From: Cephalotus follicularis
Lineage: Eukaryota > Streptophyta > Magnoliopsida > Oxalidales > Cephalotaceae
Direction of reading: 5' to 3'
DNA: 64,000 nucleotides
Assembly (NCBI GenBank): GCA_001972305.1
Contig: BDDD01002391.1
Location: forward strand, 75,525 to 139,524
Within the stretch, counting starts at the first letter, position 1. Each line of letters begins with the position of its first letter. The notes below the pieces were generated by a model, which searched no databases, was not told where the DNA came from, and saw only the letters and a list, made by a program, of their open reading frames with translations. The position numbers were made by a program, and so were the translations under genes. Shown here piece after piece: positions 1-64,000 of the stretch.

Positions 1-1930
1 CCCCCCCTCTTGTAGTTTATTCAGTCATGATGGTTCTTTTAGGAACCCCATTTTTCTTAATTCTAATGAAGTTTGAATCATGCATGATATTTACTTTATA
101 AAAGCACGCAGTAGAAACGTGTAATAGTTTACCACAACTATTACATTAGACATTTATTTTTCCTTTTTTCAGTAAATTTCTATTATGCATGACATTTTTG
201 TTATAGAAGCACAAAGATGATCTATGCCCAAATTTACCACAATGAATACAAGAAGTATTTGCAATTTTCATGTTCATAGCATTTTTCTTGTGAAAGCATG
301 AGGTTGATACATGTCCATATTTACCACAGTAATCACAAGAATTAATATCATTTCTCTTAATCATGGCATTTCTTTTATGATAACACGAAGAAGATATATG
401 TCCTATCTCACCACAATACTCACAAGTAATTTTCACAACTTTCTTCTTGATAGGAATTTTTTCTACGTTATTCTTTTCTATCGTTTCTTTCATTTCAAAG
501 AAATTTTGATAATATTTTACATTATTCATTTCTTCGTATCCTAGTCCCGCTTTGTCAATGACACACCTTTGCATTCCTAAGAGGTTTTCTAGCTTTTCAC
601 TACTACTAGAGAATTTTGAAAAGGTTTTCTTTAAGGCATATACTTCAACCTTAAGATTTTTCTTTTCTTCTTCTAAATGAGCTACTTCATTTTCTAGAAA
701 GTCTATTTCTACATACTTAGAGTTGATTTCCTTAGTCAAATCAATTCTTTTTAGTTCATCATTATCATTTGTCAATGTTTTGACATTTTTCTTTAGAGAG
801 GCAATCATAGAATTATATTTTTCACACATAATAATAAGTTGATCATAAGGTACCTCATATTTTTCCTCCTCCTTTTCTTCCTCGAAAGCCATCAAAGCAA
901 ATTGTGCTACTTGTTCCCGTGTGTCCTCATCCAAAATTGATTCATCGCTGTCATCCCAAGTAGTGACCATTTCTTTCTTCTTCTTCATGAATTCCTTTTT
1001 CTTAAGTTGGGGGCAATCTCTCTTGTAATGCCCAGGCATATTGCACTCAAAGCAAATGGCTTCTTCCTTTTTGCTTGACTCTCCCTTTTGATTGAATTTC
1101 TTGTTTGGTCTTCAACCAAACTTCTTTTGGTTGGCTAGGAACTTCTTGAACTTTCTTATGAAGAGAGCAAGGTCTTCATCATCATCATCTTCATCATTAT
1201 CAGAGTCTTCAATTTCGGATGATTTTATGGCTATCACCTTTTTCTTCTTTTTCTCATTCTCTTCATCATCGACTCTGTTTTGCGTAGTTAGCTCATGGGT
1301 CATTAGTGACCCTAGTAGATCCTCCAAGGGAAGGATGCTTAGATTCTTTGCCTCTTCGATTGCGGTTACCTTGGGCATCCATGATCTTGGCAAGCACCTA
1401 AGTATCTTTCTCACCAATTCACTATTAGAATATGTTTTATCAAGAGATTGTAAAGCATTTATAATGTTAGTAAATCTAGTAAACATGGATTTAATGTCCT
1501 CATCTTCATTTATTGAGAACAATTCATAGTCGTGAACAAGCATGCTTATTTTAGCATCTTTTACTTGGTTTGTACCTTCGTAGGTGACTTTGAGTCTATC
1601 CCACATTTCTTTAGCAAAATTGCAAGATGAGACTTCATTAAATTCACTAGAGTTTATGGCACAAATAATTATATGCTTAGCTTTTGCATTCATTTGTATT
1701 CTTCTCCTATCATCATCATTATAAATATTCCTAGGCTTCAGAAGAACATCCCCATTTTCACTCCTAATCGCAGGAATATTTGGACCGTCAACAATGAGGT
1801 CCCACAAGTTATAATCTAGGGATCGAATAAAGATTGTCATTTTTGCCTTCCAATGGCTATAATTGTTTCCATCGAAAAATGGGGGTTTAGAGATGTTTTG
1901 ACTCTCTCCGTTGTCCATGTTCAATGTCAT
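1..1930 (-). pseudogene. Cop1 gag polyprotein with five CCHC zinc knuckles, broken by in-frame stops
   Basis: Gag forms the retrotransposon particle and packages RNA. The start at 1930 follows the primer site by about 50 bases. Residues 1-272 are a UBN2/DUF4219-type copia gag (PPFFDGNNYSHWKAKM near the N-terminus, CLPRSW near 190), ending in an acidic stretch and a basic tail. An in-frame TGA at 1109-1111 then interrupts the frame, and reading resumes directly into the first CCHC knuckle (CFECNMPGHYKRDC, about 1020-1065). A Glu/Lys-rich coiled-coil stretch of about 120 residues follows. Three knuckles come next at exactly 29-residue spacing (Cys at about 424, 337 and 250), and after a TAA at 146-148 a fifth (CNSCGKLLHVSTAC, about 104-145). 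Several tandem knuckles are more than the one or two usual in copia gag. Confidence in gag is high; that it is non-functional is inferred from the stops. Confidence 0.88.
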
Positions 1931-1979
1931 TCTAGATCATGAAAAGCTCTAGCAATTAAGAATTATAAGCTAACCTAGC

Positions 1980-1991
1980 GCTCTGATACTA
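1980..1991 (-). other. Cop1 primer binding site (tRNA-iMet type)
   Basis: On the minus strand this reads TAGTATCAGAGC, one mismatch from the TGGTATCAGAGC complement of plant initiator tRNA-Met 3' ends. It lies 2 bases inside the LTR end, as expected for minus-strand DNA priming. Confidence 0.85.
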
Positions 1992-1993
1992 AT

Positions 1994-3356
1994 TGAATAT
2001 ACTAAAAAGGGGGGGTGAATTGTAGTATTAACTAATTTTATTAAATTTTTTGGATTTAATCAAGTTAAGCAATGAACACAAATCAAATAGGCAATCAACA
2101 ATAAAATAAATAAAGTAATTATGGAAAAAAGGGTTAGAGAAATGCAAACACAATTTATAGTGGTTCGGCAAAGATCGTGCCTACGTCTACATTCCCAAGG
2201 TCCTCATTGAGTTTCCACTAGTGTTCCACCCGAACACAATCTCCGAATATCTTTCCAGGGGCTATTCGGTGCACCTTTACAATGTTTTGTGATTGACCTC
2301 AATCACAAGGGTTCACTCCCCTTTCTTCACTTCAGGGTTCACTCCACTAAGTGTGGATTACAAAAAATGATAAGTGTTTTGTGTAACCTCTCAAAGGTTT
2401 GGTATGGCTATTTTGATTACAAGAAATTTGATTGCTCTCAACAATAAAAATTGATCTTGAAAAGACTTCTTGATGATGATATGAAAGTGTTGGATTTTTT
2501 TTCTTGATTGTCACATGCTTGAATGTTCTTGTTCTTCTTTCTAATTTCTTGTGTTCTTCTTCTTTGTAGATGAATTTGATTTAATAGCAATAATGGTTGG
2601 ACCTTGGGAGTTGATTCTTTTGTCTTGAAAGTTGTTCCTTCAGCCTTGGAAGTTGTAACTTAAGTCTAGGTAGTTGTATTTATGTCTTGAGACTTGTTCC
2701 TTCAATAAATGAATCATTAAAAATGCTGTCAAAAATTTGTTCCCCGTGCGTAAAGCGTCGACGCTGTTCCTCAAAGTGTCGCCGCTTATGTGTCCGTTGG
2801 ATATTTGAATTTGAAAGTTCTGTTCCAAGCACTGATGGTCTTGAATTTGGAGTCGACGATTTCCCTCAAAGCGCTGACGGTTTGTGTTGACCGTCGCCGC
2901 TTTGAGCAATTATAATTACCCCAAAAGTCTCTGTTTTTAACCGTTGATGTTGAGTGCTTGGCCGTTGACTCCTTGATTCAAAGCGCCGATGCTTTCTTCT
3001 GAGCGTCGCTGCTTTGGTCGAACTTATTGGCTCCAAAAACTTTTGTTTTTAATCTCTGATATAAGGCCTTTGAGCGCTGGCGCCTTAGCTCAAAGCGCTG
3101 ACGCTTTGCTTAGAGAGTCGACGGTTTGAGAAATTTCTCTTTTGCTCACAATGCTTCAACTGTTGACGCATTTCACTTGGGCGTCGAAGGTCTCACAAAG
3201 CGCTGAAGGTTTCATTGTGACCGTTGATGCTTAGACCTGCATCTGCACTTTCCTGTTTTGATTTTGCAACATCTTATCTTAACTTGCACAAAAAGAAACT
3301 TTGTTAAATACAAATATGTTATCATCAAAACTCAGATTGAGACATAAATGTCAACA
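1994..3356 (-). repeat. Cop1 5' LTR, 1363 bp
   Basis: Minus-strand sequence begins TGTTGACATTTATG and ends TATTCA, next to the primer site. The segment 2740-3240 holds a cluster of degenerate GTCGAC-centred palindromes, for example AGCGTCGACGCT at 2754-2765, with variants such as CGCTGACGCTTT and GCGCCGATGC every 20-50 bp. Outside the cluster it resembles the solo LTR at 31988-32434, for example the shared TTTATAGTGGTTCGGCAAA block near 2152. Confidence 0.88.
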
Positions 3357-4108
3357 GTCAGTCTGAGAGGACAATTCAGACTCTTGAGGATATGCTCCGG
3401 GCATGTGTTATGGATTACGGTGGCAGTTAGGATTGACATCTGCCTTTAGTGGAGTTCTTTTATAATAACAGTTATCATGCAAGCATTGATATGGCACTGT
3501 TTGAAGCCCTTTATGGATGGAAATGCAGAACTCTAGTATGTTGGTTTGAGGTAGGCGAGCAGAGTCTCCTAGGGCCAAAGCTTGTGCAAGAAACATAAAA
3601 GAAGGCCAGGGTTATCAGGGAAAGGCTCCTAACGGCTCTGAGTTGGCAGAAGAGTTATGCTGATCATGATCGACGGGATCTTGAGTTCTCGATGAGTGAT
3701 CATGTTTTCCTTCAAGTCTCACTGACTAAAGGAATTATGAGGTTCGACAGGAAAGGGAAGTTAGCTCCACGATTTATAGGACCTTTTGAGATCCTTGAGA
3801 ATGTAGGTGCAGTTGCCTATAGACTTGCCTTACCTCCTAGCTTATCAGAGGTGCACAGTGTGTTTCATGTGTTGATGTCGAGGAAATATCACCCAAACTC
3901 TTCGCATGTATTGCAGTATGAACCATTGGATCTGAGGACGGATATGAGTTTTGAGGAGACACCTGTTCAGATTCTTGACCGTCGAGTCAAGCAGCTAAGG
4001 AACAAGGAAATTGCTTTGGTTAAGGTATTATGGTAGTATCACAAGCTCAAGCAAGCAACATGGGAGCGTGAGGATGACATGAGAGCTTTGTATCCTCATT
4101 TGTTTTGA
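3357..4108 (+). pseudogene. Gyp1 pol, C-terminal integrase and chromodomain-like tail
   Basis: Translation picks up at QSERTIQTLEDMLRAC, the integrase segment just after the DGQ motif of Ty3/gypsy pol, and continues through the NNSYHASI and FEALYG motifs and a GPFEIL/RLALPP C-terminal domain. It ends in a chromodomain-type tail (ATWEREDDM, YPHLF, stop at 4106-4108). In-frame stops occur after LVQET (near 3595) and after VKVLW (near 4035), and a frame change lies near 3450. The N-terminal part is cut off by Cop1 at 3356. The arrangement fits plant chromoviruses of the Tekay/Del group; the exact lineage is inference. Confidence 0.88.
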
Positions 4109-4138
4109 TCCTAGAGAATCTCGGGATGAGATTTCTTT

Positions 4139-4151
4139 AAGGAGGGGAGGA
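4139..4151 (+). other. Gyp1 polypurine tract
   Basis: AAGGAGGGGAGGA directly precedes the LTR start at 4152, the expected position of the plus-strand DNA primer. The same tract precedes the Gyp2b 3' LTR and, inverted, abuts the Gyp2a LTR at 5732. Confidence 0.85.
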
Positions 4152-4354
4152 TGAAAGCCCTAGATTTTTATATGTACGGAATGGTATGCATTATTGTTTG
4201 TACTTATACAGTATTGTACAATATTGTATTGATGGATGGCATGGATTGTATATGATGTATACTATTTTCCACTTTTATGTCTGTTTAAGGGTTATGGGGG
4301 TTTAGTTGAACGTCAATGTAGATTATGGGATTTTTGCCTAAAGGTACCTATTTT

Positions 4355-4364
4355 TATATATAGG
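4355..4364 (+). promoter_or_regulatory. TATA-like box in Gyp1 LTR
   Basis: TATATATAGG about 200 bp into the LTR, followed by a purine-rich untranslated-type region. Position and sequence fit an LTR promoter; activity is inferred. Confidence 0.5.
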
Positions 4365-4964
4365 CGGTTCAGCTCTTTCTATTATCATTTTCATTTCTCG
4401 TTCAATTCGAGAGAGAGTGTGGGTTAGAGAGAGAAAGTGGGTAAAATCAAGCAAGGAAAGAGTCTTTGGGATCTTGACAGAGTGTAGAACAGGAAGAGAG
4501 AAGCAGAATAAGGATTCAAGCAACATATTCTCCGTTCTCAACCAAATTTAGGTAAGTTCTACATATGCTTTGATCTGTATCTTATGATGGATTTGCATGA
4601 TATTATGGTTATGGATAGTTGTATGCATGCTAGGTGGATAGACTAGGGTATCTGTTATGGCTTTAAACGGATTGAAATGGGAATCAAAGAGAGAATTGAG
4701 AGTTTAGGATCATAGGCCTAATTCCTTTTCTCTCTAGATTCATGGATTATGGGTACGTATCTGAAGGGTTAAAGTTGTTTTTAACTTACTATCGACCTTA
4801 GGGGCTTATAGCTACATTTGGATCAGATTTTAAATGGATTTAAATGGTTTTAAAATGGATTTTTTAGCTTGTGCGACTAACTGCCTGCTGTTGTCAAAGC
4901 GCAGACGCTTTGGACAAAGGCTTCGATGCTTTGAGCGGGATAACTGTCGACGTTTTAACGCAAA

Positions 4965-5731
4965 TGTCACACCCCGTTCCACAAACAACATATATAAGTG
5001 GTGGCAATCAACATATAAATCCGGCTTATGCAATTTACCATAAATTTAAAACTTTCTAAATCCGTTAACATCTTGCGGAAGCATTTAAATATAAGCCGAA
5101 TTATAACGTAGCATGCATCCCATACTACATGCTACAACAATAAACATCATCAAAGTTAACTGCCCTCAAACGGAGCATGAACAATATTCATTATTACAAC
5201 TTTTCATTTATTACAATGATCCATTAACATTTCTCATAAGTAAAAACAACATAAAACTCCATTCGCTCCACGGAGCTCAACAGTAACAATCCGCTGCATC
5301 AACCTGAAATCAATCTGAAACTGTAGGGGGGTTAGCGTTTGTCCTCACTCGGCTAAGTATAAATACAGTTCGGTTTCAATGATAATGCATGTCATGTATG
5401 AATGCAAAGTGATGCAGTACGGTATATATAACAGTATATACATATATGTATCTATATATGCATATACACAATACAGGTGCAACCCGTTAGGGCTACATCA
5501 ACACAATCACGGTCATGTCCTCAGCGGACCAGTCACAATCGTGTCCTCGAAGGACCGAACAAACCATCAGTTATGCCTCAGCGGCCAACAATCCAGTCCG
5601 AGTCAGATATCTACCACCCGTAGGTTGGTAGTATCACATATCGATGCTAACCGGCACGTAGGCGGGGAAAGCTCGACGATCGTACACACACCAATTTCAT
5701 AATAATTATTTATGAAATTCGGGGCGTTACA
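4965..5731 (-). repeat. Gyp2a 3' LTR (767 bp, internally deleted)
   Basis: Minus-strand TGTAACGCCCCGAATTTC start, GGGGTGTGACA end. After the first 55 bp or so it jumps to a segment matching the distal part of the long Gyp2b 3' LTR (Gyp2b from about 33.3 kb on), so about 2.5 kb of LTR is missing. It includes the family landmark TAGCCGAGTGAGGAC (on the plus strand near 5340). Confidence 0.85.
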
Positions 5732-6090
5732 TCCTCCCCTCCTTAAAGAAATCTCGTCCCGAGATTCCCTAGATTAAACATGTGAAGGTAGAATGCCTTC
5801 ACTTCTCCCTCACATTCCAAGTGGCTTGCAACCACAGCTCATCCACATCAAACAATTCATAACCATACGATCCATAACCATATGGTTTACGACTGCACAT
5901 TCTGTAACCGCACTGTATCCATTCGATATGTGACCATACTTTATCCATCTCACTTGGTCTCCAAGAACCCAACATATCACATATTATTATTCCGCAACTT
6001 CAAATAACTCCAATTAGCACTCTATCAATCATATCACATTGCGGAATAATCAATCGAATACATTTCAACTCTTATAATTTCCCGAAAATC

Positions 6091-6131
6091 GGGCATGAAG
6101 TATTCGTTTACAGGACTATGCCCCCTGTAAA
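6091..6131 (-). other. Interleaved complementary arms, copy 1 (pseudoknot-like)
   Basis: On the plus strand GGGCAT (6091-6096) pairs with ATGCCC (6118-6123), and TTTACAGG (6107-6114) pairs with CCTGTAAA (6124-6131). The arms cross rather than nest. Read on the element sense strand, the 8-bp stem comes first, with a 10-base loop crossing it. Seen directly; folding in RNA is inference. Confidence 0.55.
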
Positions 6132-6288
6132 GAAAACACAATTTATATATTCACACTCCCGAAGGAGGAATCAACAGTTCACAATTGGGCTCAGCCCTCA
6201 ACAACCACAATTTAGATCCGAATCATCATTCTAACATCTCAAGTGATGAATCCATTCAAATCAAACTCTTAAGATTTCTCGAAATTTC

Positions 6289-6331
6289 GGCATGAAGTAT
6301 TTGTTTATCGGACTCCATGCCACCTGATAAA
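6289..6331 (-). other. Interleaved complementary arms, copy 2
   Basis: GGCATG (6289-6294) pairs with CATGCC (6316-6321), and TTTATCGG (6304-6311) pairs with CCTGATAAA (6323-6331) with one bulge. The second stem differs from copy 1 (ACAGG versus ATCGG), with matching change in the partner arm. Confidence 0.5.
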
Positions 6332-7290
6332 CCACAGTTTGTATATTTTGGGGGTCTAACCCTCATATCTCATCACAATCTACATGCTGGGGGCTCCGCC
6401 CACACCAGACAACATCAAAACTAAATCAAGTATATCATTTGCATGCGGAAGGACAATCCTTTCAATACCCACAATGATGGGTTTGATCATATCCAATAAT
6501 ATCATACGCATGCGAAGGATAATCATGTCAGAACCTCGAATGATGAGTCTGATCATATCCAGTAATATCATACATCGATCAAATGATGCACTGCCACATG
6601 TCGGCAGGTCCAATACATCAACACACATTTATATTCACGCACTGCCACAAGCCGGCAGGTCATATAATGTACAATAACAAGGCTCAAAATATCAGTTCCC
6701 TTACTTTATTCATAGAACACAAGATAGGCTGGAGAAATATAATTTCTTACCATGCGCTTGTCTTGACTAATCACTGTAGCTGTCATATGAACCTGAACCT
6801 GACCCACTTCATTTCAATGAAACGGTCAACAGCCAATGGCTGTGTACAATATACAAATGCAATGAATGCGTGCCAGGGTGTAGCAGATATATGTGTAATG
6901 TCAATCATGTAAGATGCGTACATAGCATAAGCAATGTGAACAATGTCATTTCACATTTATACAGGTCATAACACAATACGTCATCAGTAACTCTACCATA
7001 TACAATCATCCGGGGCCTTTCGTCCCGTATCAATCCATGATTGAGATATATCCAATACATTTCAAATCCGTTTACGGTCCATAGCCGTTTACGGTCTATA
7101 CAATCACTAACCGCTCAACAACGGTTCATTCGATCACTATCCGTTTGATAATGGCCCATAACAATACGATACGATCGATAACAATACACTAGCCAACCAT
7201 AACCATCTAATCAATACAGTTACGATCAATAACAGTACGATGCACTTTTGACAATATAAGTAAGCTTTAAAAGTGAGAGCGAAAGCCTTA

Positions 7291-8042
7291 CCTCTCATGA
7301 TGCTTTTACCGGTATCTCTACGCCGCTCAGGCGACAGTGAGTCGACTCGCTGAGTCGACTCATTCAATTGATTCCGGCCGTTTCCGGCCGAATCACGCCG
7401 CACCAGTGGTTGAAATGGGTAGAGCTAGTCCTCTACACCAAAACCCAGGCCACCCGCGACGCTAACGACGCCAGGAATCGCCGGGAAATGGGCGCGACAG
7501 TGACGGTCGGGGAGAAGAAAAAAGAAGAAAAAGAGGAGAAGGGGGAGGAGGTTACCGTCGGTTGGAGGCCCTGGGTTGACCGGCGTGCTCTCCCGGTCCG
7601 GTAGCTGCCTCCGGCGTCCTCTCCCGACCTCTGCTCCGGTCTCTCTCCCAATCTCTCTCGTCCTCTCTCCCAGATGCAGGCGCTTTGTGCGCCTGCGTTC
7701 TATTGATGCACGGGCGCGTGATGCGCCCGTGTGTGCATGTCTCCCCCCTTTATTCTTGCTTCCTCCTTAGTATTTTCTGGTAAAATACTAAGGTACGGGT
7801 CCCGATTTTTCCGCAAATCGCGACATAAATCATCCAAACGACCACCAACATAATCGCAATAAAAATGCGAACATTCGGACTTTATTGTCGCGCATTAAAA
7901 ATAGATTTTATTAGCCGTCTTAGCAAACACGATTACGACTTAAATGCGTAATGCCTTTTTATTACTTCGGGCTTATCGATTTTATTACGATCGTACACGC
8001 ACCAATTTCATAATAATTATTTATGAAATTCGGGGCGTTACA
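7291..8042 (-). repeat. Gyp2a 5' LTR, proximal part only
   Basis: Homologous to the first part of the Gyp2b 3' LTR (30354-31100), including the CGACGGTAAC block near 7550 and paired GAGTCGACTC palindromes (7339-7348, 7351-7362). The GC-rich section 7380-7740 encodes no recognisable protein. The distal half with the primer site is deleted; the exact break near 7290 is approximate. Confidence 0.75.
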
Positions 8043-9366
8043 GCAAACCTGTTCACGCTTAAGGGAAAATGGACAAACTGTCGATGCTTTCGATTAAAGC
8101 GTCGATGCTCTGTGTGTTGTATAAATGGCTGACGCTTAGTGCATGCATCGACGCTTAAGGCATAGGGCCTTAACCGTTGATGCTTAGCATTATAGCGTCG
8201 ACGCTTATACGCTAAGCGTCGACGCCTAGCACGGAAGCGTTGATGCCTAGCACCATATTCTAGCCAAATCACACTGTTTTCAATGGTTTTCACCCCCCAA
8301 ATGGTTTTCTCTTCAAATGGATTACATAGGAAGCCTCCCTAAGGCCTTGTAGTATATGGAAATCCTCTTTTAACATCTTTAATCTTCAAATCAACTTTCA
8401 AAGTGATTCTTTAAAGAAAAGTTTCAACAAAAGCGTTTTATACAAATGGTTTTCAAGAATGGTTAGGATAGCTCAATTGGGACATCTGGACGCGGATATC
8501 CTAGTTGGACTTCCTCTCCATTGTTTTACAAACTCCGATAGGGACTAAGAAAATGGTTATGGAAATGGTTTTCGAAATGGTTTTGACGGATGGATCCTAT
8601 GTGATCCTTTATGGTCAGGTCCCTATGTTTTAAATGGAAATATGGTTATGGGCTATGGGTCTGGTACGACTATGATTGATGGATTGTTATGATCGAGACC
8701 TTATGGGATAACCCATTCATAATCTTCATTTCTGTCATGAAGAATTATGGATGTAGGCCATATATATTATGGATATGGATTCCGCCCTTTTTGGGTGACC
8801 TACGAGCATCACCGCATTGTGGAGTGACATGGTATGGTATGATATGGCATGGTGTTTAGCATAAAAATATGTTATTTTAAATGATCTATTTGTTATATTT
8901 TTATGCTTGGATCAGATTACCTGGGTTGTTTTTAATTGTTTTGCAGGTACAGCGAGAAATGAGCAAAGTGTAGCAAAATTGACTTCAACTGGCACAAATT
9001 GCAGTTGAAAGCGTCGACGTTTTCATTATAAGCGTCGACGCCTATTTTTAAAGTGCTAATGGTTCAATTTAAAGCGTCAACGCTTTGTGTTTCTATGCAC
9101 CATACCACCTTCGCTTCTCAGCTCTGCTTAGCGTTATTTTGTGGTCTTCTATACTTTTCTTCAAAACTCTCGCGATACTTTGTGGTTTGCACAGTTCAAC
9201 ACCTCATCTCTGGCCAGATAAGCATTTCAAGTCTGTCTCATACTTGTATTCCATGCTTTGCTATGCCATATTTATCATGCTTGGAAAACAATAGTTGGTG
9301 CTCGGCATCTTTGCAGGTTTGGTTAGTCTGGTCTGGTGCTCTGGTATTTACTAGTTGGCTCCTCTA

Positions 9367-9440
9367 CTCGGTATGCTTGGTCTGATTACTACTTCAAGGT
9401 CTGCTCGGCATGCTTGGTCTGACTACTACTTCAAGGTCTG
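9367..9440 (+). repeat. Two tandem 37-bp repeats in Ath1 LTR
   Basis: Units start at 9367 and 9404 (CTCGGTATGCTTGGTCTGAT versus CTCGGCATGCTTGGTCTGAC) and differ at two sites. Confidence 0.85.
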
Positions 9441-9891
9441 CTCGGTGAGTCCATTTCATGCTCTGTCCTCATTGCATGCTTGCATTCTCTGGTTTGGCAT
9501 TTCAAGTTGGTACTTCAAGCTCAGCTCGGCAAGTTTGATTTTTACTTATTAAGTGCCGACCTTCATTCAAACTATCGACGCTTAACAGCTTAAGCGTGGA
9601 ACGAAGTTGCATTCACATTATTAAAGCGTCAACGCTAAAGCAGTAAACCGCCGACGCTTTGCTCGATACCGTCAACGCTTAGCACTTGAAATCGTAAAAT
9701 TTAAGTAACGAAAAGCGCGTATCTCAGCTCTTTAAAGCGCCAATATTCAGAATCAACATGTCAATGCTTAGCACTTGATTCAGCTGACAAAAACAGCAAA
9801 TATGGAAAGTTTTAGATGGTTGTAATATTTTCCTTAATGGATTACATAGGTTAGATTATTTTGTTTTCCATTTTATGCATAATTGTAATAG

Positions 9892-9900
9892 TATAAAAGG
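9892..9900 (+). promoter_or_regulatory. TATA box in Ath1 LTR
   Basis: TATAAAAGG, a good plant TATA box, about 1.04 kb into the LTR and followed by a stretch resembling a transcribed leader. The matching site in Ath3 is TATATAAA at 48354. Confidence 0.6.
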
Positions 9901-10208
9901 GGAAGGCAGCCTCCAAACTGAATGTTGTGTGTGTAAGCTTTGGCAGCAACCCTCTAGCCGTTTTCTTTTTCTTTCTTCTTCAGCAGTTTATTTACAATGT
10001 TTAGTAGCTAACTTTTCAAGGTTTTTAGGGTTAGAACAAAACCTAGATTGTATTGATTCAACTCCATCAACAAAAATCCTTGAAGTTTTGATTTGTTCTT
10101 CAATTATCTGCCTTCAAACATACTTTGTCTGTCTGATTAAAATCCACGAACACTTTGTTGGTGAATAAGAACGTTGTTGAATGAATGGTTTTTAATGCAA
10201 TCAATGGA

Positions 10209-10361
10209 GTCTACTCATACGGTTTGTCACGCCGAACACATTCCGTATAGACATAGCATGTCTACTCATACGATTTATCGCCACTACCACACTTAGTATA
10301 GACCTATCATGACTACTCATACGATTTGTCATCGCAGTCACACTCCATATTGACCTAGATG
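10209..10361 (+). repeat. Three 51-bp tandem repeats in Ath1 LTR
   Basis: Each unit opens G(T/A)CTACTCATACG and closes near CGTATAGAC, so a unit carries an ATACG/CGTAT dyad. The array recurs in Ath3 (42385-42490, 48640-48795) and inverted in Ath2 (about 49640-49815). Confidence 0.8.
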
Positions 10362-10819
10362 CCGTTGGTTACCAAGGTTTGAGCAATCAAGTAAGTGAGT
10401 TATTCAATATAATTTATGGTGATTTTCTATTCCCTAAAACCGCTTTTATCTTGCTTATTTTATTTACTGTTATTTATTGATTTGTTAGTTAATAGATTGC
10501 ATGCTTTAATTTTTGTTAGCTTTCAATTCAGAAACATTAACCATTGACGCCTTGCTATAAAGCGTCAACGCTTTCAGTGCCTTTGTTTTTTCCGTAAATG
10601 CTTAGTGATAAAGCGTCAACGCTTTCAGTTCCTGTTTTAATAGTTTATTTCTTGCATGTTTAGGAGTAGTTTTCATAATGGAACCTCGATTGTTCATACT
10701 TCGCCTATGTTGAATAGATTAAAATTAATTTAGCTTGTTTCCTAGCGTTCGACCTGTTACTGTACAACTTTGCACTTACGGTATAAATTTAAAACATTCA
10801 AAACCGTGAACAAGTTTTT

Positions 10820-10836
10820 TGCGCCATTGCCGGGGA
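10820..10836 (+). other. Ath1 primer binding site (tRNA-Asp type)
   Basis: TGCGCCATTGCCGGGGA differs slightly from TGGCGCCGTTGCCGGGG, the complement of the plant tRNA-Asp 3' end used by Athila elements. It lies 7 bases past the LTR end. Confidence 0.8.
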
Positions 10837-11152
10837 AATAAGTTTTAAATTAATTTTAATTTGTTCAACTGATTCATAGTATTTATTTGTGTTTCTATAT
10901 TCCTGTTTTTGTGTTTGTCTAACAAATTTCTAGCGCAGTTTAATTAAGGTTCGTTCATAAGCTTTAAACAAACTTTCACATCTTAAGCTTTTCACAAACC
11001 TTGATTTCGCTAATTTTGATTTCTGCATAAGTTTTAATAATCTTAGTTTAATTTAGGTATTGCATAAACTTTAATTCAAAAAAAAATCTGCTTTAACCTT
11101 GCGTTTTCTGCTTTACTTTAAGATTACGTTAGCTATTGGGTTCCGTTAGTTA

Positions 11153-11916
11153 ATGACTAAGTGGGTGCGTGGTCCGAAGCATCGTCTTGAAAGAATTAAC
11201 CATCAACAAGCACCAATGGCTAACGAACGACCCATACAAACTCTGCGAGATAGGTTCTATCCTGTGAGGACAGTGCAACCATCCTGTTTTCTTTTGCCTA
11301 CTCGTCAAGGGAACAATTTTGAGTTGAAATCCCAATTTATTAGCATGCTCCAGTACATTCATGGATTACCCAATGAGGATGCATACCTTTTCCTTCGCGA
11401 GTTTAAGGAGGTATGTGCCCTCATGAAACTTCAGCAACTTTCGGACGATGCAATCAAATTGCGTTTTATCAATTTTTCTCTGAAAGATGGAGCTAAGAAG
11501 TGGCTCTACAGTCTCCCAAATGGTTCTATCTCTACATGGGACCATTTCACTGTCTCATTCCTAAAGAAATTCTTTTCGCTCCACAAAACCAATAAACTTA
11601 GGAATGACATTCTCCAGTTTCTCCAGTGACCCAATGAATCATTCTCTTGATGTATGGAGAGTCTTAGAGTGTTCTCATCACGGTCTGAACATGTGGCATT
11701 TATGCCAAATCATCTACGAATGGATCGACTACCAGACCAAGCAACTGGTCGAATCGATGTGTCCTGATGGGTTCACCTCATACACTGATGAAAATGAGGC
11801 ATGAAATTTCCTTTTAGATTTGGGCGAATGAACTAGGGAGTGGGAGCCTACTCAAGTTTCTGAGAGAGCGTTGCCGAGTAAGGGGTAAGTTATAGAAGGG
11901 GCAGTGGCTAAGGAAG
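11153..11916 (+). pseudogene. Ath1 gag, frameshifted and cut by Cop2a
   Basis: The reading frame at 11153-11629 (158 residues) has the Athila retrotrans_gag pattern: a basic N-terminus, DRFYP, PNEDAYLFLREF, LRFINFSLKDGAKKWLYSLP, and FLKKFFSLHKTNKLRNDI. A frameshift near 11605 moves similarity (LLECPHHG-like, then TKQLVESMCPDGFTSYTDENEA) to another frame ending near 11804, with more stops to 11916. Ath3 keeps the same region more intact. It would form the virus-like particle. Confidence 0.88.
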
Positions 11917-14376
11917 TGCTGGATTTGGGGTGTCCCTGTATGACACGAGATGGCTTCTTGGTTGTATATACACTCTTTATTTATACAATTCTGAATTCCT
12001 TTTATATTCTGTGTGTAACTTTATATATTGGCAAGGCTATGTGGGTCATCCCAACCAATCGAAAGGAACAGACGAATTATACGTAATTAACTGTATGCCA
12101 TAATAGCGTCCTCTCTCGTTCAAAGGGTTGGATCTCTTGCCGAGAGGGCTATGAGAATAAGATCCTTATTCCCTGTGACAAATGTTCCAAGTCATAGGTT
12201 CACTATCTTAAGGGCCATTGTTGAACTGTGAAGACTTGTCACGTGAAGCTTGCTCCCGGGTTAGCAGTGGAGATTGCTTATCTCGTACCCAATCGGGGTA
12301 ATCCCTAAAGCTGAATGTGAGGTGTATGCTAGAGTGCATGACACTGGACTAACCCACCAATAGGAAACCTATTTGAATAGTCTATACCCAATGTCAATAG
12401 GATTCCTATGGTCTCGGTAGTGTATAGTCTATGGTGACTAGTAGGTCTATAGCCTGCGTTGTCTCCTTTGACTTGAGCGACTGGTATGCATTGCGTGGTG
12501 ACTGCTTGACTTTGATCTCTGCCTTCCCCAGCACTAGCCAGGTGGTGGCAAAAGGGTTGTCTTTGGGTCTTGTGGGAGCTGCATTGAGATGCATGGGCGA
12601 GTGCGCAAGATGGGATTGTCACACCCAGGAAGAGGGTTACCAGCTCTATTTGTCTATGTACGTTGCAGACTTAAAAGTCCTGATCAGGCATAGGTGGACC
12701 AGAAACGAGAGGTTCCCATGGGAGGTCTACCGATAGTCTCAGTGCGATCATAGATTCATAGCTATCATAGCAATACTAGGGGTGACTTTCATCCAAACCC
12801 TAGGCCGTGATCAGAGCCATGCATGATGAGGGAAACATGACACATATGCCAATGACTTGATAAAGCGAATGGCTAGTCAGACCATGATTGATAGACGTGG
12901 TAATACACGGATCCGGGGGGTGACTGGCACTCACACCAGGGGTGCTCTGATAGTAGGTGTACTATTAGAGTGCTCGTACCAGTTGACGGGGTGCACTGGG
13001 AATTTATCATCATACCAGAGATCAACATGCTTTCGGGTCTTGCCTGACTTTGAACAGGTTGATATGTGGCGGGACACATATCATTTAGTGAAAGGACAAC
13101 ATCAGGAAAGATGTTGTTTGGCTAGCGAGTATTTCATTTGCATGGATTTAGGTTCATGCAATGCCACGATGAAATATTCCATGCAAAGGCTTATTTAGAA
13201 ATAGAAGAGAGTGTCTTCATTCTTTGTCTTGGGCGTCGATGCCAATATCTAGTTGGGCTGTTGGGTGTTGACGCGAAGGTATTGCATTAACACTGGGAAA
13301 AGCAGTAGCTTTATACGTCGACGACGAGAGGGAATCACGTCGACATCTAAACTAAAAAGTCTGCTAGGTGTTCACGCTATGGAGAGCATGGCGTTGACGT
13401 TGGAAAAACCAGTGGCTTTACACGTTGACGTGAAGAAAAATGACACTATACACTTGTCTCATATTATCTCTGGCGTTGACGCCATTTTGTAATGTGAGAC
13501 GCGTACATGTCGACGCTTTGTGTACACGTTGATTCCAAGAGGAGAGAGAAAGTCAACACTATAAATAGTTTGAGAGAAACTTGCTGAACACACTTTGACT
13601 CTTTCTTTCTCTCTCTTCCATCCTGTGCGATCTCTTCTGCCTACTCTCGTACGCATCGATGCCTATCACCTACGCGTTGACACCTGGGTCGCATGGAGCG
13701 TTAAAGCAGCCATTTCCAAGCCTCCTTTCACCACTCAAACGTCGTAATAGGTGGAGATAATTTGCACACTCCTTCTTATCTTTACCTAGAGTGATTTAGA
13801 CTAGGTTTAAACACTTGGCCTTTATCCTACTCATACGTGGCTTGAGGATTTGCTTGGAGAAGCTTGGGGTTTTGGAGGACAAAGTGTAGAAGGAGCTATC
13901 TAGAAGGAAGGAGACTTCACCTCAGGTAAGAATCCGTTTCTTCCCCCTCTTGTGGTGCCATGGTAGTGGGTGTTGATGTGGGCGTGTGAAACCCTTACCA
14001 AAACCTCCATGGTTCACTTATGTAGCTTTGTGTTTCATCTCTTATGGTTAGGGATGATGTGGGTGAGTGTTGATTGGGCTATGGCTAGGGTTTTGTGTGT
14101 TATACCTTATGAGCCATTGTTAGTGTCCAACTCTAGGGTTTATGGCAACCCTAGCTTCATCAACCCGTTGTGCCCAATGCTTGGGTTTATAGTTTCGGTT
14201 TAATTGGATGTTGATTAGATGTTCCTTGGAATTTATTAGGACCTTTTGGACTTAGGCTAAGGTATCATATTGCTTGAGGATTAACCAATTGAGAGATTTT
14301 TAAAGTTAATCGGCCCTTAACTCCCAAGTTCGAATTGTAAAGTCTTCCACTGCGCTCAGGCCGAGCGTTCCTAACA
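11917..14376 (+). repeat. Cop2a 5' LTR (2460 bp)
   Basis: Starts TGCTGGATTTGGGG and ends CTAACA, followed by the primer site. Its first 420 bp match the 3' LTR at 35768. The 13205-13700 part holds CGTCGACG-type motifs (near 13317, 13508), and a TATA box lies at 13560. The middle (12320-13050) matches Cop2b and Cop2c LTRs, while the distal half does not. No gene is seen. Confidence 0.9.
13560..13567 (+). promoter_or_regulatory. TATA box in Cop2a LTR
   Basis: TATAAATA followed by a leader-like stretch and a candidate splice donor (CAGGTAAG near 13923). It is a plausible LTR promoter; use is inferred. Confidence 0.55.
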
Positions 14377-14378
14377 AG

Positions 14379-14390
14379 TGGTATCAGAGC
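14379..14390 (+). other. Cop2a primer binding site
   Basis: TGGTATCAGAGC, a perfect match to the complement of the initiator tRNA-Met 3' end, 2 bases after the LTR. Confidence 0.92.
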
Positions 14391-14817
14391 GAACTAATCG
14401 ACTACAATCAGACCTCAATTTGATGTTTGGTGGATGGTTGATGACATATGTGTTAGACTGATTTGAGTATTCCCACTTTTAGTGGGAGTTGCTTGTTGGT
14501 TAGGCTGATGAAATCGACGTACCATGGAATGCCAAATTGTTACGTGTTTATTCAATTATATATCAGTTATATTTTTTGAATTTCTTATGCATGCTTGTAG
14601 GCTTGGGACTCGGACTAGCTTTGTGTTTTCTCTATGTGTTTGATTTAATTGCTTTGTTACAATTCATGGAATTTAATTGGTCTGTAATAAGGCTGCCTGC
14701 GTACGCCCTTTTCTTTTCTAGTTTTTTAATTCTTAGAGTAGAATTCTCTTCTCCCTCTATTGTATTTCTTTTCATTTAATTGTATATATGGTTGTAAATT
14801 GAAGAAAGGAGATCAAT
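14391..14817 (+). other. Cop2a untranslated leader, first part
   Basis: AT-rich leader with no gene; the counterpart in Cop2c is 51128-51640. It is interrupted at 14818 by Gyp3 and resumes at about 21000, where GTTGAATGGTGTGGATATAC matches Cop2c near 52025. Confidence 0.7.
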
Positions 14818-15592
14818 TGTAACACCCCCGGACGGCGGGAGTCGTCACAGGGTCATATCATAGCATAACATAACTTAACAGCTGAAAACCTGGTGGTCAT
14901 ATCATATTTGAAACTTAAACAAACTGTTCAAAACTTAACAATTTTAACAGTTGCGGAAAATAAACTTAAACTTAAAACATAACCCAGTTTCCAAATTAAA
15001 ACATAAACGTATGTATCTCAAAATGTGTTCATGACCACTAGACATAAAACAAGGGATCACACTCCTAGGGATCCTATCACAAAAGGTGGTCATCACTCGT
15101 CACACTTTCCCCCGCTGCTCCTGAGAACCTGCCGCATGGAAACAAAAATGCGGCTGAGCAAACCTCAGTACGGATAAGGGAAATAAAACAGTAAACGATA
15201 ATTTAAAAACATTAATATTTCAATAATAACGTAACAGAAATCGTAAGTAATTAAAACAGATACATAATCGTAAAATCATATTTGGACTTTCATAAATCCA
15301 GATAACTTTCGAAACATTTACGATGCATTTCATAAAATCATTTGCGAATCATAAGTCATAAATCGCAAATCATACTGAGCCATATACATATCACATAACA
15401 TAAATTTGGCAAGGGAGGCGCTAATTCCACATTCCCACTAGAATTGAAGTGTACGGCACTACACAAGTCAATTCTCACATACACATATCCGATCACACCT
15501 CGGATCACATATCTGATCAGCACCTCAGATACATAAACTAGAATCGATTCATACGCCTCTATCACATAGCGGATCCATAAATCCACCTCATG
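14818..15592 (-). repeat. Gyp3 3' LTR (at least 775 bp)
   Basis: On the plus strand it begins TGTAACACCCCCGG, which is the LTR end in minus orientation. It includes a block reading TACTGAGGTTTGCTCAGCC on the minus strand, a landmark also found in other gypsy LTRs. Its start and the polypurine tract fall in the N gap. Confidence 0.75.
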
Positions 15593-15617
15593 NNNNNNNN
15601 NNNNNNNNNNNNNNNNN
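15593..15617. other. Assembly gap (25 N)
   Basis: A run of 25 N between the Gyp3 LTR and pol end. The true length is unknown, and order or orientation across it may be wrong. Confidence 0.99.
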
Positions 15618-18448
15618 CATACCTCAAACAAACAAGTGCGGATATCGCTCCCGAGTATGCTCCTCAAGCTCCTAAGTAGCCTCACGTTCAGGATGACTCC
15701 TCCACAGCACTTTTACAAAAGAAACGGTCTTGCTACGTGTAACCCGTTCCTGTCGATCCAAAATAGCCTCGGCCTCCTCGTCACAAGATAGATCCTCCCG
15801 AATACTGTCCAACGGATAGTGAACCACATGCAGAGGATGATATTGATAACCTCTCAGCAAGGACACGTGGAACACATTATGGACATGTGCTAACTGCGGA
15901 GGCAAAGCTAACCGATAAGCAACCCCGCCAATCTTCTCCAGAACTTCGAAAGGTCCGAAAAAACGCGGACTCAACTTTTCTTTCAGTCCAAAATGTCGGA
16001 CTCCTTTCCAAGGTGAAACTTTCAAGAACACATGTTCACCAACCTTGAACTCCAAGTCCCTCCGATGTCTGTCCGCATAACTGTTCTGTCGAGATTGAGC
16101 CTCTTTCAATCTCTCCCTTGCTATAGCCACTTTCTCCGTAGTGACCTACACTAGCTCAGGTCCCTCAATGACTCTCTCTCCAACCTCATCCCAACATGTC
16201 AGAGCACGACACTTTCTCCCATACAGAGCTTCAAACGGAGCCATACCGATACTAGCATGCAAACTGTTATTGTAGGCAAACTCCACCATGCTCAAATATT
16301 CGTCCCAGCTCCCAGTCCACTCCAAAGCACAAGACCTCAACATATCCTCTAAGGTCTGGTTGGTTCTCTCAGTCTGGCCATCTGTCTGTGGATGAAAAGC
16401 TGTACTGTAACTGAGCCTAGTACCCCAAGCTTTCTGAAACTCCTTCCAAAACCGCGATGTGAAATGAGGATCCCTATCCAAAATAATGGATACCGGAGTC
16501 CCATGCAGTCTCACTATCTCCTGCTGAAAAACCTCAGTCAAACGATCCACAGAAAAGTCTTCTCGGATAGCCAAGAAGTGAGCCGATTTCGTCAATCGAT
16601 CCACTACTACCCACATAGCATCATTTCTTCTGAAAGTTCTCGGTAAACCCGTAACAAAGTCCATCTATATACTCTCCCATTTCCATACCAGAACTTCCAA
16701 GGGCTGTAATAAACCACTAGCACGCTGGTGCTCAATCTTTACCTGCTGACAGATCAAACACTTCCCAACGTACTCCGCAACATCCCTTTTCATTCCATTC
16801 CACCAGAAGTTCTTCTTCAAGTCTCTATACATTTTCGTAGAACCCGGATGTATAGAAAACGGAGAACTGTGTGCCTCAGACAAAACAGCATCTCTAATAG
16901 AAGAATCTGACGGAACATACAACCGATTACCCAACCATATCACACCATGTTCATCCATACGGAACTCCGATTGCTTACCCTTTTCAACATTCTGGACTAA
17001 GGCCCAAATCTCACCATCATCACTCTGAGCTATCTTAATCCGAGATATAAGAGTAGGCTCAACATTCATCACAGCAATACTACCTTCAAAACCCTAAACA
17101 TACAAATGCAAATCCATCCGCTCCATATCGGCTATCAACTGCGGCTGAGTAAGCAAAGCCGCAACACTCCCAGAACTCTTCCAACTAAGAGCATCAGCTA
17201 CCACATTTGCTTTACCATGATGGTACTGAATGTTCATATCATAGTCTTTAGGAAGTTCTAACCACCTTCTCTGACGCATATTCAACTCTTTCTGTGTAAA
17301 GATGTACTTCAGACTCTTATGATCGGTAAAGACGTCACAAGTTTCTCCGTACAAGTAGTGCCTCCAAATCTTCAATGAAAACACTACCGCTGCCAACTCG
17401 AGATCATGCGTAGGATAGTTCACTTCATAAGGCTTCAATTGTCTCGAAGCATAAGCTATCACATGACCGTGTTGCATCAGAACACATCCCAAACCTTTCT
17501 TAGAAGCATCGCTATAAATCTGGTATCCACCCGACCCAGATGGTAAACGAAGAATCGGTGCTGACACAAGACTATTCTTCAGTTTCTCGAAACTTGCTTC
17601 ACGTTCCTCATTCCACTCAAACTTAGCTCCTTTTCTCATAAGTTGAGTTAGTGGTAAGGCTATGGAGGAAAAGCCTTCCACAAACCGCCTATAATATCCA
17701 GCCAAACCCAAGAAGCTCCTAACCTCCGTCACTGTGGTAGGTCTCGGCCATTTAGTAATAGCCTCAACTTTAGCAGGATCTACACAGATACCTTCAGCTG
17801 TAACCACATGACCCAAAAACGCCACCTGTTCCAACCAAAACTCACACTTCGAGAACTTCGCGTAAAGCTGATTCTTCCTCAGAATACTCAACACAATGCG
17901 ATGTTGTTCTTCATGCTCTTCCTTCGACTTGGAATACACAAGAATGTCATCTATAAATGCAATAACAAACTGATCCAAGTACTCATGGAACACCCTATTC
18001 ATCAAATCCATGAAAACTGTCGGTGCATTAGTGAGTCCGAAAGGCATCACCAAAAACTCATAATGCCCATACCGAGTACGGAAAGTAGTTTTAGGCACAT
18101 CTTCATCCTTCATTCGAAGCTGATGATATCCCGATCTCAAATCGATCTTCGAAAAATACCGAGCACCTTGGAGTTGATCAAACAAGTCATCAATCATCGG
18201 TAGCGGGTATTTATTCCGAACAGTGATTCGGTTCAACTCTCTGTAGTCTATGCATAGCCTCATAGACCTGTCTTTCTTCTTCACAAAAGAACTGGAGCAC
18301 CCCACGGTGATACACTCGGCCGAATGAAACGCCGATCCAACAGCTATTGCAATTGTTCCTTCAACTCTTGCAGTTCCAACGGTGCCATTCTGTAAGGTGC
18401 CTTAGATAAAGGTGTCGCTTCGGGAATGAGTTCGATGGTAAACTCCAC
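15618..18448 (-). pseudogene. Gyp3 pol: RT, RNase H, integrase, chromodomain tail
   Basis: A single frame on the minus strand from about 18448 to 15627. In order: RT ([18 protein letters not shown]; catalytic FIDDILVYS), RNase H ([21 protein letters not shown]), an H2C2 integrase finger (SIHPGSTKMYRDL, CLICQQ), a DDE core (MDFVTGLP, ILDRDPHFTSRFW, HPQTDGQTERTNQ), and a C-terminal domain (GPFEVLEKIG) with a chromodomain-like end (ELEEHTRERYPHLF). No frameshift is needed, but six TAG codons interrupt it (near 18335, 17095, 16665, 16146, 15672 among others), most at sites expected to be CAG or TGG. Gag, protease and the RT N-terminus are missing. Closest to Tekay/Del chromoviruses. It is the best-preserved pol here. 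Confidence 0.92.
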
Positions 18449-19106
18449 GGGGGGTCCCGCTGCCCGGACAGCGGGCAGGGGTTCGTGGGGCAGCACCCCC
18501 AGAAGAAAATTTTAAATTGGCTAAGTGATGAGAAGGGAAACTGTCTAAAGCGCCGACAGTTCCACTTAAAGCGTCGACGCTTTGGTAGTAACGGTAGACG
18601 CTTAAACCCCTTCTATCTGCGCTTTAAACCAACACAAGGGAAAATTGGACAAAGCCCTCAAACCTTCGACACTTAGAGGTAAAGAGTCGAGGCTTTGGTC
18701 AACGGTCGATGCCCTAAATGTAAAAGTCGATGCTTCGAGATCAAGTATTGAGGATTGACCTGGAGGAGACTTAAAGCGGCGACGCTTTGTAGGAAAGCGT
18801 CAGCGCTTTAGTCGGGATAGAGGTGAAAAACTCAGGTAAAGGCTGTAACCGTCGACGCGTAGAGGTAAAGAGTCGATGCTTTGCCCTGTGTCAGGTGCAT
18901 AATTCTACCTTTTTATCCCGTTTCGGAGGATTTAAATGAATTGTAGGACACGTGTCAAGCAAGGGATGGATGAATTATGATATTTTGCTAATATAGGACA
19001 GGTGGCATCAGCTGGATTGATTGAATTCAATCACATGGAGGCAAGCTCGCATGGGTGAAGTCATGGATGACACCATGCAAGCTTAGCCTCCAAAGTTTGC
19101 CTCTCC

Positions 19107-19115
19107 TATATATAT
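19107..19115 (+). promoter_or_regulatory. TATA box in LTR fragment
   Basis: TATATATAT upstream of GGGAGCATTCTC and a 150-bp GA-rich leader (19155-19312), the same order as in the Gyp1 LTR. Confidence 0.5.
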
Positions 19116-19154
19116 GGGAGCATTCTCAGCTGAGAAATGAGTTTGTTTCTGCTG

Positions 19155-19312
19155 AGCTTGGAGAGGAAGAAAGGGAGAGAAAGAAGAAGAGAGGGAGAGA
19201 AAGAGAGAAAGAAGAAAGGGAGAGAAAGAAGAAGAAAGAGAGAGAAATAAGAAGAGAGAAAGGAGAAGGAGAGAAGGAGAGAAAGAGAGAGAGAGAGGAG
19301 AAAGGAACGAAA
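19155..19312 (+). repeat. GA-rich simple-sequence tract
   Basis: Almost pure purine (GAGAAAGAAG-like units). It yields a long open frame of Arg/Glu/Lys only because of composition. Confidence 0.85.
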
Positions 19313-21560
19313 ATTTTATGGAGATTTCGGTGTAGAAATTTCTTTATCGTAGAGAAAGAAGGAAGGAGAATAAAGCGAAGTAAGGATTCCTATTCTTTTT
19401 CTAAAAGTAGTTTACGTTGTAAGGAAACTCTATTCTTTCACTCAAAAGTATTTTACCTACCTTCCTAAAATATTTTATGTTGATATTTTACAACTCAATT
19501 TAATTTAACTTTCCCATCGACATGATCGGTATATCCGTCTGACAGAGTGAAGGAAGTTAATTTTTCAATTATTATTTCAATTAAGTAATTTTATGCTCAT
19601 TGCAACCGTTTATTTTATCAACTCGGTTTAATTTAACTTTCCCATCGACATGATCGGTATATCCGTCTGACGGAGTGGAGGAAGTTAATTTAAATTTAAT
19701 ATTACAATTAAGCAATTTTATGCTCGATATTTAAATAACTTATTTTTTTATATATCTTTTATAATTGTTACGTTCATGTATTTTAAATTTCTGCAAATAT
19801 TCGTGGTAAATGTCTATATTAAATTTATGTAAATTCTTAAATTCTATGTTGAATTATTGCCAATTTCTTAACGAAATTCTATATTACTATTTTAAAATAT
19901 TTCCGTTTGAAATATAAATTCTAGAAAATGTTGTACAAAGTAATTTATGGATGCTTTGAGCTGATCACTCGAAGTATCAAGAAATGATTATTTTTACAAA
20001 TGAGAAAATGCGACAAACTGAGATGAACAACGACTGGATTGCGATCCAGGGTGGATTAATCTAGTAAAAGATTAATGTTAAGGAGTGGAGAGTGCTCTCG
20101 GGCATGCATGCTTAGTAATGATAGTAATCGGGGAGTGCACAATGCCCCGGTGAAGCGAAGGTTCAACAGGGTTATTTATGTTTTTACAACCCCTCAGTAT
20201 TTATGAAATATTCTGATTCATGAGATAGGGTCAGAAAAAGAAATAAAATGTTCTGTTTCATGAGATATGAGCAAAAAAGGAAATGAATGTGAAATGTTTT
20301 GGCTTTATAAAATAATACAAGACATTGGTTTTCAAGGAAGTTATGTTTTCAAGTATGGCTGGACTATATATACCAGAAAATGTATGATTTTAGAAATGTT
20401 TTCATGTTATGAAAATTATCAGAGAAATGGATTTCGAAATGAAATGTTCTAGTTTTATAAAACTAAAAGACGACTTTCAATGTTGTTCTGAAATGTATGA
20501 TCTAGAAACGTTTTGATAAATATTATCAAAAATAATGGATTTTGATAACTTTTATGACTATGATTCTTACTGAGCTATTTTGGTGCTCACTCCTTTCAAT
20601 GTTTTGTTTCCAACCAAAATTTTCCAGGAAGAGATTGAACGAGGAAAGTTGAGCTTTAGCAGGAGTTCATAAGTGATTTTTCGAAGAGAAATTATGTGAT
20701 GAAATAACATTCTTTTTGTATAAACAGTTTATGACATTATCAATTATTGTTTTTCGCTGTGTAATGCTTTATGATAGATCCTGTGTAGATGTAAGATGTT
20801 GACTATGAATATGATGATTTCAATGAGAGTATAATATTTAAAGTGTAGTATGACAAGTTACAAGTTATTTATATGAGAAATTGGATAAATATTAGTAATT
20901 GGTAAGATTGCTAAAGGATTAAAGGTTTCACCCCCACGTAACGCACCGATCTTCGGAGCTCGCTTTGAGCTTAAAGTGGGCTCGGGTCGGGGGCGTACAT
21001 GGCTGCCCTGTCATTGGCCTTCCATAATCATCGTTGAATGGTGTGGATATACTGGGGATGGCATCAGCCAAAGTTGAGGTCCCCCGTATAACCATTTCTA
21101 TTCAATTTCAGTGTGAGGTACACTTGAAGGAAATGATCATGTTTTGATATTCTGACAGGCCAAAGCGTGTGGGTGTCAAAACGGATCTATTTCTTTGAGG
21201 ATTGCGGGTTTGACTTATGTCGGGATCATATGGTTTGCACAACCAAAGATGGGACCATATGGGCCAGGAGGCCCAATCTTATATCGGATCTTACATATGG
21301 GCGAGAGGTCCTAATGTAAATTGGTACTCGTACCTACCTATTCAGATATCATGGTTTGCACGACCAAAGTCGGGGATACGGTATTGTGGATAGATTCTGA
21401 TCTCCACTAGGAAGCGAGAGGCTTCCCGAATTCCACATGGGGGTGTGGGATACAATTAGAATAGTGGGAGGAACCATAATTTCTAAAGACCAAGTATTAT
21501 GGTAATAATGCAATTGGAATAATCTGCTAATAGACCCTCTTTTGTTTCCTCTAATATAGG

Positions 21561-22500
21561 TTGTGTTCACCATATTATGCTATAATGTCTGTTGAGTCAG
21601 CACTATCACGCGTACTTGAAACTAATAAGCTCACGGGTTCCAATTTCTTGCACTGGCAGTGCAACCTGCACTTGGCACTCACGAGCATGAAGCTTGCTCA
21701 TGTCATGACTGAGACCCCCCTAGAATGGGAGCCAACCCGTCGGAAGAGCAAAAGGCCAAGAGGGCCAAATGGTTAGACGAGGACGAGCAAGCTCGTTGCC
21801 TAGATATTTCGCATATGGTCCAGGAATTGCAAAGACAACACGAGAAGGTTGATACCCTAGGAGCCATACTTCTCCGTCTTCAGGAGTTGTATGGATCCCA
21901 ATCGAGGACCGAGAGGTTTAACTTCTCCCATCAGCTATTCTGCACGAAGATGGCAAAGGGATTTCACTCCATGCACATGGATTGAAGATGATAGATCTTG
22001 TTGAGAAGCTGGCTCAGTTAGATCTTACCATGGACAATGACTTCTACATTGACCTGGTTTTATCATCCCTCCCTAGGTCATACTCCCAGTTCATCACAAA
22101 TTTCCATATGAACAAGGTGGATACTAATCTGCCTGAACTTGTGGAAATGCTTCATACGGACGAAGTAGACATGGGCCACGGTAGGTCCAAGTCTGATGTG
22201 ATGCTTCTCCCATCTAGTTCTTCTAGGATAGCTCTGAGAGGGAGCGGATTGAGAGGATCCAAGTCCAAGGGCAAGGCGCCCATGAAACCTAAAGGGAAGA
22301 AGAAGAACAAAGGGAGACGACCATCTGCGCCGACGGGCCCAGTGGTTGGGGGATCAGTTCTAGATACGATCCGTCAGCTGCAGGATAATGACTGCTACTT
22401 CTATTATGGGAAGCATGGGAATTGGAGATCACAGTGCAGTGAGTTCCAAAAGTCCAAATCTGGAGGTGCCTCAGGGTCGGGTACTTTCAAGATTGAGCTT
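21561..22500 (+). pseudogene. Cop2a gag
   Basis: UBN2-type copia gag in three frames. 21585-21720 holds the N-terminus (LTGSNFLHWQCNLHLAL). 21725-21985 holds the helical core (CLDISHMV, ILLRLQELYGSQSRTERF). 21982 on holds VLSSLPRSYSQFITNF, a basic KSKGKAP/KPKGKKK stretch and one zinc knuckle (CYFYYGKHGNWRSQC) whose second Cys is Tyr. Two frameshifts (near 21720 and 21975) break it. The ATG at 21585 is the likelier start, because family similarity begins there. Cop2c holds a shorter, more decayed copy. Confidence 0.88.
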
Positions 22501-23740
22501 TTTCTAGCTACCAATGTTAGTTCAACTTGGGTTTTGGATTTGGGTTGTGGTACTAACGTTTGTAACTCTTTGCAGGGGCTAAGAGGAGCTAGACAGCTGA
22601 GAGAGGCTGAAGCATTTGACTTGCGTCTAGGTGAGGGATCAAGGATTCACACCACGACAGTAGGCGTTTTTGAATTGCCTTTTTGTAATGTCCATGTAAT
22701 TAAACTTGATCCTGGTTATTTTGTAAAGAACTTGGTTAAAAATGGTGTATCTGTTTCTTATTTGTATAAGATGGGCATGGAGCTCACTTTTTCTACATAT
22801 GGCTATAGACTTATACTTAACAATGTTCTTTTATGTGATGGACACATTGACAATGGGATCTATGTTTTAAAAACTAATGCACAAATGGCCTTAACAATTC
22901 AAACTGGAACAAGCACTAAAAGACAACGAGAGATAAGCGATGTAAACCCTTCATACATATGGCATTATAGATTAGGTCATCCTAGTCTGAGTAGACGGTT
23001 AAGGATGGTCTTTTAGACATCCAGGATGTGGAGTCCTTTCCAGAGTGTGAGCCATGTCTTATTGGCAAAATGCCCAAATCTCCCTTCTTCGGGGTAGGAG
23101 AAAAGGCTGTGGACATACTGGCTCTTGTCCACGCCGACGTCTGCGGACCTATGTCGGTCAATGTAAGTGGAGGTTTTCCTAACTTCATCACCTTCACCAA
23201 TGACTTCCCACGGTATGGTTATGTGTTTCTGTTGAAACACAAGTCTGAGGCCTTTGAGAGGTTCAAAGAATTCAGACTAGAAATAGAAAAGCAAATGGGT
23301 AAACCCATCAAGATCTTACGGTTGGATCGAGGTGGAGAATAACTATCTGCTGAATTCTTGGGTTATCTGAGGGATAACGGAATTCTCTCTCAATGGACAC
23401 CTCCTGGAACACCGCAGCATAACGGTGTGTCTGAACGGAGGAATCGAACTTTGATGAACATGGTCCGGACCACGATGTCTTTCGCGGATCTTCCTACATC
23501 ATTTTGGGGTGATGCATTGCAGGCGGAAGTGTACATCCTAAATCGGATTTCTTCAAAATCTGTCCCCTCCACCCCATACGAGGTGTACATTGGGAGGAAA
23601 GCCAGCCTATACCATTTGAGGGTTTGGGGCTATCTAGCTTATGTTAGAAGGACGGATCCTTCTAAGCTAGAGGCACGTGCGGATCATTGTCGGTTTGTGG
23701 GGAAGCCTAAGGAGAGCAAATGATACTTCTTTTACCATCC
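22500..23740 (+). pseudogene. Cop2a protease and integrase
   Basis: The protease starts at STWVLDLGCGTNVCNSL, where the usual D(T/S)G is DLG, so a catalytic-loop residue is changed. A GAG-pre-integrase segment (YIWHYRLGHPSLSRR) leads to a frameshift near 23000. The integrase core then follows: ALVHADVCGPM (first Asp), LRLDRGGE (second Asp, followed by a TAA at 23340-23342), and PQHNGVSERRNRTL (Glu). A TGA ends the frame at 23721. The DDE residues themselves are intact. Integrase inserts the DNA copy in the nucleus. Confidence 0.9.
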
Positions 23741-23975
23741 TAGCGATCAAAAGGTTTTGTATCGCTTGCTGCAAAATTCCTAGAGAAGGAATACTTGCTT
23801 GCAGGGAGCAGTTGGAGCAAGGTGGAGCTGAGAGAGCTGTCACCTGGTGAAAGCCCACAAGATGAGGAGGAATTAGAGGTTCAACCCTTTACAAACACAG
23901 TTGGGGAAGGTTCCCAACCTGATAGTGGATCTCAGTTAGGTGCTCCTTTAACAAGGAGATCAGGCAGAGTTCCAG
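23741..23975 (+). pseudogene. Cop2a linker between integrase and RT, up to the Gyp2b insertion
   Basis: After a frame change near 23795 the sequence is acidic and ends TRRSGRVPV, a common copia motif just ahead of RT. The frame resumes after Gyp2b with PPERYDFV at 34109. Confidence 0.8.
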
Positions 23976-25073
23976 TGTAACACCCCAAATTTCATAAATA
24001 ATTATTATAAAATTTGTGCGTGTACAGTCGTGATAAAACCGATAGAGGCCCAGAGTAATAAAAAGGCATTACGCATTTAAGCCGTAATTATGTTGGACAA
24101 AACGGCTGATAAACCCTATTTTTTATGCGCGACGGTAAAGCCTACTTCCAAAACCCGACATTATAAAGGGAAAACATCATCAAATTCAAGAATTTCACTA
24201 TCCTTATTAATTTCGTAATAAGATTACATTTGCGAAAAACTTAGGCATTACACTCCACCTATGGGCCAGTTAGCATCGACGTGAGATAATGCTAACCTAC
24301 AGGTGGTGGTTATCGAATACTGATTGAATTGATTGGTCCTTAGTGACATGACCGATGGACTGTGTTGATGTAGCCACTTGGCATGGTTGCATAACTATTG
24401 ATCGAGATACTTATACAAATACATATTGTATATATATTGTACTGTATCACTATGAATTCATTACATGATTTACATTATTGTTGATCCCGAAAGGTATTTA
24501 TACTTTCTCTACTTAGCCGAGTGAGGACAAAGGCTAACCCCCTACAATTTCATATTGACAGGGGCAATCGGACAAGTGTTGCTGAAACTGTGTTGGAAGC
24601 TTCTTTTCTGAAGGTTGTTTTAATTGTATTGTATTGTAATAATCATGCTCGTGTTTTAAGAGAATGATGAGACGTGCTTGTTAAGAATTATCAGTTGGAT
24701 GATTGTATCAATTGGTTATTGAAGTGATGAAATCTTATACTGGATTATTGTATAATGGTTTATGACATTACCAATCTGGGTTAATGTATTTATCGTACTT
24801 GATGGATTTCCGCACTGAAAGAAATATTGTATCGACATGTTTTAATCACGCTCCATTTTGAAGGCAACTAACAATGAAATGTCGTCTTTTGGTAACACGT
24901 AGTATGGGATGCGTGTTACGTTGTTAATTCGGCTTATAGGCTTATAATTTGAATACTTCCACAAGATATATTATATGTTTGGAAAGTTTTTGTTTTCCCG
25001 TAAAATTGTATAAGCCATATATAATGTTCATTGCCACCACTTTTTTTTACTGTTATGGAAACGGGGTGTGAAA
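23976..25073 (+). repeat. Gyp2b 5' LTR, internally deleted
   Basis: Starts TGTAACACCCCAAATTTC and ends near ACGGGGTGTGAAA before the primer site. It matches the 3' LTR for its first 170 bp or so and again from about 24255 (GGGCCAGTTAGCATCGACG, 3' LTR counterpart near 33290). About 2.3-2.7 kb are missing between these, including the GTCGAC cluster. Confidence 0.88.
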
Positions 25074-25077
25074 ACAG

Positions 25078-25089
25078 TGGTATCAGAGC
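25078..25089 (+). other. Gyp2b primer binding site
   Basis: TGGTATCAGAGC, perfect for initiator tRNA-Met, within a few bases of the LTR end. Confidence 0.9.
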
Positions 25090-25192
25090 TTATATTCCTT
25101 TTATAAGCTATCGCTGGGATACTATCCTTGGCAATTAATAATTGTTTCCTTGAGATGATTAATAATCATCCTCCTTGAAGTAAACTGAATAG

Positions 25193-25590
25193 ATGGAGGT
25201 AGAAAACGTCGAAGGCCTTGAGCCGTTGATGAAAATGTTTTCCTGAGGAAGTAAATGACGGATTGGACCCTATGAACCGTATAGCGGATTACTTCCAGTA
25301 GCAGATGGCTACGAATGCAGCAAACATGGAATACATGCGTCGATTGTACGCTTAAGCTCACCCACAGCACATGGCTTCTGGCCATGGTGCACGTGATGAT
25401 GGAAATCAGTTTGGAAGGAATCTTGACAGATTCATGGAGCATAATCCTTCTAGTTTCAATAGGGAACTTGATGCGACTATTGCTGAAAGATAGTTACAAG
25501 ATCTGGAGAAGATCTTTACTGTTATGGGTTGCCTGGAAGGGTGACCTCAAGAAGGAAGACCTCTCAAAATCCTACGGGATACATCAAATG
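25193..25590 (+). pseudogene. Gyp2b gag N-terminal remnant
   Basis: Beginning at the ATG at 25193, after a frame change near 25290 it reads YMRRLYA, then FMEHNPSSFNRELDATIAER and LQDLEKIFTVMGC. This is the start of a plant gypsy retrotrans_gag domain (NPP.F, EKIF..M.C pattern). TAG/TAA codons occur within it. Similarity stops after about 110 codons; the rest of gag, protease and nearly all of pol are absent. Confidence 0.75.
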
Positions 25591-25800
25591 AAGTGACAGT
25601 GAGGGCTTTGAAGTTCGAAATGGTCAAGTGACCAGCCAAATGAGTCGTAATGGCTAAGTGGTCGATCGAATGGGCCGAAAGGCATAAGTGTTGTCAGAAA
25701 ATTTTCTGTACCAACTAGTGGTTGATCGAGATAGAATATAAATGGTCATTGTGAATGGCTAGTGTATCGTCATGGATCGTATCACATCGTTATCGATCGC

Positions 25801-26010
25801 ATCATATCGTAATGGGCCGTTATTGAACGGATAGTGATCGTTTGAACCGTTGTTGAGCGGTTAGCGATCGTATGAACCGTTATTGAGCGGTTAGTGATCG
25901 TATGAACCGTTGTTGAGCGGTTAGTGATCGTATGAACTGGAATCAAGCGGTTAGTGATCAAATGGGTCGTTATTGATCGGATAGTGGTCGAATGAACTGT
26001 TATCGAATGG
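25801..26010 (+). repeat. 30-bp tandem repeats in Gyp2b interior
   Basis: About seven units in exact 30-bp register, consensus close to ATCGTATGAACCGTTGTTGA plus GCGGTTAGTG. Each unit contains an AACCG/CGGTT dyad. An inverted, more diverged version is in Gyp2a (about 7060-7190). Confidence 0.88.
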
Positions 26011-26452
26011 ATGTGCATTGTATGGATGCTCAAAATAAATTGTGAATGAACTGATAGGATGGTTAACTACTTATATATGCTGGTTTGGGATAGTATATAT
26101 ATTTAGTCAACCACTGGATGTTAAAGTGCTAAACGGATATGAATTGTAAATGGCCATGGACCGTAGATGGCTATGGGCCAACGGACATGAGATGTAATTG
26201 ATATAGCACAGTCATGGATTGATACAGGACGAAAGGCCTCGGATGATGGTATATAGTAGAGTTGTTGATGACGGATTGTGTTATGACTTATGTAGATACG
26301 AAATGACATTCTTCACATCTCTCATGATATGTATGCATCTCACATGATCGATATTATATATCTGTTACACCTCTGCACTCATTTATTACGTATGTGTATT
26401 GTACGCAGTTATTGGCTGCTAACCTATTTCATTGAAATGAAGTGGGTTAGGT
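26011..26452 (+). other. Gyp2b interior, non-coding, up to the Gyp4a insertion
   Basis: No protein. The last bases (TTGAAATGAAGTGGGTTAGG) have an inverted match in Gyp2a near 6805-6825, which gives the uninterrupted target sequence. Confidence 0.7.
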
Positions 26453-29117
26453 TGTCATACCCCGTATTTCCATTTACGTCAAGACAAACATATGTGGTGA
26501 TATCAGAATAAGCATAAATAATATTCCAGCAACAATTCATAAATAAATTTGCTGAAGCATTCGATAAGCCGGAATATAAATACAAGCCGTCCGCACGCAT
26601 CCCATACTACGTGGAGACATAATCCAACAATTATCCTTACATAAGGAAAATACAATAGTACACGGAGTGTGATCCGTTCGATACAATACATCATAAGGAA
26701 AATAACAACCTTAATCAAAAGTAGAAGCTCTCCCAGCTTCAGCAGCAAACTCCAAAGTCTTCGCTTAATCTGAAATTGTAGGGGTTAGCCGTTGTCCTCA
26801 CTTGGCTAAGTAGGAAGATAATGCATGCTAAGGAATATATGAATGCAACATGTATGACAGTTTATATCAAAATAACATTTAATGTGCCAATATATAAGCA
26901 ATCATGCCAAGTGGCCATAAACAGTTCATATGCATGAATACCGCACAAGGGTACAATCAATTCATCCATCAGTTGGGTGTCACATGCCGCTATCTCCTAG
27001 CTCCGACTGTGCACTACCTAACTATCTCCTGCGCTCTGAGGATGATAGAACAGGTAACATTTACTACCGGCGTTGGTGGGTAGTTTTAACAAATAAGATC
27101 TGCAATGCAGATTAGTTTAGGAGATCTCCTGGCCAACTCCTGGCACCCAGGATCCCTACCGTAGTCGGTGGCCACAACCATCACTCGACCACCGGCAACA
27201 GGCACAATCAATACAAGCATTCAATAATAATATTACATATATCAGCAATATGCAATATAAAAGTGGTTTTCTTTAGAAACATATTACAAGTCATTTATCG
27301 TACATCTCTTCGGAGGAAAACGATATCAATTCAATAATGGTCCTCGCTTTGGAGAACAAAACAGATGGTATCTCTCTTAGGAGAAAATCAATAATTTCTT
27401 TTAAACAATAGGTTTTCATTTGAAAATGATAGTTGATATCATAATTTGGGTACATAGCCCATAGTTGGTTCGATCATTGCAATATAAGTAGTAATGGTAT
27501 TGAATAGCACCAAACAGTATATACTAATGTACGGTAGCATATACAGAAACAATATCACAAATCAGTAGCAATGCAAGGATTCACAAGAATAGCATTACAT
27601 AGTCAATTCATTTGCAACTCTCGCAAGGAGTGCGTACATTGTTTAGTTTTGGAATGTAATTGTATATGAGGCCATGATTTTTAGTCATCCAAATGGAGGC
27701 CAGGTTCATTACATTCAAAATTGAGGCCTTAACAGGACTTATATCAGTAATTTTACCTAGGACAGTCGGCTGCCTTCAAGAATAGCCAGCTGCCTTAGTT
27801 GAGTAGTCGACTGCTTTGCCTTAGCAGTTGACTGGATAGGGTTGAGCAGTCGACTGCCATGAAGAACAGTCGACTGCTTCTGCCCAGAAAACGCAGGCAG
27901 TAGCAGTTTGTATATTTCACAATCCCAATTTAATACAATCAAAGCATGAAACAATGCAAAAAGATAACATACATGATATGCATGATCATATCTTCCATAA
28001 CATATCATTACCCCTACCTTAAATTGCTATCCCAATATCAATTGGGGTTGATCTTTCTCTTTGTGTTTTCCAAGCTTTTCACCAACAATCTTTCAATTCC
28101 AGCAGAATCAATATATGCATGTTTGTTTATGAACACATGCATCAGTACCAGTAAGTTTCAGTAACTCTAACAGTGGTTAATCATTAGTCCATCAAGTCTT
28201 AACTTCCTTTTGAATTCTATGTCAAGTATCATTCAATCTTGGATTCATTGATCTTAAGTGTGTTGACAGAAGATGCATATTTACATTTAGAACCAGTAAG
28301 CATATCCTGACCTTAACATCAACTATAATCCAATCTAGAGGTTATAGTCACCATTTCCACTTGATCCATTTACCAATTTCCATTTCAATTCTAGAATCTG
28401 TTATCTTTAATTATGTTAACATAAGGTATTCAACATTCTCCTAGTTATTTTATCATCACATGGCAACGAGCTCGAGTTTAGAAACTTACCAAGAGTCCAA
28501 AGCTTCCAAGTCTCCTTCTTGAGCTCTCTACAATTCCTCAATGCAAGCTTAACAAGCCCTCTCTTCACTCAGTGTTTTTCCAACACTCTTACACAGTTCT
28601 AACAGCTTATATAAGTCTCAAAGACTTTTGAATTCGTCAGATTCCTTTTCTAAGTCACATGCACTCCTTTTTCTCTATTCTTTCCATCACATGCATCCCT
28701 CTCCTCACCTTTCTCTCATTACTTTTCAATTTGTAGGTTGTAGGTCCGCAGAGAACATGCAAGCATGCACTTTGCATGTTATGGCAGGTGGTGACATGCA
28801 TGTGCCACTCCTACACACCTGTCATTCTTGTCTCTGCACATGCCAGAAGTCTGTCCTGTACCAATCTAGCCGACTGTCTTCACTGGGCAGTCAACTGCCC
28901 ACAACAAGCATCAGACAGTCGACTGTTTCCCTGTGACAGTCGACTGTTTGAGCTGGTTTAGGGTTTCTTAAGCTTGATACTTCACCAATCGCACATCCCT
29001 TCATCCCAAGCAATTACCAATCACAATTTTATAATAATTGGAGAATAATTTCAAATGAGTGCACATTTTATTAATTCAATATTACAATGTACACGAATTG
29101 AATTTGCGGTTATTACA
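26453..29117 (-). mobile_element. Gyp4a: solo gypsy-type LTR, 2665 bp
   Basis: Minus orientation: TGTAATAACCGCAAATTC at 29117, GGGTATGACA at 26453. The flanks TAGGT (26448-26452) and CAGGT (29118-29122) are a 5-bp duplication with one change, and Gyp2a shows the empty site. There is no primer site, polypurine tract or coding sequence. It aligns along its length with the Gyp4b and Gyp4c LTRs. Two clusters of CAGTCGACTG-type palindromes (27767-27885 and 28862-28947, with ACAGTCGACTGT at 28936-28947). A solo LTR normally results from recombination between the two LTRs of one element. Confidence 0.88.
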
Positions 29118-30120
29118 CAGGTTCAGGTTCAGATGACAGCTACAGTGATTAGTCAAGAGAAGCGCATGGTAGGAAATTATATTTCTCCAGCTTATCTTGT
29201 GTTATATGAATAAAGTAAGGGAACTGATATTTTGAGGCTTGTTATAGTACATTATATGACCTGTCGGCATGTGGCAGTGCATAAGTTGATCGGTGTATGA
29301 TATTATTGCATATGATCAGACCCATCTCTTGAGGTTTTGACGTAGTTATCCTTCGCATGCGTAAGGTATTATTGGATATGATCAAGCCCATCATTGTGGG
29401 TATTTAAAGGATTGTCCTTTCGCATGCAAATGATATATTTGATTTTGTTGTGATGTAGTCGGGTGCGGGTTGATCCCCCAGCATATAGATTGTGATGAGA
29501 TATGAGAGTTAAACCCCAAAACATATAAACTGTGGTTTATCAGGTGGCATGAAGTCCGACAAAGGAATACTTCATGCCCAAATTTTGAGAAATCATAAGA
29601 GTATGATTTCTAATGGATTCATCACTTGAGATATTAGAATGATGTGATTCTATTGAATTACGGTTTGTTGAGGGCTGAGCCCATTTGTGAACTTCTGATT
29701 CCTCATTCGGGAGTGTGAATATAAAATGTGTTTTCTTTACAAGGGGCATAGTCCGATAAATGAATACTACATGCCCAATTTTCGAGAGATTATAAGAGTT
29801 GAAATGTATTCAACTGGTTATTCTGCTGACATGATGTGGTTGTTTAAAGTTTATAGCACTTTTGGGTATGATTGACATATGATTGTTTGAATTGGATGGA
29901 ACTATGCAGGATATACCAATATAGGATCCTTACTGTTGGGAGATTGAAGGTGATTAATTGAATAAAGTGCTAACTATAGTTATTTGGAGTTGCGGAATAA
30001 TAATAGGTGACATGTTGAGTTCTGGGAGACCCAGTGAACAGATACAGATCGTACGATTACGGAACGTACAGATATGGGTTGTCCAGTTATAAATCTTATG
30101 GTTATGGATCGTATGTTTAT
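29118..30120 (+). other. Gyp2b interior, conserved non-coding part
   Basis: Matches Gyp2a 5840-6800 inverted. It includes two copies of the crossed-arm motif: GGCATGAAGT (29546-29555) / ACTTCATGCC (29569-29578) with outer arms at 29536-29563, and a weaker copy at 29736-29776. Confidence 0.75.
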
Positions 30121-30121
30121 G

Positions 30122-30336
30122 AATTATTTGATGTGGATGAGCTGTTGTCACAAGCCTATCGCTCCAGTTTCTCCGTACATCCGACGATTAGCAAGATGTA
30201 TCGAGATCTGAAGCTCGATATTGGTGGAAATGTGATGGTAATACCATGGGCTTGAAAAGCCACCTGGAACGTGAGGAAGAAGTGAAGGCATTATACCTTC
30301 ACATGTTTAACATAGGGAAATCTTGGGATGATATTT
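30122..30336 (+). pseudogene. Gyp2b pol scraps: integrase finger start and pol tail
   Basis: DELLSQAYRSSFSVHPTISK then MYRDLKL (about 30130-30215) is the HHCC integrase finger start of gypsy pol. It is joined after a short non-matching stretch to LEREEEVKALYLHMF (about 30258-30310), the extreme pol C-terminus. Everything between is deleted. Confidence 0.75.
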
Positions 30337-30340
30337 GTTT

Positions 30341-30353
30341 AAGGAGGGGAGGA
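30341..30353 (+). other. Gyp2b polypurine tract
   Basis: AAGGAGGGGAGGA immediately before the LTR start TGTAACG at 30354. Confidence 0.9.
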
Positions 30354-33300
30354 TGTAACGCCCCGAATTTCATAAATAATTATTATGAAATTGGTGCGTG
30401 TACAGTCGTGATAAAACCGATAGATGCCCGGAGTAATAAAAAGGCATGACGCATTTAAGCCGTAATTATGTTGGCCAAAACAGCTAATAAAGCCTATTTT
30501 TAATGTGCGATAGTAAAGCCCAGTGTCGGCGTTATTATTACGATTATTTTGGTTGCACTTTGGATAATTTATGTCGCGATTCACGGAAAAAATGGGACCT
30601 GGACCTTAATATTTGCTGGTAAAATACCATAAAGAAAATGGGGGAAGCAATTAAGAAAGAAAAAAGAAAGAGACGCAAGAGCATAGCGCGCCCATGCAAA
30701 GAAGAGAGACAGACGCGCGAGAGAGGCAGAGGGAGAGACAGTGGGAGAGAAAGGGAGAGAGGGTGCCGGAGACTACGTCGGAGCCAGCCACCTGACCGGG
30801 AGAGCACGGTGGTCAGCCCAGGACCTCCAGCCGACGGTAACTTCTCCTTTCCTCTTCTCTTTTCCTTCTTTTTCTCTTCTCTTTCCCCGACGTTTTTGCC
30901 TTTGTCGTGCGTTCCACCACCGGTTAGCATCGTGAGTGGATGGGGTTTTCGTCTATAAGGCCCGCTTTGTCCATTTTGATCACCGTTGAGGCATGGTTCG
31001 ACCGGAATCGGCCGGGATGTGTCGACTGAGTCGACTCAGTGAGTCAACTCACTGTCGTCTGAGACCACGCATTCGGCACTGAGTCTCGGCGAGTCTTGGA
31101 CATTGGTGGGTAGAAATGGTCAATGCGTGGCATTTTTGGGTGGTGGCCGAAGTGGTGGAAGTTGGGCGAGTTGACTCAGTGAGTCACAACTCGCAGCTGG
31201 CCGTGACACGGAGTTCGGTGCCTATTTACGGCAAATCTGGAGCAGTTTTGAGTAGATTGTTCATTGTGGAACCCATTTACGGGTGTTGCACAAGCCGGGT
31301 GAGTCGGTCAGATTCCTACCGGCGCTCGTGTAACGGCTGTGTTGGTTTATGTGTGTTGAGTGTAATGAAATATGTTGTATGTGCAGTGTGTGAGTGGCAA
31401 TTGGAGTTGGCAGTGAGGAATTGATCAATTGGCGAGAACCGGGTTCGGTTCAACGGTAATTGGGAAAGGTTCAACAATTGAACCTGCAGCTCGACTGTGC
31501 TGTTGCTGCTGCGATTCCTAACTTGGAATCAGAGGTGGGGGTAATAGTAGGGGATTTATACTTGCTTATTTGAGTTCAAGAATGATGTTTATCATTGATG
31601 AATTGCATGGACTTTGTGGATTGAATTGCATGCACGTTTTGGGATGATTTTTCCTTGGTGTGATTGGTGTTATGGTTGCTATGAGTAGCTAACCTGCCTT
31701 GCATATTGTGATTGAAATGGTTGTGGATTGGATTGCATGTGTAATTATGCATGTTGATTTCAAATGTTGAAACGTGTTGAAGAAGATGTTTCTGGTCTTC
31801 TTTAACCGTCGACGCTTGAAGGAAAAGCGTCGATGCTATGGACTGTTACGTGTAGGAATGTACACTGACTTCGCGATAAAGGTCGACGCTTAAGGAAAGC
31901 GTCGACGTCCTGATTCGAATGTTCGTGTGAATGGACGCGTGGATGTTGACGCCTGAGGTTCCTACCTCAAAGCGTCGACACCAAAGTTGTTGGAATGTAT
32001 GGCAACCTTTAAACTAACAACTATGTATGCGGAAAATACAAATTAAGCAATGAACATAAATAATCACACAAGAACAATTAAATAAAGAGTTAAGGGATAG
32101 AAGGAGTGCAAACAAATTTATAGTGGTTCGGCAAATCCGTGCCTACGTCCACTTTCTCAAGACCTCTTGAGTTTCCACTAGAATCCCCTAGCAACCTTTG
32201 ATTTTCGGCTTATTGTTCTCTGCCTTAGAAGGTAGACGCTTTGCACAAAGAGTAGACGCTTTGTACCTCAAAGAGCAGACGCTTTGATCAAAGAGTCGAC
32301 GCTTTGCCCTGTTTTTGCACTTCTTAAATTTCCTTATATCTTTTCTTGCACAGAAAGATTCTTGCACACAAAGTAGCAAAGTTAAATGCAAATTTGTAAT
32401 CATTAAAACTTAGGATTGAGACTAAAAGTCAACAAAAGTAATGGGATCCTTACCTTGAAGCGTCGACGTCAAGGACAATTGTTGACACTTAGGTTACTGG
32501 TTAAAGCACCAACGCTTAAGGGATATAAGCATTGACGCCTAGGGTTAAGCGGCGACGCTTAAGTGACTAATATGAATGATTTGGTGCCTAGAGGTTAGGT
32601 GTCGATGCCGAAAGGGTCAGGTTGCATTTTGAGCATATGTTTGTTTGCATATTACTGTGGATTGGTCGAGTTTTCCTCGCCTTGTGCCGGTTAGCGTCGA
32701 TGTGGGTATGAATTGAACTGTGAACTGAATTGTGAATTGAAATATGATAGAATTTTAAAAGTTTTTTATCATTTTAGAAGTGCATACATTATTTTATAAC
32801 AAATCATTATTTTACACGAAAATGTATATTTGTTAAATGTATATTTTCGAAGTATTGAAACGTGATTTCAAAGTTTGATTACATTTTGAGTAAATGTATT
32901 ATTTCAAGTATTTTATAACTTATGATTTACTTGGAAAGGATTTATTTTTGGATTGATTAAGCTTTCCTAGCACCATGGGATGGTTAGCTGTGTGCTTTCC
33001 TAGCTCGGGGCCGGTTAGCATCGATGATTGAATTGTTTGATTGATTGTGATTGTTACGTTGTTAGTGCGGTGACGGAGGTTGTCACTTACGCTAATGACA
33101 GGTTGTGCCTTGGGGCCAGGAGTAGGCAAGGACACCACATCGGATGGTCTTTCTCCGCTATGTGCCGATTGACATCCACACTATGATCTATCCTCTGCCT
33201 ATGTGCTGGTTAGACTCATCTTTTTATTGAACTTTCCTCCGCCATGTGCTGGTTAGTGTCAATTATTGATCGAGCTTTCCTCCGCCTATGGGCCGGTTAG

Positions 33301-34101
33301 CGTCGACGTGAGATAATGCTAACCTACTGGTGGTGGTTATCAAATACTGATTGAATTGATTGGTCCTTAGTGACATGACTGATGGATTGTATTGATGTAG
33401 CCACTTGTTATGGTTGCATAACTATTGATCGAGATACATATACAAATACATATTGTATATATATTGTACTGCATCACTATACATTCATTGCATGATTTAC
33501 ATTATTGTTGATCCCGAAAGGTATTTATACTTTCTCTACTTAGCCGAGTGAGGACAAAGGCTAACCCCCTACAATTTCAGATTGACAGGGGCAATCGAAC
33601 AAGTGTTGTTGAAGCTGTGTTGGAAGATTCTTTTCTGAAGGTTGTTTTAATTGTATTGTATTGTAATAATCATGCTCGTGTTTTAAGAGAATGATGAGAC
33701 GTGCTTGTTACGAATTATCAGTTGGATGATTGTATCAATTGGTTATTGAAATATTGGAATCTTATACTGGATTATTGTATAATGGTTTATTACATTACCA
33801 ATTTGGGATAATGTATTTATCGTACATGATGGATTTCCGTACTGAAAGAAATATTGTATCGACATGTTTTAATCATGCTCCGTTTTGAGGGCAACTAACA
33901 ATGAAATGTCATATTTTGGTAACACATAGTATGGGATGCATGTTACATTGTTAATTCGGCTTATAGGCTTATAATTTGAATGCTTCCGCAATATATATTA
34001 TATGTTTGGAAAGTTTTTGTTTTCCCGTAAAATTGTATAAGCCGGATATAATGTTGATTGCCACCACTTTTTTTTTACTGTCATGGAAATGGGGTGTGAC
34101 A
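30354..34101 (+). repeat. Gyp2b 3' LTR, about 3.3 kb plus a nested solo LTR
   Basis: TGTAACGCCCCG start, GGGGTGTGACA end. Layout: AT-rich start; a GC-rich segment 30700-31330 with CTGAGTCGACTCAG (31026-31039); AGCGTCGACGC-type palindromes at 31803-31990 and 32455-32600; an AT-rich stretch; and a landmark TAGCCGAGTGAGGACAAAGG near 33541. It encodes nothing recognisable. Without the nested copy at 31988-32434 it is still an unusually long LTR. Confidence 0.9.
31988..32434 (-). mobile_element. Cop1-family solo LTR (447 bp), TSD AAAGT
   Basis: TGTTGG...TCAACA bounded by AAAGT at 31983-31987 and 32435-32439. It shares its terminus (minus TGTTGACTTTTAGTCTCAAT) and the TTTATAGTGGTTCGGCAAA block with the Cop1 LTR but is about a third of its length. 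It carries its own small palindrome cluster (32230-32310). It sits inside the palindrome cluster of the Gyp2b LTR. Confidence 0.88.
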
Positions 34102-34106
34102 TCCAG

Positions 34107-35752
34107 TCCCCCCTGAGAGATATGACTTTGTCATTGAGGACAGTAAGGAACTCAACGACGTCGATGACGACGGGCCTGTCAGCTATGAGGAGGCAGTGAA
34201 GAGCACTGAATCCGGGCCATGGTTAGAGGCCATGAAATCCGAGATGGACTCCATGGACACCAGCCAAGTATGGAACTTGGTCGATGCACCTGAGGGTATT
34301 AACCCTATTGATTGCAAGTGGATCTTCAAGAGGAAGATTGGCGCTGATGGTAAGATAGAGACTTACAAAGCACGATTGGTTGCGAAAGGCTATAGGCAAA
34401 GGCACGGAGTCGACTATACCGAAACTTTCTCACTAGTCGCCATGCTTAAGTCCATCCGGATATTGCTTTCTATTGCCACTCATTACGATTATGACATATG
34501 GCAAATGGATTTCAAGACATCGTTTTTTAATGGCTTTCTTTAAGAGGACATTTACATGTCCCAACCAGAGGGGTTTACATCCATGGATCATCCACAGAGA
34601 GTGTGTAAGCTCCAAAGGTCGATCTGCGGCCTTAAGCAAGCGTCCCGTAGCTGGAACATCCATTTTGACGAGACTATTAAGACTTTTGGTTTCATAAAAA
34701 ATGTTGATGAGCCTTGTGTTTACCGAAAATAGGATGGCGCGAATATCACGTTCTTGGTACTATACGTGGACGACATACTAATCATAGGGAATGATGTGGG
34801 TATGTTGTAGTTCGTTAAAATATGGTTATCCAAGAACTTCTCCATGAAGGATTTGGGAGAGGCATCCTATGTATTGGTTATAAAGATCTATAGAGATAGA
34901 TCTAATAGGTTGCTGAGACTCTCCCAAACCCAGTACATCAGTAAGGTGCTGAAACAGTATGGCCTTGAGAATTCCAAGCGGGGCCTTCTTCCGATTGGCT
35001 AGGGAATTCACCTCTCCAAGAGGATGTCTCCACAGACAAATGAGGAATGGATTCGCATGAGTAGGTAGCCATATGCTTCGGCAGTTGGCTCCATCGTGTA
35101 CGCCATGCTTTGTACTAGGCTTGATGTTGCGTACGCCTTGGGAATGGTTAGTCGATTTCAGTCCGACCCAAGTGAGAAACACTGGGAGGCCGTTAAGGGG
35201 GTTCTTAAATACCTGAGAAGGACTTAGGATACCTTCTTGGTCTATGGAGGAGACAGTGAGTTGAAATTAGGGGGCTTTATAGACTCTAGTTTCAATAGTG
35301 ATCTGGATGATCACAAATCCGTTTCGGGATATCTCTTTATCCTGAACGAAGGTGTTGTGAGCTGGAGGAGTTCTAAGCAGGAGACTACTGCTGACTCCAC
35401 GACTGAAGCGGAATATGTTGTAGCTTTGGATGCCGCTAAGGAAGCTGTTTGGATGTGAAAGTTCATTGCTGAACTTGATGTGGTTCCAACCATTGCACAT
35501 CTAGTTGTGGTATACTGTGACAACAATGGGTCTGTTGCACAAGCCAAAGAACCCCGGTCTCATCATCGTTCCAAGCACAAACAGTGACGGTATCACCTGA
35601 TCAGAAAAATCATCGATAGAGTAGACATTACCCTTAAGAGAGTTGTCACGGAGGCAAACTTAGCAGACCCACTGACCAAGGCCTTGAGCAACCCAGTTCT
35701 AGAGAGACATCAGAGTGCTATGAGCTTAGGCTATCGGTCGTCGTGGCTATAG
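34107..35752 (+). pseudogene. Cop2a reverse transcriptase and RNase H
   Basis: Copia RVT_2 in one frame. Motifs in order: PPERYDFV, WLEAMKSEMDSM, CKWIFKRKIGADGKIETYKA, QMDFKTSFFNGFL, SICGLKQASRSWN, the catalytic LYVDDILIIGND (near 34757-34795), QTQYISKVL, then RNase H with SVSGYLFIL, VSWRSSKQETTADSTTEAEY and YCDNNGSVAQA. The YVDD site is intact. Stops interrupt at about 34541, 34728, 34808, 35000, 35067, 35225, 35456 and 35585, all in the same frame. The polyprotein end is TAG at 35750. A purine-rich AGTGGGAGATTG (from 35758) precedes the 3' LTR. Confidence 0.93.
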
Positions 35753-35767
35753 GGCCAAGTGGGAGAT

Positions 35768-36190
35768 TGTTGGATTTGGGGTGTCCCTGTATGCAACGAG
35801 ATGGCTTCTTGGTTGTATATACACTCTTTATTTATACAATTCTGAATTCCTTTTATATTCTATGTGCATCTTTATATATTGGCAAGGCTATATGGCTCAT
35901 CCAAGCTAACCAAAAGGAACAGACTAATTATACGTAATTAACTATATGCCATAATAGCGTCCTGTCACGTTCAAAGGGTTGGATCTCTTGCTGAGAGGGC
36001 TATGAGAATAAGATCCTTATTCCCTGCGACAAATGTTCCAAGTCATAGGTTCACTTTCTTAAGGGCCATTGTTGAACCGTGAAGACTTGTCACTTGAAGC
36101 TTGCTCCCGGGTTAGCAGTGGAGATTGGTTATCTCATAGCCAATTGGGGTAATCCCTAAGCTGAATTTGAGGTGTATGCTAGAGTGCATG
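35768..36190 (+). repeat. Cop2a 3' LTR, first 423 bp
   Basis: TGTTGGATTTGGGGTGTCCC matches the 5' LTR start at 11917 closely (GATGGCTTCTTGGTTGTATA in both). It is cut by Gyp2c at 36191; the rest is not in the window. Confidence 0.9.
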
Positions 36191-37480
36191 TGTCAGACCC
36201 CGTTTTTCACGAACAACATTTAAGTGGTGGCAGTTAACATAATATCCGGCTTATTCATTTTCATGATAAATTTGAAACTTTTCAAATAGTTATAACAATT
36301 ACTGAAGCATTCGATAAATAAGCCGAATTAAACCGTAACACGTGTCCCATACCATGTGTTACCAATGACATAAATAAACCATTGTCAACTTCCCTCAAAC
36401 GGAGCGTGAATTAAAGCATTCAATACGGTATCTGATCATACACAGATATCCATCAAATACATTATCCCAAAATTACAATTACCCAGATGCATAATTCATT
36501 ACAATAATCGAAAATCCATTCGTTTACAAAAACATAGTACGATAATAGTTTAGCAATCCCCAACAGGGATTACAACTCCACCAACCAACATTATTACAAT
36601 TTATACTTCTCCTCGCTTGACCACATTGGTCCTACTGCATCAATCTGAAATAGTAGGGGGTTAGTCTTTGTCCTCACTCGGCTAAGTAGAGAAGTTATTA
36701 ATGCAGTTCGGGGTTAATGATAATGAAGTCATGTATGAATGCACAATGATGCAGTACATAGTCTATAACAGTACATGTACATATATTTATATGTATATTT
36801 ATCAGTATAACCAATCATGTCCTCAAGGGGACCACTCAATCACATTTAGTACAAACAATGCCCACGTTACTTGTACGGTGGCAGTAACAACAGTCAGGAC
36901 ACGGTAAACGATACTAGCACGGCGGCTAAGTACAAACAGTACCCTGCTAATGGTAACAATAGAAAACGATACCCAGCACTGTGGCTAAGTAACAACAATA
37001 CCCCGCTAGTGGCAACGGTAACAATCACATTCAACAGTCAACTCAAGTGATGCATAATTATAAACATTTGAAACAGTAATATCGATGTATAAGAAATCTC
37101 TTAAACAGTTCACAATATTTGTGGATTACTTCCCCAGTCATTTAAAAATATATGTATTTTCGTACAAAATAATGATTTGTCTAAAATCATGTATAAACTT
37201 CTAAAATGATAAAACACTTTAGAAAACAATCACAATTCGTTTCACAATTCAGTTAACAGTACAATATATAATGCAAACATATGCTCAGAATGCATCTAAG
37301 ATCGTTGGCGTCGCGCCTATGTTTACCACCTTTTCTAAGGTACGTTTATTCTCTATAACAGTCGGCTATTCTGGGCGAGTAATAGATGAACAGTGTACCT
37401 CCTACCATTTTTGGGCAGACTAACGCATGCACAGTTGACTGTTTTCCATTAACAGTCGGCTGTGAACTTCAAACAGTTGC
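36191..37480 (-). mobile_element. Gyp2c: partial Gyp2-type LTR, minus strand
   Basis: Starts TGTCAGACCCCG on the plus strand (the LTR end in minus orientation) and carries the GTCCTCACTCGGCTAAGTAG landmark near 36670. CAGTCGGCTG-type palindromes lie at 37360-37465. The sequence changes to Ath2 integrase at about 37480 without an LTR start, so it is truncated. No gene is seen. The exact break is uncertain by 10-20 bp. Confidence 0.75.
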
Positions 37481-38324
37481 GAGCATCATATTTCTCTTAG
37501 TCACACGGCCTAGAGATTGACATGACGGACAAGCCCGGCAGTACTGAAAAGCATCCTTGAAAATGGTCGGCCAATAAAAACTACATTGTAAAACCTTGGC
37601 CGCTGTCTTGGTTGGGATGAAATGGGCACCACACGCTTGATCATAACAAAAAGACAAAATTGAATGATGTTCATGATCAGGAACACACCGACGCATTATT
37701 TGGTCAGGACATGGTTCAAAAAGATAAGGATCATCCTAGAAAAATTGTTTTGCTTGTGAGAGAAACCGACGCTTATCTTGACCAGGTCTCTTGGATGGTA
37801 CATTTCCCGTAACAAGATAATTCACTATGTCCACATACCATGGTTCACTCTCGACACACATAAGTTTCTCATTGGGAAAATTCTCATTGATAAGACCATG
37901 GAACTCGGGTGCATTATAGAGACAGGATAAATGGTGAGCCACTAAATTCTCAGTCGCTTTCTTGTCCCTAATATCAATGTCAAACTCTTGAAGCAGCAAA
38001 ACACATCGGATGAGATACGCTTTTGCATCCTTTTTGCCACTAGATACCAAATTGCATCTTGATAAGTGTAAACGATGATGTGTGATCCTAACAGGTATGA
38101 TCTGAATTTCTCTAGGGCAAAGACCACAGCTAAAAACTCCTCACTCGTGTAATTTAATTGGGAATCAGAAAGGGTCCTACTTGCATAGTAAATGATGTGA
38201 GGCAATTTATTTAATCCTTGACCGAGAATGGCTCCTATTGCACAATCCAACACATCGCACATGATCTGAAAAGGCTCAGTCCAAATCGGTGACTGAATGA
38301 TAGGAGCAGAGGTGAGCTCCTTCT
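37481..38324 (-). pseudogene. Ath2 RNase H and integrase N-terminus
   Basis: The RNase H part (38262-37942, then in another frame 38050-37736) shows GAILGQ, YYASRTLSDSQLNYTSEE, ELLAVVFALEKFRSYL-like and LLLQEFDIDIRDKK plus a DHLS-like AHHLS end. The integrase HHCC finger follows (CGAHFIPTKTAAKVLQCSFY, CRACPSCQ). Frameshifts and a stop near 37735 separate them. The integrase core is missing because the element breaks at 37480. Confidence 0.85.
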
Positions 38325-39312
38325 TTAAGCGGTTAAACGCTTCAAGGCACTCATCAGAAAATAGGAAATCTTGATCTTTCGTAGAAGCGAAGTCAAGGGT
38401 GGAGCCACCTTGCTAAAATATTTGATGAACCTACGATAAAATCCAGCATGTCCGAGGAATGCTCGGATATCTTTGACAGTTCTTGGTGGAGGCAATTGCT
38501 TGATGACTTGAATTTTGGCTTTATCAACTTGAATTCCATCTTTTGACACTACATGTCCAAGAAAAATCCCCTTCTTCACCATGAAATTGCACTTCTCCCA
38601 ATTAAGCACCAAATTCTTCTCTCGACTCCTTTCGAGTACTAATTTTAGATGATGAAGGCATTCAGAAAAATTGGAACCATGAACAGAGAAGTCATCCATA
38701 AAAACTTCGAGAAAGACCTCCACCATATCAGAGAAGATACTCATCATGCACCGCTGGAAAGTTGCGGGGGCATTGCAGAGGCCAAATGGCATGCGTCGAT
38801 ATACAAATGTGCCAAAGTGGCATGTGAAGGTCGTCTTCTCTTGATCTTCGGGGGTGATGGAAATTTGATTGTATCCGGAGTACCCAGCAAGAAAACAATA
38901 ATATTCATGACCAGCTCACCTATCCAGCATTTGATCAATAAACGGAAGGGGAAAATGATCCTTCCTAGTGGCTGTATTCAACTTGGGATAGTCATTGCAC
39001 ACCATCCATCCAGTTTGGACTTTCGTTCGAATTAAATCATTGGTGGAAGAGTGCACGATTTTCACTCCCGATTTCTTCAATACAATGTGGACTGGACTGA
39101 CCCACTGACTATCCGAGATGGGATAAGTGATCCCACTGTCCAGTCACTTCAACATTTCTTTTTATATGGCTTCTTTCATCAAGGGATTTGCTCGTCGCTG
39201 AGGTTATGTAGAAGGTTTGGATCCTTTTATGAGATTTATACGATGCTCGCAAACAGAAGGGATAATTCCCTTGATGTCAGCCATTGTCTAACCAATTGCC
39301 TCTTTATTTTCT
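38325..39312 (-). pseudogene. Ath2 reverse transcriptase
   Basis: Athila-type RT. The N-terminal half (39300-38800) is spread over frames: a WTIADIKGI-like start, then NDYRKLN-like and a HFGTFVYRRMPFGLCNAPAT region. The C-terminal half is open at 38792-38325 with the catalytic VFMDDFSVHG, LVLNWEKCNFMVKKGIFLGH, KIQVIKQLPPP and RAFLGHAGFYRRFIKYFSK. At least one frameshift near 38800 and stops in the N-terminal half make it inactive. Confidence 0.88.
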
Positions 39313-40337
39313 TTAAGTAGGTGAATAACCTCCTCTTCCTGACGGGGGAGTAAGATCGGATGAAAGAATAATAGGAAGAGTCTTGTTCTCAACTAAAAAT
39401 GAATATTTCAAAGTAGAAGACAATTCTTTCAATTCGAGTTTCGGAGGCTCTTCTATTGATGGTTTAGGAAGAGATGTGGACAAGGGGCCCACTGGCTCTA
39501 ATGGCCGCATGCTAAACACATCACAAAAATCCCCTCCATCGACATCCTCTAAATCCCGCATACACCCACTAAAAGTTCCACCAAAATCAATATCGAAGTG
39601 TGTATCAATGTGGTCAGGAATTGAATGTATGGCATTCATGTCATCAAAATCAACAGAGTGCTTACCTAAGTGGATAACATTGAAATCCACGGACGTATTT
39701 CCGAAACTCAACTTCATTAGACCATTGCGACAATTGATTAACGCATTACTTGTTGCAAAGAATGGTCTACTGAGGATAACTGGGATTTGATCATTGATAT
39801 TCGCAACAGGCAGGGTATCTAGGATGACAAAGTCGACAAGAAAGAAAAACTCCGCAACCTTGATCAACACATCCTCAAATTTTCCTCTCGGCACTTTTAC
39901 AGATCGATCCGCTAATTGCAATGTCATCGTGGTCGGTCGAAACTCTCCTAAACAAAGCCTTTCATAGACTGATGATGGCAACAAATTCACACTTGCTCCT
40001 AAATCGAGGAAGGCATGTCCAATTTTAGTGTTGCCGATACATAGGAGATTGTCGGGCAGCCATGATCTTTATACTTTTGCACTATGGGTTGCGAAAACAT
40101 CGCACTAATGTTGGCAGTGAAGAACACCCTTTTTGGAGTCTGAAGGATCCTCTTTTTCGTGCATAAGTCTTTTAGGACCTTTGCATAAGAGGGCACCTGC
40201 TCAATAGCTTCTAGCAATGGAATATTGATGTTGACTTGCTTAAATGTTTCAATGATCTTTTCCATCACTGGGGCTTTCTTATTTTGAAATCTCTTTGGAA
40301 AAGGAGCTGGTGGATCGTATGAATGCTCGGGCACCAC
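39313..40337 (-). pseudogene. Ath2 aspartic protease region
   Basis: 40337-39999 reads PVMEKIIETFKQVNINIPLL then EAIEQVPSYAKVLKDLCTKK. A frame change near 39995 leads to the LDLGASVNLLPSSV active-site region, LQLADRSVKVPRGK, and INCRNGLMKLSFGN. It is nearly the same protein as the Ath3 protease and continues to a TAG at 39313. The Asp-Leu-Gly-Ala-Ser triad is normal for Athila proteases. Confidence 0.88.
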
Positions 40338-42041
40338 TACTATTGTTTCTTGTTCTCATCCTCTTTCTCCTTCCGCGATTCATCTTGCGTGCTCAAATCC
40401 GTTGGTTGCACAAAGGAGTCAACCGATAGTTCATTTAAGTTTTCTTGCGCTAAGGACTCCTCCAATTGCTCGCTCACATATTCAGTTTGATCCACTGGTT
40501 GGTATTCATTTCCACTTCTTAGGGCAAAAAAAGGTCTTGATAGGCCCGAGGAGGAAGTGGAGACTTGTGGATTTAATGGTTATTGGGCATGAGCGGAAGG
40601 GTTTATGGCCGTCCTAGGATTCAGGTCTGGTTGAGAAGGCATCTTGCCTTTCTCTCCTTCATGAAGAGTGGATGAAAGATGTGAAATATGTTTTTCCATG
40701 TTATGCTGACTAGTCATAACAGTGCTCATAAGAAGCTCCCTGCTCTTTTCTAATGAGGAAATCCTAGACGTGTTTTCCCTTTGGTTCAACAATCTGGGTG
40801 ATTGCTGATTTTGAAATTGATTTTGGGGTGGGAAAGATGGGTGGACATTGTTCGAATTTGTGGGAGACCTTTGATAAGTCTGTTGTGGAGCAGACTGGCT
40901 AGAGAAGCTTGAAGGTTGTCCAAAAAGTGTGAAGGTTGGGCAGGGAAGCTCGACGGCTGCCCAGAAAAATTTGAATTTTGACCCGAAAAGTTCGCGGGTC
41001 CTCTCATGTTTTGCCCTTCACTCAATGAGAAGTTTGGATGATTTCGCCAACCCGGATTGTAAGTGTTACTATACTAGTTGTATTGACTCATTGGGGACAC
41101 GTTCTTAGGAGTATATTAATTTTCATAATAGTTCGGGCATTCCTCAAAAACATGACTTGGTAACTAGCACCAAGCACACATAGGGGTGTTTTGATGGATG
41201 TTATTTACTTGCGTGGAACCCCTAATTAACAACTCTAATCTCTTGAAATGATTATCTAACTATGCTTCTAAGGAAACTGCTCGCTCGACAACATACCCTT
41301 TATTCGGCAAAGCTCTCTTTGAAACTTGAGTGGACTCCCACTCCCTAGTTCACTCACCTAAATCTAGAAGGAAATTCAAAGCCTCATTTTCATCAGCGTA
41401 CGAGGTGAACTGATTAGTTCACATCGACTCAACCAATTGCTTGGTCTGGTAATCGATGCCTTCATAAATGATTTGGCATAAATGCCACGTATTCAAAACG
41501 TGATGTGGACACTCTAAGAGAAGGTCTTTGAAACATTCCATGCATTGAGAAAATGATTCATTGGGTCTTTGGTGAAATTGGAGAATGTCGTAACTAGGTT
41601 TATTGGTTTTATGGAGCGGAAAGAATTTCTTGAGGAACGAAAAAGTGAATTGGTCCCATGTAGAGATGGAACCTTTTGGGAGACTGTAGAGCCACTTTTT
41701 AACTCCATATTTTCGAGAAAATTGATAAAACGCAATTTGATTGAGTCATCTGAGAGTTGCTGAAGTTTCATGAGGGCACACACCTCCTCAAACTCTCAAG
41801 GGAAGAGATATGCGTCCTCATTGGGTAAACCATGAAAGTGTGGGAGTATGCTAATGAACTAAGATTTCAAGTCAAAACTCCTCCCTTGAGGAGCAGGAAA
41901 TAGAATACATGATGGTTGCGATGTCCTCGCAGGATAGAATCTATTGCGTAAAGATTGAATTGGGGGTTCGTCTGCCATTGTGGCTGGTTGAAGGTTGATC
42001 CTTTCCAAATGTTGATTGGGACCACAAACCCACTCAGTCAT
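40338..42041 (-). pseudogene. Ath2 gag, heavily decayed
   Basis: Start at 42041 (MTEWVCGPNQHLERIN), then PPIQSLRNRFYPARTSQPSC. Similarity follows through ALMKLQQLSDDSIKLRFINF (41783) with frameshifts, the CCHC region near 41150, Ser/Gln/Pro-rich sequence (41025-40786) and SSLEKSRELLMSTVMTSQHN (near 40700). Several frame changes and stops are present. Ath3 gag is the better copy. Confidence 0.85.
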
Positions 42042-42099
42042 ACATTAACGCACAATGAAAACAAAACAAAACACCACGCACTAGCAGGAAATTAATCAC

Positions 42100-42758
42100 T
42101 GTTTAGCATAAAAATGTGTTGTTTTTAATGTGTTATTTGTGATATTTTTATGCTTGGAATGGACTACTTTGGTTGTGTTATATTGATTTTCAGGTACAAG
42201 TGTAAAATGACCAAAGTGCAAGAATACTACCCAAAAGTGTGCAAATTGGAGCTTAAAAGAGTAAAGATTGAAGAATGGACAAATTCGGTAGAAAAAGAGC
42301 CAAACGCGTCGATGTCTATCATACATCTAGATGTCTTGGCTGGGTTTAGCTGAAAGTTGGTGAATAAATGGTGCTTAAATCAATGGAGTCTACTCATACG
42401 ATTTGTCGCAACGAACACACTTCATGTAGACCTAGCATGACTACTCATACGTCTTGTCATCACCGCCGCACTCCGTATCGACCTAACTGTCGTTGTTTAT
42501 CAAGGTATGATCGTTCAATTAAATGGAATTGTTCAATACAATCTACGGTGAGTTTCTATACTCTAAACCGCTTTTTAATTATATCTTTTCTTAGTTTATA
42601 TTCATTAGTTTTTAATAGTTTATCTCAAAATTGGTATACTTTGCCTAGGTTGGATAGATTACAACTAGTTTACGTTTCCCTGTGTTCGACCCGTTACTAC
42701 ATGATCCGTGCACTTTCGGCTATAAATTTTAAAACATCATATTCTTTTTACGTGAACA
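42100..42758 (+). repeat. Ath3 5' LTR, 659 bp, internally deleted
   Basis: Matches the 3' LTR at both ends but skips from about 42350 to a point matching 48603, losing most of the GTCGACGTC cluster and the TATA box. Confidence 0.9.
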
Positions 42759-42764
42759 AGTTTT

Positions 42765-42782
42765 TGGCAGTGTTGCCGGGGA
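42765..42782 (+). other. Ath3 primer binding site (tRNA-Asp type)
   Basis: TGGCAGTGTTGCCGGGGA, two or three changes from the tRNA-Asp complement, 6 bases past the LTR. Confidence 0.8.
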
Positions 42783-42997
42783 AACGATTTAAATTAGTTT
42801 GAATTTATTCGACTAATTCGTAGTATTTATTTTTGTTTTTTTTTATTTTTTTGTGTTTTTCTAACAATTCTAATTTAGTTTAAATAGGTTCAGCATAACA
42901 TTTTAACTTCATCATTGCATAACCTTTAACAATTTTCTAACCTTAGATAAATTAGGTTTCTTGCTTTAGGTTAGGTTCTCTGACCTAGTTTTAGTTT

Positions 42998-44790
42998 ATG
43001 ACCGATTGGGATCGTGGTCCAAACCATCGCTTAGAAAGAATTAATCAACCAAGACCAGTGGCGGACGCACGCCCACTTCAAACTCTTCGTGATAAATTCT
43101 ACCCCGCTAGGACAGCGCAACCATCCAGTATCCTATTGCCTGCACCTAACGGAAACAATTTTGAGTTAAAATCCCAGTTCATTAGCATGCTCCCGCACTT
43201 TCATGGTGTACCCAACGAGGATGCCTACCTTTTCCTTCGCGAGTTCGAGGAGGTATGTGCCCTCATGAAACTTCAGCAACTATCTGATAATGATATTAAG
43301 TTGCGATTCATAAATTTTGCTCTTAAAGACGAAGCTAAGAAGTGGCTCTACAGTCTCCCAACTAATTCCATCTCCACTTTGGATCAGTTCACTGTCTCGT
43401 TCCTTAAGAAATTCTTTCCGCTTCATAAAACCAATAAACTTAGGAACGACATTCTCCAATTTTGTCAAAAACCCAATGAATCATTTTCTAGGTGTATAGA
43501 ACGTTTTAAGGATCTTCTCTTAGAGTGTCCTCATCATGGTTTGACACGTGGCATTTATGCCAAATCATCTACGAAGGGATCGATTACCAGACCAAGCAAT
43601 TGGTCGAATCTATGTGTCCCGATGGGTTCACCTCGTACACTGATGAAAACGAGGCATGGAATTTCCTTTTAGATTTGGGTGAGTGAACTAGAGAATAGGA
43701 GTCAGCTCAAGCTTCCGAGAGAGCATTACCAAATAAAGGGTACGTTATAGAAGAAGTAGTTGCGCTCGAGGCACAGTTAGATAGCCGCCTCAAGAGAATA
43801 GAGTCGTTGCTTAGGGGTTCAACACAAGTAAATCAAATCGATCAAAGCACCCCTATGTGTTCTTGGTGCCAGTCCCCAAACCATGTTTTTGAAGAGTGCC
43901 AAATCTATATTGACAACCAATGCACTCCTGAGAATGTGTCTGCTATGAACCAATACAACCCGTATAGCAACACTTGCAATCCGAGTTGGCGAAATCATCC
44001 AAACTTCTCATGGAGTCAAGGGCAAAATATGCCAGGACAATATAGCTTTTCTGGGCAGCCTTCTAGCGTTGGTGCCCCACCTTCACACTTTTCAGGACAA
44101 CCTTCAAGCTTCCCTAGCCAGTCTGCCCCACAACAGACATTTCCAAGGTTCTCCCAAAATTCGAATATTATTCGACCATCCTTCCCACAAAACCATCTCC
44201 AAAATCAACAATCACCTGGATTGTTGAACCAAAGGGAAGATACATCTAGGATTTCATCGCTAGAAAAGAATATAGAGCTTCTCATGAGCACTATGATGAC
44301 TAGTCAGCACAACATAGAAAAGCAAATTGCTCAGCTAGCATCTGCGGTACATACAAGAGAAAAAGGGAAGATGCCTTCCCAACCCGAACCGAATCCTAAG
44401 ACGCATATGATTTAGCCCGATCGTATCCAACCGCAATCTAATCCGCAATGCTCATCTTTTTCCGGTCCATCCGACCAAGCATTTGCCTTGCGAAGTGGAA
44501 GTGAGTACCAACCAGGGGATAAAACAGAAAATTTGAGCGAGGAGTTGGTTGAGTCATTTGTGCATGACAAAGCAAAAGAACAGTTGGTTGACTCCTTTGC
44601 GCAACCAACAAATTTGAATGTGCAAGAAGAAGTTAGGGAAGAGAAAGAAAAATAGGAAAAGGAACAATTAATGGAAATACCCAAGCGTTCATTTGATCCC
44701 CCAGTTCCTTTTCCAAAGAGATTAGATAAGAAAGCCTCCGCAATGGAAAAGATCATCAATACATTTTAACAAGTTCAAATCAATATCCCA
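42998..44790 (+). pseudogene. Ath3 gag (capsid plus CCHC nucleocapsid)
   Basis: Start ATG at 42998 (MTDWDRGPNHRLERIN). The capsid part runs to about 43565 (DKFYPARTAQPSS, PNEDAYLFLREFEEVCALMK, KDEAKKWLYSLP, KFFPLHKTNKLRNDI, LLLECPHHGL), where a frameshift moves it to the frame of 43807-44415. That part has a standard zinc knuckle CSWCQSPNHVFEEC (near 43858), then a Ser/Gln/Pro-rich region with repeated SGQPSS and a coiled SSLEKNIELLMSTMM stretch. A TAG at 44413, a TAG near 44653 and a TAA near 44767 interrupt the link to protease, all in one frame. Confidence 0.9.
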
Positions 44791-46209
44791 TTGCTTGAAG
44801 CCATTGAGCAGGTGCCCTCTTACGCAAAAGTCCTAAAAGACTTATGCACGAAAAAGAGGATCCGTCAGACTCCTAAAAAGGCTTTCTTGGCAGCCAATAT
44901 CACCGCGATCATTTCGCAACCAAAGATTCCAAAATACAAAGATCCTGGCTGCCCGACAATCTCTTGTGTGATTGGTGACACAAAAATCGATCATGCCTTG
45001 CTCGATTTAGGAGCAAGTGTGAATTTATTACCTTCGTCAGTTTTTGAGAAACTAGGTTTAGGAGAGTTGCGCCCGACCAATACGACTTTGCAATTAGCTG
45101 ATAGGTCGGTAAAAGTACCAAGAGGAAAAATTGAGGATGTTTTGATAAAGGTTGGTGAGTTTTTCTTTCCTGTCGACTTTGTCGTATTAGATACCCAACT
45201 TGTTGTGAATATAAAAGACCAAATCCCATTTATCCTTGGTAGACCATTCTTGGCCACAAGTAATGCATTGATCAATTGCCGAAATGGTCTCATGAAGTTG
45301 AGTTTTGGAAAGTCGTCGATGGACTTTAACATTTTTCGTTTGGGAAAGCATCAATCTGACTCTGATGATGTCTACGTAATTCACTCGATTCCTGATACCA
45401 TTGATTCGTATTTTAATATCGACTTTGATCGCAATGTCAAAAGAGAATTCGAGATAGAAGAAGCTAAGCGAAAGGACAGATTGATGTGGCTAGAAAATGA
45501 GGAAGCGTTGGCATGGTTAGAAAGAAAGCTTAATGAGCCAACGTCGGATAGTGAATGGGATCATCTATCCCATTACACACACAAACTCGCGACGCCTGAC
45601 CAAACGTATTTTGACGAAGATTTTGATAACAACTTCATGGAATGCTTGAGAGAGTTCGAGGAATTGGAGGCCACACAAAAGGAGATTTTGAGTTGGTTGG
45701 ACGATTGGGACGTTGATTCGATTTTGGAAGTTCAATGGGACGATCTGTCCCATTTCACGCACAAGCTTAGCACGCCATCCCACCCTCACACCATCCTCGA
45801 AAATAACTTTTTCTTTACTAAATATCAATTAGGATGGAGGGTGTGCATTTCTATGGACCATGTGTGTGATTGGTTGGTTGGCCGTGATTATTCGTGTTCT
45901 CTTCATTGTTTTTACTGGTGGAAATCCTATTGGGACGATTCTTATAGTGATAAAATGGTTTTCTCATATTGTGTGTTTAAGTTTTTTCAGGCAGGTATTC
46001 ATGATTTTTATTGGTGGACATCCTTTTGGGATGATGCTTATATTATTAAACCTATGCCTTCACGTGGTGTTTTTGACCTTGCTAAGACAGGTATTGGAGA
46101 CGCGTTCGAAGTGAAAAGGAAGCGAGCACTAACGTTTTTCAAATTTATAACTGCATCGATGAAGGAGGCCATGGACTTTCATGAGCCTCGTTATTTCGAA
46201 CCTCCATGA
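44791..46209 (+). CDS. Ath3 aspartic protease with a novel C-terminal extension (open 472 codons)
   Basis: The first ATG of the open frame is internal to the gag-PR polyprotein, so 44791 is not a true start. Residues 1-45 hold EAIEQVPSYAKVLKDLCTKK. Residues 70-85 carry the protease site LDLGASVNLLPSSV, followed by LQLADRSVKVPRGK and INCRNGLMKLSFGK. After about residue 210 no RT follows. Instead there are two copies of an acidic W(D)HLSHYTHKL / WDDLSHFTHKL block (near 250 and 318), then a Trp/Tyr-rich part with repeated FYWW.S(Y/F)WDD (near 370 and 410), ending EPRYFEPP. I do not recognise this extension. It stays open for 260 codons in an otherwise decayed element, which is notable but could be chance. 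Confidence 0.8.
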   Translation: MLEAIEQVPSYAKVLKDLCTKKRIRQTPKKAFLAANITAIISQPKIPKYKDPGCPTISCVIGDTKIDHALLDLGASVNLLPSSVFEKLGLGELRPTNTTLQLADRSVKVPRGKIEDVLIKVGEFFFPVDFVVLDTQLVVNIKDQIPFILGRPFLATSNALINCRNGLMKLSFGKSSMDFNIFRLGKHQSDSDDVYVIHSIPDTIDSYFNIDFDRNVKREFEIEEAKRKDRLMWLENEEALAWLERKLNEPTSDSEWDHLSHYTHKLATPDQTYFDEDFDNNFMECLREFEELEATQKEILSWLDDWDVDSILEVQWDDLSHFTHKLSTPSHPHTILENNFFFTKYQLGWRVCISMDHVCDWLVGRDYSCSLHCFYWWKSYWDDSYSDKMVFSYCVFKFFQAGIHDFYWWTSFWDDAYIIKPMPSRGVFDLAKTGIGDAFEVKRKRALTFFKFITASMKEAMDFHEPRYFEPP

Positions 46210-47573
46210 TCATATCCGGTAAACCCTACCCCTTTGTTCTTTATTTTATTTTATTGCATTGTTTCTTATATTTGTGTGATCATGCATTTTTCTTTTCTTT
46301 TGTTTGTTTCTTGTGCATTGAGGACAATGCAAGATTTAAGTATGGGGGGGTTTAGACCAAAAGTTCATTTTAATTTTGAAAGTAGGAATAAGTGTTGATA
46401 TACTTAGAAACAATAGAAAAACCCCATAGGAGATAATAAAAATTTTGTTTTCAAAGAAAAGAAAAGGAATGCATCTCAAGGTAGGAGTTTTGTGCGAAAA
46501 TTAAAATGATAAATGAATAAAAAGACCGATCTTTATATGTTTTCAAAGTTTCATAAGATTTTATGGAGGAGGAGGATAAGGAATTGAGGTTCTTGCATAT
46601 ATGTGTATATATATATGTTCTAAAAAAAAGAAAAAAGAAAAAAAAAAAAAAATCGGTCTTAGTCTGAAGCCTATTTGGTTCGAGTAATTAAACCTGAGGG
46701 GTGTTCTACACCTAGTTCCTTAAAGCCAACTGGTTTGAGATAACTGGTCGAAAGCTCGCTACATGGACCTTATAGAAAGCTTAAAAGGCTAAGACCTATA
46801 TAAAACTATATAAATAAAATTACCTCTTTGAATTCCGTCTTAGTCTGTAGCCTATTTGATTCGAGTCATTAAACCTTAGGGGTGTTCTACACCTAGTTCC
46901 TTAAAACCAACTGGTTTGAGAGCAACTGGTCGAAAGCTCGCTACATGGATCCTATAGCAAAGCTAAAAAGACTAAGACATTGCACGAATTTAAAAGATGG
47001 TAAAAGAAAGAAAAAGAAAGAAAAATGGATATATATATATAAAATATATATATATATATATAATTATATATTGTATGTGTGTGTGTGTATATGTGAGTGC
47101 TAAAGTTCTTTTGTCTAACTTCGAAGTAGGATTTTATGGGATCGCGAATGCATATCTTGATTGGTCATTAATGGTTGAATAATAAAATAATTTGCTAGAA
47201 GTTCCTTAATTGAGATGTGTTTTGATTCTAGAACTTGGAACGAGATAATAAAGTTCAAGTATGGGGGTGTTCTATGAATTTTTGAGTATAGATACATTTA
47301 ACCTGTTTTCAAAGTTTTAATGAACTGAATTTTGTGTGTTTATTCACTGGGAAAACACTCACGAGACAAAACTCGTCCACTAGGGCCACCTAGGGGTTTA
47401 ACGGCTTGTTGCATAAGCTAAATGCAATCGTGATTCCTACGAAAGTGAGTTAGGTTTTTGTTTATGTTTTTGTGTGTGCTTTAGTTTTTGTTTTTGTGTT
47501 TGCATGTGTTTTCTTGTTTCTAGCTTTCTATTTTGTTTGCTTGAGGACAAGCAAAGCTTAAGTATGGGGTATT
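46210..47573 (+). other. Ath3 non-coding tail with 181-bp direct repeat and three polypurine-like tracts
   Basis: No gene. Two imperfect copies of a 181-bp unit start at about 46656 and 46837 (GTGTTCTACACCTAGTTCCT in both). Polypurine-like AAGTATGGGG motifs occur near 46338, 47258 and 47560; the last directly precedes the LTR. A (TA)n/(GT)n microsatellite lies at 47028-47095 and a poly-A tract at 46622-46651. Confidence 0.8.
47028..47095. repeat. TA/GT microsatellite
   Basis: Alternating ATATAT runs followed by TGTGTGTGTG; an expected length variant. Confidence 0.9.
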
Positions 47574-49066
47574 TGTTTAGCATAAAAATGTGTTGTTTTT
47601 AATGATTATTTGTGATATTTTTATGCTTGGAATAGACTACTTTGGTTGTGTTTTAATGATTTTCAGGTACAAGTGCTAAATGACCAAAGTGCAAGAATAC
47701 TACCCAAAAGTGTGCAAAATTGGAGTTTAAAGTGTAAAGATTGAAGAAATGCAAAATTCTGCAGAAAACAGACAAAGAAGTCGACTCCTTTCAAGAAGAA
47801 GTCGATGTCTTTTCTGGGTTTACAAAATGAAGTCGACGTCTTTCAAAAAGAAGTCGATGTCTTTTCTGGAAGTGTAAAATGACCAAAGTGCAAGAATACT
47901 ACCCAAAAGTGTGCAAATTGGAGCTTAAAAGAGTAAAGATTGAAGAATGGACAAATTCGGCAGAAAAAGAGCCAAACGCGTTGATGTTTATGATACATCT
48001 AGATGTCTTTGCTGGGTTTTCACAAACACGTCGACGTCTTCTGTTAGAAGTCGACGTCTTTTCTGGGCAATACAAAGAGCTATGAACAAGGGATCGATGT
48101 CTTTCATCATAGGGATTGACGTCTTTGTACAAATTCAACCTGTAACTTTTGGACCAGAAGGGATCGTCGTCTTTCACCTTAAGAGTCAACGTCTTTCACA
48201 CGCATCTCCGCAAGACGCGACTTTTACAAGAAGACATCGACGCCTTTCAAAAAGAAGTCGGAGTCTTCCTCTGCAGCAGAAATAGAAAGATTAGATTTTT
48301 GCCTGATTTTGTAACTAGGATTGCTTTATTTCCGTTTTTGATCCATTTTGTAGTATATAAACAATGTTATTTCAGCCAAATAGTGCAGAGAGTGTGTGGA
48401 AGTAGCCACCTCCCTCCTTCTTTTAGTTTTCATTATGTTTTGTAACTAGTTTTTAGGGTTTTGGGTTAGGACAAAGCCTAGATTGTTATTGTTTCAATTC
48501 CATCAATAAAAATCCTTAAATATTTTATTTGTTCTTTAATATTTTTGCCTTCGCACACACTTTGTCTGCCTGATTAAAATCCACAAACATCTTGTCGGTG
48601 AAGCTGAAAGTTGGTGAATAAATGGTGCTTAAATCAATGGAGTCTACTCATACGATTTGTCGCAACGAACACACTTCGTATAGACCTAGCATGACTACTC
48701 ATACGTCTTGTCTGATTAAAATCCACACTTCGTATAGATCTAGCATGACTACTCACACGTCTTGTCATCACCACCGCACTCCGTATCGACCTAGCTGCCG
48801 TTGTTTATCAAGGTATGATCGTTCAATTAAATGAAATTGTTCAATACAATCTATGGTGAGTTTCTATACTCTAAACCGCTTTTTAATTATATCTTTTCTT
48901 AGTTTATATTTATTAGTTTTTAATAGTTTATCTCAAAATTGGTATACTTCGCCTAGGTTGGATAGATTACAACTAGTTTACGTTTCCCTGTGTTCGACCC
49001 GTTACTGCATGATACGTGCACTTGCGGCTATAAATTTTAAAACATCATATTCTTTTTACGTGAACA
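47574..49066 (+). repeat. Ath3 3' LTR, 1493 bp
   Basis: TGTTTAGC start, GTGAACA end. It contains a cluster of GAAGTCGACGTCTTTC-type motifs (47775-48265; ACGTCGACGT at 48028-48037), TATATAAA at 48354, the 51-bp array (48640-48795) and a partial internal duplication of about 200 bp (AAGTG(C/T)TAAATGACCAAAG-like at 47671 and 47870). Confidence 0.92.
48354..48361 (+). promoter_or_regulatory. TATA box in Ath3 3' LTR
   Basis: TATATAAA at the position matching TATAAAAGG in Ath1, followed by leader-like sequence. Confidence 0.55.
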
Positions 49067-49252
49067 ATCACTGACACTAAAACACAAACTAAAGCAAACA
49101 ATACTGAATTAAATTAACTAAAACAAGAAATAAAAAAAAAACAAAGAATGCAGATTTTTTTTTCATATTAAATCTAAACTAAATACTACGAATCAGTTAA
49201 ATAAATTAAAATTAATCTAAAACTTATTTCCTCGGCAACGGTGCCAAAAACT
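49067..49252 (-). other. Ath2 leader with primer binding site
   Basis: After the ATCAC duplication the Ath2 leader resumes. 49230-49246 (CCTCGGCAACGGTGCCA) is the inverted tRNA-Asp-type primer site, next to the LTR end at 49253. Confidence 0.85.
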
Positions 49253-49983
49253 TGTTCACGTGTTTTGAATGTTTGAAATTTATACTGCAAGTGCACAGTC
49301 GTGTAGTAACGGATCGAACACTAGGAAATCAAGTTAAATTAATTTTAATCTATTCAACCTAAGCGCAGTATGCAAAATCGAGGTTTACTATCAAAAACTA
49401 CTCCTAAATATGAAAAATAAACTAATTAAATAAAACAGAGGAGATTGGCGTCTACGCTTTGTCAAGGCGTCGACGTGAATATCTATTGAATTGAAATTAA
49501 CAGGATTTGAAGCATGCAAATTACTAAACTATCAAAACAGGGAATAAACTAAACAAAATATAGAAGAGAAAAGCGGTCTTAGGGTATAGAAACTCACCAT
49601 AGATTATATTGAACAATTCACTTACTTGAACGATCAAACCTTGATAACCAAAGCCAGCTAGGTCGATACGGAGTGCGACTATGATGTCAAATCGTATGAG
49701 TAGTCATCCTAGGTCTATACGGAGTACGGCAGCAACGGCAAATCATATGAGTAGACATGCTAGGTCTATACAGAGTGTGTTCGGTGTGACAAATCGTATG
49801 AGTGGACTCCATTGATCGCGTTGAAAACGATTTATTCACCAACGTTCTTATTCACCGACAAGATGTTTGTGGATTTTCATCAGACAGACAAAGTGTGTGT
49901 GAAGGCAAAAAATTGAAGAACAAATAAAAACTTTAAGGATTTTTATTTGTGGAATTGAAACTATACAATCTAGGCTTTGCTCT
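49253..49983 (-). repeat. Ath2 5' LTR, distal part
   Basis: Plus-strand TGTTCACG is the LTR end. It contains the inverted 51-bp array (about 49640-49815) and a GCGTCGACG motif near 49467. It is interrupted at 49984 by Gyp4b; its start is not in the window. Confidence 0.85.
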
Positions 49984-50819
49984 TGTAATGACCGCAATTT
50001 CATTTTGTTGTATGTTGTATAATTCATTAATAAAATTATACATTGATATGAGATTAATTGCTAATTGTCCTTTTAATTAGCTTATTGTTGTGGATATTGA
50101 AGGAAGATAAGTCTAAGTGTTGAATGTAAAGGAATCAGGGTACTTGCGCATCAATGCCATGCATTGACGTCGACGCCAAGTAACATTGAAACGCGCTTAA
50201 GGCTTTTACCTTAAGGCGTTGATGCCATGCGAGGACGTTAACGTCCATTGCTGGTGAACTGAAAGGGATAGGCGTTAACGCGACTAGAAGAGCTTGTTAA
50301 CGCAAAGGTGTTGGATTAGGGTGTCCTTGCAAGCCACGAGAAGGCTGCAGACATATGTTGTTGACATATGACATGTCACACCCCGCCGTTCGATTCCGTT
50401 TGGCACAAGCATATATGGTGATATCATAAATAAATATAATCCAGCATTCTCATTCAACAATTCAAATAATATAAGCGAAAGCATTCATATCTGAATTATA
50501 AAATAAAAGTCATCCGCACGCAGCCCATACTACGTGCAGGCACATTCCAACAATATCCATATACATAAGGAAGTACAACAACATCACGGGGTATGAACCG
50601 TTCATTACAATACAGTACATCATAAAAATAACAACCTTAAGATAGAAAAGCAACTCTCCAAAGCTCCAACAGCACCTCCCGTACGTCTTCGCTTAATCTG
50701 AAATTTTAGGGGTTAGCCGTTGTCCTCACTTGGCTAAGTAGGAAGATAATGCATGCTAAGGAATATATGAATGCAACATGTATGACATTTTATATTAAAA
50801 TAACATTTAAGTATTATTA

Positions 50820-51114
50820 TTCCGAACCCTAGGTCACAGTCGGAGCTAAGTATGACGTAGGATACATGACACATATGCCGATGACTGGATAAAGTACTGG
50901 TATACTGGATGTAGACTTATAGACGTAGTTTATTCTACAGATCCGGGCGGTGATGGGATTCACACCGGGGCTGTTTTAATAGTCGGGGACTATTGGGATA
51001 GTCGTACCAGAACTCATGGGATGTTCTGAGAAATTTTGTTTTGTTTAAATAAAATTATACACACTTGCATCCTAGACCCAAAATCGACCGGGATCCCTCC
51101 CGGGTCCCAACAAG
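50820..51114 (+). repeat. Cop2c 5' LTR remnant
   Basis: 50820-51040 matches 56560-56775 of the 3' LTR (GTTTATTCTACNGATCCGGG region). It then jumps to the last 70 bp of the LTR (ATTATACACACTTGC, end CCCAACA), matching the end of Cop2b. Confidence 0.85.
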
Positions 51115-51116
51115 TG

Positions 51117-51127
51117 GTATAAGAGTG
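51117..51127 (+). other. Cop2c primer binding site
   Basis: TGGTATAAGAG, one change from TGGTATCAGAG, 2 bases past the LTR end. Confidence 0.8.
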
Positions 51128-52640
51128 ATCCGTTTTAATATCAATTGGACTGCGATTTTGATTTTTGGTGACTATTTTGGAATGATTAATGTAACTGGGA
51201 TTCTAATTTAATTCCCTTCCCATTGTTGTTTTATAAAATTAAGTTTTTCTTAAACCGAGGGAAACTAGATTTTAAATAATTTAGTGGGAGTTTTATTGGA
51301 ATATCGGCAATCTTGGGATTATTTCGATTGGTCATCGGAAATTTAAATTGCTTGTGTTTATTTAAATTCTATTGTGGATATAGATTTAAATGTCTTATGC
51401 ATAATGGTAGGCAATGGAATTGAACCTAGCTTTTGGTTTCTTTAGTGGATGGTTTAAATTGCTTTATTATCATGTACTTTATTTGGTCTGTAATATGGTT
51501 GCCTGCGAGAACCATTTTTCCTTTTTTGTGTAACTCCCTCTCTCTCCCTCCATTTGTATTCTATTCTTTAATTTTAAATGTTTTTTGAGTAATTTCATTT
51601 TTGTAAATAAAAGAAGAGAAGAATCGCAAAGGAGTTTGAAAAGGAAGATCAAGGAAATTGCAAGACCAAGTGAAGCCCATGTATGCATGAAGCATTTTGT
51701 AATAAAGTAGTTATGAATAGTTCGCCTAGGAGACCGAGGGATCACATTCGCTCGTGTGATCTCTCATAGTTTTAATCCCTAGCCAGGCCATTTTTATTTC
51801 TATGTGGATCATAGGATGCATGAGATGGATGTTTACTTTTTGCAAACAATACAAACACGTCAAGCATAATAAGCCGTTCCAAATGGATTGGAAGATTAAA
51901 ATTGATTTAATAAACGGCTTTGGTAATTTAAAATTTGATGAGACCACAAATTCCTCCAATTTGTAAATAATAAGTCCATAAGGGGTGGGGCATAAGGGTG
52001 CTCCATCGTTGGCCTTCCATAATCTTTGTTGAAGGGTATGGATATATTGGGGATGGCACTGTTCAGCAGAGGTCCCCCGTATGACCATTACTGTTCAGCT
52101 TCAGTACTGGGGTAGCATTGGAAGAAAATAACTAAGTTTTGGTGTTCTGACTAGCCTCCTAGTGGATATCAAAATTGGTTCATTTCTTTGAGGATTGTCG
52201 GTACGGACTTATACTGAGTTCATACTATTAGCGCCGCTCAGCGGTGGATTGTATGGGTCGGGAGGCCGAATGATGTATCGGATCTTGCATATCAAGGGCG
52301 AGGCCCTAATGCAAATTGATGCTAAATGCCTACCTATTTGGTATTATGGTTTGTTCGCCACAGCGGAGACCATGATATTGCGAGATAGATTCCGATCTCC
52401 ACTAGGAAGCGGGTGCTTCCCGAATTCCACATTGGAGGTGTGGGATACGATTAGAATAGTGGGAGGAGCCATAATTACTAAAGACCAAGAGTTATGGTAA
52501 TAACATAAAATTGAATAATCTGCTAATATACTCTCTTGTTTCTTCTAATAGGTTGTTAGATAACATATTCTATATACTCAAATGGCAGGCATCACATTAA
52601 TTTGGCATGTTTTATATTTTCATAAGCGGCATAATCCACG
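51128..52640 (+). other. Cop2c untranslated leader
   Basis: No gene. It matches the two parts of the Cop2a leader (14391-14817 and 21000-21560), including TTGGCCTTCCATAATC near 52007, and so shows the Cop2a leader before Gyp3 interrupted it. Confidence 0.75.
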
Positions 52641-53690
52641 TTCTTTGAATGGTTGCGGATTGTACTCACGAGAATGAGAGTTACTCATGTTATGACTGAG
52701 ATAACCCCACATCAGAGATCAATGAATTTGACCAGCACAAGGCCGGGATGGCTAAGTGGTGGGACGACGATCATAGACCTCAATACATGGTGAGTGTTGC
52801 CTTGATGCCAAACTGGCAAACGCTATGTATTTCTTCACAGACCTTATGTGCCGTGTTGATACAACTTGAGCAGTTGTTTGGCACACAGTCGTGGACTGAT
52901 AAGGTAGTTTTGGACCAGTCTGGATCAAAACAATCTGTGATACCTATTCATTCTTTTGGTACAACCTTAGGGAGAGGTGGATCGAGAGGATCCAGTTCCA
53001 AGGGCAAGGAGCCCATGAGGAAGAAAGAAAAGGAACCACTTCACGTGTTTTGGGGATACCATTCATTAGAGGATTAAAAAGCTTATAAAGGAGATATCCT
53101 GCTTCTGTGTGGGAAGTAAGGATAATGGAAGAAAAATTACGAACAATTTCTTGCTTCCATTGCAGATGGTGCCTCGGGGTTAGGTACCGTCATATTTTTA
53201 TATTCCATCTAGTTTACAATGTAAGTTCAATTTGGGTTGTGTACTCAAGTTGTGAGACTAACATTTGTAACTCATTGCAGGATGCTAAGAGGAGCTAGAA
53301 AGCTGGGAGCTGAGGATGCAATGGACCTATGACATGAAGATCGGGGATCTACTTTTATGTTGTAGGATATATTGATTTGTAAAATTATATAAAGCAATGT
53401 GGCTTTTGTATATATATAGACTAAACTCTTGTAAACATTGTTAAGAACTTTTGTTCTAAACTTTGATTAGCATATTCAATGTATATTTTATAAAGCTGAG
53501 AGCTTTTTGTTTATTACATGTGAATAGTGGCTATTATTTTCTGGTTGTGTATCAGTCGGCACTGATTAACTAGATAATGGGTTTTAAGTCTTAAAAACCA
53601 ATCAAATAATAGCACCAGCTATTGAGCAAGGAATTAATAATAAAAGACTAAGAGAAATATGATATAAATCCTTCACAACCTTTTGCATTG
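52640..53690 (+). pseudogene. Cop2c gag remnant and decayed protease region
   Basis: 52748-53077 reads QTLCISSQTLCAVLIQLEQL then FGTQSWTD, joined by deletion to the basic SSSKGKEPMRKKEKE stretch; Cop2a has about 300 bp more between. Near 53220-53280 there is a weak protease-region match (SSIWVVYSSCETNICNSLQ) with the catalytic triplet lost. 53300-53690 is AT-rich with no clear coding. Confidence 0.75.
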
Positions 53691-54600
53691 TTGATTAGGT
53701 CATTCTAGCGAGCCTAGATAAACACGCTTGGTTAAGGATGGACTTTTGGACATCCAGGACAGGGAGTCCCTTCCAACGTGTACATCATGTTTGATTGGTG
53801 TAATGACCAAATCTTCTTTTCTCCAAGACTGGAGAGAAGGTAGTGGACATATTATAATATATCCGCACTGACATTTGTGGTATAATGTCAGACAATGCAC
53901 GTGAAGGTTTTTACTACTTCATTACCTTCATACTGTGATTCGTCACGGTTTCGGTAAGAGTTTCAGCTGAAACACATATCTGAATCTTTTGAAAGTGTTA
54001 AGAAATTTAGATATGAAGTAGAAATGCAAATGGGTAAACCCATTAGAACATTACTCTCTGATCGAGGAAGCGAATACCTGTCTGTAGAATTCTTGGGTTA
54101 TCTGAGAGATAACGGAATTCTTTCTCAATGGATCCTTTCTGGAACACCATACTTTGATGATGTGTCCAAACAGAGGAAATTGACATTCGTGAATGTGTCA
54201 AATCCATTATGTCTTTTATTCATCTTCTTATCTCCTTCTGGGATTATACGTTGCAGTGGCAGCGTACATCTTAATCCGGATTCCTATGAAATCCGTCCCC
54301 TCCATATCTTTCAAGATTGTAAATAGGAGGAAACCCAACCTAAACCAAGAGGGTTAATGGTTGCCCAGCTTTTGTAAGAAGGCGAAAACCTTCTAAGCTG
54401 GAGGCGCGAGCGGATCATTACCGGTTTTGTAGGATCTCCTAAGAAGTTCTTAGGATTTCATTTCAACCATCCTAGCAAACAAATGATATTTGTTTTGCGT
54501 ACTGCAAAATTCTTCGAAAGGGGAATACCTGTTTACAGGAAGCAGTGGGAGTAAGGTATAACTAAGTGAGTTACTATCTGGTGAAAGCCCACAGGACGAT
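53690..54600 (+). pseudogene. Cop2c integrase, dead
   Basis: Parallel to Cop2a: LDIQDRESLPTCTSCLIG, a decayed first-Asp region (RTDICGIMS), RTLLSDRGSEYLSVEFLGYL then RDNGILSQW. At the Glu position it has SKQRK instead of SERRN, so the DDE triad is lost. Several frameshifts are present. Confidence 0.82.
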
Positions 54601-54699
54601 TAGGAATTAGAGGTTAAACCCTCTAAAGACAAGATTTGGGAAAGGGATCCCAACCTGAGAAAGGATCTCAGTAAGGCACTTCTTGTGAGAGGAGATCAG

Positions 54700-56104
54700 G
54701 CAAGATTTTGACAGCGTCTGAGAAATATGGTTTTCTCACAAAAGGCACTAATAAATCTAAAGTCATCGATGATGACGAGCCTGTCAGCTACAAAGGAAAC
54801 AGTGAAGAGCACTGATTTCTACACATGACTGGGAGTCATGAAATCCGAAATAGACGTCATATACGTCAACCGAGTGTGGAACTTGGTTAATGCTCCCATA
54901 GGCGGGTTGCCCAATGGTTGCATATATATCTTCAAGAGGAAGATAGGCGTTAATGGAAAAGGTTAAAACCTTTAAATCGTAATGATTAAGTCCATTCGGA
55001 TAATGCTTGTAATTGCCACTCGTTATGGATATAACCAATGGCACAAGGATGTCAAGATGGCCTTCATTGAAGAACTATCTTGAAGAGGACATCTTAATGT
55101 CCCAAACCCGAGGGGTTTACATCCAAGAAACATTAGCACAGAGTGTGTGCAAGCTCCTAAGGTTTGTGTATGACCTTATACAAGCATCTTGTAGCTGAAA
55201 CATCTGTTTTTGATTTCATCATAACGATGCTATGCCTTAAGTCTACCGAAAATAGGATATCCCAGATATCACATTCTTGGTAATATACATAGATAACATT
55301 CTACACATTGGTAATGCTGTAGGTATGTTACAGTACAATTAACCAAGAACTTCTCCAAAAGGATTTGGGAGAGACTTCCTACGTTTTGAGAATGAAGATC
55401 TTAAGAGTAGATCAAGTAGGTTGTTTGGACTTTCCCAAAGCCAGTACATCAGCAGGATGCTGATCTAGTATGGACTACTAAATTTCGAGTTTGGCTTACT
55501 GCCAATTAGCCAAGGAATTCATCTTTCCAAGAGGATGTTGAAAGAGACGTCAGAGGAAAATGTTGCATGAATAGGCTACCTTAAGCTTTGGCTATAGGTT
55601 GCATCATGCAATATCATACTTTGTACTAGGCCTGACGTCGAACAAGCCTAAGGATCTGGCTAGTCGATCATCAGTGCAATCCCTGTGAGAGGCACTGGGA
55701 ATTGTCAAAGAGATCTGAGAGTGACTCAGGATTTCTTATTGACATCTGGAGAAGATAGTGAATTGAATAAGAGTTTTATTGACTCTGATTTCAATTGTGA
55801 TCTGGAGGATCACGACATCGTATCAGGATATGTGATTATCCTAAACGAAGGTGCTGTGTGAGTTGGAAGAGTCTACAACTGTGGGATACTGTTGACTCAA
55901 CCATGAATAAGAGTATGTTATAATCTATGATACCGAAAAGTTGTTGTTTGGTAGCGGAAGTTCACTGCGGAACTTCATGTAGTTCCATCTATCGTTCGTC
56001 CGGTTGTGTAGAGTGACAACGGTAGGGGGCCTTTGCACAGGCTATGGAACCCAGTCTCATTACCGCTCTAAACGTTAAAGCAACGGTATCATAATATTAT
56101 ATGA
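54700..56104 (+). pseudogene. Cop2c RT and RNase H, dead
   Basis: Fragments in Cop2a order: VMKSEIDVIYVNRVWNLVN-like, IFKRKIGVNGK, then the catalytic region near 55280 reading YIDNILHIGN, where YVDD has become YIDN. RNase H scraps follow (SVSGY-like near 55825). Stops and indels are frequent. The 3' end of the coding region and the first 400 bp or so of the 3' LTR are deleted at about 56104. Confidence 0.82.
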
Positions 56105-57411
56105 TTCATGAAACTGAACAGACCCACCATAGGAAACCTATTTGGAAAGCCATACCTATGTCAATAGGATTCCTATAGTCTTGGTAGTGTATAGTCTATG
56201 GTGACTAGTAGACCATTCATGGAGCTACGTTGTATCGTTAGACCTGAGCGGCTGGCATGCATTGTGTTGTAACTGCTTGACTTTGATTTCTGCCTTCCCC
56301 AGCACTAGCCACGTGCGGGCAAAAGGGTTGTCTTTGGGCCTTGTGGGAGCTTCATTGAGATGTATGGGCGAGTTCACAATAAGGGATCGTCACACCCGTA
56401 TGAAGGGTGATCGGCTCTATATTATTTATGTTCATTGAGATTCTAAAACCCTGATCAGGTATAGGCAGACTGGAAATGGGGTTTCCGGGGATGTTTGCCG
56501 AAAGTCTCAATGCGTACGTAAATTTATAGTTATCGCGACTTTACCTAGGGGTGACATTATTCCGAACCCTAGGTCGTGGTCGGAGCTAAGTATGACGTAG
56601 GATACATGGCACATATGCCGATGACTGGATAAAGTACTGGTTTACCAGATGTCGACTTATAGACGTAGTTTATTCTACGGATCCGGGCGGTGATGGGATT
56701 CACACCGGGGCTGTTTTAATAGTCGGGGACTATTGGGATAGTCGTACCAGAACGTATGGGATGTTTTGGGAAATTTATAGTCGTACTGGATTCAAGCCGG
56801 GCTTTCGGGTCCCACCTGATTATTGGAAAAGCGATGTGTGCTGCACACATGCTAGCTTGGCGGGAAATCTAGTTTTTAAACTAGTATATATTTAATTTGA
56901 TATTAGTGGTTTTTATTTATTTATTTACCACCGTATTATCAAATTGATATATCAAGAGAAACCACAGTGGGAGTATGCTTATCATACGTTGTGCTGGGAG
57001 CACAAAATTAAAACGAGAGAGAAACAATTTTAAACAAAATAAAAGGAGAAAAACAAAAGACATTAATAGGGATTGATTTTTTTTTAAAGTCTCCTGCCTT
57101 TTGTTTTTTTTTTGTCTTCTCCCGTACGCAGATAAGGAGGAAAACGCACGGAACCGTGCGTTGCACGCTGTAGGCGCGCTTCCGGCCGGGGAAAGTGACG
57201 CGCGGTGGCGTCGGTGGCCGGGGAAGAGGACCTGCTCGTCCACGGTGAGTCCTCCTCTCTTCCTCCTTCTCTTTTCTCCCCCGTTTCTCTTTGTTTCGGA
57301 CCGACGCTTTGTGCGTCACCCGCTGCCGGCCTTCTCTTCCGCCGTCGATGGTCTCGGTAGGTGGAGCCGCTTCGGCTCTACCTATCTCGGCCCTAGACTA
57401 GGTGTGACCGG
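56105..57411 (+). repeat. Cop2c 3' LTR remnant
   Basis: Matches Cop2b 59510-60840: CCCACCATAGG start, the TTCGGGTCCCACCTGATTAT block near 56806, and a GC-rich segment 57120-57400 with GGTGGAGCC...GGCTCTACCTAT. It stops at GTGTGACCGG before Gyp4c resumes. Confidence 0.85.
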
Positions 57412-60400
57412 TTTTAACAATTCATTGATCGTACATCTCATAGGAGGAAAACGATATCAATACAATAGTGGTTCCCAATTGGAGAACAAAACAGTAGGTA
57501 CCTCTCATAGGAGGAGTAGTAAATCATTGGCAATAAGTTTTCATTTTGAAACCATTAGTAAAACCCATATCCGTGCTTATAGCACTTAGTTTGGTTTAAT
57601 CATTGAAGATAAGTGATAATAGTGTTGAAGAACACTTAGACAGTATATACGAATTATGACAGTAGTATATACAGCAAACAGTGAAGCACAATAGCAATTC
57701 AAGACATTCAATGAGGTAATTAGCATACCATAGTCATTCATGTGCAACTCACACAAGGGTTGCATACTTGTTTAGTTTCTGAAATGTAATTGTATATAAG
57801 GACAGGATTGATTGTTCTAATCATCCATATGGAGGCCAAGTTAATTACATTAAAATTAAGGCCAAAACAGGACCTATATCAGAACTTTATCCCAGGATAG
57901 TCGGTTGTTCTCAAGAACAGTCGGCTGTTTCGATTGAGTAGTCGACTGTTTTCTCTTAACATCGACTAGATAGATTGAGTAGTCGACTGCCATGAAGAAT
58001 AGTTGACTGCTTTTCCCAGAAAAAGCAGGCAGTAGCAGGTTATGTATTTTAATGTCTAATTACCAACTTAAACAACACATGCAATCAACCAGAAATTATC
58101 CATACATGATATGCATAATATATCTTCCAAAAACATGTCATTACCCCTACCTCAATGGATATCCCGAGATCAATTGGGATTGATCTCTCTCTTTGAGTTT
58201 CCAAGCCTTTTCACCAACCAATCCTCCAAAATCCAGTAATTATTTATCTTTGCATGTTACAGAAGATGTATATATGTATAGTCAATATACACATACCTAG
58301 AGACAAATATAACAACAACTATAATCGAATTACAGGCTTATCAACAATTCCTTAACTCCACTTTCACATTTAACCACATCTATTACAATTTCTATCTCCA
58401 AATTGCAGCTTACTACTGGTGATCATGTTTAATCAGTGGTTATAGGATGAATGTGAGACTGTTTAACTATAACCTTAATACTAACAGAGCTTGGAGCTTA
58501 CCAGGAAATCCAAGCTTCAAGTCCTCCTTACACTCTAATCCTTCAACATGCATCCACTTGCCAACAGCTACTGTCCAGAGTTTCCTTCTCTCTCAAGTGT
58601 TTTCAACATTCATACTGTAATCTAACAGCTGATATACAGGCTTAAGAGCTTTAGAATTCGCCAGATTGTCATTAACTCAGCCTTCTCTTTTCTCTTTCTC
58701 ACATGATCACTCCTCTCTCATTTTTCTATCTTTTTCTCACTACTCTGCTGTGATTGCAGGTTGCAGGTCTGCAGAGTACATGCAAGGCACTCCTTTTGCA
58801 TGTGAGGGCAGCTGCTGGCTTCGCATAACACCTGTCCAACATGCCTTGCCTCTACCCTGTCTCATATGCATGCGCAGACACATGTTCTGTACCATTCCAG
58901 TCGACTGTCTTTAACAGGCAATCGACTGTCACACCACGCATCAGCCAGTCGACTGTTCCCCTGTGGCAGTCGGCTGTCGATGGCTGCTTTTGGTTATTTT
59001 AGGTCCATTTGTTCAATTAAATTAACAACCACAATCCGTATAATAATTGGATAATTAATCTCAATCAAAATGTATATTTTATTTAAAATTGGAGCAATGT
59101 ACATTAATTGAAATTTCGGTTATTACATGACATACTCTTGAATCGTACATTCTTAGTTCTATTCATGTTTGATTGTGCATTTTAAATAAAAGATTGGCAT
59201 CTTGCTATATGTATTATCCCATACCGTCTCTATGGATCAGTTGATCACCATGTCAGCAGAATACACATATAGTGCCCTGTCCGTAAAGGGTTGGATCTCG
59301 TGCCTGAGAGGTTATGAGAATGAGATCCTTACTCCCTTGTGACAGAAGTTCCAAGTCATATGTTCACTTTCTTAGGGCAATTGATGAACCGCAAAGACTT
59401 GCCGTGTTATGCTTGCTTCGAATGGTAAATGAGGATGGATCATCTCATTGCCATTTGGGTTTTTCCCCAAAGCTGATGCGGGGTGCGTGCAGAGGCATGA
59501 CATTGAGCCGACCCACCATAGGTTATCTATTCGGAGAGTGAACACCTCTGTCAATAGAGTTGCTATTGTCGCGGTAATGCTTTGTCAAAGGTGACTAGTA
59601 GATCACATGTGATTTACGTTGTATCGTTAGACTTGAGCGGCTGGCATATGATGTGTAGTAACTGCTTGGCTTTGATATCCGACTTCCCCAGCACTAGCCA
59701 CGTGCTGGCAAAAAGGTTGTCTTTGGGCCTTGTGGGAGCTGCATTGAGATGTGTGGACGGGTGCGCAAGATGGGATCGTCGCACCCGTGTTGAGGGTTAT
59801 AGGCTCTATAACATCTGTGACCGTTGAAGACTTAAAGTCCTGGCCAGGCACTGGGAGATTGCGAACGAGAGGTTTCCAAGGATATCTCCTATAGTCTTAG
59901 TGCGTTCATAGAATAATAGTTATCATGGTTTTACCTAGGGGTGACATTTAACCAAACCCTAGTCCGCGGTCGGAGCCGAGATGACGAAGGATACGCGGCA
60001 CACAAACCGATGACAGTGATAAAGTACCAGGGAACCGGTTAACGAATGATAGACGTGGTACTTTTTGGTCCGCGGATTCGGGGGTGATTATAGATCACAC
60101 CGGGACTATTAGCTGCATAGTCATACCAGAACTTCGGGATATTCTGAGAAATTTATCATCGTACCGGAAATCCACCGGGCTTTCGGGTCCTGCCTGATTA
60201 TTGGAAAAGTGACGCATGCTGCACACATGCTCGCTTGGTGGTAAATCTAGTTTTTAACTAGTATATATTATTTTGACATTAGTGGTTTGTTTTTCGTTCT
60301 ACTAATAGTCATCTTGATATATAAGAGATTTGAAGCCGGAGCATGATTTAATTTTATTAAATCAAATTTAAAGAGAGAGTCTTTAATTTACAAAGGGGAG

Positions 60401-63400
60401 AAACATTTTAATTTCGAAAGAGACTTTAAAATTATAAAGGAGAAAAGAATAAAAGAAAAAGAGCGAGAGAGACTTAATATTTATTAAGTCAAAATGCATT
60501 TTAAAAATTTTTTTTTTTTAAAAATGTAATCTCTCTCACACTCTCTCCCATTCTCTCCCGTGGGTTTTGGGCGAGGTAGATGCGCGCTACGCGTGCGCAC
60601 AGTGCAGGGGCGCTGTTCGGCCGAGGAAGATGGCCGATTTGGTGACGTACGTCCTCCTTGGTATGCCTCCTTCCCTCCGTCTCTCCCGTTTTTCCCTCTT
60701 TCTCCTTGATTCTCTCTGGCAGCAGAATTGCGTTTCTACCACCGCTGCTTGCTCTGGCGTCTCTCTTCCACCACTGTTGGTCTCAGTGGGTGGAGCCTTC
60801 ATGGCTCTACCTATTCCGACCTTAGACTAGGTGTTACCGGCAATGCTTGTCCAGGTTTTTGCGCACCAAGTCAACTCCATCAACTTGGCATTTTGTGAGT
60901 CATGGCTCGACATTTTGGCCCGAGTCACGATGAGTTTTTGGCATGGGTGTGTCAGGCTGAAGGTGTGGATCCGTTTGGTGGCTTGGTGGCCGCTAACGAC
61001 GAACGACGAGTCAACCCCGTGACTCGCTGCTGGTTGTTTTCGTCATTCAAGGTTAAGTCTTGTCGAGTCTCGGCCACCAGCGTGTTCGTCGGGGTGTTGG
61101 CGTCCACTTATGTTAAGGCCGGTCAATGGCGAGTTGATCGAGACTCACTGAGTCTGAACTTAGTGAGTCGCCACCTCTGGCCGCTGTGTTTCAGCGCGGT
61201 TCTAAGCAAGTATCTTGTAGTTTAGGGTTGAGCAATTTTTTCAAGTCCGTTGTTGTCAATAACAGACCGAATGTGGACTGTCCAAAAACCGGCGGTGTTA
61301 CCGGTGACCGACATTTGTTACTGCAAGCGTGTAGCGGCAAAGTGGTGGAGCCTCCAACGTTGGTATGATTGCTTCACTCTTACTTTTATTGTTACCGACA
61401 TGTGTTCGGTTTATCTTTATGTGCATGCTTGATTTTGTTTTGGTTCGATTGTTAATTTAATGGAGAACCCAGGCTTTTGTATTTGGTACTAAGATGTAAG
61501 TGTGGACCATGACTTTTAGTCTTGGTGTTTTTGAAAAATTAAAATTATACACACTTGCGTCCTAGGAACAAATCGACCGGGAACCCTTGCCAGGTTTCCA
61601 ACACAAGGCACGAAGTCAATGCGTCGACGCCCTGCATTGACGTTGACGCCTAAAGTGCCGGCAAGATATGTCAAAGAAATGAAAGAAGATGCGTGAGGGA
61701 CAAAAGTACGAGTTTTCCACTTCCCTATGATCTGCACTGATGAAAATAAAGGTGAGAAGTGATTGATGGAGGTCTTGCCACCTACCACAAGGGCAGATAG
61801 GGAGGAGTGACTCCATTAAAGTTCCTCTCCTCTTCTCCGAACCCCACACCAGTGAAAGTGAGAGTGAGTCAGAGCATTGTTGTTCTGCCACTTTAAGCCA
61901 GAAAAAGAAGCTTGAGGACCAGATCTTGGAATTCGGAAGTGGAGTGATCGAACAGAATCTTGAAGCTTGGAGAAGCTGAGGATAGGATTAGAGATTAAAG
62001 AAGTGGACTTTCGATTCCTAACTTAGAATCAAAGGTAGGTAGTAGGGTTCATGACATGTTTATGAAAATATGACATGTATATTGTGTTATGGTGAATGCG
62101 AGTGAATGCATGTTGATTCTAAGTGTTAAATCCCTGCTTGATTGAAATGATTGTCAACTGATTGTACTTCTGCATTCGATTCACATCGACGCCTAAGCGA
62201 TTGACGTTAACGCCTTAACTGGAATAGGCAGTATTTTGTACGGATAGGTTGGTTTTCGTCAATGCCTAAGTGGTTGACGTTAACGCATAGCTGGAATTAG
62301 TTGATGTTTCGTACGGTTAGGATGATTTACATCGACGCCTAGGTATACATTGACGCATAAAACCTACTAGTTTTTCCAGGACATCGACGCCTAAAAGGAC
62401 GACGTTGACGCTTAAGGTTCCTACCTTAATGCGTCGATGCCAATGTTGAACGTTGACACCTAAGGTCTTTCCTTAATGCGTTAACACACATTTTGAATAT
62501 TGACGCGTAAGTGACGTTAACGCCTAGGACACATGTTGACTCATAAGTGCTCGTTGATGCCTAAGATATACGTCGATGCCAATAGTGATTGTTTACATTT
62601 TGAGCATATGTTTGCTTGCATTTTTCTGGTTTGATTCCTAGAACCACCAATGGTTGTATTGATTGAGTGATTGCATATTATTGAAGTGATATACTGTTAT
62701 ATATATTATATATATCTATCAAGTGATTTCAAGTGCTCTACTATTGGTGCTGCACGCATAACGAAATGGTTTTCTATTACTGCTTTTAAAGGAAAACTAA
62801 ATGTATTGTTTTGTTTCCTCAAAAGGGAAACCTAGTGAAGTGTTTTACTGTTCCTCCAAGTGAGGCACAATCAGTGAAGTGTTTTATTGTTTCCTCAAAA
62901 GAGATTTTAAGTGAAAGTGTTTACCGTTTTCTCAAAGAAAACTAGTGTTATTTTACATATTATATATATGTAATTTCAGTGATTGACTGTGATTGAAGTG
63001 TTTCGGATAGTCATGTGGCATGGAGTATGCCGCTGATTACGGAGGTGAGCGGATGTGCCAGGAGTTGGCTCCAGCTTATTCACCAAATTTATCTGCATTG
63101 CAGACAGTGAGTGTTATATTGCCTGCCAAGTGTCGGCAATAAGTGTTTACCTAGTCTATCACATCAGAGTGCATTGTGATAGTCAGGTGGTGTATCGGTT
63201 GAGCTAGGAGGTACAACTAGATGACACCCACCCAATGTAGTGATTGATTGTACCCTTGAGCGGTATTCTTGAAAGTGATTGATTGCAGCCATTTGGCATG
63301 ATTGCTTATATATATTCATCATATATATACTTAGTGTTTAATGATATAATTGCCATGCATTATTACATTCATATATTCATTGTCATGTATATTTTCCTAC

Positions 63401-63752
63401 TTAGCCAAGTGAGGACAACGGCTAACACCTACAATTACAGATTGAAGTGAAGGATTGCACGTGCTGTTGAAGCTATACTTTGAGGCTTCTTATTTCAAGG
63501 TTGTTAAGTTGTAATGTTATCGAATATTGTAATAAAGTCATACTCTGTTATGTTATAGTTACATTTTCAATATGTAATGTATAACCTGTGTTGTGATTGG
63601 GAGCATGTACTATGGGCTGCATGCGGATATTATATATAATCCAGTATTATCGAATGCTTCCGCAAAGTTTTTTTAAATTATTGGATTTTAATGAATACTG
63701 GATTAACTGAGAGCCATGTGTAACAAATGGTAATTGAGAACGGGGTGTGACA

Positions 63753-63862
63753 GACGTGGTATCAAAGCTTATATTAAATTTTAAGCTATCGCTGGGATAC
63801 TATCCTTGGTGATTTAATGAATTGTTCCTGATGATTAACTCATTCCTTATAGGGACAAAATG
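63753..63862 (+). other. Gyp4b leader start with primer binding site
   Basis: TGGTATCAAAGC (63757-63768) is one change from the initiator tRNA-Met complement. The next 90 bp (TAAGCTATCGCTGGGATACT) match the Gyp2b leader at 25108, linking Gyp2 and Gyp4 as related families. Confidence 0.85.
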
Positions 63863-64000
63863 TGTAATAACTACAAAAATTCAATTAATGTATATTGCTC
63901 CAATTTTAAATAAAATATACATTTTAATTGATATTATATGTCCAATTATCATAGTAACTGTGGTTGTGAGTGCTTGGGTTGGTTGAAACGCAAATCGATA
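63863..64000 (+). repeat. Gyp4d: start of another Gyp4-type LTR
   Basis: TGTAATAACTACAAAAATTC, matching the inverted right end of Gyp4c (59126 leftwards). It lies only 110 bp past the Gyp4b LTR and runs off the window. It is either the 3' LTR of a nearly empty Gyp4b or a new insertion. Confidence 0.75.

Follow-up and report, generated by a model that had tools for sequence, protein, structure and literature searches.

Helically phased palindrome arrays of two classes in Copia and gypsy LTRs of Cephalotus follicularis and their association with a PF20167 third open reading frame

The window, a stretch of 64,000 nucleotides of the Cephalotus follicularis genome, contains arrays of palindromes centred on GTCGAC (Table 1). 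Every cluster listed in the earlier note contains such sites, and the array edges match the coordinates given there within about 75 bases; the cluster at 37360-37465 shrank to two close sites (37432 and 37453). The five palindromes named there as perfect examples are all present in the sequence. The one at 31025-31040 is a different palindrome, ACTGAGTCGACTCAGT, repeated at intervals of 9-13 bp, and lies outside the 21-bp system described below. The gypsy element at 9-10.8 kb has a PF03732-type gag relative at 11153-11814 and a mutated Asp-type primer-binding site (PBS) near 10818, and the 'Gyp4a' LTR and that of the gypsy element at genome locus L026 share 67% identity.

Table 1. Palindrome arrays and adjoining features in the window; labels in quotation marks follow the earlier note.
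Feature	Position	Strand	Remarks
Copia gag beside 2603-3235 array	68-1885	minus	66% identical to L029 gag
iMet-type PBS of same Copia element as 2603-3235 array	1980	minus	
CGT array, 13 sites	2603..3235	.	LTR of minus-strand Sirevirus-type Copia
CGT array, 3 sites	4894..4958	.	
CGT array, 7 sites	8073..8251	.	gaps 21,46,29,21,21,21
CGT array, 3 sites	9006..9088	.	gypsy LTR labelled Athila in earlier note
CGT array, 5 sites, CGTCAACG frequent	9567..9772	.	LTR of 9006-9088 array
CGT array, 3 sites	10536..10627	.	LTR of 9006-9088 array; inverted-copy counterpart 49443-49481
CGT array, 9 sites	13228..13688	.	LTR ending before iMet-type PBS 14379; labelled Copia in earlier note
CGT array, 9 sites	18545..18884	.	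contains 16-bp perfect palindrome 18568-18583
CAG array (CAGTCGACTG), 5 sites	27763..27876	.	gypsy LTR 'Gyp4a'
CAG array, 3 sites	28888..28946	.	second array of 'Gyp4a' LTR
CGT arrays, 14 sites	31801..32613	.	
CAG pair, 21 bp apart	37432..37462	.	
CGT array, 11 sites	47773..48248	.	LTR labelled Athila in earlier note
CGT pair, 19 bp apart	49443..49481	.	inverted LTR copy of 9-10.8 kb family
CGT array, 4 sites	50143..50286	.	
CAG array	57918..57989	.	second gypsy LTR copy, 'Gyp4c'
CAG array, 4 sites	58898..58976	.	second array of 'Gyp4c' LTR
CGT arrays, 12 sites	61616..62584	.	

With up to two mismatches to NNCGTCGACGNN, 217 matches were found in the window where 96 were expected, and no shuffle exceeded 122. 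Trained on the window, a symmetric profile (consensus about AAAGCGTCGACGCTTT) gave 116 sites there, against 8.5 in 30 shuffles (maximum 16). Runs of four profile sites within 200 bp numbered 58 in the window and zero in the shuffles. Outside the training set the profile found 157 sites, compared to 10.7 in shuffles, in loci L009-L028, which are 20 segments of 10 kb with no part in the training; L009 is all N, leaving 19 readable loci with 157,426 readable bases. The short, overlapping loci L001-L008 were left out of all counts. Dinucleotide frequencies predict 6.3 copies of GTCGAC itself in the window, and 44 are present, the top ratio among the 64 six-base palindromes. In the 1.577-Gb assembly the exact core CGTCGACG has 223,473 copies and the reversed control GCAGCTGC has 8,375; the three CpGs in the core should lower its frequency, yet it lies far above the control. 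The absence of clusters from coding regions was borne out: with coding sequence defined by the tblastn matches of 12 element proteins, one site occurred in 52,290 coding bases and 312 in 197,611 bases elsewhere, an 82-fold lower density.

The spacing had been described as irregular, at 15-60 bp, and this description has to be given up. The window has 78 gaps of at most 130 bp; 36 of them measured 19-22 bp and none was below 19. For window and genome loci together, 116 of 229 such neighbour gaps were 19-22 bp, with 72 at exactly 21 and one below 19; this count is without L030 and L032 (second LTRs), which were kept in the array-family, class-neighbour, coding and paired-change counts. Gaps of 26-130 bp follow a period of 10.4 bp with a phase near 0, equalled by none of 2000 jittered sets. 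The periodicity is present in the window alone (p 0.011) and in the genome loci alone (p 0.0005). To allow for kinship among the copies, the arrays were reduced to one per family: grouping 43 arrays by similarity gave 26 families with no detectable likeness between them. For this reduced set (n = 26) the period was 10.3 bp and the phase 0.06 (p 0.006), and a 21-bp gap was present in 20 of the families. The mutual dissimilarity of the 26 families also disposes of a few recently duplicated LTRs as the sole source of the clusters. Several short arrays with a 20-22 bp unit were found by TRF. Sites placed along one face of the helix are characteristic of proteins that bind next to each other.

The palindromes fall into two classes, CGT-type GCGTCGACGC and CAG-type CAGTCGACTG, which have the 21-bp spacing in common. 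The classes hardly mix: among 123 neighbours within 150 bp, 65 pairs were CGT-CGT, 55 were CAG-CAG and 3 were mixed. In the window the CAG class is found in the 'Gyp4a' and 'Gyp4c' LTRs and in the pair at 37432, and all remaining clusters, 'Gyp4b' included, are of the CGT class.

That Copia and gypsy alike carry the arrays holds. The claim that nearly every LTR does so is overstated, as the readable loci L018, L021 and L023 show zero sites, L018 despite two primer-binding sites adjoining gag genes. CGT arrays occur in the LTRs of Sirevirus-type Copia elements (window 2603-3235, L013, L025 and L029), in LTRs that the earlier note had put forward as Athila (9006-10627 and 47773-48248, with which gag relatives and Asp-type PBS agree), and in the gypsy element L031/L032 (gag PF03732, RT PF00078, LTRs 96.9% identical). 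L029 is a young Copia element with Copia gag, integrase and RVT_2 domains; its aligned LTR parts are 99.5-99.7% identical and its 3' LTR is incomplete. Judged by Sirevirus features given in the available text of PMC2829016, L029 has a Copia gag-pol, an iMet-type PBS with one mismatch in 12 and, by eye, a G-rich PPT adjoining the 3' LTR and a polyC stretch near the LTR end. An assignment of the array at 6813-7081 of L015 to Athila was rejected because a Sirevirus-type U5 comes after the array.

Array class switches between related LTRs. L031 (CGT) and L026 (CAG) have homologous, collinear gypsy LTRs in which four blocks align at 61-81%, and each LTR has two arrays at corresponding positions and of opposite class. 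The array blocks themselves are barely above shuffles (z 1.7 and 2.7), and the intervening stretch reaches z 12.7. The Sireviruses L014 and L025 have U5, PBS and gag in common at 81%, and their upstream arrays are of different class. Since the class differs between otherwise homologous LTRs, the arrays are replaced as modules.

Some arrays lie outside LTRs, immediately upstream of an ORF of the PF20167 family ('Transposase_32'). In L029 this ORF is the third, after gag and pol (E 8.5e-23), and directly before it stand four palindromes resembling those of the L029 LTR. The related element L014 has a PF20167 ORF only 22% identical, and CAG sites both in its LTR and before this ORF. A first look through the genome for the family turned up 13,073 candidates; 150 of these were then scored. 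Among PF20167 loci with upstream DNA, 17 of 18 had at least two sites upstream and 16 of 18 had their own, the sites at L035 being part of a nested gypsy LTR. The class was CGT in 6 of 6 P0001-type loci, and GCGTCAACGC or ACGTTGACGC was present in 10 of 12 third-clade loci. At least 101 L014-type loci exist; the 14 examined all had CAG sites, in most cases four with gaps of 21, 19 and 21 bp, and none had CGT sites. As background, 12.5% of 4,870 random 500-bp windows contained at least two sites of either class. Sites were conserved above their flanks in two of the three clades, an excess absent in the remaining one. Because PF20167 copies are kin, the independent evidence for a link between class and clade amounts to three clades, over which palindrome class goes with PF20167 clade as an association. 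In a tree of 20 PF20167 domains only three branches are strongly supported and L014 forms a long row; the tree backs the P0001-type group and nothing further. In one third-clade copy, gag and pol matches were absent in the 7 kb upstream of the ORF. L035 had seemed to combine a third-clade ORF with CAG sites, but this reading was dropped, as the array lies in the nested LTR, which matches L025:3228-3386 at 94% identity. The equal ORF length (408 aa) in L029 and L031 is a coincidence.

Structural comparison of the predicted PF20167 model gave VANC21 (9lnj) as the one match found, which points to a possible VANC21-like fold. Foldseek searches against the PDB and viral models had best E-values of 0.96 and 0.27. 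A separate model from the P0001-clade alignment was useless (pLDDT 39). A sequence profile run against PDB chains gave 13 matches up to E 10, the best at 0.15, mostly to coiled coils and none to VANC. DUF1985 had zero matches up to E 10 in 25 P0001-clade members and zero matches across the genome, where the controls gave no match either.

We propose that the arrays are operator-like sites for a retrotransposon-encoded PF20167 protein that would act in a VANC-like manner, and we give this reading a probability of about 0.6. A dimer of the protein, which the third ORF encodes in Sirevirus-type Copia elements, would bind each palindrome. The sites stand whole helical turns apart (21 bp as two turns, then about 3, 5 and 7), and such spacing would align the dimers along a single face of the DNA for cooperative binding. 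As like palindromes occur in the LTR and just before the ORF, the protein would control both the element and its own gene. The predicted, possibly VANC21-like fold and the location of arrays in non-coding DNA make VANC-like action the most likely mode: the protein may recognize its own family and either counter silencing or activate transcription, simple activation being equally allowed. From site and gene together we infer binding, and only at a further remove anti-silencing. Where a gypsy LTR has sites and its element lacks the gene, the protein would be used in trans. This would have to apply to L031/L032, where no PF20167 ORF was found with a family profile run over L010-L032 and the window, which matched only L029 and L014. 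Palindrome class and protein clade would change together, as lock and key. The occurrence of the same palindromes in unrelated families and in front of this ORF suggests that retrotransposons share, or steal, one another's switch.

The main rival is that the sites bind host transcription factors, the LTR families having converged on host regulators, e.g. of stress, which would govern the third ORF as well. Host factor sites can stand in arrays in plant LTRs, the arrays studied here are common to both superfamilies, and Sirevirus motifs matched mainly stress sites in PLACE according to the available text of PMC2829016. With host factors, however, neither classes that track the clade of an element-encoded protein nor a joint class switch at both positions of one LTR would be expected, and we consider this explanation unlikely. 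No plant factor is known to us that has a 16-bp site of this kind.

The earlier note had proposed that the families share a system of cis-elements, for instance a common activator site, an RNA hairpin or dimerisation signal, or a spreading micro-repeat. A function of the palindromes in the transcript, in dimerisation or as source or decoy of siRNA, appears highly improbable. Palindrome-rich LTR regions of maize Sireviruses are small-RNA hotspots (Bousios 2016, as cited in PMC10760457 and PMC5311732), and small RNAs may arise as a consequence of the palindromes. Paired changes exceed expectation at two outer arm positions, but at core arm positions 6-9 there is no excess (2, 11, 1 and 3 observed against 4.1, 11.8, 1.8 and 4.6 expected), and it is hard to see what DNA-helix phasing at gaps of 30-95 bp would mean in RNA. 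Growth of a neutral 21-bp minisatellite by slippage, with recombination copying it between LTRs, is likewise highly improbable as an account of the arrays. The short TRF arrays speak for it, VANC targets likewise grow via tandem repeat formation (PMC5735166, available text), and a spreading micro-repeat may well describe how arrays grow. It leaves unexplained the phasing in 26 mutually dissimilar array families and the coupling of class to clade, and class purity, the depletion in coding sequence and the conservation of sites above flanks in two clades also argue against it. The shared cis-element with a common activator fits well with the helical phasing, the purity of the classes and the coupling to a protein-coding gene, and gains further from that conservation; in the form we prefer, the activator would be the PF20167 protein.

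In the available text of PMC5735166 and PMC10398659, VANC proteins bind arrayed short non-coding motifs, where they cause loss of methylation. The motifs differ from one VANC to another, and the unrelated element AT9TSD1 is affected by VANC6 too. The VANC/VANDAL system of Arabidopsis thus resembles the proposed one in its element-encoded protein, its dense short motifs in non-coding parts and its protein-specific motifs; a possible further likeness is VANC21 as the one structural match found for the PF20167 prediction. Dense short motifs are indeed present in non-coding DNA of the encoding element here, and different proteins go with different motifs as an association across three clades. The systems differ in their carriers, which are Mutator-like DNA transposons there and LTR retrotransposons here (L029 with Copia gag, integrase and RVT_2), and in the motif, here a palindrome with helical spacing; the 25 P0001-clade members scanned also gave no DUF1985 match.

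The closest precedent for the sites is the Sirevirus RM box of 2010, described in the available text of PMC2829016 as palindromic, in high copy in LTRs, with extra copies upstream of a 3' ENV-like ORF. The boxes were reported as Sirevirus-specific, with a CGG-CCG core in all but one and no common binder; the Vitis RM CGGTCGACCG contains GTCGAC. Palindromes in the L029 LTR and upstream of its 3' ORF agree with this pattern. The core here is GTCGAC rather than CGG-CCG, gypsy elements (L031/L032) also carry it, and helical phasing and classes following the ORF3 clade are added. A TATA box, by one simple consensus and with few Sirevirus LTRs, lay shortly downstream of arrays in 3 of 18 cases and in 2 of 18 controls. 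In sunflower, an Athila element has a 3' additional ORF with PF20167 and predicted nuclear localisation; this is the same Pfam family, and the available text proposes no target motif (PMC11728184). In maize, structured regions of Helitrons are reported to have the Sirevirus palindrome as their most frequent motif too (PMC10760457, available text).

In the literature surveyed, mostly outside subscription journals, we found neither palindrome arrays joined to PF20167 nor a palindrome common to Copia and gypsy LTRs. As far as we have seen, the helical phasing, the sharing between superfamilies, the two classes, their association with ORF clade, the class switch and the predicted, possibly VANC-like fold are apparently new. 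According to PMC7264820 (available text), it is controversial or unknown what the additional ('envelope-like') ORFs of plant LTR retrotransposons do, and in 2026 it was called open whether LTR-retrotransposon ORF proteins shape element methylation (PMC12844716, available text). The PF20167 family offers a testable partner with a predicted, possibly VANC-like fold, putative sites and two specificities to swap. If the proposal is true, the Sirevirus palindromes would be explained, trans-parasitism would exist between retrotransposon superfamilies, and sequence-specific tools against silencing would become available. More tentatively, at somewhat less than even odds, plant LTR retrotransposons may own a VANC-like recognition system, in which the 'envelope-like' third ORF would be a sequence-specific nuclear regulator, the palindrome classes would serve as address codes that gene-less Copia and gypsy elements steal and switch, and the RM boxes of cereals and grape would belong to the same system.

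The palindromes of the young Sirevirus-type Copia element L029 make up 16% of its LTR length and hold three of the four substitutions that separate its two LTR copies, a bias in line with the decay of methylated CpG. At L017, the palindrome array is perhaps a leader array and not an LTR array, since it is placed between an LTR-like end, recognized as a direct repeat of 95.8% identity, and a Copia gag.

The proposed palindrome binder, the PF20167 (Transposase_32) ORF, yielded 13,073 first-look candidates in the 1.58-Gb genome, of which 150 were scored. Its third-clade ORFs at L051, L052 and L054 belong to one element family; for one copy, 7 kb of upstream sequence contains no recognizable gag or pol, and the downstream stretches of two copies share 95% identity.

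A third palindrome type, TGAGTCGACTCA, recurs in the window at intervals of 9-13 bp in two stretches that sit in inverted copies of one sequence (75% identity between copies), and it is outside the 21-bp palindrome system. The window also carries a 30-bp tandem repeat of about six copies.

Positions of the repeats and arrays
Feature	Sequence	Coordinates
Palindrome array	L017	464-859
Direct repeat (LTR-like end)	L017	1-333 / 7492-7824
LTR substitutions in palindromes	L029	1848-2819
Third palindrome type	window	7340-7366; 31020-31052
Tandem repeat	window	25817-26003
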